Below are positions 1-64,000 of a stretch of DNA of 64,000 bases, piece after piece (position 1 is the first letter of the stretch; each line of letters begins with the position of its first letter). The translations under genes were made by a program, and so were the position numbers. This stretch comes from an uncultured Opitutaceae bacterium (lineage in GTDB: Bacteria; Verrucomicrobiota; Verrucomicrobiia; Opitutales; Opitutaceae), in the NCBI GenBank assembly GCA_951813085.1, contig OX638348.1, positions 3,419,627 to 3,483,626 on the forward strand, written 5' to 3'. The notes beneath the pieces are model-generated. The model searched no databases, had not been told where the DNA came from, and saw nothing but the letters and a program-made list of their open reading frames with translations.

Positions 1-1
1 T

Positions 2-361
2 TTTGAATTCCGGCTCTTTTTCGTACTTCCCGTTAAAGTGAGATGGCTCGGCTGGCTAGCCTGGGCTGGGCTATTTCTTAGCTTTCTAGCGACCTCTTGG
101 CAAAGCAAAGTATTCATCGCCGCGAGCGTATCCAACTATTTCATATTCTTTGGCAAGGATATATTGTTCAACATCAAGTCCAAGAAGCGGCTCGCTGAAA
201 TGAAAGCGGAAAAGGCGAAGGTGGAGGCAGAGGCATTCCATACCTGTTCTGTTTGCAAGGCCACCGACAAGTCTCATCCGCAACGCGATTTTCGCTATCG
301 CGATGACACATGCATTTGTGAAGACTGCTTAAGCCAAGAGAGAGAAAGCGCTAATTCGTAG
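2..361 (+). CDS. C-terminal part of a membrane protein with a cysteine-rich tail (cut by window start)
   Basis: The frame is open from base 2, so the real start lies outside the window; a GTG at 38 is an internal candidate only. What is visible is a hydrophobic hairpin (about residues 15-45 of the visible part), then a charged helix rich in Lys, Ala and Glu. The tail has a CxxC pair, later a CxC, and a final Cys two residues on, a zinc-ribbon-like spacing. Similar tails occur on rhomboid-like membrane proteins of Planctomycetes and Verrucomicrobia, from memory; the catalytic part would be upstream and is not seen. The gene ends 11 bases before the convergent psd stop. Function is not assigned. 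Confidence 0.55.
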   Translation, partial: FEFRLFFVLPVKVRWLGWLAWAGLFLSFLATSWQSKVFIAASVSNYFIFFGKDILFNIKSKKRLAEMKAEKAKVEAEAFHTCSVCKATDKSHPQRDFRYRDDTCICEDCLSQERESANS

Positions 362-372
362 AATCGAATCTC

Positions 373-1275
373 TCAGGGGCTTGCCTTGCGCCCAAGCGCA
401 TCGCCCATTTTTGAATACACTTCTATCGATTGATTAGAATACTCGACAAGATCGCTAGAAAACGCCATGGCCCCTTTCTTGAAAAGAGTCGCCACGCACG
501 ATCCTCCGAAGGCGAAATAGCCCAGCTCATCGCCCTTAGCTAGTTCGTCGCCCATTGCTCGGATCATGTGTATTCGCCCAACGCACGTCGCTCCAATCGC
601 GACAAACGCGACTTTACCCACATCGCTTGAATCAATCAGCGACAGCGCGCGCTTGTTCTCCCAGAGATAATTCAAGCGACGCCGCAAGGCGATCGGACTC
701 ACGCTGAACAAGTCCCCTCCAATATCTCTCTGCTCTACGATGCTTCCCGATACTGGAGAATGAAATCGGTGATAGTCGACGGGGCACAAACGGGAAATCA
801 ATAGGGAGCCTTCCTCGAATTCGGAGGCCAGCGACTCGCTGCCCAGGAAGGTCTTTAGATCGAATTGCTGCCCTTTGACATAGAATCGATCTACTTGAGA
901 CAGATTGGAAATCGCTAGATGGCGGCCATCTGCTGGAAAGCTCAATGCACTTTTATCCGATTCGACAGGTCGAGCCGTAGGTTTCAGTCTTCTGTAGAAA
1001 AACTCGTTAAACGAACCGAATGAATCAGCGGCATCTTGGCACTCGTCCATATCGATTCCGTACTTTCCAATAAATGGAGCCACAAGCTTCCGGCTCTTCG
1101 GACCGTCCATTCGCCAACCGTACCAATTGCTGAATAGGGACCGTTTAACGAGAGCGTTCAAGGCAAGACGGCCCAGCGGATTTTCGTAAGTCCAACGCAA
1201 ATACGACTCTCCATAGATCACCTCGGATTCGATAGACCGAGTGTAGCGATTGTAGTATTTTATTGATTCCGCCAA
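373..1275 (-). CDS. psd: phosphatidylserine decarboxylase
   Basis: Makes phosphatidylethanolamine from phosphatidylserine at the inner membrane. The 300-residue proenzyme has the expected self-cleavage site GGS at residues 257-259 near the C-terminus; Ser259 should become the pyruvoyl group of the small alpha chain. An upstream PADGR (Asp116) and a DYHRFHSP stretch (about 167-174) match the Asp and His that drive autoprocessing in the family. The variant is GGSCV where many homologues have a Thr or Ser after the Ser. The start at 1275 gives full family length. It is the last gene of a minus-strand run lptF/G-asnS-psd, 15 bases after asnS. No pssA is in the window. Confidence 0.93.
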   Translation of the reverse strand: MAESIKYYNRYTRSIESEVIYGESYLRWTYENPLGRLALNALVKRSLFSNWYGWRMDGPKSRKLVAPFIGKYGIDMDECQDAADSFGSFNEFFYRRLKPTARPVESDKSALSFPADGRHLAISNLSQVDRFYVKGQQFDLKTFLGSESLASEFEEGSLLISRLCPVDYHRFHSPVSGSIVEQRDIGGDLFSVSPIALRRRLNYLWENKRALSLIDSSDVGKVAFVAIGATCVGRIHMIRAMGDELAKGDELGYFAFGGSCVATLFKKGAMAFSSDLVEYSNQSIEVYSKMGDALGRKASP

Positions 1276-1290
1276 TGTACCGACGCGTTA

Positions 1291-2676
1291 TCAGATCGTT
1301 CCCGGTGTCCGGGCAAATGGAATCACGTCCCTAATGTTTCCAACTCCTGTCACGAACATGAGCAATCGCTCGAAACCCAACCCGAATCCGGCATGCGGCA
1401 CCGTCCCAAAGCGCCTTAGGTCGAGGTACCAGCTGTAGTCGACCTCGCTTACCCCATGCGCCTTCATGTTCTCCTGCAGGATCTTAAGACGCTCCTCGCG
1501 CTGGGACCCTCCGACGATTTCGCCAATTCCAGGCACCAGCACATCCATAGCCGCAACCGTCTTCCCATCATCATTCACGCGCATGTAGAAGGGCTTAATG
1601 TCCTTTGGATAGTCGTATACCGTTACTGGGCTCTTGAAATGCTCCTCTGTCAAATAGCGCTCGTGCTCTGACTGCAAATTCGCCCCCCACTCAACGGGGT
1701 ACTCCCATTTCTTGCCGGATCCTAACAGTATTTCAACGGCCTCAGTGTATGATACACGACTAAACGGCCGCTCAACGACGAATCTCAAACGCTTCTCCAA
1801 CTCCTTGTCGACGAAGTTGAAAAACAATTCCAAATCGTCTTTGCATGTATCCAAAACATCCTCGATCACGCTCTTCACAAATTCTTCAGCCCAATCCATA
1901 TCTTGCTGCAGATCGCAGAATGCGATCTCGGGCTCGACCATCCAAAATTCGCTGGCGTGCCTGGGTGTATTTGAGTTTTCCGCACGGAATGTAGGTCCAA
2001 ACGTATAAATTTTCCCAAGCGCCGTCGCAAACGCTTCACCTTCAAGCTGACCACTCACTGTCAAATAGGTAGGCTGGGAAAAGAAGTCCTTGGAAAAATC
2101 GATCGCGCCTTCCTCCGAGCGAGGTGGCTGATCCATATCCAATGCTGTGACCTTGAAAAGATCTCCCGCGCCCTCGCAATCGCTCGCTGTAATGATAGGC
2201 GTATTCACATAATGGAACCCTCGTTCCTGAAAAAAGCTATGTACCGCAAACGAGAGTCGGCTACGCACTCTGAACACGGCTCCAAACAGATTCGCTCGCG
2301 GTCTCAGGTGAGCTATCTCTCTAAGAAATTCGAGAGAATGACGCTTTTTTTGCAGCGGAAAGGTTTCACAGGAATCCCCGATGAGCGAGATCGTTTTCGC
2401 TTGAGCCTCCCACTTCTGCCCCTTGCCTTGAGAAGCGACCAGTTCGCCTCTAACAGATACCGATGCACCTGTCCCGACGGCTTTCAGGTCATCGTATCCT
2501 TCAGTCTCGCGAGTCACCACAATTTGAATATTCTTTAGGCACGAGCCATCGTTTAGCTCGAGAAAGAAAAAATCCTTGGAATCCCTGCGCGTGCGTACCC
2601 ACCCTTGAATAAGCACGTCAGACTGTTCCGAGTCGCTATTCAGCAACGCGTCAATTTCCGTCCGTTTCATTGTCAT
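1291..2676 (-). CDS. asnS: asparaginyl-tRNA synthetase
   Basis: Charges tRNA-Asn directly with asparagine. The 461-residue protein has an N-terminal OB-fold anticodon-binding domain (about 20-100, with the [12 protein letters not shown] stretch) followed by the class II catalytic core. Motif 2 is visible as [15 protein letters not shown] (about 229-243) and motif 3 as [10 protein letters not shown] (about 431-440). The Asn-type rather than Asp-type assignment follows from the overall length of about 460 and the absence of the bacterial AspRS insertion domain. It sits 41 bases downstream of the lptF/G-type gene and 15 bases upstream of psd, so the three are probably cotranscribed. Reading frame intact. 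Confidence 0.96.
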
Positions 2677-2717
2677 AAGGCGATTTCCCTACAAAATTGG
2701 GCGTAAATCAAACTCAT

Positions 2718-3833
2718 TTAGCGTACCCGCCTTACCAGTACATAGGTAAGCAATATCATAAATACATTAGGGGCCCAGGCTGCAATTTCCGGCGACAGAA
2801 CCTGCTGCTTTCCGAGAGAGTTCAATACGCTCGTCATTATATAATAGCCGAAGAACAAAGCGATGGATTTCGATACGCCTACCGCAGGATTCACGCGAAC
2901 CCCCGACACCGCGAACGGTATCGCCAGCCCTGTAACGATGAGACAGCTTGCAGCACCAGCCATCAATGCCTGTATCCGCAATCGGTAGTCGAGCACCTTG
3001 GGGTTCTCGTCCATCGAGAAGTTGTCTGTAATCGCCTTCAGCTCTAAAAAGGAAAGGTCTTTCGGACGTTCGCCAAAAAGCAGCATCAGATTCGGGTCAT
3101 CGTTGATGTCTTCGGTCTCTAGCTTATCGAAGGGAAGGGTCCTGACGAGCTCGCCGTCTTCCGCAGCGTATTGGCTATCCCTACCTTCCAGAAATATCCA
3201 ATGCCCATCGTATTCGCTGAAATAGCCCGTTTCAGCGGATATGCGTCGAATCTCGTGACGTTCTTCATCCATCAGAGAGAGCGTCACCCCAAATCCCATC
3301 TGCTTGTATTCGCTAAACCGGTTGATGAACCACATCCGGTTTTCCTTCCGATTGTCGAATGCGAGATTATAGACAAGCCCCACCTTTTCCGATCCCACGG
3401 TTTCAGCCGTCCGGTTCCATTCCAGAGTGTCCATGAGCTTTCGCGAAGACTCTACTGACCAGGGAATCAAGCTCGCGTTCAGGTACCAAAGACCCACCGA
3501 AAGCCCCAGACCCGCGAACCAGAGAGTACGCGTAATCCGAGAAACGCTCATCCCTGCCGTACGGAAGGCGAGAAACTCGTTGTTGCGATGCAGCAGTCCG
3601 AGCGCGTACAAAATGGATACTAGGATCGCAGCTGGGAGGCAGAGCCTAAGAAAGCTGGGGGAAAGGACCAGGTAATAAAAAACGATCTGCCCGAGTTCCG
3701 CATCGTAGAAGAGCAGGTCCGTAAAGCTATCTTGAACCTCCACGATCAACTGCAATCCAAACATCGCGCCCAGAACCAATGAGAAGATCTTGAGCCACTC
3801 GAATAAGACGTATCTGTCGACGACCGGAAACAT
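2718..3833 (-). CDS. LptF/LptG-family permease of the LPS export machine
   Basis: One of the two membrane subunits of the LptB2FG ABC transporter that pulls lipopolysaccharide out of the inner membrane. The 371-residue protein has the family layout: membrane helices at the N-terminus (first about residues 10-30, then near 45-75 and 95-115), a soluble beta-rich periplasmic middle (about 130-280), and three helices at the C-terminus ending in VLVRRVR. No partner permease or lptB lies next to it, so whether it is LptF or LptG cannot be told from the sequence. It heads a minus-strand run with asnS and psd and is divergent from the symporter at 3950. Confidence 0.85.
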   Translation of the reverse strand: MFPVVDRYVLFEWLKIFSLVLGAMFGLQLIVEVQDSFTDLLFYDAELGQIVFYYLVLSPSFLRLCLPAAILVSILYALGLLHRNNEFLAFRTAGMSVSRITRTLWFAGLGLSVGLWYLNASLIPWSVESSRKLMDTLEWNRTAETVGSEKVGLVYNLAFDNRKENRMWFINRFSEYKQMGFGVTLSLMDEERHEIRRISAETGYFSEYDGHWIFLEGRDSQYAAEDGELVRTLPFDKLETEDINDDPNLMLLFGERPKDLSFLELKAITDNFSMDENPKVLDYRLRIQALMAGAASCLIVTGLAIPFAVSGVRVNPAVGVSKSIALFFGYYIMTSVLNSLGKQQVLSPEIAAWAPNVFMILLTYVLVRRVR

Positions 3834-3949
3834 GAAACTAATTAGGGCGATAAAGAGTGTTCACGACACCGAAGTCCAGCGTCATGTGCCCTACCGATAC
3901 CCAATCTTTTTACTTGCTATCGATTCGAGCATCCCTAGAATCCAGATAT

Positions 3950-5677
3950 ATGAGTTTCTCCATCCCCAAGGAGTCCTGGAATTCGCGCATCGGAATCATT
4001 CTGGCAGTATCCGGAAGCGCGGTCGGTCTTGGCAACTTCCTTCGATTTCCCGGATTGGCGGCTAAGCATGGCGGCGGCGCATTCATGCTGGCCTACTTCA
4101 TCTCCTTCCTGATCATTGGCTTATCCATTTGCTGGGCCGAATGGGCAATGGGACGGGCAGGTGGTCAAAAGGGCTACAACTCGAGCCCGGGAATAATTGG
4201 CGCTCTGACCAATAGGCCGCAATTCAAGTACTTCGGAGTGCTTGGTGTCCTTATTCCGGTCATGATCTACATGTATTATGTGTATATTGAAGCGTGGTGC
4301 CTTGGCTATTCAGTCAACTTCTTGACAGGAAACCTAGATTTTGCATCTGGAGAGGAAGCGAGCGCGTTTTTCGGCAGCTTCGTGGGAATTAGGCACAACG
4401 GCGCTGCCTTCGGATTTGGTATTCAGCAAGTGGGCTTCTTTTTGGTCGCGGTGTTCATCCTCAATTTCTTCCTCATTTACCGAGGCTTGTCTCGTGGCAT
4501 CGAGCTATTCTGCAAGTACGCCATGCCCGCTTTGATCCTGCTCGCAATCGTGGTCCTCATCCGCGTTCTCACGTTAGGGACTCCGGATCCTTCCAATCCC
4601 GACCTGAATGTATCGAACGGATTGGGCTACATGTGGAATCCTGTTAAGGTTATCGTCGAGGAGCAAGCGAGCGACGGGACTTGGGCAAAGCTCGACGAAA
4701 TCGTAGGCGAAAGCGCCATCGCGGCCGCGGAAGCGCGGACCACAAGCGAAGCCGGTCTCAGAGTGCGTGAAGTATCGCTCGGCGAGCAACTGACTAATTT
4801 TCAGCTTTGGCTGGATGCCGCAGGCCAGATTTTCTTTTCCTTAAGCATTGGATTTGGCGTCATCATCAATTACTCGAGCTACCTCAAGCGAAAGGACGAC
4901 GTCGTACTCAGCGGATTGGCAGCCACTTCGGCCAACGAATTTTGCGAGGTCGGGCTGGGCGGTCTCATCACCGTCCCTGCAGCCTTCACATTTCTCGGCA
5001 TAGCGGGCGCCACCGGCTCAACGCTTGGGCTCGGCTTCAACGCGCTCCCCATGGTATTCGCCTCCATGCCGGCAGGGCAGCTATTTGGCTTCGTGTTCTT
5101 TTTCCTCCTGTTTCTAGCGGCGGTAACGAGCTCGCTCTCCATGCTCCAGCCCGGAATCGCGTTCCTGGAGGAAGCTATGGAAGTAGACCGAAAGCGATCC
5201 GTAACGGTACTCGGACTGATCACCGCTGTCGGGAGCGGTTTCGTGGTCTACTTCAGCAAGGACCTCAAGGCCTTGGATACGATCGATTTCTGGATCGGAA
5301 CGTTTCTCATCTTTATCTTGGCGACCATACAGATTATCCTCTTTGGCTGGGTCATTGGGATAAAGCGTGGCCTTTCCATGGCTAATGAGGGCGCCTCGTT
5401 CCCGGTACCCAAGATCTATGGGGGGATCATGAAATACGTTACGCCTCTATTCTTGCTGGTAATTTTTGCCCTCTGGACGACTCAAAACGTGTTTGGATAC
5501 AACATCCTCACAGGTCAGCACGAATACTCCGCGTATGTGAAGGATCTCTTTATCGAACCGAACAATGTTGCCCGATTCAGCGTCCTGCTCATACTTATCG
5601 TCACCGCATTTATCACGATTCTAACGGCGATCGCGCCGAAATTCAAGTACGCCAACAAGGAGGAGTCCCAGTCATGA
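3950..5677 (+). CDS. sodium:neurotransmitter symporter family (NSS/SNF) transporter
   Basis: Sodium-coupled uptake of an amino acid or related amine across the inner membrane. About 575 residues. The start at 3950 puts the conserved first helix right at the N-terminus (RIGIILAVSGSAVGLGNFLRFP holds the unwound sodium and substrate site); an upstream ATG at 3857 would add 31 residues without family similarity. About a dozen membrane helices follow, with a longer loop of about 50 charged residues near 235-290. Overlaps by four bases (ATGA) with a 48-residue membrane gene that looks like a MetS-type small subunit, which suggests a two-protein carrier for methionine, alanine or similar. Substrate is inferred, not shown. 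Confidence 0.92.
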   Translation: MSFSIPKESWNSRIGIILAVSGSAVGLGNFLRFPGLAAKHGGGAFMLAYFISFLIIGLSICWAEWAMGRAGGQKGYNSSPGIIGALTNRPQFKYFGVLGVLIPVMIYMYYVYIEAWCLGYSVNFLTGNLDFASGEEASAFFGSFVGIRHNGAAFGFGIQQVGFFLVAVFILNFFLIYRGLSRGIELFCKYAMPALILLAIVVLIRVLTLGTPDPSNPDLNVSNGLGYMWNPVKVIVEEQASDGTWAKLDEIVGESAIAAAEARTTSEAGLRVREVSLGEQLTNFQLWLDAAGQIFFSLSIGFGVIINYSSYLKRKDDVVLSGLAATSANEFCEVGLGGLITVPAAFTFLGIAGATGSTLGLGFNALPMVFASMPAGQLFGFVFFFLLFLAAVTSSLSMLQPGIAFLEEAMEVDRKRSVTVLGLITAVGSGFVVYFSKDLKALDTIDFWIGTFLIFILATIQIILFGWVIGIKRGLSMANEGASFPVPKIYGGIMKYVTPLFLLVIFALWTTQNVFGYNILTGQHEYSAYVKDLFIEPNNVARFSVLLILIVTAFITILTAIAPKFKYANKEESQS

Positions 5678-5820
5678 CATTAGGTGGATGGATAATTATG
5701 CTCGTGTCAGTCGGCTCGGTCAGCGGGCTATTCATCTGGTGCGTTTGCAAAGTGCTCACAACGCCCTCCGAGCAAGAGAGCATTCACGGATTCGAGATCG
5801 AAACTCCAGATACGAAATAG
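5674..5820 (+). CDS. MetS-like small subunit of the NSS transporter (48 aa)
   Basis: A 48-codon reading frame starting inside the stop codon of the symporter (ATGA overlap), too short for usual ORF cut-offs. It begins MTLGGWIIMLVSVGSVSGLF, forms a single membrane helix to about residue 29, then has a short acidic tail with TPSEQES and ends TPDTK. This arrangement matches the small single-helix MetS partner known for the MetP/MetS methionine and alanine carrier of Corynebacterium; that parallel is from family knowledge. Translational coupling to the carrier gene supports a stoichiometric partner. Sequence identity with known MetS proteins could not be tested. Confidence 0.75.
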   Translation: MTLGGWIIMLVSVGSVSGLFIWCVCKVLTTPSEQESIHGFEIETPDTK

Positions 5821-5973
5821 TTCCGTCGATCGGGAGCCGTAGCGCCCGGCTTCCGAAAGTCGATCGCGCTTCCGATTTCATATCGCGCTCGCGCAGTGCA
5901 GTGCCTTCACGACCACTTAAGTTGAAATACGTAGACGCCGATTATTATCCTGCAACTTGGCTCCCATCTGAAA

Positions 5974-6974
5974 TTGCCATTCGAGGATACTAATGAATCT
6001 GGAAAACCCGCCCCAAGATCGAAAACCGCCTCCCATCGCGGCTTGCTTAAAGCAGGCGGGAACGAAGTGGAAATCTTCGGGTTTCAGATTGCAGGGCAGA
6101 GCTATGGTGTAAATGTCGAGAAGGTCAATCAGCTCATTCAGAGGAATCAGCTCAAGATCACGCGAGCGGACTTACCTTCCAAAGGAGTAATCGGTTCCCT
6201 CACCTACCGTGGCAAGCCCATCGCCACAATCGATCTCAGGCGTATTCTGAAGATCGACGGCGCTCCGGTTGATCCAGACCGCGAATTGATGCTCGTGACC
6301 CAGTTCAATGGCCAATCGATCGCTTTCGCCGTCGATGGCGCAGAACGGATCCATCGCGTCTCCTGGGAACAATTCGAACCTGTCGCTACCTATGCGGGCA
6401 ACGCCAATTCATTCATAAACGGCATCGTAAAGATCGAGGAGAAGCTCGTGCTTATGCTCGATCTGGAATTCATTTTGACCGAGATCAACCCCCAATTCGC
6501 GACGAGCGTGGATCCCGAGCAAATCAAGCGAATAGAGCAGGCCTACAAACCATTCTCGGAACTGAAAATACTTATCGCCGAGGATTCAGCCATGATTCGA
6601 CGGCTGCTCTCAGAACAGCTACAGAAGGCAGGCATCACCCGGCTGACCACGGCCAATGATGGACGGTCCGCCTTGGACCTGGTATCACAGGCGCTTTCCA
6701 GCTCGATGGAGACGGGACAGCCATTCACGGACTACTACGATCTTGTTCTCACCGATATTGAGATGCCGATCATGGATGGGCTGACCTTTTGCAAGCAGAT
6801 CAAATCCGAATTGAAAATTGACGTTCCGGTCATCGTCTTCTCATCAATGATCAGATGATCGAAAGATGCAAAGCGGTCGGGGCGGACGATTGGGGAGCCA
6901 AGCCACGGATCGAGATCGTCGTCGACATGATCGAGCCATTGGTATCGAAGCGAGTTCTCGTTCACCAGAGCTAG
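5974..6974 (+). pseudogene. CheV-type chemotaxis protein (CheW domain + receiver), frameshifted near the end
   Basis: CheW-like coupling domain (about residues 30-165, with EIFGFQIAGQSYGVNVEKVNQL) fused to a response-regulator receiver (about 190-end, with LIAEDSAM and DLVLTDIEMPIMDG holding the phosphorylated Asp). In its family such proteins link receptors to CheA and tune signalling. The frame stops at 6858 after VIVFSSMIR, yet the expected rest (NDQMIERCKAVGADDWGAKP and on to VHQS) continues in another frame to a TAG at 6972, so there is an indel near 6846. The start is also doubtful: the long frame opens with TTG at 5974, while an ATG at 5993 opens a different frame whose first codons look natural. 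No other chemotaxis gene is in the window. Confidence 0.8.
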
Positions 6975-7139
6975 CGGTTCTTCGACCGCTGACGGACCAG
7001 CATTATTGCTCTGGCCCTAGAGACCACGCGCTCTAGCCATGCACTATCCATCCTCTTCTAGAAAATTGATCTTGAAGCGACGCAAGAGGCGCTTAACGGA
7101 TCTAAGGTTTCGATTTTAGAAACAGAATATACTAGAAGC

Positions 7140-8990
7140 ATGAGCACACCTAACGTAGAAAAACACGAGTTTCAGGCTGAGATTAAGCAGCTACTGGATA
7201 TCGTCATCCACTCGCTCTACACCGAAAAAGAGATCTTCGTGCGCGAGCTCATTTCCAATGGCTCCGACGCTCTTGAAAAGCTGCGTCACTTAAAAATTAC
7301 GGAGAAAGAAATTTTCGACAGCGATCTCGATCTCGAAATAAAGATCAGTTCGGACGATACGGCCAATACCATCACCATCCAGGATTTCGGCATCGGGATG
7401 ACCAAGGACGAGCTGGTGAAAAGCCTCGGGACGATCGCCCACTCCGGATCCAAGCAATTCCTCGAAGCGCTTAAGGAGGGCGGCGAGAAAAACGACAATC
7501 TGATCGGCCAATTCGGGGTCGGATTCTACTCGGCATTCATGGTTGCGGATGAAGTGAAAGTCTACTCTCGCTTCTGGAAAGAGGATGAGCCCGGCCACGT
7601 ATGGACTAGTTCTGGCGCGGGCAGCTACGAAGTGGAAGAGGTGGAAGGCCAGCGGCGCGGAACCAAAATCGTTATTTCCTTGAAGGAGGATTCGAAAGAC
7701 TTCGCCAAAGAATCGACGATTAAGGAAATCATCAAACGCTACTCTAGCTTCGTCCAGTTCCCAATCAAGCTGAACGGGGAAAAGACCAATACGATCGACG
7801 CCCTTTGGCTCCGCAGCAAATCGGAGATAACGGACGAGGAATACACCGAGTTCTACAAGTTCCAAGCCAACGCTTGGGATGAGCCACGGTATCGTCTCCA
7901 TTTCAGCGCAGACGCGCCTCTAGCAATAAACGCCCTGCTCTTTGTACCCAACGAAAACCCCGAGCGGGCTGGGCTTGGGCGCATTGATCCCGCAGTTGCT
8001 CTCTACTGCCGCAAGGTACTGATCGATTCGAAGCCTGATGAACTGCTACCGGAATGGATGCGGTTCGCGAAAGGCGTCGTAGACAGCGAAGACCTGCCCT
8101 TAAATATTTCTCGCGAAACCATGCAGGATCGATCCTTGATCCAAAAGCTAGGACGCGTCATCACCAAGCGATTTCTCAAGTTCCTGGGTGAAGAGGCCAA
8201 AAAGCGACCCGATCAGTATCAGGAATTCTTCGACAAATTCGGGTTCTTCCTCAAAGAGGGTGTCGCGATCGATATGACCTACAAGGAGGAACTCTCAAAG
8301 CTTCTCTATTTCGAATCTTCTGCGCAGGAGAAAGGCAAGAAAACCTCTCTCGCCGACTACGTCTCGCGCATGAAGGAAGAGCAAAAAGAAATTTACTATA
8401 TCACCGGACAGAATCGAGAGTCGATTGAAAGCGGACCTTACTTGGAAGGATTCAAAGCGCGCGGCCTAGAGGTTCTCTTCCTTTACGAGCCAGTCGATGA
8501 ATATGTCATGTCCAATCTGCGTGAATACGACGAGAAGACTCTCGTTTCGGCGGATCAAGGCGATATTAAGCTGGATGAAACCCCTCAGTCCAGCGACGAG
8601 AAAAGCCTCAGCGAAGATGAGAGCAAGGGGCTATGCGAATGGCTTAAGGAAACGATCGGCGAACGCGTCAAAGAAGTGAAAGTCTCAGATCGGCTTGTCG
8701 ATAGCCCCGCGATGGCGCTTTCGCCAGACGCGATGTCATCGCAAATGCGCAGAATGATGCGTCAAATGGGACAAGACTCCGCCATGCCGACGGAAGTACT
8801 TTTCGAGATCAATCCACGGCACGCGCTAATGATCAACCTCTATAAGCAACGTGAATCCAACGCGGATCTCGCTAAACTGATCGCCTTGCAGGCATTCGAC
8901 AACTCTATGATCGCAGCGGGACTTCTAGAAGACCCCAAGGACATGGTCACTCGAATGTACGAGATCCTATCTCAAGCATCCGAGTCCTAG
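7140..8990 (+). CDS. htpG: molecular chaperone HtpG (Hsp90 family)
   Basis: ATP-dependent dimeric chaperone in the cytoplasm. The 616-residue protein starts with the GHKL ATPase domain: ELISNGSDALEKLR (with the catalytic Glu and the Mg-binding Asn), DFGIGMTKDEL, GTIAHSGSKQFLE and the lid glycine motif GQFGVGFYSAFMV. The middle domain carries RETMQDR with the Arg that contacts ATP, and the C-terminal dimerisation domain ends near residue 610. Length and order are standard and there is no damage. The 165-base leader contains CTTGAAG at 7071-7077, which resembles a heat-shock -35 box, but no convincing matching -10 was found. Transcribed convergently with the gene at 9029. Confidence 0.97.
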   Translation: MSTPNVEKHEFQAEIKQLLDIVIHSLYTEKEIFVRELISNGSDALEKLRHLKITEKEIFDSDLDLEIKISSDDTANTITIQDFGIGMTKDELVKSLGTIAHSGSKQFLEALKEGGEKNDNLIGQFGVGFYSAFMVADEVKVYSRFWKEDEPGHVWTSSGAGSYEVEEVEGQRRGTKIVISLKEDSKDFAKESTIKEIIKRYSSFVQFPIKLNGEKTNTIDALWLRSKSEITDEEYTEFYKFQANAWDEPRYRLHFSADAPLAINALLFVPNENPERAGLGRIDPAVALYCRKVLIDSKPDELLPEWMRFAKGVVDSEDLPLNISRETMQDRSLIQKLGRVITKRFLKFLGEEAKKRPDQYQEFFDKFGFFLKEGVAIDMTYKEELSKLLYFESSAQEKGKKTSLADYVSRMKEEQKEIYYITGQNRESIESGPYLEGFKARGLEVLFLYEPVDEYVMSNLREYDEKTLVSADQGDIKLDETPQSSDEKSLSEDESKGLCEWLKETIGERVKEVKVSDRLVDSPAMALSPDAMSSQMRRMMRQMGQDSAMPTEVLFEINPRHALMINLYKQRESNADLAKLIALQAFDNSMIAAGLLEDPKDMVTRMYEILSQASES

Positions 8991-9028
8991 AGCGTAAGCT
9001 TCCAGCTAAAGCCCACTAGCTATCGACG

Positions 9029-9544
9029 CTATTGGGCGACCTTTCCTTTCTTGAAGATCGATGACGCCAGGGCGCCACCCATTGCTCCGCCTATACCTGA
9101 TGTCAGGATCACCGTGAATACTTGCTGGATCACAACGCCTATTCCCAATGACTGCTCTTTGAGCAATTCGATCGACTCCAACAATTGATCTCGTTGCGAT
9201 TCAGGCGCCGATTCTGCGAGATCAGCGAGAAAATTGACGTACCAATCTAGACCAATTCGGTAATCAATTCCCAACCAGAGGAGATCGTACAATAAGGTGG
9301 ATGCTCCAAACCCGCAGAGACAGGCCAGAATCGCTATTTTCATAGCGTACTTTAAATCAAGCTTTACGCCGTACTTGAATATATACCGAGAGGTGGCGAC
9401 AAACCCGCCAATCGCAAGCGGCATGCAGCAGAGCGCGTAGCTCATAGGAAAAAGCGTCAGGGCAAACGCGACGATCCCACCTGTTATCAATGCAGGTTTG
9501 GCCGGGCACGCATCTAGATCTACAATTTCAGAATCATCGGTCAT
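9029..9544 (-). CDS. uncharacterised membrane protein (171 aa)
   Basis: Not recognised. A short acidic N-terminus is followed by hydrophobic segments at about residues 18-52, 66-92 and 134-162, with a soluble, acidic loop of about 35 residues between the last two. The last segment is glycine- and alanine-rich (SGIGGAMGGALAS) and ends in a basic tail (KKGKVAQ), which suggests an inner-membrane protein with a cytoplasmic C-terminus. It is the last gene of a minus-strand run miaA - DUF2085 protein - this gene, 52 bases from its neighbour. Coding character is supported by the clean hydrophobic pattern. Confidence 0.6.
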   Translation of the reverse strand: MTDDSEIVDLDACPAKPALITGGIVAFALTLFPMSYALCCMPLAIGGFVATSRYIFKYGVKLDLKYAMKIAILACLCGFGASTLLYDLLWLGIDYRIGLDWYVNFLADLAESAPESQRDQLLESIELLKEQSLGIGVVIQQVFTVILTSGIGGAMGGALASSIFKKGKVAQ

Positions 9545-9596
9545 ATCGAAATCATTGACGCGACGAGTTTAGGAGCAAGCGATTTGATTCTATTCC

Positions 9597-10079
9597 TTAT
9601 TTTCCCTCGGAGTAGAAATTCTTTACTCGAGAGAGAATAAAGAACGCGATAGCCGCTCCTAAGAACAATCCTAGGGCGCCTCTAGCATAGAGCGCATTAG
9701 AGTAGTAGCCAATGTATTCCATCAAGAAGTCGCCACCATTCACAACCCCAGCGACCGTCAGGAAAACCCATCCCAAAAAACCTGATATGCGGCCGATCAC
9801 ACATTGAGGAATAAACGCGAAACACCCCACGCCAATCCCAAGATAAATACCGAAACACCGAGAGCAGATCGCCATGCTCGTCCCTGAAACAATCAAGCAA
9901 CGATCGCTCTTCTGATGACAAAGATGCGAGAATAGACCTCGTCCCCATTCCCAATGGGTCAAATTGATCACGATCAAAGCTAACGATAGAGCAAGCGCGA
10001 GCGCACCTCCGATCATCGCGTATCTCCTAACCTCTCGAATGCGAGCCAAGTCAACTATCGTATCAGGATACTTATTCAC
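9597..10079 (-). CDS. DUF2085 family membrane protein
   Basis: A 160-residue inner-membrane protein with about four helices (near 20-42, 68-90, 95-118 and 130-150). Between the first two lies the hallmark of DUF2085: a CHQK stretch followed by an Arg/Cys-containing segment and CSRCFGIYLG, conserved Cys and His residues that could bind metal or a haem-like group; the actual role of the family is unknown. It lies 30 bases after miaA and 52 bases before another membrane gene, so probably part of the same transcript. Start at 10079 gives a natural N-terminus. Confidence 0.8.
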   Translation of the reverse strand: MNKYPDTIVDLARIREVRRYAMIGGALALALSLALIVINLTHWEWGRGLFSHLCHQKSDRCLIVSGTSMAICSRCFGIYLGIGVGCFAFIPQCVIGRISGFLGWVFLTVAGVVNGGDFLMEYIGYYSNALYARGALGLFLGAAIAFFILSRVKNFYSEGK

Positions 10080-10109
10080 TCAATCAACCTCTTTGAATCG
10101 AACCAATCG

Positions 10110-11039
10110 CTAGCCGAACAGCGTTCCAATTTCAGCCGATTCGCTCTCGCTTATATTCAATCGATTTCCAGTCGAAAGCTGGCTTCGGAACCAGGTTCTT
10201 TGTTTCTTGGCCAATCGCTTCGTATTGAAAATAATACTACTCACAAGTTCATCGCGACCCAGTCCTCGATCAAGATATTCCAGCGTTTCTCTATATCCGA
10301 TCGCGCCCACGGCGCTCGGATTAACCTCAAAGCCCTTCTCCCTCAATCGATTGACTTCGTCGATCAATCCAGCTTCGAGCATCAATTCGACACGGGTTTC
10401 GATTCTAGCGTCAAGCTCTTCCCTGTTACGCTCGAGCACAACCAGCTGCTTGGGGGCAAGTGTGAGAGCGTTCGTTTGCTCTGCAAGCGCTTCTTTCAAT
10501 TCCTTCAGGGACTTTCCTGTCTCGAGACATCGCTCGAGCGCTTTGAGAACGCGCCTTGGATTCTGTGTATCCACGCTCTCCTCATAATCTTCATCCAAGT
10601 CGGCCAATGCGGCGATCATTCCCTCCAGGCCTTCCTCCCGATAGATCGAAGCGACTCGTTCCTGCGTTGCATCGCTAACGGAAACATCGTCGACCACGGG
10701 CTCGAAGAAGGCCTTCAAGTAAAATCCGCTCCCCCCAGTCACCAATACCCGTTTACCTCGATTCTGGATCGCTTTCACGGCACATATCGCTAACTGTACG
10801 TACTCCCCAATATCCATGCCCACCATCGGTTCACGAATATCAATCAAATGGTGACGGACCCGCGTCTGCTCAGAAGTTGTAGGTTTCGCGGTTCCAATAT
10901 CCATTCCTCGGTAAAAGAGCAGAGAATCGCATGAGACAATTTCCGCATCGTTCGCCTCCGCCCAGCGAAGCGCCCACTCGGTCTTGCCCACCGCCGTGCA
11001 ACCGGTCAGCACGAATAGGGTCTCTTCTGAAGCATTCAA
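10110..11039 (-). CDS. miaA: tRNA dimethylallyltransferase MiaA
   Basis: Adds an isopentenyl group to A37 of tRNAs that read codons starting with U. The 309-residue protein opens with the P-loop LTGCTAVGKTEWAL (about 10-23), then the CDSLLFYRGMDIGTAKP stretch that binds the tRNA base and substrate, HHLIDIREP, and VTGGSGFYLKAF. C-terminal helices carry AIGYRE. All catalytic landmarks are present and the frame is clean. First gene of a minus-strand run with two membrane-protein genes; divergent from the LpxH-like gene at 11204. Confidence 0.96.
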   Translation of the reverse strand: MNASEETLFVLTGCTAVGKTEWALRWAEANDAEIVSCDSLLFYRGMDIGTAKPTTSEQTRVRHHLIDIREPMVGMDIGEYVQLAICAVKAIQNRGKRVLVTGGSGFYLKAFFEPVVDDVSVSDATQERVASIYREEGLEGMIAALADLDEDYEESVDTQNPRRVLKALERCLETGKSLKELKEALAEQTNALTLAPKQLVVLERNREELDARIETRVELMLEAGLIDEVNRLREKGFEVNPSAVGAIGYRETLEYLDRGLGRDELVSSIIFNTKRLAKKQRTWFRSQLSTGNRLNISESESAEIGTLFG

Positions 11040-11203
11040 GTTAACAGCCTCGTTGAATTAAGTCCGAATTCCTCCGCGCTTGCATTGGATCCAATTTTCT
11101 CGTTCATTGTTACAATAGCGCAAATACCGCGCAATTTACTCGCTAGCTCAACATTTAGAAGCTCACTAAAAGCGCAATCGGACTTCCGATTTCCTAAAGA
11201 CAA

Positions 11204-12061
11204 ATGAAGAAGCCTCCACGCAAATACAGGACCATCTTCATATCGGACGTTCACTTAGGCACTCAGAATTGCCGCGTCAAAGAGGCCATTCACTTTCTTA
11301 AGAATACACGCTGCGAACGGCTCGTTCTCAATGGCGACATCATCGATGGCTGGCAGCTCAACCATGGTAGCATGTGGACCAAAGAGCACACGAAGTTCAT
11401 TCGGCATATCTTAAAACGAATCGAGAAGAAGAAACTGGATGTGGTGTACTTGCGCGGCAATCACGACGATATATTGAGCCGATTCCTGCCAATGAAATTC
11501 GGCACGCTTTCCATAGTGGAAGACTTCATACATGAATCTCCCTCGGGTCGGTATCTCGTATTGCACGGCGATGTTTTCGACACGATTACAAAGAATTTCG
11601 TCTTCCTCGCCCATCTTGGCGATTGGGGCTACAAGTTTCTGATGTCATTGAACCGCTGGTACAATAAGTACCGTGCGTGGCGCGGGAAAGAATACTATTC
11701 CCTCAGCAAGTCGATCAAAGCGAAGGTCAAGGCAGCCGTAAATTTCGTATCTAGCTTCGAAGAGAAGCTTACCAAGCTAGCGGAAGCGAGGGGATGCACC
11801 GGAGTTATCTGCGGACATATCCACACGCCCGCGGACAAGCAGATGGGTAACCTGCGCTACCTCAATTCCGGCGACTGGGTCGAATCGCTCTCCGCAATCG
11901 TCGAAGACTTCGAGGGGAACTTGGGACTGATCTACTTCAAGGATTTCGTCGAGGAGTACCCGATGAAGAAAGATATCGAAGTCGAGGAATCAGAGCTGGA
12001 AGATGTTCTCGACCTAGCCGCAGCAGGGCTCATTCCATCCGATATTCAGGATCGGGCCTAG
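11204..12061 (+). CDS. LpxH-like UDP-2,3-diacylglucosamine diphosphatase / metallophosphoesterase
   Basis: A calcineurin-type binuclear metallophosphatase of 285 residues. The metal ligands are all visible: FISDVHLG (Asp15, His17), LNGDIIDGW, GNHDD, LHGDVFD and CGHIHTP. This subfamily is usually annotated as the enzyme that cleaves UDP-diacylglucosamine to lipid X in lipid A synthesis, which fits an LPS-bearing outer membrane (an LptF/G gene is at 2718), but the exact substrate is inferred. A central basic region (LNRWYNKYRAWRGKEY, about 147-162) may bind membrane or lipid. An acidic helical C-terminus ends the protein. Frame intact. Confidence 0.8.
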   Translation: MKKPPRKYRTIFISDVHLGTQNCRVKEAIHFLKNTRCERLVLNGDIIDGWQLNHGSMWTKEHTKFIRHILKRIEKKKLDVVYLRGNHDDILSRFLPMKFGTLSIVEDFIHESPSGRYLVLHGDVFDTITKNFVFLAHLGDWGYKFLMSLNRWYNKYRAWRGKEYYSLSKSIKAKVKAAVNFVSSFEEKLTKLAEARGCTGVICGHIHTPADKQMGNLRYLNSGDWVESLSAIVEDFEGNLGLIYFKDFVEEYPMKKDIEVEESELEDVLDLAAAGLIPSDIQDRA

Positions 12062-12146
12062 CCCTTTCCGCGGCGATTGTTACAACAGAAACAATAGGCG
12101 AACTATCTATTGACATTTTTTGATAAGCGACTGACTACAAAGTCCT

Positions 12147-12988
12147 ATGAATTAAGAAGATATCGCCTCCTCTGGGCAAGAATGGGTCGATGGGCTGATC
12201 AATTGGTTGTCCACTGACGGAAAAGACTACGGACTAAAAATACTGCTCGCGCTTGCGATTTTCGTAATCGGGAAGTGGATAGCAGGCGCCATCCGTAACA
12301 AGCTGAAAAACACGATGACGAAGCGCGATGTCGATCCTGCTCTCATATCGTTCGGAACGAGCATCATCTACTACCTCGGTTGTATTAGCTGCAGTCCAGC
12401 AGGTCGGCTTCCAGACGACATCGCTCGTAGCAGTGCTGGGCGCCGCAGGATTGGCGGTAGGTTTGGCGCTGCAAGGTTCTCTTTCCAACTTCGCTTCCGG
12501 CGTGCTCATCATCATGTTTCGCCCCTTCAAGATAGGCGATTTCATTGACGCTGGCGGTCAAGCGGGCGTGGTCCAAGAGATCGGCGTTCTGGTGACTATC
12601 ATGAAGACTCCGGACAACAAGAAGATCATTCAGCCAAACTCCGCTATAATGGCAGGAAGCATCATCAACGTTACGGCGAACGATACCCGACGGGTTGATA
12701 TGAGCGTGGGCGTTAGCTACACCGATGATCTCGACAAGGTTCAGAACATTATCCTCGGACGTGCTCAGCGCAGATGACCGCATCCTCAAGGATCCGGCCC
12801 CACAAGTCGTGGTTTCGGAGCTAGCCGACAGCAGCGTCAATTTTCATGTACGCCCATGGTGCGCCATCGGCGACTACTGGGGAGTCTTTTTCGACTTTCA
12901 GAAAGCGATCAAGCAACGTCTCGACAGCGAAGGCGTATCTATCCCATTCCCGCAACAGGATGTATACATCCATCAAGTAGCGGAATAG
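12147..12988 (+). pseudogene. small-conductance mechanosensitive channel (MscS family), broken in three places
   Basis: The pieces join to one MscS protein: an N-terminal helix (LKILLALAIFVIGKWIAG), the pore helix ([23 protein letters not shown]), the beta domain ([19 protein letters not shown]) and the C-terminal domain ending QDVYIHQVAE. Three lesions separate them. Codon 3 is TAA (12153-12155), where TTA would give a natural MNLEDIA start. About two bases are missing near 12377, consistent with CTCTCG shortened to CTCG. One extra G sits near 12757. With intact sequence this would be an osmotic safety valve in the inner membrane. Three independent lesions make sequencing error unlikely. Confidence 0.86.
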
Positions 12989-13012
12989 CAACCCCACAAC
13001 CCCCTCCTCGCA

Positions 13013-13219
13013 ATGGACAACAAAGTAGTAAAAATCATCCTCGCAATCCTGCTTCCCCCCGTGGGTGCATTTCTACAGGTTGGAGCAACCAAGCACCTAT
13101 GGATCAATATTGCGCTTTGCATTATTACCTTAGGAATTGGCGGTCTGATTCACGCCCTTTGGCTGGTTCTTACCGATCAAAAAGGCTCATTTCCAACACC
13201 CAACTTTTTTTGTATTTAA
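13013..13219 (+). CDS. Pmp3/YqaE family small membrane protein (UPF0057)
   Basis: A 68-residue protein with the two-helix Pmp3 fold: ILAILLPPVGAFLQVG, a short loop, then INIALCIITLGIGGLIHALWL. The proline pair in helix 1 and the conserved Gly and His in helix 2 match the family, which is linked to membrane potential and salt or cold stress in yeast and plants; the bacterial role is less clear. The last four bases overlap the stop of the convergent trpA. The C-terminal NFFCI looks unusual for the family and may be a small extension. Confidence 0.85.
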   Translation: MDNKVVKIILAILLPPVGAFLQVGATKHLWINIALCIITLGIGGLIHALWLVLTDQKGSFPTPNFFCI

Positions 13220-14022
13220 CCTAGCTTTGTTCCCTGTATGAGATCTGTAACCAGCGCTCGCATACGCTTTAGCATTTCATCGCTATCGGACAAATTCTCC
13301 TTGATCGTGTTCACGATCGCGCTTCCGACGACTACGCCATCAGCGAGCTCTGCGACAGACCTCACTTGTTCTTGATTGTGTATTCCAAAACCAACGACAA
13401 GAGGCATCTCAGAATGGCGTTTGATCTTGTTCACCATCTCTTCGAGATCCGAAGCGAGATTGTCCCGAACACCCGTTACGCCTGTCCGCGAAACATAATA
13501 TATGAAGCCAGTCGCATATCGAGCGATGTAGGCGACCCGTGATTCAGGCGTTGTCGGAGCCAGAAGAAAAACGGTCTTCACCCCATGAGCATCGCAGGCT
13601 GCCATATGCTCTTCCGCCTCCTCCGGCGGTAGATCCAGCACCAGCAGCCCGTCAACGCCCGCTTCCTTAGCCTCCGCTACGTAGGCATCCAATCCACCGC
13701 TAAACATCAAATTGTAGTAGGTATAGAAAACGATAGGGATCACGTCATTTTCACGACGGATCGCACGAACAAGATCAAACACGTCTTCACGCTTCGTACC
13801 CGCTTCCAATGCGCGTTGCGCCGCCAGCTGATTCGTCAGTCCATCTGCTAGCGGATCCGAGAACGGCACTCCAATCTCGAGCACGTCTACTCCTGAGTCA
13901 ATGAGCGCGCGGCAAATATCGAGCGAGGTAGCGGGATTCGGATCGCCCGCGCAAACATAGGACACGAACGCGGATCGGTTCGCCGCTTTTGCGCTATCGA
14001 AGGCCTTCTGAATTCGATTCAT
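13216..14022 (-). CDS. trpA: tryptophan synthase alpha subunit
   Basis: Cleaves indole-3-glycerol phosphate to indole and glyceraldehyde-3-phosphate; indole is channelled to TrpB. The 268-residue TIM barrel shows the catalytic Glu in DVLEIGVPFSDPLADG (about 45-60, the Asp of SDPLADG binding indole), the phosphate-binding loops VVGFGI and VVGSAIV near the C-terminus, and the flexible loop YYVSRTGVTGVR. No trpB or other trp gene is adjacent, so the gene is detached from the usual trpBA pair here. Frame intact. It lies just upstream of the tRNA-His island boundary and reads away from it. Confidence 0.96.
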   Translation of the reverse strand: MNRIQKAFDSAKAANRSAFVSYVCAGDPNPATSLDICRALIDSGVDVLEIGVPFSDPLADGLTNQLAAQRALEAGTKREDVFDLVRAIRRENDVIPIVFYTYYNLMFSGGLDAYVAEAKEAGVDGLLVLDLPPEEAEEHMAACDAHGVKTVFLLAPTTPESRVAYIARYATGFIYYVSRTGVTGVRDNLASDLEEMVNKIKRHSEMPLVVGFGIHNQEQVRSVAELADGVVVGSAIVNTIKENLSDSDEMLKRMRALVTDLIQGTKLG

Positions 14023-14193
14023 TGGCCAATGGAACTAGCCTGACGCTGAGGAAGGTCAAGAACTTGACACCACGGCGGACAAAGAGAGCCAAAACCGCCC
14101 AAACCAAAGTCGATGACTGAAGGCCTCGGACGGCAGATGATTGCTCCTCATTTCAGATCACAACGCATCCCTCCCCCTTTCCTTCAAAAAGCG

Positions 14194-14222
14194 TTGACAG
14201 ACCTGACCCTCAGTGGAATTTA
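14194..14222 (+). promoter_or_regulatory. probable promoter of tRNA-His
   Basis: TTGACA at 14194-14199 is a perfect sigma70 -35 box. A weaker AT-rich -10 candidate (AATTTA) follows after 17 bases at 14217-14222. The tRNA starts about 22 bases further on, a usual distance. The -10 match is poor, so the exact element is uncertain. Confidence 0.45.
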
Positions 14223-14243
14223 AGACCCTCCTTTTTTAGGGAT

Positions 14244-14321
14244 GGTGGCTATAGCTCAGTTGGTTAGAGCACCGGTTTGTGGTACCGGGGGTCGCGGGTT
14301 CGAATCCCGTTAGCCACCCCA
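14244..14321 (+). tRNA. tRNA-His (anticodon GTG)
   Basis: A full cloverleaf can be folded. Acceptor arm GTGGCTA (14245-14251) pairs with TAGCCAC (14311-14317), and the extra G at 14244 (G-1, the histidine identity element) faces the discriminator C at 14318. The D arm holds AGCTCAGTTGGTTAGAGC. The anticodon stem CCGGT/ACCGG encloses the loop TTGTGGT, giving anticodon GTG. The T arm contains GGTTCGAATCC. CCA is encoded (14319-14321). The 3' end is the insertion target of the island that follows, and the gene has been rebuilt intact by it. Confidence 0.97.
14304..14321 (+). repeat. att repeat 1 (left), within tRNA-His
   Basis: The 18 bases ATCCCGTTAGCCACCCCA cover the T-arm edge, acceptor 3' strand and CCA of tRNA-His. 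The identical 18-mer recurs at 21626 and a 15-base version at 24052. This is the typical integration core of tyrosine-recombinase elements that restore the tRNA on insertion. Confidence 0.85.
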
Positions 14322-14853
14322 TTATATCTATAAGTTTATTATTTTCAACAACTTATAGATCTATTAGTTAAAGCCTGTTAACTACACTGAGAACAATTGG
14401 TAGCTCACGACTTGATAACTTGACTACCACAAATTCCTTAGCCGCATGATGCATCTTACCGGCAAAGTGGATACCTCTAGACGGGCTAGGAAGGAAATGT
14501 GGGAATTGCAATAGCGCTAAAGGGAGGTATCGGGATGGCGAGCGGATCAAGCTATGCCAATAGCCCCGCCTGCTTGGCTCGATAGACCAAGAATTCTGAT
14601 CAGTGAATCGGAGACTACCATAGCAAGCAGTCAGGGCACCGCAAGCAAGGCCCCACTAGCTAACACTGCTACGGTGCAATACCGCTCCAAGCTTTCAAAT
14701 CTGCTGCTTCAAAGATGCAGGAAAGGCTTCGGTGGCGATTGGTGACGCTATAAGTCTTCCTGCTTTTGCTGGAATTGTAGCGAGATTTATTCAGCGTTGA
14801 GTCTTCTTCACCCTTGAACCAAACTTGGACTCAGACTAGCACTACGAGGTAGT
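14322..14853. other. 532 bases without a convincing gene at the island's left end
   Basis: No frame here has recognisable protein features. An 11-base inverted repeat, ATCTATAAGTT at 14326-14336 and AACTTATAGAT at 14350-14360, lies directly after the tRNA. It could be a terminator-like hairpin or integrase arm-binding sites. A short stretch around 14445-14515 could be a coding remnant but matches nothing I know. The rest probably is island filler and the leader of the KAP-type gene. Confidence 0.5.
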
Positions 14854-15710
14854 ATGGAAAAGGTTGAACAAGGTTTGCTGCGTCTACTCAAAGACAAGGA
14901 CCCAAAGGTTATAGCTATCAAGGGACCGTGGGGGATTGGAAAGACTTACTTCTGGAATAAGTTCGTTGAATCAAAGCGTAGAGAGCTTGCCAGTCCAAAT
15001 ACCTTAGAGGCTTATTCGTATGTGTCCCTATTTGGCCTCAGGGACGCTTTAGATGTCAAACGAGCTGTATTCGCAAAACATCAACGGCTAGAGGGCGATT
15101 GGACCGATGAAAAGACATTCAAGAGGATCGCGCCGTTTCTTAAGAAGAAAGGTGCATGGTTTGGGAATTTTGTTGGGAGTTCGAATGCTCCATACCTTGG
15201 TTCAATTGGCATGTTTAGTGAGCTAATAGAGGAGTCCTGCATCAAGAAATTTTTGATTTGTTTCGATGGCTTGGACAGAAAAGAAGATACGCTTAAAATG
15301 AAGTCCTTTCTCGGACTGGTTAGCTCACTGAAGCTTGAGAAAAACTGCAGAGTAGTAGTCATACTCAATGACGATGTTGTAGAGGGGGAAATGCTGACAG
15401 CTCTGTGTACAAAGAACACAGGGAAAAGGTCTTCGACGCGGAGATTTCGTATAAGCCTACGGTGGACGAGAATCTAAGAAAGGTCTTTGATGACACATAT
15501 TCCCCTGACATGCTCAAGCCTTTCGAAAGCTTAGGCCTGAACAACGTCAGAACGATGATCAGGGCAAGAGAAGCCGTAGACCAGGTTACGGAATTCTCAG
15601 AATACACGGAGATATACGACGAGCTTCGGTCAATGATGATTAAAGGAGCCATAGTGGCCAACTCTTATGCGGACTTGATAAACGTAAAAGAACTGACGAT
15701 GCCTAGGCTC
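14854..15710 (+). pseudogene. KAP-family P-loop NTPase, frameshifted and truncated by an IS
   Basis: The first 180 residues or so show a Walker A motif (GPWGIGKT, about 24-31), a YSYVSLFGL stretch typical of this KAP subgroup, and a Walker B region (FLICFDGLDRKED). After VVVILNDDV the frame slips near 15390, probably one A lost in a GGGGGAAA run; the continuation (SSVYKEHREKVFDAEISYKP) is in the next frame. It runs to 15710, where the IS256 element begins, so the C-terminal half is missing. KAP NTPases are membrane-linked and several act in phage defence; a defence role here is only inferred from the island setting. Confidence 0.75.
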
Positions 15711-17042
15711 GGCGGTGTAAGGATATTTGCGTAAACTTTTTTTACAGATGCTTGGTTATTTGTTGTTTTCTGTGATTCTGTCTCCGAACTCAATGGTAAA
15801 GCGGTTCAGGGCCGCGGTCCCGTTCCTCGCGGGATTGGTCCATTTCCTGGAGATGTTGCGAATCGCCAGGTAGAAGAGCCTGTAGAGCGAGTCCGTGGTC
15901 GGGAAAAGATTACGGTTGCGGCTGATCTTCCTGGACGAGCTGTTGAGGGACTCGCCGGCGCTGGCGGCGCATATGGACCTTGCCGATGTCCTCGGGGCAG
16001 TCGAGGAACGGGGTCGCGCTCTCCCAATGCGCCTCCCAGCTTCTGCCGATCGCGGGGAAGCGCTCGCCGCGCTTGGACCGGAACTGGTCCAGGGCCAGCT
16101 TGGCGGCCTCGGCTGCCGGGGCCTTGCAGAGGCTCCTCAGCTCCGAGGCAGCCTGCCTCTTCTCCTTCCAGCTGACGCGCTTGAGGCTGTTGCGGAGCAT
16201 GCGCGCGATGCGCAGCTGCGCTTTGGCCTTCGGGTAGACCGTCTCGATGGCCTCGGACAGGCCGGACAGGCCGTCCACGCAGCATACCAGGATGCCGGAT
16301 ACGCCCCGGCCCTTCAGCTCGGTGAGGACGTTCAGCCAGAACTTGGAGCCCTCGCTCCGGGAGGACCGCATCCCCAGCGCCTCCCTGCGACCCTCCATCG
16401 CTATCGCCAGGGCCAGGCAGACCGCCCGGTTGGAGACCTCGCCCTCGCTCCGCGCCTTGGCCACGGTCGCGTCGAAGTGGACGATCGGGTACGCCCGCTC
16501 CAGCGGCCGCGCCTGCCGCTGCTCGACCTCCTCGGCCGCCGCCTCGGCGGCGCTGGGGATGAGCATGGGCGAGACCTCCACCTTGTGCATCCCAAGCAGG
16601 CGCTCCTGGACGTCCCGGACCGCCAGGCCCCGAGAGCGCCGGCTCACGACCGCCTCGCCGAAGCCGTCGAAGCGGCGCTGCCTCTTCGGAGCGAGCGCCG
16701 GCTCGAGCTCGCCCTTGCGGTCCCGGGGAACCTCGATCGCAAGCTTCCCGTCGTCGCTGCGAAGCGTCTTGCCGCTGCGCCCGCTGCGGACGTTCCCGCC
16801 ATTGGCCCAGGCATGCTTCCCCGCCCCAGGTGAGCGGTCAGCTCCGCGTCCAGAACCCGGTTCATCAGCCGCTTCTTCAGCTCTGCTAAAAGCCCTTCGG
16901 GACCTACCAGGCCCTCCGGGCCGCTATAGCCGTCGAGAGGCTGGTCGATCAGCTCCTCCTTGATCTCGTCTTCCATTCGATGCTCTCTCTAGCGCTTAAG
17001 AACATCAGTTCGAATCATTTACACAAAAAATTTTACAGGCTC
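15711..17042 (-). mobile_element. IS256-family element, copy 1 (degenerate transposase)
   Basis: About 1.33 kb, visibly GC-rich inside an AT-rich island. On the minus strand the transposase (Mutator type) is readable in pieces: NRVLDAELTAHLGRG near 16890, LAVRDVQERLLGMHKVEVSP, YPIVHFDATVAKARSEGEV, KFWLNVLTELKGRGVSGIL, CCVDGLSG and LKRVSWKEKRQAASELRS. It is split by several frameshifts, so no active enzyme is made. A 9-base tandem duplication (GLSGLSEA instead of GLSEA) is unique to this copy. The two ends share a TGTAA...TTTGTGTAAAT inverted-repeat core. The boundaries come from comparison with copy 2 at 60323; no target duplication is visible. Confidence 0.85.
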
Positions 17043-17235
17043 AATAAATCCCACATTTCCCACATTTTCGTTATACTCACCTATCAATTCTACCAAACTT
17101 CTTGAAACGAAAAAGATGCGTTCAACACTTTTATTCGATTGTACAAGAAAGCTGATCTAAGTCCTACCAACCAAACATACAGTTTCGAACACCCTCCAAA
17201 CAACGGGTGATGAATCCATAAATTAAGAACTCTTC

Positions 17236-20200
17236 ATGGCTGCGCCAATCTCAGTAATTAAGTTGATTGAAACCTTTGGTAATAACTTAGATTTCTACAA
17301 ATCCGATCGATACAATGAGGCTCAACTCCGCCAAGAGTTTCTCGACCCCTTCTTCCGAGAGCTAGGTTGGGACATGGACAATACAGCAGGTCTGGCGCCT
17401 CAATACAGAGATGTAGTTCACGAGGCCTCAATCAAATTAGGCGGCTCTACAAAAGCACCAGATTATGCCTTTTCGATTCACGGCCAGTACAAGTTCTTTT
17501 TGGAGGCCAAGAAACCTGCGGTCAATGTTCGGAGCGACACTGACCCGGCCTACCAACTACGTCGGTACGGATGGTCTGCAAAGTTACCTATCTCAATTTT
17601 GACTGATTTTGAGGAGTTTGCAGTCTATGACTGTCGGAAGCGTCCAAAGAAAGGTGAGCTCGCCTCAAATTCTCGTCTCAATTTTTTCAAATATACGGAC
17701 TACATCGATAAGTGGGAAGAACTGAAATCCACATTTTCTAAGGAAGCGATTCTCAAGGGCTCTTTCGATAGATATGCTGTCGATACCAGGCGACACAGGG
17801 GAACCGAAACAGTCGACGAAGCATTTTTAGATGAGATAGAAAAATGGCGCAATTTGCTCGCTCGAAATTTCGCACTACGCAATCCCACTCTTACTGTTCG
17901 CGATCTTAACTTTGCAGTACAAAAGACTATCGACCGCTTGATCTTTTTGCGAATTTGCGAAGATCGAGGAACTGAGGACTACAAACGCCTGGCGGCTTTG
18001 CTTAGTGAAAAGGGGATCTACAATCGCTTACTTGAGCTATTCAAGCAGGCAGACGCCAGATACAACTCTGGATTATTTCACTTTTTCGACGAGACAGGTC
18101 GTGCAGCACCCGATGGAATCACACCCACACTCAAGCTCGATGATAAGGTCATTAAAGAGATTGTCGCCAAGCTCTACTATCCAGATTCGCCTTACGAATT
18201 TTCGGTACTCCCAACAGATATCCTTGGTCAGGTCTACGAGCAGTTTCTTGGAAAGACGATCTACCTTAACGCCTCCCATCAGGCCAAAATTGAAGAGAAA
18301 TCCGAAATTCGCAAAGCGGGAGGTGTCTACTACACTCCCAGTTATATTGTCGAATACATCGTTCAGAGCACACTTGGGTATTTGCTAAACGGTGACAATT
18401 TAGAGAAACCGAGACCAATCCCAGTTTCTCAAGCTGCCGAAATAAAGGTATTGGATCCAGCCTGTGGCTCTGGTTCTTTCCTCATCGTAGCTTACCAATT
18501 TCTACTGGACTGGCACTTGCACCAATACACCGCTGATCCCAATTGCAATGAGCCGAATGCTGGAAAGATTAAACGGCATTCCAGCGGAAAAAATCCAAAA
18601 ATTTATCAATCACCCGGAGGAGAGTGGAAACTTACAACAGACGAAAGAAAACGTATACTACTCAACAATATACATGGCGTCGATATTGACGCTCAAGCTG
18701 TCGAAGTCACTAAACTTTCCCTTTTGCTTAAGGTAATTGAGGGCGAAACTCAACAAGTACTGCAACGAGATTGGATTCAAGAGCGACAGCGCATTCTCCC
18801 TGACCTTGAGAACAACATTAAATGCGGAAATTCACTGATTAGTCCTAATTTTTACGACAACGAGCAGATGTTGCTGCTCGATGAAGAGATCCAATATCGA
18901 ATTAATGTCTTCGACTGGGAGACAGATTTTCCGAAAATCACGAATCGCGGAGGATTCGACTGCATAATTGGGAATCCACCGTATGTTAGGCAAGAGGCCA
19001 TAAAAGAAAGCAAAGAGTACCTTTCAAAACATTACAAATCTGCATCGGGTACTGCCGACCTATATGTCTATTTTCTTGAAAAAGCCCTCCGGCTCTTGCG
19101 GAAAGACGGTTACGCGTCCTACGTCGTCTCCAGCAGTTTCCTCAAAACAAATTTTGCGAGGTCTTTGCGCCGCACCCTCAAAGAGCATGCAAGCATTCAA
19201 CAACTGACCGATTTTGGGGGCCTGCCAGTATTCACAAATGCTAAAGATACGTACGTTTGTATCCCAGTTTTCCAGAACACCAAACAATCGGATTCTATAA
19301 CGATCCGTAAAGTCAATACACTCGAGCCATCCGAGCGCAACGTTCAGATGAATGCAATTGGCTATACGATTCCACACAAGCGTTTTTCAGATGACGAATG
19401 GACACTTCGTAGCGATTCTGAGGATACACTTTTCAACCGATTAGTGACCAAAAACCCATCATTAAAGGAACACGAATTGAGTTTGTTCTACGGTATAAAA
19501 ACAGGCTTCAATACCGCCTTTCTCCTCTCATCCGAAAAAGCACTCAAATTACAGATTTCAGCAGACAAGCACAGTAAAACATTCCTGCATTCGACTTATG
19601 GAGGTCAAGATATCAGACGCTATCACTTGCGCCCTCGAGACAACTACCTTCTAGTGATCCCTTCGGGATGGACTAAAAAAGTCTACACTTCCACAAACGA
19701 AGCAAAGGCCTGGAAGATGTTTTCTTCCGACAATCCGAATTTGGCGGAACACCTAGGTAATTACAAAGGAAAGTTGAGCGCGCGTTCCGACAAAGGAGAT
19801 TTCTGGTGGGAGTTAAGGCCCTGCGACTATTACGACATACTTGATTCTGAGAAAATAATTTTTCCCGATATTTGCAAGCATCCGCGTTTCTATTTGGATA
19901 CCGAAGGCTCCTACATTTTAAATACCGCCTATGCTATTAATTCTTCGGATCGATATCTACTTGGAATCTTAAACAGCAAACTTTTTTGGTGGCTTATCGC
20001 ACAAATTAGTATCCCGTTCGGTGTGCGAGCGGGAGAATTTCGATATCGATTAATCTATCAATATATGGCGAAGGTTCCAATTCACAAAGTCGATATTGAA
20101 ATTCCTGAAGAAGTAACGAAACACGCTAAAATAGTCGAACTAGTGGAAATAACACTAAGTTTAAACCGAAAAATATTAACCGAAAAAAATCCGGACACCC

Positions 20201-20313
20201 TTCGATTACTGAAAACTCAACTAGGAACCACGAGTCGTCAAATCGATCGTTGCGTTTACGAGCTGTACGATCTAACAGCGACTGAAATAGAGTTAATAGA
20301 AAATCGAAGTTAA
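17236..20313 (+). CDS. type IIG restriction-modification enzyme (Eco57I-like, endonuclease fused to N6-adenine methylase)
   Basis: A single 1025-residue protein that should both cut and methylate DNA. The N-terminal PD-(D/E)xK nuclease shows PDYAF (Asp76) and LEAKKP (Glu90, Lys92). The methylase core has the SAM-binding motif I DPACGSGSF (from residue 407) and the catalytic motif IV NPPYV (from residue 580) typical of N6-adenine enzymes, preceded by GVYYTPSYIVEYIV. The C-terminal 350 residues form a TaqI/Eco57I-type target-recognition region. Codon use is AT-rich compared with the core genome, which supports acquisition. It is the only large island gene with no visible damage. Recognition sequence cannot be predicted. 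Confidence 0.92.
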   Translation: MAAPISVIKLIETFGNNLDFYKSDRYNEAQLRQEFLDPFFRELGWDMDNTAGLAPQYRDVVHEASIKLGGSTKAPDYAFSIHGQYKFFLEAKKPAVNVRSDTDPAYQLRRYGWSAKLPISILTDFEEFAVYDCRKRPKKGELASNSRLNFFKYTDYIDKWEELKSTFSKEAILKGSFDRYAVDTRRHRGTETVDEAFLDEIEKWRNLLARNFALRNPTLTVRDLNFAVQKTIDRLIFLRICEDRGTEDYKRLAALLSEKGIYNRLLELFKQADARYNSGLFHFFDETGRAAPDGITPTLKLDDKVIKEIVAKLYYPDSPYEFSVLPTDILGQVYEQFLGKTIYLNASHQAKIEEKSEIRKAGGVYYTPSYIVEYIVQSTLGYLLNGDNLEKPRPIPVSQAAEIKVLDPACGSGSFLIVAYQFLLDWHLHQYTADPNCNEPNAGKIKRHSSGKNPKIYQSPGGEWKLTTDERKRILLNNIHGVDIDAQAVEVTKLSLLLKVIEGETQQVLQRDWIQERQRILPDLENNIKCGNSLISPNFYDNEQMLLLDEEIQYRINVFDWETDFPKITNRGGFDCIIGNPPYVRQEAIKESKEYLSKHYKSASGTADLYVYFLEKALRLLRKDGYASYVVSSSFLKTNFARSLRRTLKEHASIQQLTDFGGLPVFTNAKDTYVCIPVFQNTKQSDSITIRKVNTLEPSERNVQMNAIGYTIPHKRFSDDEWTLRSDSEDTLFNRLVTKNPSLKEHELSLFYGIKTGFNTAFLLSSEKALKLQISADKHSKTFLHSTYGGQDIRRYHLRPRDNYLLVIPSGWTKKVYTSTNEAKAWKMFSSDNPNLAEHLGNYKGKLSARSDKGDFWWELRPCDYYDILDSEKIIFPDICKHPRFYLDTEGSYILNTAYAINSSDRYLLGILNSKLFWWLIAQISIPFGVRAGEFRYRLIYQYMAKVPIHKVDIEIPEEVTKHAKIVELVEITLSLNRKILTEKNPDTLRLLKTQLGTTSRQIDRCVYELYDLTATEIELIENRS

Positions 20314-20395
20314 TAAACAGAGGCTTCCGTTCTCTTAATTTGCCCTAAATAGGCAACCTAGAGTTTTCGGTTGAAACCTGAAAACTAGATAAGTT

Positions 20396-21540
20396 TCAAT
20401 CTAAAACTAGCCGATTCAATGATCTAGCAACTTGCGCAATCTCAGTATGCGTATATTGCTGAGACACTCGTTTGTCAGCGTGCCCGATTATTCGCATGCG
20501 GTCTGTTTCCGACAATCCAATCTCATTGAGCCAGGTAGAAAGACTATGTCTTAGACTGTGAAACGAATACGTTGAAACAGTTCTTCCTGCACCATTGCTT
20601 CCGCCATATTTTTGAACGATCCCTATACGGGGCAAAATTTCATTTCTAAATAAGTCAGAGATGCTCTCTCGACCCGTAGCGGGCCGCTTCTTCATTATTG
20701 GCATAACAGGGGCCTCCTTCGACGTCTCTGGACCCTGCGATAGCTTCATGAGATAGTCCGCAAGCATCGGATGCCATCGGCACTGTAAAACAGTCACTGT
20801 TTTTTTGACGCTCAAACTCAATTACACCTTTGTCAAAATCGACTTGAAGCCATCTGAGCGTGGAACAGTCCTTCTGCCGTTGCCCAGTAAGACCGGCTAT
20901 CATGATTAGAGTTTTCCACTCCCCCTTCGTTTTCTCCAACAACTCCTTGAATTGACTCAGCGTAAACGCTTTCTTCTTTGCTGCCTTTATTTTTTTGATA
21001 CGTGAAACAGCCTTGAACGGATTCACTTCAACTAACTGCTGTTTTTTCAGCATCCTCAAAAATACTCTTCATGATCGAAAGCAGCCCATTGATAGTCGCA
21101 TCTGCGAGTCCCTTGTCGATAAGCCACTGCTTAAAACCGACGCAAGTCCGCGGAGTCAGAAACATCAAGACCTCCAAACGACGATCGCCAAGATACTGCT
21201 TAAAGTCTCGAATCAAACTCTCATACTTCGCTTTGGTCGCCCTTTTAACCGTCTGCCCTCGCAACCAACTATCCAAAAACGATTCAACGTTCTCTTCTTC
21301 AAGACTCGGCATGCCAGCAGCCTGCACAATCTCATCAATGAGCTTGAATGCTCTTCGACGAGTCAGTTGCCCTTTAGACGCCAATTTTGAAGCCTGCTCT
21401 AACTTCAGAAGGAACAGTTTCGCCTCTGTCTCGTCGGTTGTACCCGTCGATACTCCTCTCAACTTCCCATTTGGAAGTCTGTAGTACGCATAGTAATTCT
21501 TAGAGCCTTTACGCTTCGATAGATCCCATTTTGCTACCAG
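20396..21540 (-). pseudogene. tyrosine recombinase / phage-type integrase, broken into three frames
   Basis: Reading 5' to 3' on the minus strand: an N-terminal DNA-binding part (WDLSKRKGSKNYYAYYRLPN, upstream of 21462, then TGTTDETEAKLFLLKLEQ), a core-binding domain (KYESLIRDFKQYLGD), a first catalytic Arg region (IAGLTGQRQKDCSTLRW), and the C-terminal HSLRHSLSTW, GHADKRVS and QQYTHTEIA with the nucleophilic Tyr. Frameshifts near 21050 and near 20790 split it. The 5' end lies about 90 bases from the att copy at 21626, the usual place for an element's integrase. A clear start codon is not visible; the frame opens upstream of WDLSK. It presumably inserted the island into tRNA-His and is now dead. 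Confidence 0.85.
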
Positions 21541-21625
21541 TAACTGATAACAATCATTTAATTCACCTACTTCACAAATCTCATAAGCAGTTGTTTATCA
21601 ATAATATTTAATTTCACTTGTTAAT

Positions 21626-21643
21626 ATCCCGTTAGCCACCCCA
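21626..21643 (+). repeat. att repeat 2 (junction of the two island segments)
   Basis: All 18 bases are identical to 14304-14321 in tRNA-His, including the encoded CCA. It marks the right end of the segment with the integrase and the left end of the 2.4-kb segment. Confidence 0.85.
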
Positions 21644-21660
21644 CCTGTTTTCTACAGGTG
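21642..21660 (+). terminator. hairpin right after att repeat 2, possibly the old tRNA-His terminator
   Basis: CACCTGT (21642-21648) pairs with ACAGGTG (21654-21660) across a 5-base loop TTTCT. No long T run follows. Its place directly after a tRNA 3' end suggests it once ended a tRNA-His transcript before the insertion of the first segment. Confidence 0.4.
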
Positions 21661-21876
21661 TTGCGTTGGTCTTAGTAAATTAACGCTTTACTTTGAAGTT
21701 CAACGACTTGCTAAAAGAATTGGATCAGAGTTTTGATCTCTTTTTAAGAACTTAAAGTATCAAATAATGCTTGATCGACACGTATTTTGACACGCATCAT
21801 AGCAACGCTAGTTTGTAAAAATACGTGCGAAATGCCCGTCGCTTGGCTATTTCTTGCTTATCCCCACTCACTGAAC

Positions 21877-22017
21877 ATGGAGTCGATCGATTCAATCAAG
21901 TCCGGAAAACCAATGCCCAAGCTGGAGCAAATTGAGGTGCTTTCCGAAACAGTTTCCAATGTCCTGAAACGGCTCGATGAGATAGAGAAAAAGGAATCGA
22001 ATTCCAGCAGTGAGTAA
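21877..22017 (+). CDS. small charged helical protein upstream of the SIR2-like gene (46 aa)
   Basis: Start chosen at the ATG at 21877 (MESIDSIKSGKPMPKLEQI); the frame extends upstream but without protein-like features. From about residue 15 it is predicted to be one amphipathic helix (EQIEVLSETVSNVLKRLDEI), suited to a coiled coil, followed by a serine-rich tail. The stop overlaps the start of the SIR2-like gene by eight bases, so translation is probably coupled. It could be a partner or regulator of that gene; no family is recognised. Confidence 0.5.
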   Translation: MESIDSIKSGKPMPKLEQIEVLSETVSNVLKRLDEIEKKESNSSSE

Positions 22018-22900
22018 AACGCACCCTTACACAGTCTTCATACTCGGCGCCGGAGCTAGCAAACCATATGGCTTCCCTCTAGGGAACGAGCTTAAGCAAG
22101 AAATAGCGAATTTTGCATCAACAAATCCCGGACGATTAAAATCACCAAAACACAATTTCGGCCGAGATTTTATTGATAGGTTTCTCGACATCCTCAAATA
22201 TAGCCCATTCGGAACGATCGACGAACTTCTAGCCAGAAAACCTAAGTTTCGTGATCTTGGATACATATGCATCGTCCAAACTCTCGCTCGACTAGAACTG
22301 ACCCTTTATTCCAAAGCTATAACTGGTATACGCCATTCTTCGAATACCTCAACCTAACCTCGAGTGATTCCATAGCAAAGAACGTTAAAGTGATAACATT
22401 CAACTATGATCGATCGCTCGAGCGCTTTCTTCACGGACACATTATTCATTCGATCGATGACGAGTTCGAGGATATCGCAATCGAAAACCTCAAGCAGCTC
22501 GAAATCATACACCCCCACGGATGCTTCGGCTCGTATCCAGATGTCCCCTATGGCTTCAATTTGAATGAAAGCAGCGATGTCGAATTGGTAGCAAGCCGGA
22601 TAAGAATAATTTCTGACGAGATCTCAAACTCCAAACCCTTTTTGGCCACCCGCCGCGTCATCGCGCAAGCGAAGCCATATTTGCTTCATAGGCTTTGGGT
22701 ATGACAAAAGATCACTTTCGATGCTGTTCTCCAAAATGCAGAAAAACACTGATACCGAAATTTTCGGAACTGCATTCAATCTCGAGCAGAATTACGTGAA
22801 TATGGTAAAGGAATTCTTTCTCGATCAAATTCAACTCACTGGATCAGGACAAACCGCGATCGAGTTCATGAACGGCGTCAAAGCTAGTCGCTACTTTTAG
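22010..22900 (+). pseudogene. SIR2-like NAD-binding protein, two frameshifts
   Basis: The N-terminus has the SIR2_2-type nucleotide loop TVFILGAGASKPYGFPLGNEL (about residues 7-27, Gly-Ala-Gly-Ala-Ser). Further pieces carry VKVITFNYDRSLERFL, IHPHGCFG (the His position of the active site) and ICFIGFGYDKRS. They sit in three frames with shifts near 22300 and near 22680, and the last piece ends at the TAG 22898-22900. Intact, it would be about 295 residues. SIR2-domain proteins of this kind act in phage defence by degrading NAD; that role is inferred from family and island context. The present copy cannot make a full product. Confidence 0.75.
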
Positions 22901-22944
22901 AGCTGCGTAGCCAAAACCACGCCCTCCAATTGAACGCGTATACC

Positions 22945-23118
22945 CTATTTTTCAATGCTGTCTTGGAGCTTAGCCACCAATGCCAAAGCGTACCCCTTCA
23001 CCTCGCCAATATCGTCCGATTCAAGGATATCCCTAGCTACTTCCTCGAGCGGCCCACTCAGGCACGCCCTTATAGCAGCATAAGCAGAATTCGCATCTTG
23101 TTTCGTGTTGGACTCCAT
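22945..23118 (-). CDS. small acidic protein (57 aa), unrecognised
   Basis: A 57-codon frame opposite an apparent plus-strand ORF. It begins MESNTKQDANSAYAAIRACL and continues with SGPLEEVARDILESDDIGEV, ending in KLQDSIEK. Alternating hydrophobic and charged residues suggest two or three helices, and the composition is far more protein-like than the plus-strand frame across it (rich in Arg, Pro and Ser). It is intact, unlike its neighbours. It points away from the membrane gene at 23310 and towards the SIR2-like gene end. No family known to me. Confidence 0.5.
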   Translation of the reverse strand: MESNTKQDANSAYAAIRACLSGPLEEVARDILESDDIGEVKGYALALVAKLQDSIEK

Positions 23119-23309
23119 AAGGTACGTACATGCATGCAGCCCCGATTAGAAAAAGTACGCAAGGGGAAAAGTCTACAAACACCACATTATCAACCATTTG
23201 CGCTTTTCACCAATAATTTTAGTTAAGAAATAACCTAAGGGGAGAATTAGAAAAACTACACCTACTGTATCATATAGCCCGATGCAAATAGAAAAAAGAA
23301 CCCGAGATA

Positions 23310-23814
23310 TCAATCCGACAACTTCGTCAATTTTCCGTCGTAGTCACGGCACCAACGTACACCGTAAGGATCAGTGAATGACCATTTAAATCTAGCGAAC
23401 TCAATATCAATAAATGCATCAGTATAGTTAATCGTTGTGTAATACCCATTTGTTAAAGGATACGCGAATTGATATTTAAGAGCGTGATACTCATACTCAC
23501 CTGTTCTAATGGACTTTGCCCGAACTATAAAATCGATCTCCTGCATCACTGCCTCCGAGTAATATCCGACTCTCAGGAATTCACCTTCACTCCCATTATA
23601 CATTTCCTTTATCTCACCCACCAACAGGAACGTTCGAGCCGGTCGTTCTCTCCCTCGCATTTTCCTCGCGTCTCTCCTTACCCTGTTTACAAATCACCCA
23701 GAGGGAAACGCCAAACGCACATAACGTCGCAAACGACCCAAGGGCATTGATTGCTTCATAATTCCACCCCGTGATTCGCGGGGCCAAAGACCAAAACCAG
23801 CAAGCTCCCATCAC
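23310..23814 (-). pseudogene. membrane-anchored protein, frameshifted (second island segment)
   Basis: Two minus-strand frames overlap between 23614 and 23660. The first (from 23814) has one membrane helix, GSFATLCAFGVSLWVICKQ, followed by a charged stretch (KERREENARERT). The second continues with a soluble domain (FLLVGEIKEMYNGSEGEF to DGKLTKLSD) that looks beta-rich and aromatic. Joined, they would give one single-pass protein of about 165 residues with an exposed C-terminal domain, a design common among small island-encoded proteins. A shift near 23640 breaks it. Function unknown. Confidence 0.5.
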
Positions 23815-24187
23815 TCTAAGTGCATTTTTCCCAGTAGCATTGAGCTTGATCCATGGCCATAGGTACAGATTCCTTTCGATATCTAGAGCTGAAAAGCAGG
23901 GACGAAGCCATTAGATCAATATTCGACCATTAAAGTAAAGCCCACAGATTCCCTAGAAAAATACCACCCCGTCACCGACTCTCAAATACGCTTTACACGC
24001 AACCGCACGCATCAACATTTTAACTCGTTGATACTCAACAACTCCGTACGGTCCCGTTAGCCACCCTACCTGCCATGGTTAAGCAGTGGCGGCTATTGGC
24101 GTAAATTCGAGCGCCAACATTGGGATGCCAACCTCAAGCGGATTAACTGCTTGATGTATCTCCAAACACCTCCATCCTAATACGTGT
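23815..24187. other. 373-base stretch at the right island boundary
   Basis: No gene seen. It contains the third att copy (24052-24066). Just beyond it, TTGGCG and CGCCAA around 24097-24118 could form a weak hairpin. The last 100 bases are the probable promoter and leader of the DUF1080 gene. Confidence 0.5.
24052..24066 (+). repeat. att repeat 3 (right end of the island)
   Basis: TCCCGTTAGCCACCC matches 15 bases of the tRNA-His 3' end; the CCA is not kept (next base T). It marks the right end of the second, 2.4-kb segment and the return to core sequence. Confidence 0.75.
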
Positions 24188-25549
24188 ATGGAAAAGCTCA
24201 TTCGACCCCTGATCGCTACCCTAGTTCTAATTCTCGCTTCCTTCGCCTCCTACGCAGACGATTGGGCGCCTCTGTTTAACGGGAAGTCCTTTGACGGATG
24301 GAAGCAACGTGGCGGCGAAGCGGAGTACGCGATTAAGAATGGAGAGATCGTCGGGACCAGCGTCGCGGGGATGCCCAATTCCTTTATGACGACTGAAAAG
24401 GACTACACCGACTTCGTGCTGGAGTTCGAGGTGTGGGTTCAAGATGGGCTCAATTCGGGTGTCCAGTTTCGTAGCATGAGCAAGCCAGAGTATCGCGACG
24501 GTCGCGTCCATGGCTACCAATTTGAGCTCGATACAGCCGCTAGGGCTTGGACTGCAGGTATATACGATGAAGCCAATCGCGGATGGCTCTATCCTGTCGA
24601 GTACAACGAACCTGCCCGCGCCTATTTCAAAAATGAGCAATGGAATACCGCTCGCATCGAATGCGTCGGCAATGAAGTGCAGACATTTTTAAACGGTAAA
24701 CAAGTATCCCACTTGGTCGACGATAAGCCCATCACCGGTTTTATCGGCCTCCAGGTTCATAGCATCAAAGACGAATCTCTAGCTGGTTACCAAGTACGTT
24801 GGCGTAATTTAAGAATCAATACAAAATCCCCCAAACTCTCCTCGCCCGAAGGAATCTACATCCGAAACATCGCTCCGAACACGCTGAGCGCTTCGGAAAA
24901 GCGCCAAGGTTGGTCGCTTTTGTTCGACGGCAAGAATACCAGCGCCTGGAAAAGCGCGCGCGGAATCAATCCATTCACGAAAGAAGGATGGGTCGCGGCT
25001 GACGGAGCCCTCACCATCAATCCCGGCGGAAAGGGCGGCGACATTATCACCAAGAAAACCTATGGGGCTTTCGAGCTCGATTTCGAGTTCCGCCTCTCCA
25101 AAGGAGCCAATAGTGGAGTCAAATATTTCGTCGCCAACCATGCAGGGCCTAATGCCAAGTCTCCACGGTACTTGGGTCTTGAATACCAAGTGCTCGACGA
25201 TGAGGTGCACCCAGATGGAAAGGAAGGCGTTGTCGGAAACCGGACGACTGCATCGCTTTACGATTTAATTCCAAGATACAAGAAAGTACGCGATCGCTCT
25301 GTTCCTTTGCTAATAGGAAAGTGGAATCATGGTCGGCTGGTTTCCTTGCCGAACGGAACCATCCAGCATTGGTTGAATGGATACAAAGTTTTGGAGTACG
25401 AAAGAGGATCCAATATCTACGACGCCCTTATAGCTCGAAGCAAGTACGCCGAAATTGAAAACTTCGGCTTATCCGAAAAAGGACACATCCTGCTTCAGGA
25501 CCACAAGGACTTGGTCAGCTATCGCAGCATCAAGATCCGGGAGCTCTAG
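24188..25549 (+). CDS. secreted protein with two DUF1080 (3-keto-disaccharide hydrolase-type) domains
   Basis: 453 residues. A signal peptide (hydrophobic to about residue 20, cleavage near SYADD) leads into a first DUF1080 domain (WAPLFNGKSFDGWKQRGG, SGVQFRS, HGYQFELD, residues about 24-218). A second follows (WSLLFDGKNTSAWKSARG, SGVKYFV, LEYQVLDD, about 237-452). The family adopts a concanavalin-like jelly roll; members act on 3-keto-glycosides in sugar breakdown and are expanded in Verrucomicrobia and Planctomycetes. Both domains keep the FDG/NG and GxxYQ motifs, so both may be active. It is the first core gene to the right of the island. Confidence 0.88.
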   Translation: MEKLIRPLIATLVLILASFASYADDWAPLFNGKSFDGWKQRGGEAEYAIKNGEIVGTSVAGMPNSFMTTEKDYTDFVLEFEVWVQDGLNSGVQFRSMSKPEYRDGRVHGYQFELDTAARAWTAGIYDEANRGWLYPVEYNEPARAYFKNEQWNTARIECVGNEVQTFLNGKQVSHLVDDKPITGFIGLQVHSIKDESLAGYQVRWRNLRINTKSPKLSSPEGIYIRNIAPNTLSASEKRQGWSLLFDGKNTSAWKSARGINPFTKEGWVAADGALTINPGGKGGDIITKKTYGAFELDFEFRLSKGANSGVKYFVANHAGPNAKSPRYLGLEYQVLDDEVHPDGKEGVVGNRTTASLYDLIPRYKKVRDRSVPLLIGKWNHGRLVSLPNGTIQHWLNGYKVLEYERGSNIYDALIARSKYAEIENFGLSEKGHILLQDHKDLVSYRSIKIREL

Positions 25550-25564
25550 ACGCCAGTCCAACAA

Positions 25565-26287
25565 TTAGGACGCTACCGATTCGACCAAAGAGCGAACGGC
25601 TTCAGTCGTAGTTTCGCCTTTTGCCTGCGTTCCCAAATACGCATGCAACCCGATTCGATCGGTCCATGGCTCTAGGCCCTCTATTATTTCAGGGGCATTT
25701 TTGGAGCTAACGCTTCCCGCAATCACGATCTCAATTCTTCCCTTCGACAATTGAATCACTTGATTCAACTGATTGATTCCATCGAGAGCCGAACCGGCGC
25801 GACCCCAAGGAATGCCGCTGGTCAATATTCGATCCACTCCTGCCTCGACGAGCGTTTCGAGAGCGGCCAAAGGATCGTTCAAGGTATCGAATGCTCGATG
25901 GAATGTCGTCTTCAAACCAAGCGAACGCGCCCTTTCCACGAATGCGCTCGTCCCGCGAATATCCAGTTCACCGGCTTCGTTTAGCATTCCAAATACGACC
26001 CCATCCGCGCCCGCTTGCGCCATAGCATCCAATTCAAATGCCATTTGCGTTTGCGTTTCCTTCGAATAGCAGAAGTCTCCTCCATGTGGACGAATCATCG
26101 CCATCAAGCCCGGGGCGTTAAACACGGCTCGGGACGCTTCGACAGATTCGATCGGAGGCGTCAGGCCATCCTGATCCATCGCAGCGCAAAGTTCGATCGT
26201 CTGGGCACCGCCTTTAAAGGCAGCCTCTGCATAGCGAGCCGCCGCGACTGGGCAGTCGCCACTGATGCAAGCTTCAACGCAGATCAT
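25565..26287 (-). CDS. cutC: CutC family protein
   Basis: A 240-residue TIM-barrel protein. Family marks are MICVEACISG at the N-terminus, GGAQTIELCAAMDQDGLTPP, MIRPHGGDFCYS and the ILTSG of the barrel. CutC was named for copper tolerance, though a direct copper role is disputed and the reaction is unknown. Its start overlaps the 3' end of the GNAT gene by 14 bases, so the two are probably translated together. Frame intact, normal length. Confidence 0.9.
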   Translation of the reverse strand: MICVEACISGDCPVAAARYAEAAFKGGAQTIELCAAMDQDGLTPPIESVEASRAVFNAPGLMAMIRPHGGDFCYSKETQTQMAFELDAMAQAGADGVVFGMLNEAGELDIRGTSAFVERARSLGLKTTFHRAFDTLNDPLAALETLVEAGVDRILTSGIPWGRAGSALDGINQLNQVIQLSKGRIEIVIAGSVSSKNAPEIIEGLEPWTDRIGLHAYLGTQAKGETTTEAVRSLVESVAS

Positions 26288-26726
26288 GAGGCAACAACTC
26301 CTTCATCATCTTGATATGAGGTACGCCAATTTCCATAAAAGAACTGCCGCTGGTCCGATAGCTCAGCTTTCGATAAAATCCTACAGCGGTTTCGCGGGCG
26401 TGGAGAACGACATCGATGGCATGAGCGCTTCGAATCGCATTCTCAATCTGGCAAATCAACGCCGCTCCTACGCCTTTGCCCTGGAAACGCTCATGGACCG
26501 CCATTTGCTTCAGCCGCATTTGGCCATCGCTATCACCTAGAACGATCGCGCATCCGATCAGATCATCAGCGATCACCATCCCAAAATGTCGCGCATCCTC
26601 CTCCCAGCTAGCATCTTCATGGGTCAGATCCATCCCGAGCGGCACGCGTAAGATTGCATTGCGAAGCGTACGCTCATCGCGATACAGCTGAGATCCGTGG
26701 TCGATTTCTACGAAGCGGGCATCCAT
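26274..26726 (-). CDS. GNAT family N-acetyltransferase
   Basis: A 150-residue single-domain acetyltransferase. The acetyl-CoA loop is LKQMAVHERFQGKGVGAALI (Q/R-x-x-G-x-G/A type, about 84-103), followed by the beta-5 to alpha-4 element with GFYRKLSYRTSG. The substrate is not predictable. It lies between tkt and cutC; a hairpin terminator separates it from tkt, while it overlaps cutC by 14 bases, so GNAT and cutC form a pair. Confidence 0.85.
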   Translation of the reverse strand: MDARFVEIDHGSQLYRDERTLRNAILRVPLGMDLTHEDASWEEDARHFGMVIADDLIGCAIVLGDSDGQMRLKQMAVHERFQGKGVGAALICQIENAIRSAHAIDVVLHARETAVGFYRKLSYRTSGSSFMEIGVPHIKMMKELLPHDLR

Positions 26727-26730
26727 TCAG

Positions 26731-26767
26731 AAAACAAGGCCTCTACAGCAATTCATGGGTAGAGGCC
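26731..26767 (-). terminator. intrinsic terminator after tkt
   Basis: On the minus strand GGCCTCTAC (26767-26759) pairs perfectly with GTAGAGGCC (26746-26738) over a 12-base loop and is followed by TTGTTTTC. It lies between the tkt stop and the GNAT start. Confidence 0.75.
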
Positions 26768-26791
26768 AAACGATTCTAGAATAAATGGTAT

Positions 26792-28768
26792 CTAACTCGC
26801 GGCAGACACGACCGAAGCTGCGGCCATTCCCAACTCGGACATGACGGTACCACCTGGAGCGCTGATTCCAAATCGATCGATTCCAATCACTTTGCCCTCG
26901 AGCCCGACATACTTGTACCATAGTCCGCTTACGCCCGCTTCGATCGCCACTCGCTTCGCGCAAGAGGCAGGCAATACGCTTTCCTTGTAGTCATCGCTTT
27001 GAGAATCGAATCTTAGCATCGAAGGCATGGATACGACTCGGGCGCCCGCGCCTATATCATCTGCAGCCGCGATCGCATGCTGTACTTCAGATCCGGTAGC
27101 AATGATGATCACCTCAAGAGCGCCACTCTCTTTCTTGATTACATAACCCCCTTTCAAGACACCTTGCCGGCGCTCTGATGCGGAGGCAGTATTGATATTG
27201 GGAACACCCTGTCGCGTTAAGGAGAGAACGGTAGGTCCGTCCAGTCGTTCCATGGCCGCTACAAAAGCGCCTGCAGTCTCTTCCGTATCACAAGGACGAA
27301 TTACATCCAAGTTCGGTATCACTCTTAGACCCGATACCGTTTCAACGGGCTGATGCGTAGGACCATCCTCGCCAACGCCAACCGAGTCGTGCGTAAAAAT
27401 ATAAACAACCGGCAGTCCCGCTAAAGACGCCAAACGAATCGAGGGACGCAAATAGTCGGCGAATACCATGAAGGTCGCTCCAGAAGCCCGCCAAATGCCA
27501 TCGTAGGCCACGCCGTTCAGCAAAGCGCCCATAGCGTGCTCACGAATGCCAAACAAGAAATTCCTGCCAGATTCATTTCCGGGAAGGAAATCCCCGCCGT
27601 CCTTTATATAATTCTTGGTCGAGCCATGCAAATCAGCCGAGCCGCTAATCAGTTCCGGTCGCGCAGCCGCAATCGGTTGAAGCACATTGGAACCTGCTGC
27701 GCGGGTCGCGAGCTTAGCGTCCGATTCCGCTTCCGGGATTTGAGCCAACAGGCCCTCCACATCGATTGGCGTCGCCGCGCCCGCCTCGAGCCGAGCCGCG
27801 AGATACGGATTATCAGATTTCCAGGCATCATACGTGGCTTTCCAAGTATTATAATTCTCGATACGGTCTGTTTTAAGCTCTGCGAAATAGGCACGCACCT
27901 CTTCCGAAACATAGAATCGCTCCTCGGGCAGTCCGAGGTTTTTACGCGCGTTTTCGGAATGCTTGATCGCTCCGCTTTCCCCATGGCCTGCGGCGGTCCC
28001 TGCTACTTCGGGGATTCCTCGAGCGATTTCCGTTTTAGCAATTATCAGCTGCGGCTTTCCTTTAGCTGCCTTGACAGCGTTGAATGCTGACTCGATCGCT
28101 CCTAAATCATGGCCGTCGATCGTAACAACATCCCATCCCATGGCTTCGTATCGCTGCGCCGTATCTTCGCTTTGCGACTTCTCTGCCATCGCATCCAGAG
28201 TCACGTCATTGCTATCGTAAAAAACGATGAGATTATCTAGCTGCAAATGCCCTGCGAGAGCGGAGGCCTCCTGAGCGACGCCTTCCTGAATGCAACCGTC
28301 GCCCGCTAGCGCGATAACATGGTTGTCGAGGATAATATGCGACTCCGTATTAAAGATGGCTGCGGCCCTTTTCTGCGATACCGCGAACCCAACCGCGTTG
28401 CCAATCCCTTGACCCAACGGGCCGGTCGTACTTTCCACGCCGTCTGTTTCTTTAAACTCCGGGTGGCCTGGGGTTTTGCTATGGAGCTGGCGAAAATTCT
28501 TCAACTCGTCCAATGAAAGATCGAATCCGGAGAGGTGAAGCCAGCTGTAGAGAAACATGCTGCCATGGCCCCCAGAAAGCACGAAGCGATCCCGATTGAG
28601 CCAGCGCGGCTCATCTGGATTAACGTTCAACGCATGGCCATAGAGAACCGCGCCGATCTCGGCAGATCCCAAAGGCAGCCCGACATGTCCCGATTTATAT
28701 GCGTGTACGGCGTCAATCGCCAGTCCGCGAGCTTGATTAGCAGCGAGTGAAAGGATCTCAGTCTTCAT
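26792..28768 (-). CDS. tkt: transketolase
   Basis: Thiamine-diphosphate enzyme of the pentose phosphate pathway, 658 residues from the start at 28768 ([20 protein letters not shown]); an upstream start at 28855 would add 29 unrelated residues. Landmarks are [43 protein letters not shown], and the ThDP site [13 protein letters not shown] with the closing Asn in SNDVT. The pyrimidine-binding region includes FGIREHAMG with the catalytic Glu, and [15 protein letters not shown]. Frame intact. Regulation not evident beyond the terminator after the gene. Confidence 0.96.
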
Positions 28769-28911
28769 TGTAGTGCGTTTAGGCGAGACACACCAATCGA
28801 GCCTGTCCTGGCTCTCAAGATCAAAATGGCCGATTTCAGCGGCAATTCGTATCAATATCGCAACAGCCGAAGCTCGGGCTTCTCAAAGCAGGTATGACCT
28901 CTCATTGAATC

Positions 28912-28943
28912 CAAAAAAAGCCGCCCAGTAATTGAGCGGCTTA
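28912..28943 (-). terminator. intrinsic terminator after rplS
   Basis: On the minus strand AAGCCGC pairs with GCGGCTT over a loop of about 11 bases and is followed by TTTTT. It closes the trmD-rplS transcript. Confidence 0.85.
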
Positions 28944-28967
28944 AATAAAACTATAATTGAAAGCGGC

Positions 28968-29330
28968 TTAATGCCCTTTCGCGAGGCGCTTCTCCTTGAC
29001 CTGCATCGCCTTCTTGCCCACAAGGCCACGAAGGTAGTACATGCGCGCCCGCATTGTCTTCGACTCCTTCTCGACTTCGATCTTGGAAACGTTCGGGCTG
29101 TGGATCGGAAATACTTTTTCAACGCCTTCCCCATAAGAGATGCGGCGGACCGTGAACGCCTCTTGAATTCCAGAACCCTTGCGAGCGATAACGATCCCAG
29201 AGAATATCTGGATACGACGCTTGTCGCCTTCACGCACCAAGGTGTGCACGTTTACGCCGTCGCCCACTTTAAACGGGGGAACATCCGTCTTGAGCTGGTC
29301 TTTGGTCAGTTCGTTAACAATCTGGTTCAT
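28968..29330 (-). CDS. rplS: ribosomal protein L19
   Basis: Large-subunit protein at the 30S-50S interface, 120 residues. Family stretches: VPPFKVGDGVNVHTLVREGDK, FSGIVIARKG, FTVRRISYGEGVEKVFPIHSP and ARMYYLRGLVGKKA. It starts four bases after the trmD stop, the common trmD-rplS arrangement, and ends with its own terminator. Confidence 0.97.
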   Translation of the reverse strand: MNQIVNELTKDQLKTDVPPFKVGDGVNVHTLVREGDKRRIQIFSGIVIARKGSGIQEAFTVRRISYGEGVEKVFPIHSPNVSKIEVEKESKTMRARMYYLRGLVGKKAMQVKEKRLAKGH

Positions 29331-29334
29331 TATA

Positions 29335-30006
29335 TTAATCCTCTAGTAAATCGGGTCTTCGCTCTCGCGTTCTCTCCTCTCGTTCCCGCTGGCGCCACTT
29401 CTCGATTTCCGCATGATTCCCGGATAAAAGCACCTCTGGAATCGGCATGTCTCTAAACACCGCGGGACGCGTGAATTGAGGAAAGTCGAGCAAGCTGCCC
29501 TGGAAGCTTTCGCTAGTCAATGATTTTTCTTCCCCCAAAAAACCGGGTAGAAAACGGCACAAACAGTCGATGAGAACCGCCGCCGCAAGCGTCCCATTCG
29601 TCAGCACGTAATCGCCTATGCTAATCTCTTGATCGATCAGATTCTCCCGGATGCGTTCGTCGATTCCCTCGTAGTGCCCGCTCAGCAGGAGCAAGCGCTT
29701 CTTCGAAGCGAGAGACTGCGCTATCTTCGGGGTGAGCGGCTCTCCATCTGGCGCTAGATATACCCGATGCGTGTCCGCCGCCTGCAACGAATCGAACGCA
29801 TCGAATACCGGCTCGGGCATAACAACCATTCCAGCGCCGCCTCCGAACGGCCGATCGTCCACCTGCTTGTGCTTTCCTTTCGCCCAGTCTCTCAGGTTAT
29901 GGATATCGAGGTCGACGATCCCGCTGCTACGAGCGCGCCCCATCATGCTCTCCGATAGAAACCCATCGAGCATTTGAGGGAAAAGCGTCAGTACATCGAT
30001 CTTCAT
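29335..30006 (-). CDS. trmD: tRNA (guanine-37-N1) methyltransferase
   Basis: SPOUT-fold methylase that modifies G37 of tRNAs reading CNN, 223 residues. The N-terminus MKIDVLTLFPQM, RPFGGGAGMVVMPEP, LLLLSGHYEGIDERI and the knotted SAM site (ISIGDYVLTNGTLAAAVLID) are clear; the last has TNGT where many bacteria have TGGE, seen here only as a local variation. The C-terminal domain includes HAEIEKWRQRE. Located between rpsP and rplS; a terminator separates it from rpsP. Confidence 0.96.
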   Translation of the reverse strand: MKIDVLTLFPQMLDGFLSESMMGRARSSGIVDLDIHNLRDWAKGKHKQVDDRPFGGGAGMVVMPEPVFDAFDSLQAADTHRVYLAPDGEPLTPKIAQSLASKKRLLLLSGHYEGIDERIRENLIDQEISIGDYVLTNGTLAAAVLIDCLCRFLPGFLGEEKSLTSESFQGSLLDFPQFTRPAVFRDMPIPEVLLSGNHAEIEKWRQREREERTRERRPDLLED

Positions 30007-30069
30007 GGCGGTACCGGGATCAGTAGCAAAGGGATCCGCGGGAACTGATCAAGGAAAGGGTATGGAGAC

Positions 30070-30098
30070 TAAAAAACCCGGCCTCAAGAACCGGGTTC
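30070..30098 (-). terminator. intrinsic terminator after rpsP
   Basis: On the minus strand AACCCGG pairs with CCGGGTT over an 8-10 base loop and runs into TTTT. It lies in the 118-base gap between rpsP and trmD, so the two are at least partly uncoupled. Confidence 0.8.
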
Positions 30099-30124
30099 GA
30101 AAATACGAATTTGACCTATCTGCT

Positions 30125-30400
30125 CTAGGCTTCCGCCTCGGCCGCGGCAGGCGCTTCCTTGCGAGCTCGCTTAATCAAGGCATTGGTTGTGTCGGTGGGC
30201 TTGGCGCCAACTGACATCCAGTAATCCGCTCTCTCGACATTCAAGGTGAGTTCAATCTGCTGACCTTGAGCTCTCGGGATGTAGGTGCCGAGCTTCTCTA
30301 CGAAGCGGCCATCGCGACGGCTACGCGCTTCCGCTACCACGATACGGTATACGGGATTGTGGGTGGCTCCACCCCTTTGAAGTTTGATCTTTAAGGCCAT
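30125..30400 (-). CDS. rpsP: ribosomal protein S16
   Basis: Small-subunit assembly protein. The start at 30400 (MALKIKLQRGGATHNPVYRIVV) matches the family exactly; a further upstream start at 30448 would add 16 residues. Conserved RRDGRFVEKLGTYIPR and ERADYWMSVGAKPTDT are present, with an Ala/Glu-rich tail, 91 residues in all. Divergent from ychF at 30496. Confidence 0.96.
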   Translation of the reverse strand: MALKIKLQRGGATHNPVYRIVVAEARSRRDGRFVEKLGTYIPRAQGQQIELTLNVERADYWMSVGAKPTDTTNALIKRARKEAPAAAEAEA

Positions 30401-30495
30401 GTTTCGGTGTCCTGGAAAATTCGGAAAAAGACGAGGAAGATTTACCAAAATTGGGTCTTGTCAAGCAACATCCGATCCAATGTTGTTCCTCGCCT

Positions 30496-31599
30496 ATGCT
30501 CAAAGTAGGTATCGTCGGTCTCCCTAACGTTGGCAAGTCCACGCTTTTCAACGCGCTCACGCGTACGAGAAAGGCAGAATCGGCGAACTACCCGTTTTGC
30601 ACGATCGATCCCAACGTGGGCGTCGTCAATGTGCCCGACGAACGCCTCGAGGTTCTTCGAGAGATTGCAAAGACGCAGGTAGTCATTCCAGCTGCGATCG
30701 AATTCGTCGACATCGCTGGGCTCGTGGCGGGGGCCAGCAAAGGAGAGGGCCTAGGGAACAAGTTTCTAGCGAACATCCGAGAGGTGGACGCGATCGTCCA
30801 AGTCGTGCGTTGCTTCGAGAATAACGACATCATCCACAATATGGGTTCGGTTGATCCGATTCGCGATATCGAGATTATCAATACAGAGCTCGTCCTCGCA
30901 GATTTGGAGTCAGTGGAGCGTCAACGCGAGAAAGCGGTGAAAAAGGCTCGAGGCGCCGACAAGGACGCCCAGGCAGTATGCGAGCTGATCGATCGCTTGA
31001 TCCCTCATTTCAATGAGGGGAAATCAGCCAATACTCTGGAGGTTTCCGACGAGGAAGCAGCGGTAATGAAGAATCTGCATCTTCTTTCCTCCAAATCGGT
31101 AATTTACGCTGCCAACGTCATGGAGGACGATCTCGCGGACGCCGATCGCAATGAACTCGTCTCAAAAGTACGGGCATTCGCCAAGGATAGCCACGATGCA
31201 GGTTGCGTCGTCATCAGCGCCCAAATCGAATCGGAATTGATCGATCTCTCCCCGGAAGAGGCGGCCGAGTTCCTGTCTGACCTGGGAGTCTCCGATTCTG
31301 GAATTTCCCTGCTCATAAAGGGCGCCTATGCGCTTCTCGGTCTCGAGACCTACTTTACCGCTGGAGAGAAGGAAGTACGCGCCTGGACCTTCAAAACCGG
31401 AATGCTCGCGCCTCAGGCGGCCGGAGTCATTCACACCGACTTCGAAGCGGGATTCATCAAGGCCGAAGTCGTGTCCTATGAGGATCTCGCAGCGCTGGGT
31501 AGCGTCGCCTCAGCCCGCGAAATCGGTAAATACCGGCTCGAAGGCAAGGAATACCCCTTCAAGGACGGGGATGTAGCCCTATTTCGCTTCAACAACTAG
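30496..31599 (+). CDS. ychF: redox- and ribosome-linked ATPase YchF (OLA1 family)
   Basis: A 367-residue Obg-related P-loop protein that prefers ATP and binds ribosomes. Start at 30496 puts [22 protein letters not shown] at the N-terminus, as in the family. The switch region [20 protein letters not shown], the base-binding NVME and the C-terminal TGS domain ([22 protein letters not shown]) follow in order. Frame intact. Divergent from rpsP. Confidence 0.96.
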
Positions 31600-31871
31600 C
31601 TCCAACGCTATCCCGAAGATGAGCGCTTTGCGCAGCTTCGGATATTTCGCAAATTCCACCGAACCAAACGCGCGGGTCCGGGTCTCGTAAAAGGCGGGTT
31701 TTTGGTCTATTCGACGCGTTCGCGACCCTTTTTGATGGATTACTGGTTTATTCGCCTAGGTAATAGGCCCCAATCGCAACAAAATGGCTAAGCGAATCGT
31801 GTTATCTAGCGATAATTTACACGATAGCTTCCTTGTAATCCGCAGGAAAATAACGATTCTAAATTTCGCGC

Positions 31872-32714
31872 ATGCTTTACGATCGGCCATACATGCAATC
31901 TACCCGGGGGACGCGTTCCCGAAATCTGATATTGGGAATCATTATTTTCAATGTCGTCATTTATGCGATCCAGCTCGTATCGGGCCAGGGATTTGAAAAC
32001 GCGTTCGCCCTATCCGCGTCTGACCCGCACATCTGGAGTTTTATCACCTACTCGTTCCTGCACAGCACGTCCGGCATCCTGCACCTTTTGGGCAATATGG
32101 TGGGGGTGTTCTTTCTAGGAAGAGCCCTTTTGCCCGAGCTCGGAGAGAAGCGATTTGTCCAGCTCTACCTCGGAGCGAGCATCGTAGCAGGCGTCATATG
32201 GTACTTGGCGAGCTTCGTCACCGGATCGATCGGGGTCGTCGGCGCTTCGGGAGCCGTTTTCAGCCTCATCACCTGTTTCGGGCTCATCTATGGAGAAAAC
32301 GACATTTTCTTCATGATGGTCCTACGCATGAAGGCGAAGATCCTCATGTACGTTTCCCTAGGTATCGCAGCGTTCGGGTTCGTATTCTTCGAATTGCTCA
32401 ATGGAGCCAGCACCGCGCACTCGGCGCACCTAGGAGGTATGCTCGGGGGCTATCTATTCTACAAATTCGTCTATTTGAAGAATCCCGGCGCGGGAGCGCA
32501 GGAGACATTCAAGATGCCAGAGTGGTTCAAGGCGAAGCCAAGCAAGCCCGCCAAGAAATCGTTTCCCTATAAAGTTAATATCAGCCCGCCTAGAGACCTG
32601 AAAAAGGAGGTCGACCGGATTCTAGACAAGATCAACAGCAAGGGCTTCGGCGCATTGACAGACAGCGAGAAAAAGATCTTGGATGAGGCGGGAGACCTCC
32701 TCAAAAAACGGTAA
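31872..32714 (+). CDS. rhomboid family intramembrane serine protease
   Basis: 280 residues with about six membrane helices. The catalytic Ser is in GVVGASGAVFSL (about 119-130) and the catalytic His in STAHSAHLGGMLGGYLFY (about 180-197). HLLGNMVGVFFLG in the second helix supplies the oxyanion Asn and His. After the membrane core comes a basic linker and a short helical tail (KKEVDRILDKINSKGFGALTDSEKKIL) seen on many rhomboids of this type. Substrates unknown. The 270-base region upstream of the gene shows no other gene. Confidence 0.9.
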   Translation: MLYDRPYMQSTRGTRSRNLILGIIIFNVVIYAIQLVSGQGFENAFALSASDPHIWSFITYSFLHSTSGILHLLGNMVGVFFLGRALLPELGEKRFVQLYLGASIVAGVIWYLASFVTGSIGVVGASGAVFSLITCFGLIYGENDIFFMMVLRMKAKILMYVSLGIAAFGFVFFELLNGASTAHSAHLGGMLGGYLFYKFVYLKNPGAGAQETFKMPEWFKAKPSKPAKKSFPYKVNISPPRDLKKEVDRILDKINSKGFGALTDSEKKILDEAGDLLKKR

Positions 32715-32877
32715 CCCAATCGCGCGCTCGACGCGTTATCGCCTAAAAGCTTTGCGCAACGCTTTAAAATCGGGCTAAATCAATGATACACAGGCTAATC
32801 GCCACCCCCATCCAATCTCGCATTTTACCTTTCCCAACGCGTATCAGTTAAAAATTAAACCAGACAAATAACGCGAA

Positions 32878-35205
32878 ATGTTGAAACCAACCGTCTTTCT
32901 TAGAACTGCCCTAATTCTAGCGCTTAGCGTATCCTGCTTCGGACTCACTGAAAAGGAACCTCTCATAGATCCTGCAGAGCTCCCAATTTTGGAGCCAACG
33001 GATCTCATGTCACAGGAGACGATGAGAGTCATCGAAATGCTCGAAACCCTGCATTTCAACAATGAGGAGATATCCGACGAGATATTTGCCGAACTCATTC
33101 GAGAGTTCATGGGCAAGCTCGACTACAACCGCCTTTATTTCCTGAAAATGGATGAAGACACGTTCATTGGCACGTTCGGATCCCGTCTCGGCATGCAAAT
33201 GCGGCACAAGGGGAATCTCGATGCGGCATTCGTCATCTACACGCGCTATCGCGAGATCGCGCTCGAGCGCATTCAATGGATCTTGGAGCGGCTTGAAGAG
33301 GACTGGGAGTTCGAAACGGATGAAGACTATGAATATGACCGCAGCGAAAGCGCCTGGCCCGCGACCATAGAGGAAGCGGACACGCTTTGGGCGAAACGCC
33401 TCAAGCAAGAGATGCTTCAAGAACTCCTGAATGAAAAGACCGAGGAAGAAGCCAAGGAGCGGCTTGGAAAGCGCTACGAGCGTCAGCTGCGCAGCATAAA
33501 GGAATTCGGCTCCAGCGATGTTCAAGAGATCTTTCTCACCAGCCTGACTCACATATTCGATCCCCATTCGACTTTCTTCTCTTCCGATACGTTCGAGGAC
33601 TTCAGCATCCAGATGCGCCTATCGCTTGTCGGGATCGGCGCCCTCCTAAGCGAGGAGGATGGATATTGCGTCATTCGAGAGCTTATTCCCGGAGGTCCTG
33701 CCAAGAATACGACCGACCTAAAGCCGGATGACCGTATCGTCGCGGTAGCGCAAGGGGATGGAGAGCCTGTCGACATCATCGACATGGGGTTGAGAAAGGT
33801 CGTGGATCAGATTCGTGGCGAAAAGGGTACTGTGGTAAATCTAACGATTATTCCTGCGGATGCCGTCGATGAGTCGGAGAGACGCGTCGTCAGCATCGTT
33901 CGCGATACCGTACGCATCAATTCAAGTCGTTGCGAAGGCGAAATCCACGAAGTACCGACCGCGGATGGCACTACCATGCCGATCGGCGTAATCGACATAC
34001 CCGGATTTTACGGGTCGAAGGAAGTGAGAACCAGCGTAACTGCCGATGTAGAGGAACTCGTCATCAAAATGAAGGACTCCGGTGTTCAGGCGATCATTCT
34101 GGACCTAAGACGCAATGGGGGCGGGCTCTTGAATGAAGCCGTCGATATGACCGGATTATTTATTTCGCGCGGCCCGGTGGTCCAAGTTAAGGATTCCTAT
34201 GGAAAAATCCTAGCGCGTTCGGACCGGAACCCAAAAGTCGTCTACAACGGGCCCCTCGCTGTCCTCACGTCGCGACACAGCGCATCCGCTTCCGAAATTC
34301 TAGCAGGCGCTCTGCAGAACTATGGACGCGCCCTGATAATTGGAAACGATAACACGCACGGCAAAGGGACGGTTCAGCAGGTGCTGCCTCTAGAAGACTA
34401 TGTACTTCGAGCCTACAACTCCGGCAACAAGGCGGGAGCCGCGAAACTGACTATTCAGAAATACTATTTGCCTAATGGCTTCTCTGTTCAACGCAAAGGA
34501 GTTGTATCGGATATATCGGTACCATCAGTTGCAGACGTCACTGCGCAAGGCGAAGCGGACTTAGACAACGCGCTCCCCTGGGACTATATCAAGCCCGCTC
34601 GATTCTTTGTGGAGATGACACTGAAAAAACCTTTTATCGGATCGCTCGTCTCACAAAGCAAGGATCGCAGAATAAAGCTGGAAGAATTCAATTTCCTTAA
34701 CGAGCGAATCGAGTGGTACCAAGAACGAGAAGACCAGAAATTCATTTCCTTGAACTTGGAAAAGCGCAAGCAGATGATGGAAGATGACAAGGCGTTCATC
34801 GACCTGATGAAAGATAAGCAACGCGCTCTCGCTGAAGTGAATTTCGAAAAGACAGAGATCAAGCTGGACGCCATCTTGAAAGAAGAAGCGGAGGAGGAAG
34901 AGGAAGCCGCCGAATCCGCTCAGGCAGGAACGGCGCCGATCGACGAAGATAGCGAACTCGCTCAAGCCAGCGAAGCTGCAGAATCGACAGACGAAGGCGC
35001 ATCCGACGAACTCGCTGAAAACTCCGATTCAGAAACAGATGAGGAAGAAGAGGAGGAACCCGTCCCTGACTTCGACATTCAATTGCGCGAGGCCCTTCGA
35101 ATCATAGTGGACGCCGTGAACGCGTCACCAAATATCAATGACTGGAAGCAACCAGCGCTTCCACTCGCCTCTTCGAAGTCTCGATTCGAGAAATTGATCA
35201 ACTAG
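32878..35205 (+). CDS. C-terminal (tail-specific) processing protease, S41 family, Prc type
   Basis: 775 residues, exported: a hydrophobic signal (to about residue 20, with Cys20; the lipobox SVSC is non-canonical). A Prc-type N-terminal helical domain (about 40-220) precedes a PDZ domain (about 240-330) and the S41 protease core. The nucleophile is within HSASASEIL (residues 467-474) and the general base is the Lys of HGKGTVQ (Lys496). The C-terminal Prc domain is interrupted by a long acidic low-complexity stretch (Glu, Ala, Ser, Asp, about 665-735). It trims or degrades periplasmic proteins. Ends 14 bases before the convergent prmC. Confidence 0.92.
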   Translation: MLKPTVFLRTALILALSVSCFGLTEKEPLIDPAELPILEPTDLMSQETMRVIEMLETLHFNNEEISDEIFAELIREFMGKLDYNRLYFLKMDEDTFIGTFGSRLGMQMRHKGNLDAAFVIYTRYREIALERIQWILERLEEDWEFETDEDYEYDRSESAWPATIEEADTLWAKRLKQEMLQELLNEKTEEEAKERLGKRYERQLRSIKEFGSSDVQEIFLTSLTHIFDPHSTFFSSDTFEDFSIQMRLSLVGIGALLSEEDGYCVIRELIPGGPAKNTTDLKPDDRIVAVAQGDGEPVDIIDMGLRKVVDQIRGEKGTVVNLTIIPADAVDESERRVVSIVRDTVRINSSRCEGEIHEVPTADGTTMPIGVIDIPGFYGSKEVRTSVTADVEELVIKMKDSGVQAIILDLRRNGGGLLNEAVDMTGLFISRGPVVQVKDSYGKILARSDRNPKVVYNGPLAVLTSRHSASASEILAGALQNYGRALIIGNDNTHGKGTVQQVLPLEDYVLRAYNSGNKAGAAKLTIQKYYLPNGFSVQRKGVVSDISVPSVADVTAQGEADLDNALPWDYIKPARFFVEMTLKKPFIGSLVSQSKDRRIKLEEFNFLNERIEWYQEREDQKFISLNLEKRKQMMEDDKAFIDLMKDKQRALAEVNFEKTEIKLDAILKEEAEEEEEAAESAQAGTAPIDEDSELAQASEAAESTDEGASDELAENSDSETDEEEEEEPVPDFDIQLREALRIIVDAVNASPNINDWKQPALPLASSKSRFEKLIN

Positions 35206-35219
35206 AACGCGGTCGTTCT

Positions 35220-36080
35220 TTACTTCCTAGCCCTTATGAATCGGGGGCGCCCACTCCAGTCATCCATTCCCTCGCATTCGCTATAATGCGATCGGCGGCA
35301 TGCATCGAGCAATGCTTCGCGCTGCCCAATTCCGGTTTCCAGCCATAGCAATCCACCCGATATCAATCGCGACGCAGAGTCATCGATGATTTTGAGCAAG
35401 TCCTCGATGCCTTCGTTATCAGCTATAAGCGCGGAGGTAGGCTCAAAGTCCTTCACCTCGCTTTCCGCGGATTTCCATTCCGGCTGAGTAAGGTATGGGG
35501 GATTTGATACAATTAGATCGAACTCAGTTCGCCCCTCCAACGCTTGGAACCAGTCTGACTGAACAAATTCGATCCGATTCTGAAGGCCGCAATGCAAGGC
35601 GTTCTCTTGAGCGAGCTCCAACGCTTCGCGGCTATTGTCGACTGCGACAACTTGAGATCGGGGAAAATGCATCGCCAACGCCAATCCAATCGCGCCTGTC
35701 CCAGTACCCAAGTCCAATATGCTCAAGTCATGATCAATCTCTGGACCCATGTCCTTAATGTACTCTACCAGCTGTTCCGTTTCGGGACGAGGGATCAAGG
35801 CTCGCGGATCGCACTTCAGCGTTAGCTCGTGAAACTGGGTCTGGCCAAGAATGTACTGGAGCGGCTCGCGCTTACCTCTCCGAGCCACTAGAGTTCGCAT
35901 CCGCTCGAGTTCGGTCTCTATCAATGGCCGGTCGAATTGAAGGTAAAGCTGCATTCGGTCGATTCCAAGGGAATGGGCGATCAGCCACTCCGCGCTAAGA
36001 CGAGGGCTTTCAACCGATTTTCGTTCTAGAAACGCGGCGCTCTTTCGCACCACTTCAAGAACTGTAAGCGCTTCCCCCAT
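35220..36080 (-). CDS. prmC: peptide chain release factor N5-glutamine methyltransferase
   Basis: Methylates the Gln of the GGQ motif in release factors. 286 residues: an N-terminal helical recognition domain (about 1-95), SAM motif I LDLGTGTGAIGLAL, and the glutamine-specific NPPYL (about 195). Directly downstream of prfA (14-base gap), its own substrate's gene, which makes the assignment firm. Confidence 0.95.
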   Translation of the reverse strand: MGEALTVLEVVRKSAAFLERKSVESPRLSAEWLIAHSLGIDRMQLYLQFDRPLIETELERMRTLVARRGKREPLQYILGQTQFHELTLKCDPRALIPRPETEQLVEYIKDMGPEIDHDLSILDLGTGTGAIGLALAMHFPRSQVVAVDNSREALELAQENALHCGLQNRIEFVQSDWFQALEGRTEFDLIVSNPPYLTQPEWKSAESEVKDFEPTSALIADNEGIEDLLKIIDDSASRLISGGLLWLETGIGQREALLDACRRSHYSECEGMDDWSGRPRFIRARK

Positions 36081-36094
36081 ACAAAACCGTCGGA

Positions 36095-37192
36095 CTAGGA
36101 TTCGCTTTGAGCGCTGATCAATGACTCGATTTTAAGCTTTTGATCCTCAGCTTGCAACGCTTCCATCACCTCGTCCAATTCCCCTTCCATAACTTGGGGC
36201 AGGCTGTGGATCGTTAAGCCGATTCGATGATCCGTTAAGCGGCTCTGCGGGAAATTGTAAGTGCGGATGCGCTCGCTCCGGTCGCCTGTGCCGACCTGTT
36301 TCTTGCGATTTTCCGCGTACTTCGCGCGCTCCTCTTCTTCCTTCGCTTGCAGTAATCGCGATCGCAGTACCGTCATCGCTTTAGCCTTGTTCTTGATTTG
36401 CGAGCGCTCGTCTGAGCAAAGGACGATGATTCCGGTTGGTTGATGCAATATCTGAACAGCGGAATCTGTCGTATTTACTCCCTGGCCTCCTGGGCCACTT
36501 GCGCGGGTGACTGTAATTTCGAGGTCCTGCGGGTCGATTTGAATATCGACCTCTTCCGCCTCCGGAAGGACGGCTACGGTCACCGTCGACGTATGGATTC
36601 TCCCCTGCGACTCCGTTTCGGGAACCCGTTGAACCCGGTGCACGCCACTCTCGAATTTCAGTTGCTTGTACGCTTCCTCCCCACGGATAAGGAAAGCGAT
36701 CTCCTTGTACCCGTTAATCCCGCTCTCGCTAGAATTCATCTGCTCCAGGGACCACCCTCTTCGCTCAACCAGACGAGAATACATTCGGTAAAGGTCTCCC
36801 GCGAAGAGAGAGGCTTCATCGCCTCCTGCCCCGGCCCGAATTTCGACAATCGTATTGCGAGAATCGGAATCTTCCGGTGGAATCATCGAAACGAGAATCT
36901 TCTCCTCCAAGCGCTCAATCTCCTGCTCTAGCTCCGGCAGCTCTTCGGTAGCGAGCTCCTTGAGCTCCTTATCCCCATCAGGATCCGCCAAGAGCTCATT
37001 GTGCTCGGAGCGGGCGTTCTTGGCCGTTTCCAGCGCCTTGTGATCCTCGAGAAGCTGGCGCAATTTCGTCTGCTCCCGAGATATCGTCGCTGATCGACGG
37101 GCATCATTGAAGAAATCGGGTTGATTCATCATCTCATCGATTTCCTCGACCCGTTTCTGGAAGGGAGTGATATCTGGAAGCTCTATCGCCAT
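36095..37192 (-). CDS. prfA: peptide chain release factor 1
   Basis: Terminates translation at UAA and UAG. Start at 37192 (MAIELPDITPFQKRVEEIDE) gives 365 residues; a longer frame from 37234 adds 14 unlikely ones. The codon-reading tripeptide region (about 180-200, RVPETESQGRIHTST follows it) and the GGQ motif in ASGPGGQGVNTTDSAV are present. Forms an operon with prmC. Divergent from the HAD gene at 37285. Confidence 0.96.
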   Translation of the reverse strand: MAIELPDITPFQKRVEEIDEMMNQPDFFNDARRSATISREQTKLRQLLEDHKALETAKNARSEHNELLADPDGDKELKELATEELPELEQEIERLEEKILVSMIPPEDSDSRNTIVEIRAGAGGDEASLFAGDLYRMYSRLVERRGWSLEQMNSSESGINGYKEIAFLIRGEEAYKQLKFESGVHRVQRVPETESQGRIHTSTVTVAVLPEAEEVDIQIDPQDLEITVTRASGPGGQGVNTTDSAVQILHQPTGIIVLCSDERSQIKNKAKAMTVLRSRLLQAKEEEERAKYAENRKKQVGTGDRSERIRTYNFPQSRLTDHRIGLTIHSLPQVMEGELDEVMEALQAEDQKLKIESLISAQSES

Positions 37193-37284
37193 TGGAAAAC
37201 AAGGACCAATGCCGGGTCGCTTCCAAAACTGCAAATCTGAATTTCACAATTGCAGTCCCCTTTCGATACCCTTTCCTTGCATCC

Positions 37285-38304
37285 ATGCCACAAGGACTGT
37301 TCACCCAGAACAGAATCGCGCTCATCTGGGACTTCGACAAAACGCTGATTCCCGGCTACATGCAGCAGCCAATCTTTGAGCGATACAACATCGACGAAGC
37401 GCGTTTTTGGGAAGAAACCAACGCCATGGCAGATCGCTACAAAGAGCGTGGATACCGCGTTTCAGGCGAGAGCGTCTACTTGAATCACATACTCACGCAC
37501 GTGCGCAATGGCGAGATGAAGGGACTCAACAACTCCATTCTTCGAGAATTGGGGGCAGAGATTGAATTCTATGACGGTCTCCCCGACTTTTTCAGGGAGT
37601 TGCGTGAAGAAGCGCGCTCTAAACCTGAATACAGGAAGCATGAAATCGAGCTTGAGCACTACATCGTAAGCACCGGTTTAGCAGAGATGATCCGCGGAAG
37701 CAAAATCGCACCCCAAGTCGATGGCATTTGGGGGTGCGAATTCATTGAGAACCCGCTCCTGCCCGGATTCAATAGCCAAGATGAATTGGCCGTAGAGACG
37801 GAACAAGAAATCAGCCAGATCGGAATGATGGTGGACAACACCACTAAAACGCGGGCTCTGTTCGAAATCAACAAGGGCTCAAACAAGGACGATGCCATCG
37901 ATGTAAACGCCAAGATGGCTCACGAAGACCGACGCATTCCATTCCAGAACATGATCTATATCGCGGATGGCCCCAGCGATGTGCCTAGCTTTTCCGTCGT
38001 TCGCAAATTCGGAGGCAAAGCCTACGCCGTATACAAGCCAAGCAATGACGCGGAGTTCGCTCAAAACGATGTCCTCCTCCAAACCAATCGCATCCATGCC
38101 TATGGACCCGCTCGATACTTGGGGGACTCCAATACCTCTATGTGGCTCAGATTGCACGTCCAGAGAATCTGCGACCGGAGCGTTTCGGATCGAGAGGCCA
38201 ACTTCGCAAATCGAATCGCAGAGCCTCCGCATCACCTCAAGGACTCGCTTGAAGAAGCGCCTTCCGAGAAAGACTTGGAGGAACAGGAAACGCTTGAACT
38301 CTAG
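37285..38304 (+). CDS. HAD-superfamily phosphatase, specific substrate unknown
   Basis: Start at 37285 (MPQGLFTQNRIALIWDFDKT) gives 339 residues; the frame opens 31 codons earlier without similarity. Motif I is DFDKTL (Asp16, Asp18), motif II lies near YIVSTGLAEMI, and motif IV is IYIADGPSDVPSF (about 233-245). A large cap domain of about 130 residues (38-165) separates motifs I and II. The tail is acidic and Glu-rich. It is cytoplasmic. Phosphoserine-phosphatase-like features are visible but not enough to name a substrate. Confidence 0.8.
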   Translation: MPQGLFTQNRIALIWDFDKTLIPGYMQQPIFERYNIDEARFWEETNAMADRYKERGYRVSGESVYLNHILTHVRNGEMKGLNNSILRELGAEIEFYDGLPDFFRELREEARSKPEYRKHEIELEHYIVSTGLAEMIRGSKIAPQVDGIWGCEFIENPLLPGFNSQDELAVETEQEISQIGMMVDNTTKTRALFEINKGSNKDDAIDVNAKMAHEDRRIPFQNMIYIADGPSDVPSFSVVRKFGGKAYAVYKPSNDAEFAQNDVLLQTNRIHAYGPARYLGDSNTSMWLRLHVQRICDRSVSDREANFANRIAEPPHHLKDSLEEAPSEKDLEEQETLEL

Positions 38305-38494
38305 TCGCCCCGCGCAGCCTGCGCTCGGACCGACTCCCCTCGATTCAGCGCCTTGCGCAATGAAATACTTGAAATCGTCGAATTCGTTGTCTAAACGCTT
38401 CGCCCTCAAAACTCCAAAAATCCACCCATTCAGGGAACCTTGATATGTTGTCCGAATCTACGATTCATTCTCATAACTCAATAAATATCCACCT

Positions 38495-39223
38495 ATGGTT
38501 GTTGTAGAAAATATAGTCAAAGACTACGGGGACTTGCGCGCCGTCGACGGCGTTTCCTTCGAGGTCCGAAAAGGCGATATTCTCGGCTTTCTCGGCCCCA
38601 ATGGAGCAGGCAAGTCTACCACGATGAAAATGATAACAGGCTTCCTTTCACCCACATCCGGAACCGCATCCGTCGCCGGCTTCGATGTGCTGAAGGATCC
38701 TCTAGAGGCGAAGAAGCGCGTGGGCTACCTACCTGAAAGCAGCCCTGCGTATCCAGAAATGACAGTGGTCGAATTCCTGTCGTACGTAGCCGAAACGAGA
38801 GGCTTTCGCTCCCAGGACGACATCCACAACCGCTTGACGGATGTCATCGTCAAATGCCACTTGCAAACCGTTCAAAACCAGGCGATCGAAACTCTGTCGA
38901 AAGGTTACCGGCAACGCGTAGGAGTCGCTCAAGCGATTCTCCACGATCCGCCCGTACTGATATTAGACGAGCCTACAGACGGACTGGATCCCAATCAGAA
39001 GCACGAAGTGCGAAAACTCATCAAGGCGATGGCCGAGGACAAGGCCATTATTCTCTCGACCCATATTCTTGAAGAAGTCGAAGCGATCTGCAATCGCATC
39101 ATTGTAATCGACCAGGGCAAAGTACGCGTAAACGAAACTCCAGAGGAGTTCAAAGTGCGTAAGCCCGGCTCGTCCATAGACGAGATTTTTCGCGAACTTA
39201 CAAACGACAAGGCATACGCATGA
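38495..39223 (+). CDS. ABC transporter ATPase (GldA-like)
   Basis: 242 residues. Walker A GPNGAGKST (about 34-42), Q-loop YLPESSPAYPEMTV, signature LSKGYRQRVGVAQAI, Walker B VLILDEPTDGLDP and the switch His in ILSTHILEEVE. First gene of a four-gene plus-strand operon (ATPase, permease, GldG, DUF4340) with a four-base overlap to the permease. Related clusters serve gliding in Bacteroidetes, but the same set is widespread in non-gliding Verrucomicrobia, where the export substrate is not known. Confidence 0.9.
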   Translation: MVVVENIVKDYGDLRAVDGVSFEVRKGDILGFLGPNGAGKSTTMKMITGFLSPTSGTASVAGFDVLKDPLEAKKRVGYLPESSPAYPEMTVVEFLSYVAETRGFRSQDDIHNRLTDVIVKCHLQTVQNQAIETLSKGYRQRVGVAQAILHDPPVLILDEPTDGLDPNQKHEVRKLIKAMAEDKAIILSTHILEEVEAICNRIIVIDQGKVRVNETPEEFKVRKPGSSIDEIFRELTNDKAYA

Positions 39224-39939
39224 ACCAAATAGCGCCTGTATTCAAAAAAGAGTTTTTCGGCTATTTCCGCTCGCCAGTAGGCTACGTGATTCTAGCTGTA
39301 TTCCATGTAGTCGTTATCGGACTCGCAATCTTCGCGGGCTACTACGAGAGCAATCAAGCCAATCTAGGTACGCTTTGGACCTTTCTTCCTTGGACCTTTC
39401 TCATATTCATTCCCGCGACGGGCATGAGACTATGGGCTGAGGAGAAACGATCTGGAAGTATCGAGCTTCTCTTTACACTGCCCATTTCAACCATTGCCGC
39501 TGTGCTTGGGAAATTCCTGGCCGCCTGGGCTTTTATCGGTATCGCGCTCGCGCTGACCTTTTCACTTGCCCTGACAACGAGCTATCTGGGCAATCCCGAC
39601 TGGGGCATCCTTTTCTCTGGATACTTTGGGTCCTTGCTCCTCGCGGCCGCCTATCTATCGATAAGTTCCGTTTGCTCAGCTCTGACGAAAAATCAGGTGA
39701 TCGCCTTCGTAATCAGCGTGCTGATCTGTTTTCTAGCGACGCTATTTGGCTCTCAAATCCTGCTGACGCTATTTGAGAATATCGCGCCACCGACAGCCCT
39801 CGAATTCCTGGGGAACTTCAGCTTCCTGACCCATTTTCAGACAATGACCAGAGGGTTGATCGAGCTGAGCGCCGTTTCGTTTTTCGCCACGCTCACCATA
39901 GCGTTTCTCGCGATCAACGTAGTCGTATTAGAAAAATAG
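39220..39939 (+). CDS. ABC-2 type permease (GldF-like)
   Basis: 239 residues with about six membrane helices starting after a short cytoplasmic N-terminus (MNQIAPVFKKEFFGYFRSPVG, the ABC-2 coupling element). The conserved GMRLWAEEKRSGSIELLFTLPIS lies between helices 2 and 3. It overlaps the ATPase stop by four bases and is followed after 17 bases by the GldG-like gene, so the two membrane proteins probably assemble with the ATPase into one complex. Confidence 0.88.
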   Translation: MNQIAPVFKKEFFGYFRSPVGYVILAVFHVVVIGLAIFAGYYESNQANLGTLWTFLPWTFLIFIPATGMRLWAEEKRSGSIELLFTLPISTIAAVLGKFLAAWAFIGIALALTFSLALTTSYLGNPDWGILFSGYFGSLLLAAAYLSISSVCSALTKNQVIAFVISVLICFLATLFGSQILLTLFENIAPPTALEFLGNFSFLTHFQTMTRGLIELSAVSFFATLTIAFLAINVVVLEK

Positions 39940-39956
39940 AATCGAGGACAAACACC

Positions 39957-41825
39957 ATGAAAGTAAGTTCAAAAATACACGCTACCGTATTGATTCTAGT
40001 CAATTTCCTTCTCCTCCACTTTGTCGTATCTTCACTTCCACTACGGATAGATATGACTGCGGACAATTCATTCACGCTATCCGATAGCGCGAAGTCCCTT
40101 CTGGCAAAGATTGAAGAGCCGATCCGGTTTGATTTCTATAAAACGGAATCCGTAGAAGGCTTATCCCCTCAGATAAAGATGCACATCCAAAACTTTGGGA
40201 ATCGCGTCGAACAAATGCTGCGCCAATTTGAACGCGCCGCTAAGGGAAAGATCATACTGGATAAAATCGATCCGGAACCAGATACCTCCGATGAGGAAAA
40301 CGCCATTGCCGCGGGCGTCCACGGACAAAGCCTCCCGAATGGTGGCAGCGTATTTCTCGGGCTGGTCATCAGTCAGGGCGATTCGGAGCACGTGATCCCA
40401 TTCTTCGACTGGAACAAGGAAGGTTCGATCGAGTACGATATCGCAAAAGCGGTCTTCGAGGCTCAGCAATTGTCAAAGCCCACCCTCGGGTTGATAACGA
40501 GTCTACCGCTCAAAGCGCCTCCCTACCCGACCATGCCGGGTCAGCCACCGCAAGAGGATCAATATATAATAAGCGAACTCGAGAGCTCGTTCAATATTGA
40601 GGTCATTGAAGCTAGCGCTACGGAGCTACCAAAGAATCTGGATATGCTCGCGGTCATTCACCCGATCGGGCTTTCCGAATCGCTCCTCTTCGACATAGAT
40701 CAACTAGCGCTCTCTGGAAAGCCGCTTTTCGTCGCGGTCGATCCGTCCTCCTTGTATTTCGTGAGCCAAACCCAGCAGAATCAAATGATGATGGGACAGC
40801 CCAATCCCAATACATCTAGCGATTTTCAGCGATTCTTTTCCGCTTGGGGCGTGGAGTACTCCGCAAGCGACGTACTGGCGGACCCGAACATCGCCTATGC
40901 CCAGCAAGGCTCCATGCGGTCGGCATGGCTCATTTTCCGCGAAGAGCAAACGAGCGAAGACTTCCTACCTGCTGCAGAACTCAATGCGGTTCTACTGCTT
41001 GAATCCGGCCAGATCAGCCTAACGGAAGACTCGAAGCTCACGCTCGAGCCGATCCTCCAAACCTCCGAGGGGGCAGGCACCGTCAATGGCATGATGCTGC
41101 AATTCGCTCAGCAAGAAGGTCTACTGAATCAATTGCAACCAACCGGAGCGCCCCAAACGGTCGCGGGTGTCCTGAGCGGGGAGTTCACAACTGCCTTTCC
41201 CAATGGAAAGCCCACCGATCCAAGCGCCGAAGAGTCTGATGTTGCAGAGTCTGAATCACCAGAGCAGCTGTACACTGGAGAAACCAATGTATTCATAATT
41301 GCAGACACTGATTGGACTCTGGATCAATTTTCGATTCGAAGGCAGAACTTCCTGGGAATGATGACGGTCCAGCCGATCAATGACAACTTGGCTATGGGAA
41401 CCAACATCATGGAGTTCTTCGGAGGCAGCAAGGACCTGATCGGCATTCGAGGCAAAGGAGGCCAAGCCCGGCCATTTGACCGCGTCCAAGCCCTGGAGGT
41501 CGAAGCTCAAAAACAGTACCAAATCAAGCTGCAGGAAGTGGAAGATCGAATCTCGGAAATGAACCAAGAGATTCAAAACCTCGTTAGCCAGCAGCAAGGC
41601 ACAGGACTGATAGTCGCTGGTCCAGAGCTGTCCGAAGCGATACAAAACTTGCGAGAGAACGAAGCGAACTTACGCGCGGAACGTCGCGTCATTCGGCGAG
41701 ACTTGCGCAAAGACATCGAAGCCCTCAAATGGAAACTTGTGTCCTTGAATATAGGATACTCACCTATTGGGTTGGCTCTTTTTGGCCTCCTTTTCTATAG
41801 AATGCGTAAAAGCAAAGCACTTTAA
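39957..41825 (+). CDS. GldG-family ABC transporter component
   Basis: 622 residues. One membrane helix near the N-terminus (about 8-28), a large extracytoplasmic domain and a second helix near the C-terminus (IGYSPIGLALFGLLFYRM). The GldG-type domain shows FTLSDSAKSLLAKIEEPIRFDFY early on, LGLITSLPL, and DIDQLALSGKPLFVAVDP. A long coiled coil rich in Gln, Glu and Arg (about 530-590) precedes the last helix. It presumably forms the periplasmic part of the transporter made by the two genes before it. Substrate unknown. Confidence 0.85.
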   Translation: MKVSSKIHATVLILVNFLLLHFVVSSLPLRIDMTADNSFTLSDSAKSLLAKIEEPIRFDFYKTESVEGLSPQIKMHIQNFGNRVEQMLRQFERAAKGKIILDKIDPEPDTSDEENAIAAGVHGQSLPNGGSVFLGLVISQGDSEHVIPFFDWNKEGSIEYDIAKAVFEAQQLSKPTLGLITSLPLKAPPYPTMPGQPPQEDQYIISELESSFNIEVIEASATELPKNLDMLAVIHPIGLSESLLFDIDQLALSGKPLFVAVDPSSLYFVSQTQQNQMMMGQPNPNTSSDFQRFFSAWGVEYSASDVLADPNIAYAQQGSMRSAWLIFREEQTSEDFLPAAELNAVLLLESGQISLTEDSKLTLEPILQTSEGAGTVNGMMLQFAQQEGLLNQLQPTGAPQTVAGVLSGEFTTAFPNGKPTDPSAEESDVAESESPEQLYTGETNVFIIADTDWTLDQFSIRRQNFLGMMTVQPINDNLAMGTNIMEFFGGSKDLIGIRGKGGQARPFDRVQALEVEAQKQYQIKLQEVEDRISEMNQEIQNLVSQQQGTGLIVAGPELSEAIQNLRENEANLRAERRVIRRDLRKDIEALKWKLVSLNIGYSPIGLALFGLLFYRMRKSKAL

Positions 41826-41834
41826 TAGATTACC

Positions 41835-42953
41835 ATGAATCTTAAAAATTTATACGTTTGCGCCGGGATACTCTTGGTCCTGGCAATTCTCATCAATCTC
41901 TTCACCGGTTCGAGCAATGCGCCACTACTGGATGAGCGAGTTGGTTCCAGCATCGTGGATCCCTCGGCCCTCCGAGATGCCGGTAAGATCATCGTCGAAT
42001 CCGGCGGCGACACGATCACGCTCGTCAGTAGTCCCGAAGCGAATTCTTGGGTGCTAGAGGAAAAGTACAGCTTGCCGACTAGCTATACCCGGGTTTCGCA
42101 ATTCGCCCGAAACGTATCGGAAGCGAAACTTCAGCGACTCGTCAGCGAAAATCCAGAACGAATCGAAACGCTAGGCTTCGAAGGGGGCGACAGCGCTCGA
42201 TTCTACGATACTTCAGGAAACGAAATCGTCGCTTTCGATCTCGGAAAGGAAACGGAAAATGGACGTCAATTCCTGCGCTACCAAGGCGAAGAGAAAGCCT
42301 TCCTCGTCAATACGACCTTTCTCATCGATGCGAACCACGACTCATGGCTAGAAAAATCGCTGGTCGATTTCGAGGCGAGCGATGTTACGTCAATCGTCGT
42401 ATCACTCCAAAATGGGGACACGCTTTCCATCGAGCGGGACAATGCGGATGCTGACTGGTCGACGAGCGATACGCTTCCCGATGACAAGATTCTCAATCAA
42501 AGCGCGCTTTCTCAAATCGCTTCCAAATTCGCAGGGCTCAATTTCACTGCCACTGCCGAAGTCGATGACGCCAACGTAGTCGCCGCGCGGGACAACAGCC
42601 ATAGCTTCGATCTATCGCTCAACGATGGCAAGCGCTACACATTCACGATCGGTCGCCAGCCAGAGTTGGTTATCGAGAAAGAGGTTGAGAAGGAAGGCGA
42701 GGATGGGGAGACGACTACAGAGACAGAGGAAGAAGTGGTCACGCCGGAAGGCCCCGTCTACTTCTTCATCGCTTCTTCGGATCCAGAGGAACGTATTAAT
42801 GAATACATGGGCAAGGCTGGCTTCGAAGCCAGCTCCTATCAATTCACCAGTCTTCCCGATTCGCTGGATGCCCTGTTATCAGATGCTCCCGAACCGATTG
42901 AAGAACCGCCTGCTCCTTTAGTAACTGCGCCCGAAAATCCAGAGGCCGAGTAG
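41835..42953 (+). CDS. DUF4340 protein of the GldG operon
   Basis: 372 residues with one N-terminal membrane helix (YVCAGILLVLAILINLFTG) and two DUF4340-type beta-rich repeats outside the membrane (for example SWVLEEKYSLPTSYTRVSQF and DWSTSDTLPDDKILNQSAL). DUF4340 genes regularly follow GldG genes. The C-terminal region has a Glu/Thr-rich acidic insertion (about 275-300) and ends in a Pro-rich tail. Starts nine bases after the GldG stop and is followed by a strong terminator, so it closes the operon. Confidence 0.87.
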   Translation: MNLKNLYVCAGILLVLAILINLFTGSSNAPLLDERVGSSIVDPSALRDAGKIIVESGGDTITLVSSPEANSWVLEEKYSLPTSYTRVSQFARNVSEAKLQRLVSENPERIETLGFEGGDSARFYDTSGNEIVAFDLGKETENGRQFLRYQGEEKAFLVNTTFLIDANHDSWLEKSLVDFEASDVTSIVVSLQNGDTLSIERDNADADWSTSDTLPDDKILNQSALSQIASKFAGLNFTATAEVDDANVVAARDNSHSFDLSLNDGKRYTFTIGRQPELVIEKEVEKEGEDGETTTETEEEVVTPEGPVYFFIASSDPEERINEYMGKAGFEASSYQFTSLPDSLDALLSDAPEPIEEPPAPLVTAPENPEAE

Positions 42954-42964
42954 ATTCTTTTTTC

Positions 42965-42998
42965 AACGCCGACTCGCGAACTAGCAGTCGGCGTTTTT
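42965..42998 (+). terminator. intrinsic terminator of the ABC/GldG operon
   Basis: AACGCCGACT (42965-42974) pairs perfectly with AGTCGGCGTT (42986-42995) over an 11-base loop, followed by TTT. It sits between the convergent DUF4340 and PlsC genes. Confidence 0.9.
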
Positions 42999-43777
42999 CA
43001 TTGCCGCTCCAATTCGCTTTTGAGCGCGATCACGTCACCGTGGAGCGCTTTGGCAAGCGCCTTACGATCGTCCCCAGGGATTCGGGATTCGCCAAATACG
43101 ATAGTCGCTTTAATCGATTTCAAGGTCATCATCTTAAGAAGGTGCTTCCCAAACGTCATTTCCTCCCACCAGCAGACGTCCAACGCCGGGTCGCCGCCCT
43201 CGCATTCATATTGTATAAACGCAGGCGTCACGCCCCATTGATTCGTAACCACAGGTTGCAGCAGCGACGACTTGAAAGGAAGCACCTCGGATCCGTCGGT
43301 CGATGTCCCTTCTAAATAGACTGTCATTCCCACTTTCTGCTCAATCGCTTGGGCGAATCCTTCTTCCTGCTTGGAGACTTCGCTACGGCGGCTCCGGTCA
43401 ATGAAGAGCGTGCCCGCCATCTTTACAAACCTGCCGATCACAGCCCAATCGCCCACGCTCTTCTTCGATAGGAAGACCTGCGGGGTGATTGACGCCATCA
43501 CAAGGATATCAACGTAGCCCTGATGATTGGCGGCGATAAAGCTCCCCTCAGGCGGCATTCCCTTCGCCACGACTTCGAGTCGCAGCATGCGCAGCAATCG
43601 TTTAGCGAACCGCATTTGCCATAGGGCCCGTCGATGGGCATCCCACGCATCGCCCCTCTGCAGGACATACCCCAGGCCCATAAAGGCGAATATCGCGGCC
43701 ATCCAAATCAGGCCAATCGTCTGACGAATGCGTTTCGAAATCCAAGACACTGCCGCGATCAAAGCGTCGCCGGGCAA
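42998..43777 (-). CDS. PlsC-like acyltransferase (possible OlsA-type lyso-lipid acyltransferase)
   Basis: 259 residues, membrane-bound: one helix near residues 18-40, then the acyltransferase fold with the catalytic H-x4-D as NHQGYVD (about 83-89), FIDRSRR, and EGTSTDG as the glycerophosphate-type motif III. It lies 26 bases after the OlsB-like gene. In bacteria the OlsB/OlsA pair makes ornithine lipids, OlsA adding the second acyl chain; that pairing, not the sequence alone, suggests the role. It could instead be ordinary lysophosphatidate acyltransferase. Confidence 0.85.
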   Translation of the reverse strand: MPGDALIAAVSWISKRIRQTIGLIWMAAIFAFMGLGYVLQRGDAWDAHRRALWQMRFAKRLLRMLRLEVVAKGMPPEGSFIAANHQGYVDILVMASITPQVFLSKKSVGDWAVIGRFVKMAGTLFIDRSRRSEVSKQEEGFAQAIEQKVGMTVYLEGTSTDGSEVLPFKSSLLQPVVTNQWGVTPAFIQYECEGGDPALDVCWWEEMTFGKHLLKMMTLKSIKATIVFGESRIPGDDRKALAKALHGDVIALKSELERQ

Positions 43778-43803
43778 ATTGACAAGTCCCGCCTGTCCGG
43801 GGG

Positions 43804-44592
43804 CTATCCCAAGAATTTCTGTAGAGCTCTAGGACCAAGGCTCTGCAAGTCGAGCAGAGTTAGGAAGTCGATGGTCTTGAATTCCCGATCAAGGGCGGGT
43901 TTACCGCAAAGACGCGCTCCGAGAGTCAGGTATGCCCGCATCAAACGAGGGGCTTTGAAGGGTTCATTCCCAATCGCGCCCAAGTCCGCAACCTGGCATT
44001 CGAATCCAGAATTTGGCGAAGTCAGAAAACGGTCCTCAGCCTGGTACTTCAACAATCCCTGATACGCGGTCAATCCCACCGCAGGATCGGTAGAGGTCAA
44101 CGAGCTGCAACCGATCAGGTACCGCGAATCATAGAGCTTCGTATATTGAGCGATCCCTTTCCAAAGCAAGCCAAGCGCGACCATGTTGCGGTGTTCCTTA
44201 GCGATGCAAGCCCGCCCGAGTTCAACGGTCTTTTCACGGATCGCTTCGAAGGGGTCGAAATTGAATTCTTGTTCGCTATAGTATCCTAGGTTCTCTCGCG
44301 CGTTTCTCCCCGTTTGCAGTCGGTAGGTGCCGATAATCGATCCCGTACTCGACTCCTCAATGAGCAAATGATCGCAAACAACGTCGAATTGATCCACATC
44401 CAGTCCCGAATCCTCCGAGGAATCCAGGCCCTCTCCCAACTCGAGATTGAATACGCGATAGCGCAATCTCTGCGCCGCCCTCACATCATCATCGCTCTCC
44501 GCAATTCGAACGTTGTATGCGGACGTCGGCGAGGGAGGGATAGACTCCTGAACTCGGAGATTCCGAGCGGTTTCGCTCTGAAAAATTGGCAT
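43804..44592 (-). CDS. OlsB-like N-acyltransferase (GNAT fold)
   Basis: 262 residues. The GNAT-type core (YNVRIAESDDDVRAAQRLRYRVFNLELG, about 25-52; IIGTYRL; VELGRACIAKEHRN, about 122-135, and LLWKGIAQY) matches the family that N-acylates ornithine with 3-hydroxyacyl-ACP to give lyso-ornithine lipid. The same family is also annotated as haemolysin-like. An adjacent PlsC-like gene supports the ornithine lipid reading. No phosphorus-stress element could be identified upstream. Confidence 0.8.
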   Translation of the reverse strand: MPIFQSETARNLRVQESIPPSPTSAYNVRIAESDDDVRAAQRLRYRVFNLELGEGLDSSEDSGLDVDQFDVVCDHLLIEESSTGSIIGTYRLQTGRNARENLGYYSEQEFNFDPFEAIREKTVELGRACIAKEHRNMVALGLLWKGIAQYTKLYDSRYLIGCSSLTSTDPAVGLTAYQGLLKYQAEDRFLTSPNSGFECQVADLGAIGNEPFKAPRLMRAYLTLGARLCGKPALDREFKTIDFLTLLDLQSLGPRALQKFLG

Positions 44593-44750
44593 TGGCTTCT
44601 TGGAGAACGGACTATTGTGACGAAAGCGAGCCTACAATTCATTGAACCTGTCAAGCCAGCCGAAAAAGTGTGATAGCGAATTAACGTCGCCGTAACCGAA
44701 AAGGCATCGAACGACCTCAATTCGCTAGACCAACAACGCTCGAAAGGTTC

Positions 44751-45536
44751 CTAGAACTGCAATTCCTTGGCCTTCTCGTACTCCTCCATCGCTTCAGCGA
44801 GATAGGAGTGCAATGCGTCAAGCCGTTCCTGGGAAGAGGGATGCGTCGAGTTCCATGCTTGTCCAGTGCCTGCCCCGGAATCCATAGCAGCCATCTTTTC
44901 CATCACGGCAATCGCCGCATTGGGATCATAGCCGGCCCGAGCCATGTACATGATTCCGATTCGATCAGCTTCTGCCTCCTTGGCGCGGTCCCAAGCCGCT
45001 AGGTGCCCCGTCAATGTAGGATCCAATACGAGCCCGCTCAGTCCGCCCGTCAAAATTGATGAGGTGCCGGAACCGAGCTTTACGATGCCCATATGAGACA
45101 TCCGCTCGTGAGTGTGGCGCGCAGTCACGTGGGCGATCTCGTGAGCGATCACCGAGGCAAGCTCATCTTCGGTCTTCACCAAGTCGAATAGCCCTGAAAA
45201 GATCCCTACCTTGCCGCCCGGCATTGCGAAAGCGTTTATTTGCCCCGGCACGTCGAAGACGACGAATTCCCATTCCGCTAAGGGCATATCCCAAAACACT
45301 TGCTGCGATATCCGCTCAGAAACGTTGAGCATCCAATCGTTCATCCTCGGGTCTTGGGAGATCGGGTGCGACGCCTTCATCTGCTCAAAGGCCGCTTTCG
45401 TCATTTTGACAACCTCCGTATCGGACATGAGATTGATTTGGCGCCGCCCGGTTACAGGGACCGTGCTGCAGCTTGTGAAGACGATTGATACAAGCGACGC
45501 AAGCGCTACGATTCGCAGATAGGTTTTCGATTCCAT
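44751..45536 (-). CDS. M48 family metalloprotease lipoprotein (LoiP/Oma1-like)
   Basis: 261 residues. A signal peptide with the lipobox TSCS (Cys23) places it on a membrane facing the periplasm. The VTGRRQINLMSD stretch after it is typical of the family. The zinc site is HEIAHVTARHTHER (HExxH, about 130-143), and the third ligand Glu is in AKEAEADRIGIMYMA (about 185-199). It degrades damaged outer-membrane or periplasmic proteins. Frame intact. No clear operon partner. Confidence 0.9.
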   Translation of the reverse strand: MESKTYLRIVALASLVSIVFTSCSTVPVTGRRQINLMSDTEVVKMTKAAFEQMKASHPISQDPRMNDWMLNVSERISQQVFWDMPLAEWEFVVFDVPGQINAFAMPGGKVGIFSGLFDLVKTEDELASVIAHEIAHVTARHTHERMSHMGIVKLGSGTSSILTGGLSGLVLDPTLTGHLAAWDRAKEAEADRIGIMYMARAGYDPNAAIAVMEKMAAMDSGAGTGQAWNSTHPSSQERLDALHSYLAEAMEEYEKAKELQF

Positions 45537-45920
45537 GGATGCTTGATTACTGCTTTCTAGTACGGACTAAGCGGGCTTTCGGATTAATTTATTTATCGTT
45601 CGACCTAATTTTTGCAACCGAGATCCCTCATGAAGGGTCTAACATAATACAATATTCCATCCGAAACCCTACGCGCCTACACTCGACAGTATTCAATCCG
45701 ATCACTATATAGCGATCGCCCCTAAATTCGTGGATCGGATTTGAACGCCTATGAGGTGAATTAGATGAATCCAAATACCCATTAAAATCGTAAGTTTACC
45801 TAGGTAAGCTTTGCAAATAAGCGATTCCTGCTGCAATATTTGAACGTAGTCCCTACCTATGGTAGACTAATCGCCTAATTAGCCATTACTAGCTTTTGAG
45901 AAAACGGAGAATACGAAAGA
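45537..45920. other. 384-base intergenic region before the envelope trio
   Basis: No convincing gene. A short inverted repeat CTACC/GGTAG around 45856-45868 lies 50-60 bases before the start at 45921. A purine-rich AACGGAGAA about 12 bases before that start could be the ribosome site. The region probably holds two back-to-back promoters. Confidence 0.45.
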
Positions 45921-47633
45921 ATGCCGGATAGCGAAGATAGCCATCAGAATCCGAGAAAACACCGGGTAATCCACTGGAATCCAGAGGATGAAGAAGCCGC
46001 GGAAAGAGCGCGGGCTTCAAGACGCAAGCTGATCACAATGGGAGTGTCCGCAGGCGTAGTCCTCATCGCGATTGTCAGCATTGCCACTCTATGGAAGAAT
46101 CCAGATCAGGATACGAAGGAATTCACCGACCGACTCGGGATAACCGAAGAAGCCGTCCCTGAACTCGATATTCAGCAAACGTTCGCCAATCGATCTCGGG
46201 CGGATCTCGAGCAGGATTCCGCTGAAAGCGGGCTGGAGAAAATCCGTCAAATGAGGGTGAACCACCCCATTCTAACAACTAAGCTCGTCGCCGTTCAGCG
46301 AGAGTTCATTCAGGGCGAGGATTTAATGAAGCGCCAAGCTTTCGAGCGAGCCTATGAGATTTTCGTAAGCGTGAACGCTCAAATCGAGGAATTCTCGAAT
46401 CTCGTCGAAGCGAAGATAGCCACGCAGGAAATGTACGATAATTTCCTAATCCGCGTCGATGAGCTCAAATCTTCCAAGCACCTCAATCCCGTGGCGTACG
46501 ACGACGCATTCGACGCCGCCAGCGCCGGGAAGCAGTTCTTGATGGAAGGCTCATTCAATGCTTCGAAGACCAAGCTCACGGAGGCCACCGAGAAGCTGCA
46601 GGAACTCACGGATTCCATAGCAGGCTATGTTCGCGAGAATGCCGCCCTAGGACATCGGTACATCGCTCAAGGCCAAGGAGCGAAGGCTATAGAAGCCTTT
46701 ACGAACCTCCTCTCAATCGACCCTCAAAACGAGGATGCGATTCTCCAAATCGAGCGCGCAAAAGTTGCGGACGAAGTTTTCACCCTTATCAAGGAAGCGG
46801 AAACGAATGAACGAGCGGAAGCCTTCGAGGTCGCCTTAACCGCTTACGAAGAGGCCTTCGAGAAAGACTCGAAGTCGGCGAAAGCGCAAAACGGCATTTC
46901 CCGAGTTCGGCGCAAGATCGAGAATCGCGACTTCAGCAAATACCTCGCCATAGCGCGCAATGCGGAGACCGAACACCGCTACGATGAAGCGATCGAGCAC
47001 TTCCAGCTTGCGCTGACCATTTTCCCAGATCGAAAAGAGCTTTCGGACTCGATATTGAAAGCGAGACAGGACAAGCACCAGAGCGATATCGCTCGCTTGA
47101 TTACCAAAGCGTACGCTCTTGAAACCAATAATCGGGATTGGACGGGAGCTCGCGCCATCTATCAAACGCTCATCGATATGGAGCCCGACTTGCAGGAGGC
47201 CAAAGACGGACTTCTCCGAACTGGAAAAGTGATCCGCAGCATTCTCAGGTACGAGAAGTACTTGGAAATCGCCGAAATTGAAGCACAGCGCTTGCAATAC
47301 CAGCTCGCGAGGCAGTCGTTTGACCTGGCGATGAAGTCGAAGCCGGACTACCTGCCGCTTTCGGACAACACCAAGCGCCTCCAACAGCATTTGATCACAC
47401 AGAGTCGCCCCGTGAGCGTACTCTTCATTTCAGACATGTCTACCTGGGTAAGCGTTCAAGGCCCCACCGCCAAGAAGCCTACCAAGCTCAAGGAAACGAC
47501 CATCAACCTACTACCCGGAGACTACCGCGTGATCGGACGCAAGAAAGGCTACGAGGACGTAACGCTTCGCCTGCAGATTCGTGGCGGCGTCGCGCAATCA
47601 CCCCTAACCGTCATTTGCGACGAGAGATCGTAG
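45921..47633 (+). CDS. membrane-anchored TPR protein with C-terminal PEGA-like domain
   Basis: 570 residues. A short acidic and basic cytoplasmic N-terminus, one membrane helix (about 38-57), then about 430 residues of helical repeats outside the membrane, including TPR-like units (LGHRYIAQGQGAKAIEAFTN, ALTAYEEAFEKDSKSAKAQN, EHRYDEAIEHFQLALTIFPD). A C-terminal PEGA-like beta domain (NLLPGDYRVIGRKKGYEDVT, about 530-550) ends it. Such a build suits a scaffold between the inner membrane and the cell surface. First of three closely spaced plus-strand genes. Exact function unknown. Confidence 0.8.
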   Translation: MPDSEDSHQNPRKHRVIHWNPEDEEAAERARASRRKLITMGVSAGVVLIAIVSIATLWKNPDQDTKEFTDRLGITEEAVPELDIQQTFANRSRADLEQDSAESGLEKIRQMRVNHPILTTKLVAVQREFIQGEDLMKRQAFERAYEIFVSVNAQIEEFSNLVEAKIATQEMYDNFLIRVDELKSSKHLNPVAYDDAFDAASAGKQFLMEGSFNASKTKLTEATEKLQELTDSIAGYVRENAALGHRYIAQGQGAKAIEAFTNLLSIDPQNEDAILQIERAKVADEVFTLIKEAETNERAEAFEVALTAYEEAFEKDSKSAKAQNGISRVRRKIENRDFSKYLAIARNAETEHRYDEAIEHFQLALTIFPDRKELSDSILKARQDKHQSDIARLITKAYALETNNRDWTGARAIYQTLIDMEPDLQEAKDGLLRTGKVIRSILRYEKYLEIAEIEAQRLQYQLARQSFDLAMKSKPDYLPLSDNTKRLQQHLITQSRPVSVLFISDMSTWVSVQGPTAKKPTKLKETTINLLPGDYRVIGRKKGYEDVTLRLQIRGGVAQSPLTVICDERS

Positions 47634-47655
47634 TGACCCAAAACAAAACTTATCC

Positions 47656-48648
47656 ATGAAGAATCGAAGCCTACTAAACGCAACACTGCCCATCTTGGGA
47701 GCGATGCTGCTTATCTATCCGAGCGCAATGGCCCAATTCGATCCCGATACGAGCATTTTCGATGCTGAAGCCAACGGAGCAGGGCCCAACAGCGGTAATA
47801 ATGGAAACAACGGGCGATCGGGAAGGCCTAGCATATCCACGTCTGGGATCCCCATAGGCGGAGATGTTTCTATATTGGACGAATCCAGTTTACCCCCGTT
47901 GGGGACAATCAATATTCCCGGTGGCACCGGATTGAACATACCTGTCAACATACCTGGAATGCCTAGCGGCTCTTCCGGTTCCAGCGGAGGCAGCAGCGGA
48001 ATGCCCGTTCCAATGGGTGGGAGCTCCGGTGGAGGCGGCCAAAGCAGCAGTAGCATGGGCCTTCCTCCCATGGGAAGCAGCAGCCAAGGCTCGCAAGGTC
48101 AAAGCAGTTCTGGCATGCCCCCAATGACTTCAAGCTCCAGTAGCTCAAGCGCAGGCTCTCAGGGAAATAATACACCTCTTATCCCCATGCCTCCCTCCAA
48201 TTCGGGGAGACAAGGACAACAGGGTCGGCAAAGCCCTATGGGACAAATGGGGCAGCAGGGTGAGCAAGGTCAATCTGGCCAATCTGGTGAATCTGGCTCC
48301 GAAGGGCAGTCGGGCAAATCAGGTGAAGGTGGAAACCCCAGCGAATCGCCCTTGGGTCAATTGCCTCCCCCTCCCCCAGACGTCAAAATTGGTTCGACCA
48401 ATGAAGAGATCGGCGGGCCTCCCGTTGGAGACGTAATCGGTCACGATCCCAATGCGATCGCTGCAGAGGGAGAATCAGGCTCCCAAAATGGGGACGACAA
48501 TCAAGCCAGACGCGCTGGAGATATGGGCGGGAACAACGGGAAGCAAGTAACAGAATCGGATGGCCAGCAAGTGGGTGGCGGCGGTAGCCAGGGATCCAAT
48601 CGAGCCAAAGGCACCGAAGAAGGCGCCAAGATGTCTACAAACTTGTAG
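47656..48648 (+). CDS. secreted Gly/Ser/Gln-rich low-complexity protein
   Basis: 330 residues. Signal peptide with cleavage after AMA (about residue 26). The mature part is low complexity: a Gly/Asn segment, PGGTGLNIPVNIPGMPSGSS, Ser/Gly runs, then a collagen-like run of Gly-X-Y triplets around GQSGQSGESGSEGQSGKSGE (about 212-235). A Pro-rich bridge follows (LPPPPPDV), then a polar tail. It lacks any domain I know and looks like a flexible surface or periplasmic linker. It starts 22 bases after the TPR gene and precedes a third small secreted protein, so the three probably work together. Confidence 0.65.
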   Translation: MKNRSLLNATLPILGAMLLIYPSAMAQFDPDTSIFDAEANGAGPNSGNNGNNGRSGRPSISTSGIPIGGDVSILDESSLPPLGTINIPGGTGLNIPVNIPGMPSGSSGSSGGSSGMPVPMGGSSGGGGQSSSSMGLPPMGSSSQGSQGQSSSGMPPMTSSSSSSSAGSQGNNTPLIPMPPSNSGRQGQQGRQSPMGQMGQQGEQGQSGQSGESGSEGQSGKSGEGGNPSESPLGQLPPPPPDVKIGSTNEEIGGPPVGDVIGHDPNAIAAEGESGSQNGDDNQARRAGDMGGNNGKQVTESDGQQVGGGGSQGSNRAKGTEEGAKMSTNL

Positions 48649-48686
48649 TTGCGGTTCACATACGGCTACTTGCCATTCAGGAATAG

Positions 48687-49067
48687 ATGACTAGATTAGC
48701 TATTATACTTTCGATCTCGTTGCTTGCTCTAGCGGCGACGAGCCTTGGCCAGATGGTGCCTACCAAAGTAATTGTATACCCGCTTGAGGCGGTCATCGAC
48801 AGCGGTAGCATGACGAACGGTCAATTCAAGAAGCGGTATCCTGGAATCGATGTCACTGATTTCGGATTAACCGACGAAGGATGGTATATACGCTACACTC
48901 ACCATAAGCTTGTCTACATGTTCGGTCCAAGCGACGATTTGGAATATACGCGCGAACTAAAAGCAGTTCTCGAGGAAATTCGATTGTCGGCAGTACTCAA
49001 GGATCCGAAGCTGAGCTTCAGCAAGGTGGAGATTGTCAAATTCGAGTTTTCAGGAGCTACCAATTAA
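48687..49067 (+). CDS. small secreted protein (126 aa), unrecognised
   Basis: A signal peptide (MTRLAIILSISLLALAATSLGQ) is followed by about 105 residues with alternating beta and helix (VIVYPLEAVIDSGSMTNGQF, WYIRYTHHKLVYMFGPSDDL, a helix LEYTRELKAVLEEIRL). No Cys, no known motif. It lies 38 bases after the Gly-rich gene and convergent with nadK (5-base gap), so it is the last gene of the trio. Confidence 0.65.
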   Translation: MTRLAIILSISLLALAATSLGQMVPTKVIVYPLEAVIDSGSMTNGQFKKRYPGIDVTDFGLTDEGWYIRYTHHKLVYMFGPSDDLEYTRELKAVLEEIRLSAVLKDPKLSFSKVEIVKFEFSGATN

Positions 49068-49072
49068 GCTCC

Positions 49073-49924
49073 CTAAGAGACATCGCCCGCGTATCCGCCA
49101 CTCCACTTCAGCTTACGCCTCACGACGTTGAAATGGGAATAGTTGATCTTCTGGGCTATAAGCAAGTTTTGAGACGAGAGCTTAATGGCGATGGAACTGT
49201 CTTCCGACGTAGACAAGTTGCGCTGCCCATCAACGGCGACTACAAGCTGACCATTGGGGATCGCATTCTCAACTCGAAGTTCAACATCTTCAGGCAAAAT
49301 AATGGACCGGTTGCTCAGGGCATGCGGGCAGATAGGAGTAAGCGCAATCACTCGAGCTTCGGGATGAATCAAGGGTCCTCCAGCTGAAAGCGTATACGCT
49401 GTGGATCCCGTTGGAGTACTGAAGATCAAGCCATCGCACACATAGGTCGTCACCAATTCATCGTTGGCGAATACATTCAAGTGAACGATCCGGCTCACCG
49501 AGGCGGACTTGATGACAACATCATTCAAGGCAACGTCGTCTTGGCTTTCCTGAGTACTGCATTCAAGCAACCCGCGACTTCGAACGATATATTGTCCCTG
49601 AAGCACGAGTGGAAAAAGCGATTCGACTTCCTCGGAGCTATAAGTGGTCAAAAAACCGAGCGTTCCTCGATTAACGCCAATGAGCGGGACTTGCCGCTTA
49701 GTCGATTCCGACGCGACGCTCAGAAAAGTACCGTCTCCTCCGATGACGCAGCACGCATCCATACCCTCTAAGAAACCATCTGGAACTGGGAATTCATGAG
49801 TTTCGCGAATCTCCACCCCATTCTCTTCAGCGATGCAGCGCAATCGACCAAGCAATTCGAATGCTTCGGATTTCGTCTGGTTCAATACGAACGCGAGACG
49901 TCTTATCGGCTTATTCTGAGACAC
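49073..49924 (-). CDS. nadK: NAD kinase
   Basis: Makes NADP from NAD. 283 residues with the diagnostic GGDGTFL (about 78-84; Asp is catalytic), NRGTLGFLTTY and DGLIFSTPTGSTAYTLSAGGP (about 162-182), and the C-terminal VDGQ. Last gene of the long minus-strand block that starts at nusA, 27 bases after the tlyA remnant. Confidence 0.95.
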   Translation of the reverse strand: MSQNKPIRRLAFVLNQTKSEAFELLGRLRCIAEENGVEIRETHEFPVPDGFLEGMDACCVIGGDGTFLSVASESTKRQVPLIGVNRGTLGFLTTYSSEEVESLFPLVLQGQYIVRSRGLLECSTQESQDDVALNDVVIKSASVSRIVHLNVFANDELVTTYVCDGLIFSTPTGSTAYTLSAGGPLIHPEARVIALTPICPHALSNRSIILPEDVELRVENAIPNGQLVVAVDGQRNLSTSEDSSIAIKLSSQNLLIAQKINYSHFNVVRRKLKWSGGYAGDVS

Positions 49925-49951
49925 AGTCAGGAGGTTCGCGCGGTAATTCTC

Positions 49952-50698
49952 TTATTTCAACTTCGAAAGCCCTAGGAGAAACTCCACATTTCCATCGGCT
50001 CCCTTGATTGGCGACGGTACGCAACCCGCTCTCTGCGAGCCTTCAAGATTTTCAAGAGCGAACCGCTCCACATCCGACAAGGCTCGGTTTCGAGCATCCT
50101 CATCCTTAATCACACCTCAAAACTTATCCGCTATTTCCTTTCCCACTTCGAATTGCGGTTTCACTAGGGCAACCAGGATTCCTTCGAGCTCCAAAAATGG
50201 CCAGATCGCTGGCAGGACCGATTTCAGCGAAATGAAGGACAGATCCATAACGATACGATCATAGCTATCCAATGGAAGGTCGCCTCGCTCCAAATAGCGC
50301 GCGTTCACTTTTTCTAAATTAACGATGCGAGGATCATCCCGCAGCTTTCCATGTAGCTGGACTCTACCTACATCTACGCAAGTAACGCTTTTCGCTCCCA
50401 TCTGTAGCGCATAGTCTGTAAAATCGCCAGTAGACGCGCCCACGTCGAGTACGGTCAACCCTTCGAAACTCAAATCATACTCGCTTGCAAATCCCTCAAG
50501 CTTCTCGCCACCTCGACTTACAAAGCGCTTACCCTCCTCGACGAAGATCGGCAAGTCCGCCTCCACTTTGAGGCCCGGCTTGTCCAATCTACGATCTCCC
50601 TCTCGGACTTTACCTGTCATTATTAGCGCTTTGGCTTCACTGCGACTTGAAGCGAAGCCTCGGCTCAGGACGAGCTCATCTAGCCGAATCTTAGCCAT
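49952..50698 (-). pseudogene. tlyA: TlyA-type 23S/16S rRNA ribose methyltransferase, in-frame TGA
   Basis: S4-like RNA-binding domain ([20 protein letters not shown]) followed by an FtsJ-like methylase ([49 protein letters not shown]). After KEIADKF, at 50117-50119, the same frame has TGA. It then continues without any shift for another 54 codons with the normal family ending (IKDEDARNRALSDVERFALE, GCVPSPIKGADGN, FLLGLSKLK) to TAA at 49952. A single C-to-T change of CGA would explain it. Its family makes 2'-O-methylcytidine in rRNA. Overlaps ribF by eight bases. Confidence 0.85.
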
Positions 50699-51647
50699 GG
50701 TCGCTCGACTGAAAGTACGCCTCCGCCTCTGAAATATCCTTTTGGATCTGCATTTTCAAAGCGTCGACCCCGGCAAACTTGGTTTCAGGCCTGAGAAATC
50801 GTTTCCACTCGACTCGTAAGCGATCGCCGTAAGTGAATGGGCACTCTCCTAGAACGTGCGATTCCAGCAAGGGCTCCTCGAGTGAGTTAATAGTTGGCCG
50901 TACCCCGAAATTCGCTACCGCTGGCAGTTGCTCATTCCCACGCTCTCGCGATACCGTCACCGCGTACACGCCATACTTGGGGCGCAATTCTCCCGTGAAT
51001 GGAGTGTTCAAGGTAGGCACTCCGATTGTCCGTCCCATCCTCTTGCCTTCCGTAACCTCGCCAAAAGACTCGTAGTCGTAGCCAAGAAGCCGATTCGCTT
51101 CCTCAGTTCGACCTTCCAATAGAGAATGCCGTATTCGCGTGCTGCTTACACGTTCGCCGCCAACATAAAGGCAATCGAGCGACTCGTATTTGATTCCAGC
51201 TCGCTCCGCCAGCTTTGAGAGCAATTGAGTATCCCCTATCCTACCCTTACCGAATTTCCAGTTGTCCCCCGTGTGAATTGACGCTAAGCGTGGCAGCTTT
51301 GACTTCAACATGTCGACAAAGTCTATCGCCTCGATCGCAGCGAACTCGGGAGTGAAAGGTTCTTGAACCACGAAGTCGATTCGCATTTTCTCAAGTTCCG
51401 CAAACTTGGCTTCCCTTTCCAAAATCATAGGAACTGCATTGTCGGGTCGGAAAAGATGACTCGGATGCGGCCAAAATGTCAGCGTTCCTGACAGCCCACG
51501 CGAACGTGCTGCTGCTCGTATCGCCGATTCAATGACAACGCGGTGTCCTGTATGCACTCCATCGAACATTCCAATCGCCAGATGGATCGGCGAATCCGAA
51601 CCTGTCTCGCAGGAATCCAAAGACTTGAAGCGCTGTGGGGTCTTCAT
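50691..51647 (-). CDS. ribF: bifunctional riboflavin kinase / FAD synthetase
   Basis: 318 residues. The N-terminal FMN adenylyltransferase domain has [12 protein letters not shown] (about 26-37) and [15 protein letters not shown]. The C-terminal riboflavin kinase domain has [15 protein letters not shown] (about 203-217) and the NFGVRPTI stretch. It makes FMN and FAD. Lies between truB (11-base gap) and tlyA (eight-base overlap) in the nusA block, a common place for ribF. Confidence 0.95.
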
Positions 51648-51658
51648 CGCCTAGTCGA

Positions 51659-52381
51659 CTAAAGCACCGAATTCGGTAACGCTTCATTCTTTCCAATAAG
51701 CGCTTTCGAGATTTCTTCGTGGCTCGCATCCTGAAATGCTTCCAATTCAATCGAGTCGTTCACGTGAAACTTGTCGGACGAGAGCCTCCTCAAGGACGAT
51801 AGGTGCCCTCCGCAGCCGAGTTTCTCACCGATGTCATTGGCCAGAGATCGCACATAGGTACCCTTCGTGCAGTCCAAGCTGAACTCGATTTCCGGCTCCT
51901 CATAGCGCGTAACGTCGAATCGAGAAATTCGAATGAAACGTGGTTCGCGTTCAACCTCTTTTCCTTTTCGAGCCATCTTGTAAAGTGGCTGGCCACCAAT
52001 CTTGACCGCGGAGAACATTGGTGGAATTTGGTATTGATCGCCTAAGAAGGAGTGAACGGTTTCCTGCACCGACTCGATCGTCAGGGACGGGACGGGCTTT
52101 CGAGTCATGATCTCTCCCTCCCCGTCATAAGTATTGGTCGTTTCGCCCAGACGGATGCTCCCATCGTAAGATTTGTCCAGGCTCATCAAGTACTGGGAAA
52201 GCTTGGTCGCCTTGCCCACCAGGATAATGAGCAAGCCTGTGGCCATTGGATCAAGCGTACCCGCGTGCCCGATGCGCTTCATTCTTAACTTCCTGCGTAC
52301 GCGATCCACAACGTCATGCGATGTCAACCCGATCGGCTTATCGATCAAAAGTACGCCTTCCAATTCCTTCATTTCCTTCAT
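51659..52381 (-). CDS. truB: tRNA pseudouridine-55 synthase
   Basis: 240 residues. The catalytic Asp is in [19 protein letters not shown] (about 39-57). [19 protein letters not shown] at the N-terminus and [19 protein letters not shown] (about 170-188) are conserved. It isomerises U55 in the T loop of tRNAs. The protein lacks the extra C-terminal PUA domain seen in some longer TruB. In the nusA block between nrnA and ribF. Confidence 0.95.
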
Positions 52382-52405
52382 CGCTTCGCCAATTCAAATC
52401 CCAAG

Positions 52406-53379
52406 CTACAATCGGTCGCTGAGAGCTTCAAGAAGACCTTTTCTCAATTCCTCCAGGCTCAGGCTGGCTGCTCATGGCGGCGGCGCAAGCATGCCCGCCT
52501 CCTCCAAACTGCGCGGCGATCTGGTCCACGCGAATGTCGCTCCGCTTCGCTCGAAGGCTTGCCTTGGTAGTGCTCTTTCTCTCTTCCAGCAATACTCTCG
52601 CTAACTGAACGTGCATAGTCAACGAAGCCCTCCGTATCCTGGTACGAGGTACCAGTATCAATGAAGTCTTTTTGCAGCAGCGATCCAATGCACACGTTTC
52701 CTTCGCAAGCATACTCAAGCGAACTCAAGAATCGCTCCAGCAGCTTCAATCGGGCCAGCGTCACATTCTCGTACAGGCTTTCCGCAGCACGCTGGGGAGA
52801 AGCTCCCATGCGCGTCAATTCGCTGCACAATTCGAAAACTCGACTGCTAGTAGCCGCAATCCAAATCGGCCCGTATCCGTTAGAATGCCCGTATAGAACG
52901 CCTGGGCCACAGAGGCAGATACCGGCCAATTTCAAATCGACCGCAATTCCCGCGAGGATTTCACAGGTTGCCGATGCATCCGAGTCGACAATATTCGTAT
53001 CCGCAAAATTCGTATTCGTTATGTGGTGATCAATATTCGCCAATCGGCGACGCTCTTCCAACGCGATCGATGTCTTTGGTCCCACACGACCTTCATCCGC
53101 GCAGTCTACATAGAAAAGAACCGCGTCATCCAATGCCTCCGGCTCCACGATGCTTATAGAAGATGCATCCTCCAGATACTCGAGCTCCGAGGGAACGATA
53201 TCCGCATTAACCGAAAAGCTTTGGATTCCAAAGGCTTTTAGCATGGCCACGGCGCCGATTTGAGAACCAACGCAATCCCCATCAGGACGGGCATGACCTA
53301 TAACGCAGACCTTCAAGTCTCGAGCGCTTTCCGCCATCGATCGAAACCGCTCGCTCAATTCTGGAAAGTAGGCGCTCAA
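52406..53379 (-). pseudogene. nrnA: NrnA-type DHH/DHHA1 phosphoesterase (nanoRNase), two frameshifts
   Basis: N-terminal DHH domain intact: VIGHARPDGDCVGSQIGAVA, VDCADEGRVG and NIDHHITNTNFAD. After GFVDYARSV the frame is lost near 52600. The DHHA1 domain continues in another frame ([20 protein letters not shown], then [11 protein letters not shown], the substrate-binding GGGH motif). A second shift near 52467 moves the end ([16 protein letters not shown]) into a third frame that stops at 52406. The family cleaves short RNAs and pAp. Start overlaps the rbfA stop by four bases. With GGGH out of frame the present copy should be inactive, unless these are sequence errors. Confidence 0.78.
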
Positions 53380-53741
53380 TCGGGGGTCTCTTCCTCAGCT
53401 AGATCGAGCGCGTCGATAATTTCGTTTATTCGATCTCCCTGCGCAATCGACTCATCGAATTCAAATTCAAGGGCAGGCAATCGCTTCAATACAATCCGCT
53501 TGCCGAGTTCAAATCGTATCTTCCCTGCGAATTTATCCAGGAAACTCTGAGCGTTCCAGGAATCCTCCTGAACCGAAAGAAGCGAATAGAATACGCGAGC
53601 TTTGCTGTGATCAGGAGAAACGTCCACGCCGGTTATCGTTATGGCAACGGATTCTCTCTGGTAGCGGGTATGCAGAATATCGCTTATCTCGCGTTTAAGC
53701 AGTTCCGATACTCTTACATTCCGATTGCTCATATCCGTCAA
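53376..53741 (-). CDS. rbfA: 30S ribosome-binding factor A
   Basis: 121 residues with the KH-type fold of the family (RVSELLKREISDILHTRYQR, ITGVDVSPDHSKARVFYSLL, LGKRIVLKRLPALEFEFDES). Helps mature the 5' end of 16S rRNA and cold adaptation. Follows infB after 77 bases and overlaps nrnA by four bases, the usual infB-rbfA-nrnA-truB order. Confidence 0.93.
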   Translation of the reverse strand: MTDMSNRNVRVSELLKREISDILHTRYQRESVAITITGVDVSPDHSKARVFYSLLSVQEDSWNAQSFLDKFAGKIRFELGKRIVLKRLPALEFEFDESIAQGDRINEIIDALDLAEEETPD

Positions 53742-53772
53742 TTTTAAAATCGAGGCGGGTCAGTAGAAGACC

Positions 53773-53789
53773 TTCATTTCGGAAATGAA
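53773..53789. other. 17-base palindrome between infB and rbfA
   Basis: TTCATTTC (53773-53780) and GAAATGAA (53782-53789) are perfect inverted arms around one G. It could form a small hairpin in the infB-rbfA transcript; no T run follows. Role unknown. Confidence 0.3.
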
Positions 53790-53818
53790 CGCGTACATCG
53801 CCAACGATTGATCGCTAT

Positions 53819-56086
53819 TTAAAGTTCGGGACGAATCTCGTGTATCTCGTAGATTTCGATCACGTCGCCTTCTTTGTAGTTATTCGTATTTTCGAGATGA
53901 ATACCACACTCAGTTCCGGCGCGTACTTCCTTAACGTCATCCTTAACGCGTCGGAGCGCATCGATTTTTTGCTCGGCTACCACTTCTCCATTTCGGATGA
54001 GACGGGCGTGCTGGTTAGCAAGCACACGACCTTCCACTACCAAGCAACCAGCAACAAATCCTTTCGCAATCGGGAATACGGCTCGTACTTCCGCTGCGCC
54101 GATCTTGTTCTCCTTGTACTCCGGATCGAGCATTTCCACCATATCGGCGCGCACCTGATCGATGAGCTCATATATGATCTGGTGATGCGTTATCTTGACT
54201 GCATGATGCTTCGCCAAGGCTTGCACTCCATTCTCTGTCTTAACATTGAAACCAATAATCTCGGTACCGCCAGCGCTCGCTTTCTGCACGTCGCCTTTGC
54301 TAACTGCGCCGATATCGGCGCGAATAATGTCAAGAGCGACCTTGTCGCTTTGAATCTCCATCAGGGCGTTCTTAATCGCCTCCACAGATCCATACACATC
54401 CCCCTTCAATATCACGCGAAGCGTCTTCTTCTGCGTCGCGGCGATAGCTGCAAACAGCTTCTCCTGGGATGTGGGCATTCGTTCTTCCGCATCCGCTTTT
54501 TGATCGACGCGAACACCGACTAGATTCTCTTCTGCTTCCCGCTTGGCCGCTTTCTCGTTCCTTGCCGCATGGAAGATCGCTCCGCAATCCGGCACGCCTG
54601 ACCAACCGATAATCCGAACCGGCGTAGACGGAGGCGCCATTTTCATATTCTTACCGTACTCGTTGAACAGGGCTTTAACCTTAGTGAAATGAGGACCGCA
54701 AACCAGCGCGTCACCCACCTTCAAAGTACCTCCTTGAACGATAACCGTCGCGGTAGGTCCTCTGCCTACTTCGATCTGTCCTTCGAGTACGATGCCTTCG
54801 GCTGCTTTCTTTGGATTGGCCTGCAATTCGAGAACCTCAGTTTGCAGAAGAATCATATCCAGCAATTCATCGATGCCATCGCCATTGAGGGCAGAAATCG
54901 GCACGCAAATCGTCTCGCCTCCCCAATCTTCTGATGGGATGCCGCGTTCTTGCATCTGAGTCTTAACCCGATCGATGCTCGCTCCCTGCGTATCGATCTT
55001 GTTGATCGCTACAATCGGTTGCGAACCTGCATTTTGAATGAATTTCAATGCTTCATCCGTTTGTGGCATAAACCCATCATCCGCTGCCACAATCAAAATA
55101 GCGACATCCGTAACATCGGCTCCGCGCGCTCGCATCTTGTTAAACGCAGCGTGTCCCGGTGTATCCAAGAATGTGATCTTCTTGTCCTTGTGCGCTACCT
55201 GGTAGGCTCCAATGTGCTGCGTTATTCCACCTGCTTCGCCGGCGACAACGCTCTCTTTACGAATATAGTCTAACAAGGAAGTCTTGCCATGATCAACGTG
55301 TCCTAAAATAGCGACTACAGGAGGGCGCTCTTCGAGCAACTCGGTCTCGTCGACTTCCTGGACCTCCTCCTTCTTCTTGGATTTTTGTCCATCTCCGCGA
55401 TGCCGAATCTCGAGAATCACTCCTCTTTTTTCCGCAATCTTGCTGGCGACATCCTCCTCCAGGCTTTGATTGATGGATGCGAATATGCCCATTTCCATCA
55501 ACTCAGATATGAGCTTGAAAGGCTTTACTCCCAACTCGGTAGCCAGATCTTTCACTACTATTGGCGGCTTCAGCACAATAGTACGAATTTCGTCGGATCC
55601 TTCGTCGGAATCCTTGGCGGCAGAGGAAGGAGCGACCGGAGCTCCCACTCCCAATGGGGAGGCGGGCGCTGGCGCCGGAGGAGGCGTAGCATTCGGGCTC
55701 GGTGGCGTTGCCGGGGCCGCAGCCGCAGGAGGTGGTGAAGCGGGACTAGGGGGAGCAGGTGTAGGAGCCGGCGCGGCAGGTTTCTTCGAGGCGGCCTCCT
55801 TTGCGGCCTCTTTCTCTACCTCGATATCTTCTTTCGTCCGCACGAATGCGCTTGCTGACGGCGGCGCCACCGGTTCGGACGGCGCTTCCTGAGCCGCAGA
55901 CTCATCGGGCGCGCTGGCTGCCTCTTCCGCTTTTTTGGCAAATTCTTCCTTCAAAGACTCCGCAGAAATATTATCCACCGTGCTCGAGGCGCTTTTTACT
56001 TGGAAGCCACGCTCGCGGAGAATGTCGAGAAGCTCGGCATTCTCCATGCCGATTTCTTTGGAAAGCTGATAGATTCGTACGCTCAT
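53819..56086 (-). CDS. infB: translation initiation factor IF-2
   Basis: 755 residues. N-terminal IF2_N domain ([26 protein letters not shown]), a Pro/Ala-rich flexible linker of about 80 residues, and a second short N-domain ([20 protein letters not shown]). The GTPase follows with [12 protein letters not shown] (about 260), [16 protein letters not shown] and NKID, then domains II-IV with [12 protein letters not shown] and [16 protein letters not shown]. Brings initiator tRNA to the 30S subunit. Second gene of the nusA block. Confidence 0.96.
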
Positions 56087-56157
56087 GCAGAAGTTTTACG
56101 GGACCGGGTAAATTTTAAAGTGCCTAGTTGCCTTTCTAGTTAGGTGTAACTGAGGAA

Positions 56158-57417
56158 TCAGGAGGAAATTTTCTGCTTCTCCAGAAAAGCGTTAACTTTC
56201 GCCAAGATGTCATCCGCCTGGGCAGCATCGAAACCAAGATCCTGCAAATCGGACGAATCCACGTCTAGGAATACTTCGGGACTGATGAGACCGCTCATCA
56301 CCAAGCGCTCAGCTGTCTCATCATCGATACCATCAATCTGATTGAGACCCGCGGCCGCCTGCTGCTGCTTCGCTTCAATGCTAACCTCCCTAACCTCTTC
56401 CTTCATGATGTCGATTTTCCAACCGACCAATTTCGAGGTGAGGCGCGCATTCTGACCTTTTCGACCAATTGCGATCGCCAGGTCATCTTCTGAAACTTCA
56501 ATTTTGAGCCGCTTGTTGACCTCGTCCAATTCAACATTGCGAGGGATTGCCGGCTTCAAGGCTTCAAGCGCCATTTCCTTCGGGCCTTCGACGTATCGTA
56601 TAATGTCGATCTTTTCGCCACCCAACTCCCGCACGATGCTCTTGACGCGAGCGCCCCGAGCGCCGACGCAAGCGCCGACTGGATCCACCTTCGAATCAGA
56701 CGAGGACACGGCGATCTTGGTTCGGTAACCAGGTTCGCGGGCGAAGGCTTCTATGGTGACCGTTCCATCGGCAATCTCGGTTACTTCCAGATCGAAAAGG
56801 CGGCGCACGAACTTAGGGCTCGAACGGCTAAGAATCAATTCAGGGCCTCGATTGGATGCCTCGATTTTCAATAGGAAACAACGGATTCGTTCGCCCGGAG
56901 CGTAATCCTCGCCTGGCACCTGCTCCCTGGAAGGCATTATCGCCTCCGCCTTGCCTAGATCGATGCACAAATCACCGCGTTCGCGCCGACGCACGATGCC
57001 GCTCACGATATCGCCGACCTGGTCCTTGAAGTCGTCGTAGATGCGCTCCTTTTCGAACTGGCGCAATCGCTGCATGATCGCCTGGCGCGCAGTCTGGGCG
57101 GCAATGCGCCCCAAATAGGCAGGATCCATCTCCTTTTCGTAGGTATCGCCCAACTGAATTTCGGGATTCGATAAGCGCGCCTTTTCGAGCGGTATTTCGG
57201 TTTTAGGATCGCTTACCGAATCGACAACATCGAGAAGCGACCACGCCTGCATTTTTCCGTTCTTCGGATCGATCTCGACCTTGAGTTCCTGACCGGCATT
57301 CACACCCTTGGTCGCCGCGTTCTTTATCGCCGTAACAATGGCGGTGATCATGTCTTCTCGACCGATCCCCTTCTCCTTCTCCATGTACTCTAAAACGGAT
57401 AGAATTTCGCTGCTCAT
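56158..57417 (-). CDS. nusA: transcription termination/antitermination factor NusA
   Basis: 419 residues from the start at 57417 ([17 protein letters not shown]); a start at 57465 would read through the leader hairpin and is unlikely. N-terminal RNA-polymerase-binding domain, S1 domain ([21 protein letters not shown]), two KH domains ([20 protein letters not shown] and [12 protein letters not shown]) and one short C-terminal HhH repeat region ([18 protein letters not shown]). RimP, normally just upstream, is absent; DUF2851 sits there instead. An intrinsic hairpin 16 bases before the start suggests NusA-dependent attenuation of the operon. Confidence 0.95.
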
Positions 57418-57433
57418 GATTGCTTTCCTGTAT

Positions 57434-57460
57434 GAAAAAAAGCGGGTCAAAGACCCACTT
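57434..57460 (-). terminator. terminator hairpin in the nusA leader (probable attenuator)
   Basis: On the minus strand AAGTGGGTC pairs with GACCCGCTT over the loop TTT: nine pairs with one G-T wobble, directly followed by TTTTT. Only 16 bases separate its end from the nusA ATG, so nusA has no room for a promoter behind it and transcription must read through. Upstream, CACTT at 57471-57467 (minus-strand reading) could pair with AAGTG, the lower part of the terminator arm, giving a competing structure. Confidence 0.7.
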
Positions 57461-57486
57461 CCCAAAAAGTGAAAAATAAGGCAGCG

Positions 57487-57515
57487 AGTAAATTTCTCGC
57501 CCCAATAAAAGTCAA
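57487..57515 (-). promoter_or_regulatory. sigma70-type promoter of nusA
   Basis: On the minus strand TTGACT (57515-57510) and TTTACT (57492-57487) are separated by 17 bases. The predicted start point lies about 20 bases before the leader hairpin and about 60 before the nusA codon. Confidence 0.55.
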
Positions 57516-57626
57516 GCGTCTCGTTGGAGACTATTTGAGCTCATTTTCTCGTCGCTAGAGACCTGAATCTACCTCCGGATCAAGCGCTTATCCCCCCATA
57601 AACTTCGATCCTCTCAAAGCCGCCTT

Positions 57627-58844
57627 CTACCCTTTGCCTAAAGATGCGTGCTGCTCCTCGAGCCTCCGCTGCAAGAGACCTTGAATCCACCCATTTGCAG
57701 CTGGATGCTCTCGCCCCTGCACTACTTCCAAACGTTTCAATCCTCGCTGGAGGCTTTCGGGCGCATCCCCAGGATACCAATGAAACCACAACGCTCCATA
57801 GTCCCTCTCTAGCTTCGCGGCGAGCAAAGGTAAGAATCCATCGCATACGAGCGTATTTAGCTTCGAACCAGATACCGATCCTACAGCAAGCTCGCGATGG
57901 AACCACCTCTGAAGGTTCCGCAGGCCATGCTTTTTCCGAAATTCAGGACAACTGCTAGAATCGATTCTACCGCCATCCGGCAAAGAGGATCCATGTTCCA
58001 GTAGGAGGTCCGGCCAATTGGGCTTGGATTCAACCCACTTGAGATACTGCTCGACCCGGGCCCAAGGATGATTGGCGGGGCGCGTTCCGATCACGCTCCA
58101 GAGGTCTCCTCCAGAATTCCAAAGAGTTTCCCAAGACGGACATTGCGCACGCACGCGCTCAAGCGGCCATTCGCCCGCCACTCTGAGCATCGGGATTCGA
58201 TTCGCTCGGTATCCCAATATCTCGAGCGCAGTCGTGTGGCAGGCACTTTCCCAGCCTAGAGCTTCGATACGGTGGGCCGCAAATCGGAGCTTCTCGCGCC
58301 AACGCTCCCTCGCGCCGGAAATCAACGTGGCGCGTCGATCCCAAAGCATCTCAACCAAGAGCATCTCAACCGCTGCCTCGTTCGATACTCCAGTGGATTT
58401 TTGCAGGGAGTCGTCAACCGCGTAAGCCTCCAGATCATACCACAAAAGATCCACCAGTGAGATCGTCGGAACCCGTTGGCCCCGTCGTGTCTTTGTCGGA
58501 CGGCTATTCACCGCTACTGGGTGGTAAACCACATGCAGGACAACGTCGTCGAACGCGGCATTCTCGTGGTGCCCATGAGCATACCAGTCCTTATCCGAGA
58601 AATGAACTTCCACATCTCCCTCAACCCGCTCCCCATCAATTAGCAGCGCTGCGCTCTTGAAATCGGGTCCATCCAACCGATTCCAATGGCCCGGGAATAG
58701 CGTTTCAATTTGCCTCCCTTGACCATCTCGCAGCCGCGTCGCATCGAATGCGGACTCCAGCCAAATTCGCTGAAGAACCAATTCGCTCACATTGAATGGG
58801 CCGTACAAGCCCTGGAATTCCTCCACAACTAAATCACTATTCAT
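57627..58844 (-). CDS. DUF2851 family protein
   Basis: Start at 58844 (MNSDLVVEEFQGLYGPFNVS) gives 405 residues; the longer frame adds 16 unlikely codons. Family marks: LVLQRIWLESAFD, LFPGHWNRLDGPDFKSAALL, VEGDVEVHFSDKDWYAHGHHENAAFDDVVLHV split over about 75-110, and AHRIEALGWE. The GDVEVH and DW..H residues could form an active site, but no activity is known for the family. Common in Verrucomicrobia and Bacteroidetes. It lies about 110 bases upstream of the nusA promoter. Confidence 0.85.
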   Translation of the reverse strand: MNSDLVVEEFQGLYGPFNVSELVLQRIWLESAFDATRLRDGQGRQIETLFPGHWNRLDGPDFKSAALLIDGERVEGDVEVHFSDKDWYAHGHHENAAFDDVVLHVVYHPVAVNSRPTKTRRGQRVPTISLVDLLWYDLEAYAVDDSLQKSTGVSNEAAVEMLLVEMLWDRRATLISGARERWREKLRFAAHRIEALGWESACHTTALEILGYRANRIPMLRVAGEWPLERVRAQCPSWETLWNSGGDLWSVIGTRPANHPWARVEQYLKWVESKPNWPDLLLEHGSSLPDGGRIDSSSCPEFRKKHGLRNLQRWFHRELAVGSVSGSKLNTLVCDGFLPLLAAKLERDYGALWFHWYPGDAPESLQRGLKRLEVVQGREHPAANGWIQGLLQRRLEEQHASLGKG

Positions 58845-59000
58845 ACAAGATGCGGGGAGGCTAAGGAGTTCGCAGCAACAACGAAAGTACAATCAGCTAA
58901 TTCGCAGTATTCTACGAAACGATTCCCACTGCTTTTTTGCCAGTTGACCTTAGCCTGGAGTCGACCAATACCAATTTCACGCGCCACGTTATCGATTCTA

Positions 59001-59246
59001 ATGAGCAAGAATGAGGAACCAGAGTGGGAAATCGTCGATTCCCTACCCAATGAGCGGAAGCCCAAGAAGAAGCCACTCAAGCCGAAGCTTTCTTGGAAAT
59101 TCATCGTTGGAGCCGGAATCGGGCTAGCGATCGCTATCGTATTCCCACGATTCGTGATCAATCTCGTCCGAAACCTTATCGCCTATTGGTGGCTGATCTT
59201 GGCCTTCGGAGCCTATTGGTTCATCCGACGCAAAGCGCGCCGATAA
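59001..59246 (+). CDS. small membrane protein (81 aa), unrecognised
   Basis: Start chosen at 59001 (MSKNEEPEWEIVDSLPNERK). An acidic then very basic N-terminus (KPKKKPLKPKL) precedes two short helices (FIVGAGIGLAIAIVFPRFVI and LIAYWWLILAFGAYWFI) and the tail RRKARR. It looks like a two-helix inner-membrane protein with both ends inside. Lies between the divergent DUF2851 gene and the carboxypeptidase, 57 bases before the latter. Confidence 0.6.
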   Translation: MSKNEEPEWEIVDSLPNERKPKKKPLKPKLSWKFIVGAGIGLAIAIVFPRFVINLVRNLIAYWWLILAFGAYWFIRRKARR

Positions 59247-59303
59247 AGCCTTTTAGACGTCCTCGCCTGAATAACGCTCCTGTCACACCCACTTCTGAAT
59301 CTC

Positions 59304-60332
59304 ATGTACAAGAAACTATTCGGATTCGTGCTCATTACGCATATCATAGTAATCGCCTACTTCGGATTGCGGCCCGGGGCTCCCACGACGGAGAGCCCTA
59401 CCAGCGTCAACAACGGCTCCTTGAGCGAATCTTCGACACTGAGTGAAACCGGTTCCACCACAATCGAAGAAGACGACTTGCTCGAACCGATGCGGGTGAA
59501 GGTGTCGTATCCAGAAATCGGTTCGTTTTCGGAACCTGTAGAGACAGAGCTCCCCGAAAGCATCAAGGCCGACGATATCAAGTCAGGAATTCTATACGAC
59601 CTATCGAACAATCGAGTGTTGTGGGCAAAGAACAGCGCCGAGGTTGTACGCATCGCCTCGATGACCAAGATGATGACCGCGCTATTAGCCTTCGAGGACG
59701 TTGACGACAACGACACGTTATCGATGGATACAGTAATCGGTGTTACAAACGCCGCTTACCGAATCGGAGGAAGCCAAGTATGGCTGGATCCTAGAGAGAG
59801 CTTCACGCTTCAGGAACTTCTCATCTCTATCATGGTAAAAAGCGCCAACGATTCTTCGTATTTGGTTGGCGAGTACCTCGCTGATGGCAATATGGATTCA
59901 TTTATCGAACGAATGAATACGCGAGCAATCGAGCTGGGCATGAATTCAACGCAGTTCCTCAACGCCCATGGTCTGCCAGAGGGAATCGACGGCAATACCT
60001 CTACCTGCGAAGATTTGGTTCGCCTAGCCGCTGCGCTGATTCAATTCGATCAAGCGATCGAATGGGCAGTTCTTCCTACATACAGATTTAGAGCCAACGC
60101 CAAGGAGCCCACCATCCTAGCGAACCACAACCGTTTAATTGATACGACCGAAGGTGTCGATGGATTGAAAACTGGATACACGAAAGCTGCCGGTTACTGC
60201 ATCGCTGCAACATGCCTACGAGAGCGTCAACGTATTATTGCAGTGACGACAGGATTTAAAGTCCGGCAAGCAAAGAGACGCGGCTACCAAGGCGCTGATC
60301 GATTGGGGGTACAGTGCAAAGCGAGCCTGTAA
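59304..60332 (+). CDS. D-alanyl-D-alanine carboxypeptidase (S11), C-terminus altered by a frameshift and IS256
   Basis: 342 codons as read. N-terminal signal/anchor helix (about 6-22) and a Ser/Thr-rich linker, then the penicillin-binding fold. The active site is complete: SMTK (Ser119, Lys122), SAN (180-182) and KTG (289-291). It trims peptidoglycan stem peptides in the periplasm. The frame ends RRGYQGADRLGVQCKASL. One base earlier the next frame reads LIDWGYSAKRA, the natural family ending, so one base is extra near 60290. The IS256 copy begins at 60323, inside that ending. The catalytic domain should survive; only the last dozen residues are wrong. Confidence 0.85.
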   Translation: MYKKLFGFVLITHIIVIAYFGLRPGAPTTESPTSVNNGSLSESSTLSETGSTTIEEDDLLEPMRVKVSYPEIGSFSEPVETELPESIKADDIKSGILYDLSNNRVLWAKNSAEVVRIASMTKMMTALLAFEDVDDNDTLSMDTVIGVTNAAYRIGGSQVWLDPRESFTLQELLISIMVKSANDSSYLVGEYLADGNMDSFIERMNTRAIELGMNSTQFLNAHGLPEGIDGNTSTCEDLVRLAAALIQFDQAIEWAVLPTYRFRANAKEPTILANHNRLIDTTEGVDGLKTGYTKAAGYCIAATCLRERQRIIAVTTGFKVRQAKRRGYQGADRLGVQCKASL

Positions 60333-61522
60333 AATTTTTTGTGTAAATGATTCGAACTGATGTTCTTAAGCGCTAGAGAGAACATCGAATGGAAGACGAG
60401 ATCAAGGAGGAGCTGATCGACCAGCCTCTCGACGGCTATAGCGGCCCGGAGGGCCGGTAGGTCCCGAAGGGCTTTTAGCAGAGCTGAAGAAGCGGGTGAT
60501 GAACCGGGTTCTGGACGCGGAGCTGACCGCTCACCTAGGGCGGGGGAAGCATGCCTGGGCCAATGGCGGGAACGTCCGCAGCGGGCGCAGCGGCAAGACG
60601 CTTCGCAGCGACGACGGGAAGCTTGCGATCGAGGTTCCCCGGGACCGCAAGGGCGAGCTCGAGCCGGCGCTCGCTCCGAAGAGGCAGCGCCGCCGAGGCG
60701 GCGGCCGAGGAGGTCGAGCAGCGGCAGGCGCGGCCGCTGGAGCGGGCGTACCCGATCGTCCACTTCGACGCGACCGTGGCCAAGGCGCGGAGCGAGGCCG
60801 AGGTCTCCAACCGGGCGGTCTGCCTGGCCCTGGCGATAGCGATGGAGGGTCGCAGGGAGGCGCTGGGGATGCGGTCCTCCCGGAGCGAGGGCTCCAAGTT
60901 CTGGCTGAACGTCCTCACCGAGCTGAAGGGCCGGGGCGTATCCGGCATCCTGGTATGCTGCGTGGACGGCCTGTCCGAGGCCATCGAGACGGTCTACCCG
61001 AAGGCCGCGAAGCACAGCTGCGCTTCGCGCGCATGCTCCGCAACAGCCTCAAGCGCGTCAGCTGGAAGGAGAAGAGGCAGGCTGCCTCGGAGCTGAGGAG
61101 CCTCTGCAAGGCCCCGGCAGCCGAGGCCGCCAAGCTGGCCCTGGACCAGTTCCGGTCCAAGCGCGGCGAGCGCTTCCCCGCGATCGGCAGAAGCTGGGAG
61201 GCGCATTGGGAGAGCGCGACCCCGTTCCTCGACTGCCCCGAGGACATCGGCAAGGTCCATATGCGCCGCCAGCGCCGGCGAGCCCCTCAACAGCTCGTCC
61301 AGGAAGATCAGCCGCAACCGTAATCTCTTCCCGACCACGGACTCGCTCTACAGGCTCTTCTACTTGGCGATTCGCAACATCTCCAGGAAATGGACCAAGC
61401 CCGCGAGGAACGGGACCGCGGCCCTGAAACGCTTTACCATTGAGTTCGGAGACAGAATCACAGAAAACAACAAATAACCAAGCATCTGTAAAAAAAATTT
61501 ACACAAATATCCTTACACCGCC
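60323..61522 (+). mobile_element. IS256-family element, copy 2 (transposase with internal deletion)
   Basis: About 1.2 kb, GC-rich, same element as 15711-17042 but in the other orientation. It lacks 125 bases found in copy 1 (between 16547 and 16672). The ends of that gap in copy 1 are the direct repeats GCGGCGCTG; here a single copy of its complement CAGCGCCGC remains at 60685-60693, pointing to slippage or recombination. The loss shifts the frame, and one T is missing near 60454 early in the gene, so no transposase is made. It lies within the 3' end of the carboxypeptidase gene. No target duplication is visible. Confidence 0.85.
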
Positions 61523-62004
61523 ACTTCATTATAATGGACGCTTTGTCATACCTATTAGCTCAATTTTACTATCGTTTCTCATATCTTACCCCTTTTGAGG
61601 TCAAAAATTATTCAAGCTCTTGACTATCCATTCGTTACAGACCTATGCAGAGGTGCATTTTGAAGGAGTTTTCATTTCGAGCTTTAACGTATGAGATCAT
61701 GCCACCCTGTATCGGGGCCTTCGTTTCATGGCAGAATCCAAGCCAACAATCTTTTTTTATGCGTTATTATCCACTATTAACGTATACTATCTATAAGTCT
61801 GAAGAAATGGGAAATAACTTCAGTTTGGGAAATATGCCCCTAATTTTCCTGCAAACTACTCCCCTCCGATTCCATCTGCAAACAATGCAATCGTAAATTG
61901 AAGTCTATAAGGCTTGAAAATAATCTGTTCCGCGCTGAGTTGGCTTCACTAACCATGCATTCGTCGATTATATCGAAAATAACGCTCAACTGGCTTGTCT
62001 CCCA
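61523..62004. other. 482-base AT-rich region upstream of the RfaH-like gene
   Basis: No convincing gene. Base composition is markedly more AT-rich than the core genes and the adjacent IS. The stretch probably contains the promoter and leader of the RfaH-like gene; no clear -35/-10 pair or known operon-polarity element was found. Confidence 0.45.
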
Positions 62005-62508
62005 ATGAAATGGTATTGCATTCACACAAAGCCAAAAAAGGAGCCATACGTCCAAAAGTACCTGCACCAGGAGCTTGAACTAGCAACCTACTATCCTCAG
62101 CTGAGCCGAAAACGGGTAATCCGCCGCGTAAAGAAAACGGTCCTGGAACCCTTATTCCCTCGCTATCTTTTTTGTCGCCTTGAGCTGGCAACAAGCTACA
62201 GGGCAGTGACTTATGCACGTGACGTACTGGGAGTCGTCAGTTCCGGTGACGTGCCGATAGAAGTGCCAGATCACACAGTAGAGCAGCTTCAATCTTGGAT
62301 CGAACGTTATGCAGAAAGCATCGAACTCGCTCTCAAGCCTAAACAAGGAGATCGCGTAAAGATCACAGAAGGTCCCATGCAAGGTCTCGAAGCGATTTTT
62401 CTAAGCGACCCTTCTCAAAATGAGCGTATTGCTCTGTTGCTAGACTTGATGAACTCACAGGCGCGCGTCCAAATTAGGCGCGACCAGGTAGAGCCGATTA
62501 AAAGCTGA
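62005..62508 (+). CDS. NusG/RfaH-family transcription factor
   Basis: 167 residues. The NGN domain runs from MKWYCIHTKPKKEPYVQKYL through YYPQLSRKRVIRR and EPLFPRYLFCRLE (about 30-62), and VLGVVSSGDVPIEVP. A KOW motif follows (KPKQGDRVKITEGPMQGLEAIF, about 111-132). It differs from housekeeping NusG (shorter, Arg-rich start region) and resembles RfaH-type paralogues that stop polarity in long surface-polysaccharide operons. No polysaccharide genes are in the window; if the reading is right they should lie nearby to the right. Frame intact. Confidence 0.88.
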   Translation: MKWYCIHTKPKKEPYVQKYLHQELELATYYPQLSRKRVIRRVKKTVLEPLFPRYLFCRLELATSYRAVTYARDVLGVVSSGDVPIEVPDHTVEQLQSWIERYAESIELALKPKQGDRVKITEGPMQGLEAIFLSDPSQNERIALLLDLMNSQARVQIRRDQVEPIKS

Positions 62509-63587
62509 GCTCGCAGTGCTTGGCTTTTAATGATACGTCGCCAATACCATCCTCTATTTCCGAAGCCGCCGTAGTTTGTCCAGAATAAGTAGGTCCCTTT
62601 ACGCATGCCTGGAAACTGCGGGAAATTGAGTATACTGAACACATGCCAACGGTGCCGGTCGAGTGATAACGCAATCCCAATCCTCGCTGACTTACTCCGC
62701 GACTATCGCCTAACTCGCCGTGCGATTCCGTCGCACAAACGATAGAAATTGCTCTTTGAATCAAGCGACTCCAGCTCAGCCAGAAACTAGAGGTTTCAAC
62801 CTGACCTCGAGCGGCTGGAAGATCCTCCACGACCACGCCTCCGCTCAGCCCGCTGAGTAGGTATCGACCAATTAGCTGCCAAGCCCGCAACCATCGCAAA
62901 AGGCTGAGAGAATGCTGCCTCCGATTCCGGTCCAGACTCAAGCCAGCCCGGCGAATCGAGTCAACGCTCTAGTAAACGCTGAACAGCTTGAATTCAATAT
63001 CAGGGAAAATCGAATAGTGTTTTAGGTTGGATGAACACAAAGCCATCCCGTTTTCAGCTGCAGCCGCGGCAAACAAGGCGCCTCTCGCCCTCATTTCGTG
63101 TTCCACACTATATTTGATCGATGTAAACCGCGGCTCGATCCCCTATTTTTTTCGATAGCGGGATCGTTTGGAAATCAAAGTCCCTAAATAAATTCTTTGT
63201 AATGCATTGCTGTCTCTTCAAGGACGTGCACTGCATGAGTTCCAAGTACGTACGTAAAGATATGGAGCGTCGCCTCTCCTTTCCACCAACCGAGCAACCT
63301 TACCGATTCCGAAAACCCCTCTTCGGAGACGCAGTTACACGGATCCGACGATCAACAAGCTAAGTGGGACTTCAACCTGCCGACGATCATTGCAACACCT
63401 TCTTAATCGATTGTAGTGGGACGCCGGAAACTGGCCCCCCGCTTACGTTCAGCTAAATTGGACGCGTTGTGAATAAGCGTTTCTGCATTGAACTCATCTA
63501 ACGCTGCGAACCCTTTCCCAAGTCAGGTAACTCATTTTGGTAACGTTACCAAAATGAGCTACCGGGCTAAGAGCGCTCAATCTGATG
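62509..63587. other. about 1.1 kb without a confirmed gene
   Basis: A minus-strand frame at 62498-62941 (147 codons) has no motif I can name and overlaps the end of the RfaH-like gene; it may be a remnant. On the minus strand at 63184-63351 an open stretch without a start codon reads like protein (GEATLHIFTYVLGTHAVHVL), suggesting the tail of a decayed gene. A perfect 28-base palindrome lies at 63531-63558. The region looks like a graveyard between the RfaH-like gene and the PaaX-like regulator. Confidence 0.45.
63531..63558. promoter_or_regulatory. 28-base perfect palindrome with a LacI-type operator core
   Basis: CTCATTTTGGTAAC (63531-63544) is exactly complementary to the following GTTACCAAAATGAG. 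The centre TTGGTAACGTTACCAA resembles operators of LacI/GalR repressors, which have a central CG. It lies 30 bases beyond the stop of the PaaX-like gene; no T run follows on either strand, so a plain terminator is less likely. Which protein binds it is unknown. Confidence 0.5.
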
Positions 63588-64000
63588 TCAAGGATCCAAC
63601 TCTGAGATGAGGTGTTCGCTAAGATGCTTGAAGGTCACTTGTCTCTTGTTCCAAGCTATTTTGCCCAAGTATCCGGAAGGGAGTAGTTCTTCGGAAAGAA
63701 AGGGATCCATTTGAAATACCTGCTTCCAGCTCGCCGTTTCATTCCTCAACCAGCTCGCACGCTGATCGCTTATCTCAGCAACTTTATGTAAACTCGACTC
63801 GAGAAACGCTATGTGAATTTGGTACTGCTCGTTGATCTTATCGAAATCCCAAGCGGAAGACACATAGTCCTCGCTGCTGTGATGGCCCAAAGGAATGCAT
63901 TCTTGAAAGAGCACAGAGCTGGGCTTCACATTTATATTTCGCAATTCCACAGACCAATCGCTATAAGGTCGGTGCGAAATCCATACGCTCCCTTGAAGGT
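63588..64000 (-). CDS. C-terminal part of a PaaX-like transcriptional regulator (cut by window end)
   Basis: The frame is open to the window edge, so the N-terminal winged helix lies outside; a GTG at 63950 is internal. The visible 136 codons match the PaaX C-terminal domain: AWDFDKINEQYQIHIAFLES, then a helix with RASWLRNE, and DPFLSEELLPSGYLGKIAWN, which corresponds to the DP-L-P-LLP-W-G signature of the family. PaaX represses phenylacetate breakdown genes elsewhere; members also govern other pathways. The assignment rests on these two stretches. Confidence 0.6.
   Translation of the reverse strand, partial: LQGSVWISHRPYSDWSVELRNINVKPSSVLFQECIPLGHHSSEDYVSSAWDFDKINEQYQIHIAFLESSLHKVAEISDQRASWLRNETASWKQVFQMDPFLSEELLPSGYLGKIAWNKRQVTFKHLSEHLISELDP

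Follow-up and report, generated by a model that had tools for sequence, protein, structure and literature searches.

The window analysed here is a stretch of 64,000 nucleotides (positions 3,419,627-3,483,626) in the genome G000 of an uncultured Opitutaceae bacterium, which is represented by a single contig of 4,852,771 bp. The completeness of this assembly, 97%, is at the level of the best congeners. The protease gene at 32878 of the window has relatives (77-85% identity) in metagenome genomes assigned to Opitutales, Opitutaceae or Verrucomicrobiia. The comparison set consists of ten other members of the genus, of which G010 is likewise one contig. Lesions in the window were analysed by searching proteins of the same neighbourhood from G010, G006, G009, G003 and G002 against the window and then by DNA alignment.

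The initial annotation listed lesions in a cheV-type gene, mscS, tlyA, nrnA and the tail of a carboxypeptidase gene. All of them are indeed present, as seen from same-genus orthologs or, for cheV, from a Pfam match and by eye. The CheV-like gene (5974..6858, plus strand) encodes a CheW domain and a receiver domain. The receiver is cut short, its match stopping at position 78 of the 111 of the Pfam model, and by eye the domain continues in another frame. It is missing from the corresponding place in G010 and has strong matches in three of the ten congeners (the best, 53%, in G002), and is therefore accessory. The gene of an mscS-family channel (12147..12988, plus strand) is frameshifted relative to the open orthologs of the genus, with an 11-bp deletion near 12378 and a 1-bp insertion near 12757 in the DNA alignment with relatives. 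Its loss may be buffered, as there are four MscS-type matches elsewhere in the genome. The tlyA gene (49955..50698, minus strand) contains a single internal in-frame TGA codon in an otherwise open frame; in the DNA alignment, relatives carry arginine codons at this position. The nrnA gene (DHH and DHHA1 domains; 52459..53379, minus strand) has at least three frameshifting indels compared to same-genus orthologs: a 1-bp insertion and an opposite 1-bp deletion, an 11-bp deletion at approximately 52600, and possibly an extra insertion at the end. Finally, the tail of a D-Ala-D-Ala carboxypeptidase-like gene (named by eye; 59304..60332, plus strand) is out of frame just before an IS256-type copy, and the ortholog alignment ends 20 residues early.

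The genes that had been described as clean, asnS, htpG, tkt, trmD, infB, nusA, prfA and others, proved intact wherever orthologs were compared. As clean controls, asnS (1291..2676, minus strand) and infB with nusA (53819..57417, minus strand) are open across the full length of their orthologs. The other core genes of the window that have orthologs are also open over the ortholog, and the leftover flags were read by eye as opposite-strand frames, differing starts and fused ORFs. A gene encoding a NusG-like protein of 167 amino acids lies at 62005-62508, just beyond the second IS256-type copy.

A genomic island is integrated in the tRNA-His gene (14245..14321, plus strand), its attachment site. 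Both the repeat of the tRNA 3' end and an integrase gene were found. The last 18 bases of the tRNA gene are repeated at 21626-21643, and the island extends from the 3' end of the tRNA to this direct repeat (14304..21643). Fifteen of the 18 bases occur again at 24052-24066, and two tandem tRNA-His islands are possible in the region 14304-24066. The gene of a KAP-type NTPase (14854..15734, plus strand) is frameshifted near 15422 according to the path of the hidden Markov model (HMM), and then an IS256-type element of the Transposase_mut family follows (15696..17042, minus strand), also with a frameshifted transposase. The next gene, encoding an Eco57I-like restriction-modification protein (17236..20313, plus strand), is an open frame of 1025 amino acids. 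The tyrosine integrase gene (20396..21462, minus strand) is in three pieces in different frames, which have Pfam matches. Following the island, a gene weakly assigned as SIR2-like (22010..22704, plus strand) is distributed over two frames; only one of the two pieces has a Pfam match, and its score is below the curated cut-off. Six broken island genes had been counted initially. Of these, four can be named (the integrase, the NTPase, the IS256-type transposase and, weakly, the SIR2-like gene). Decay is ordinary for an immobilised island, and these lesions were kept out of the counts of excess given below.

The second IS256-type copy in the window (60685..61522 by the repeat match, plus strand) is internally deleted and frameshifted, with transposase pieces starting from near 60460. 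Eleven places in G000 that are nearly identical carry such pieces, as do two others. Compared with the copy at 4,264,440, those at six of the 11 have the same 9-bp deletion and 2-bp insertion. This common defect led us to reject sequencing error as the source of the IS256 frameshifts. It also suggests the spread of a defective lineage of the element, presumably mobilised by an intact copy.

It had been proposed that non-essential genes of the window are broken and essential ones are clean. Thirteen window genes were called essential, with names assigned by eye: psd, asnS, an lptG-like gene, trmD, rplS, rpsP, prfA, prmC, nadK, ribF, infB, nusA and plsC; we take them to be essential. The genes htpG and tkt are not strictly essential. 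None of the 13 genes is broken, compared to five of the 32 others in the window (Fisher test, p=0.30), so within the window the pattern is not a contrast beyond chance. For this reason the chromosome of G000 was sampled in 40 regularly spaced 20-kb stretches, and stretches from relatives were added. In the extended set, the counts are 0/20 for genes taken to be essential and 23/138 for others (p=0.047), a marginal difference. Two core families of translation genes are clean: the 11 matches to PF00009 (GTP_EFTU) and the eight to PF00133 (class-I tRNA-synthetase) are all free of stops, and the strong ones lie within long open frames.

A frame-switching HMM was run on the 40 stretches of G000 (687 kb coding) and on the relatives. 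There were 33 raw candidates in G000 and six in 409 kb coding of G010. With a looser setting, the numbers were 54 and 16, or 7.8 and 3.9 per 100 kb. Read by eye, several raw candidates in both genomes are adjacent genes, the six from G010 all being adjacent genes or doubtful. Three candidates in G000 belong to IS3-like elements, for which a frameshift is normal. We applied a span filter, retaining a candidate if one homolog from another genome covers both pieces. Of the 101 candidates in G000, 16 pass it, and in the relatives none do (0/35 in G010, 0/26 in G006, 0/20 in G009 and 0/27 in G013, although the latter belongs to another genus, where close homologs are probably fewer). By stretch, spanned events occur in 11 of the 40 of G000 and in none of the 72 from these four relatives (1,206 kb; p=4e-6). 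Nine of the 16 events could also be read as two overlapping genes; the seven for which our rule excludes this occupy five of the 40 stretches against 0/72 (p=0.005). The detector recovered 16 of 20 single-base shifts planted in G010. By this test, G000 contains more freshly broken genes than its close relatives.

The second analysis was an ortholog scan with congener ORFs of at least 140 amino acids, restricted to query ORFs called coding by the HMM. Stops within 35 and shifts within 25 amino acids of the start were excluded, as were those within 25 and 20 amino acids, respectively, of the end; under these rules the carboxypeptidase gene also stays unflagged. A real-gene filter removed two of the 23 loci flagged in G000. 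The remaining counts are 21/151 in G000, 0/99 in G010, 4/125 in G009 and 5/133 in G006, or, with the relatives pooled, 21/151 against 9/357 (p=3e-6). Of the four flags in G009, two were raised by G000 queries from a broken region and a third may reflect a differing start; in G006, several flags mark remnants with many stops. A 210-aa gene with an open frame in G010, YacP/NYN-like by eye, appears shredded in one stretch of G006 (L047, 6624-7244), so older pseudogenes exist in the relatives too. Three of the G000 flags are weak (L101:1137, L186:5903, L192:15459). The flags are clustered: four in stretch L101, three each in L185 and L186, five in L193, three in the window, and one each in L083, L104 and L192, so that 15 of the 21 fall in L101, L185, L186 and L193. 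Nine of the G000 stretches had been chosen beside synteny blocks, some of them beside L101, which is rich in lesions. When only the regular set is counted, six of 59 loci are flagged, four of them in L101. With the 20-kb stretch as the unit, the scan gives 8/23 for G000 and 8/45 for the relatives (p=0.14), and with regular G000 stretches only, 3/15 and 8/45 (p=1.0). Since the flags cluster and there is no excess by stretch, the excess rests on the HMM test, and the scan confirms individual lesions.

One possibility is that these are ordinary background pseudogenes together with a decaying island, and that the lineage is not special. The frame HMM flags only a few percent of the genes of G000, the stretch-wise scan makes it the same as its relatives, and old remnants are present in G006 as well. 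According to one report (PMC3914690), strain HS, described there beside symbionts, carries 61 pseudogenes in 3,993 chromosomal CDSs. However, breaks spanned by one homolog are found in 11/40 stretches of G000 and 0/72 of the relatives, and a mere background is rather improbable.

Some of the broken genes are grouped by function. The region at approximately 3.515-3.530 Mb is a nitrate-assimilation-like cluster, as judged by Pfam matches of the G009 orthologs. Its LysR regulator, NMT1-type binding protein, flavoprotein reductase, NIR_SIR reductase and Fe-S/DmsC-like protein are broken; its permease and molybdopterin reductase, and by eye an ATPase and a porin-like gene, are open. In the stretch containing this cluster (3.510-3.530 Mb), five of ten ortholog loci are broken, one of the open loci not being a nitrate gene. 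In the next 20 kb (3.530-3.550 Mb), none of 13 is broken after removal of one shadow frame (p=0.007, this second stretch having been picked after the result for the first was seen). It carries argG, argF and neighbours (by eye), and its first two genes, nitrate-sensing-like by eye, are open. The best match to NIR_SIR in each of the ten congeners is an open frame of 530-714 amino acids; the clustered copy in G000 is split into 421 and 249 amino acids, and another copy is open (522 aa). Other broken genes are an adjacent pair encoding MMPL and LolA-like proteins and those of a GspE-type ATPase, an M48 peptidase, a CNNM/CorC protein, a Na+/H+ antiporter-family protein and an SNF2 helicase.

The types of lesions are diverse. 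By our own reading of the alignments, there are about 13 sized 1-bp frameshifts (nine insertions and four deletions), and among the multi-base frameshifts, deletions of 11 bp (four genes), 8 bp and 5 bp, and insertions of 2 bp and 7 bp. At least six genes have internal stops in a conserved frame, namely tlyA, the CNNM, MMPL and SNF2 genes, and one gene each in stretches L079 and L087. Of the 11 1-bp indels that were measured, two touch a run of at least four identical bases. Homopolymer error as the sole cause was thus rejected on lesion sizes and contexts. A mutator phenotype through loss of mutS or mutL was also rejected, as both frames are open (876 and 624 amino acids, respectively) and contain no stops.

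Deletions of exactly 11 bp were found in mscS (window, approximately 12378), nrnA (window, approximately 52600), the M48 peptidase gene (L101, approximately 10600) and the nitrite/sulfite-type reductase gene (L193, approximately 14800). Six multi-base frameshifting deletions could be sized by alignment, and these are four of them. If an inferred cheV case is counted, four or more of this length among seven would have p=0.003 at an 11-bp share of 10%, the share being assumed and the test post hoc. It is conceivable, and very doubtful, that a sulfatase-rich Opitutales lineage is caught here at the very start of erosion, prior to shrinkage, by an unrecognised mutational process favouring exactly 11-bp deletions.

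The comparisons show that the lesions are present in the assembly, that fresh breaks exceed those in the relatives, that the core families examined are clean and that lesions concentrate in one pathway. Alternatively, errors of sequencing or assembly in this single-contig genome could account for most of the lesions, and the organism would then have intact genes. Indeed, the lesions are fresh and 1-bp indels dominate; the broken genes are otherwise conserved, the GspE-type ATPase being 95% identical to that of G009; and the concentration of lesions in some stretches is what locally poor assembly would produce. According to a study of 126,564 genomes, many putative pseudogenes are assembly errors, and inflated numbers of internal stops mark poor assemblies (PMC11017572). 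Such spurious pseudogenes, as described there, resemble those of G000 in that genes which are otherwise conserved carry frameshifts and internal stops. On the other hand, G000 differs from them in the pathway clustering, the longer deletions (5, 8 and 11 bp) and the clean core families; homopolymer cases are few, the nitrate stretch contrasts with the next 20 kb, and the completeness equals that of the best congeners. The clean families, the contrast of the nitrate and arginine stretches, and the lesion sizes with few homopolymers favour real mutation, and we infer that the lesions exist in the organism. Error is unlikely, but it keeps a real share of the probability, since the test on essential genes is marginal and the lesions cluster by stretch.

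The broken genes do not clearly evolve faster. On the window genes, the branch of G000 is no longer than that of G009 (weighted ratio 0.92). The branch ratios of the broken mscS, tlyA and carboxypeptidase genes are 0.89, 0.75 and 1.14, the median of intact genes being 0.95, and for nrnA the values are 0.176 versus 0.129, with no clear excess of change in broken genes. Any real losses would thus be recent. The lack of excess change fits very recent loss, but it also fits error.

The initial annotation had suggested a host-associated or recently bottlenecked lineage, and this proposal found no support. A host-restricted lineage in reductive evolution, similar to Candidatus Didemnitutus mandela, would be a cause of the losses compatible with the explanation preferred below. 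Fresh breaks together with the 11 near-identical IS256-type places and the IS3-like copies (by eye) point in this direction, as do the repeats, which constitute 1.1% of 1.04 Mb sampled in G000 and 0.14% of 0.5 Mb in G010, although a smaller sample finds fewer of them. The IS load is modest and is the only trait pointing to host association. The genome of 4.85 Mb is neither reduced in size (it exceeds seven of the ten congeners) nor low in coding density, approximately 86% of the sample being predicted as coding when the pieces of broken genes are counted. There are at least 94 sulfatase matches, as in each of the ten congeners; proteins encoded in the window show no acceleration; and the arginine-synthesis stretch is intact. 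Host restriction is therefore unsupported by a large, gene-dense and sulfatase-rich genome that does not evolve faster, and we regard it as quite improbable.

In the recent-symbiont genome SOPE, dispensable genes are likewise interrupted by frameshifts and premature stops, and there are IS elements including the IS256 family. However, the load in G000 is far lower; in SOPE, pseudogenes are reported at 43.4% and IS elements at more than 18% of the chromosome (PMC3914690). Candidatus Didemnitutus mandela, a tunicate symbiont of the Opitutaceae clade, is probably from the same family as G000. It is described as having a GC content of 51.9%, pseudogenes from ongoing degradation, and an assembly of 2.17 Mb (2.68 Mb with repeats) whose single-copy contigs are 64.3% coding (PMC5698493), in contrast to 4.85 Mb and approximately 86% predicted coding in the sample of G000.

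The explanation that we consider probable is recent, lineage-specific inactivation of many dispensable genes across the chromosome. Small indels and nonsense changes would arise in genes at large. Selection would remove breaks in needed genes, and those in weakly selected genes would persist. Linked functions are broken together, in particular nitrate assimilation and the adjacent MMPL/LolA-like pair. The lesions appear to be young, with few break points in sequences that otherwise resemble functional orthologs, and the trigger may have been a change of habitat or nutrient supply. Of the ongoing genome decay proposed initially, the part that holds is the HMM excess, the grouping of lesions in dispensable genes and in one pathway, and their absence from the core families that were examined; the ortholog scan is in agreement when counted by locus, but not by stretch.

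If the lesions hold in reads, G000 would provide a snapshot of early pathway loss in a lineage without shrinkage. The neighbouring nitrate and arginine blocks, the former decaying and the latter kept, would then yield a direct, testable statement on the nitrogen supply in its habitat.
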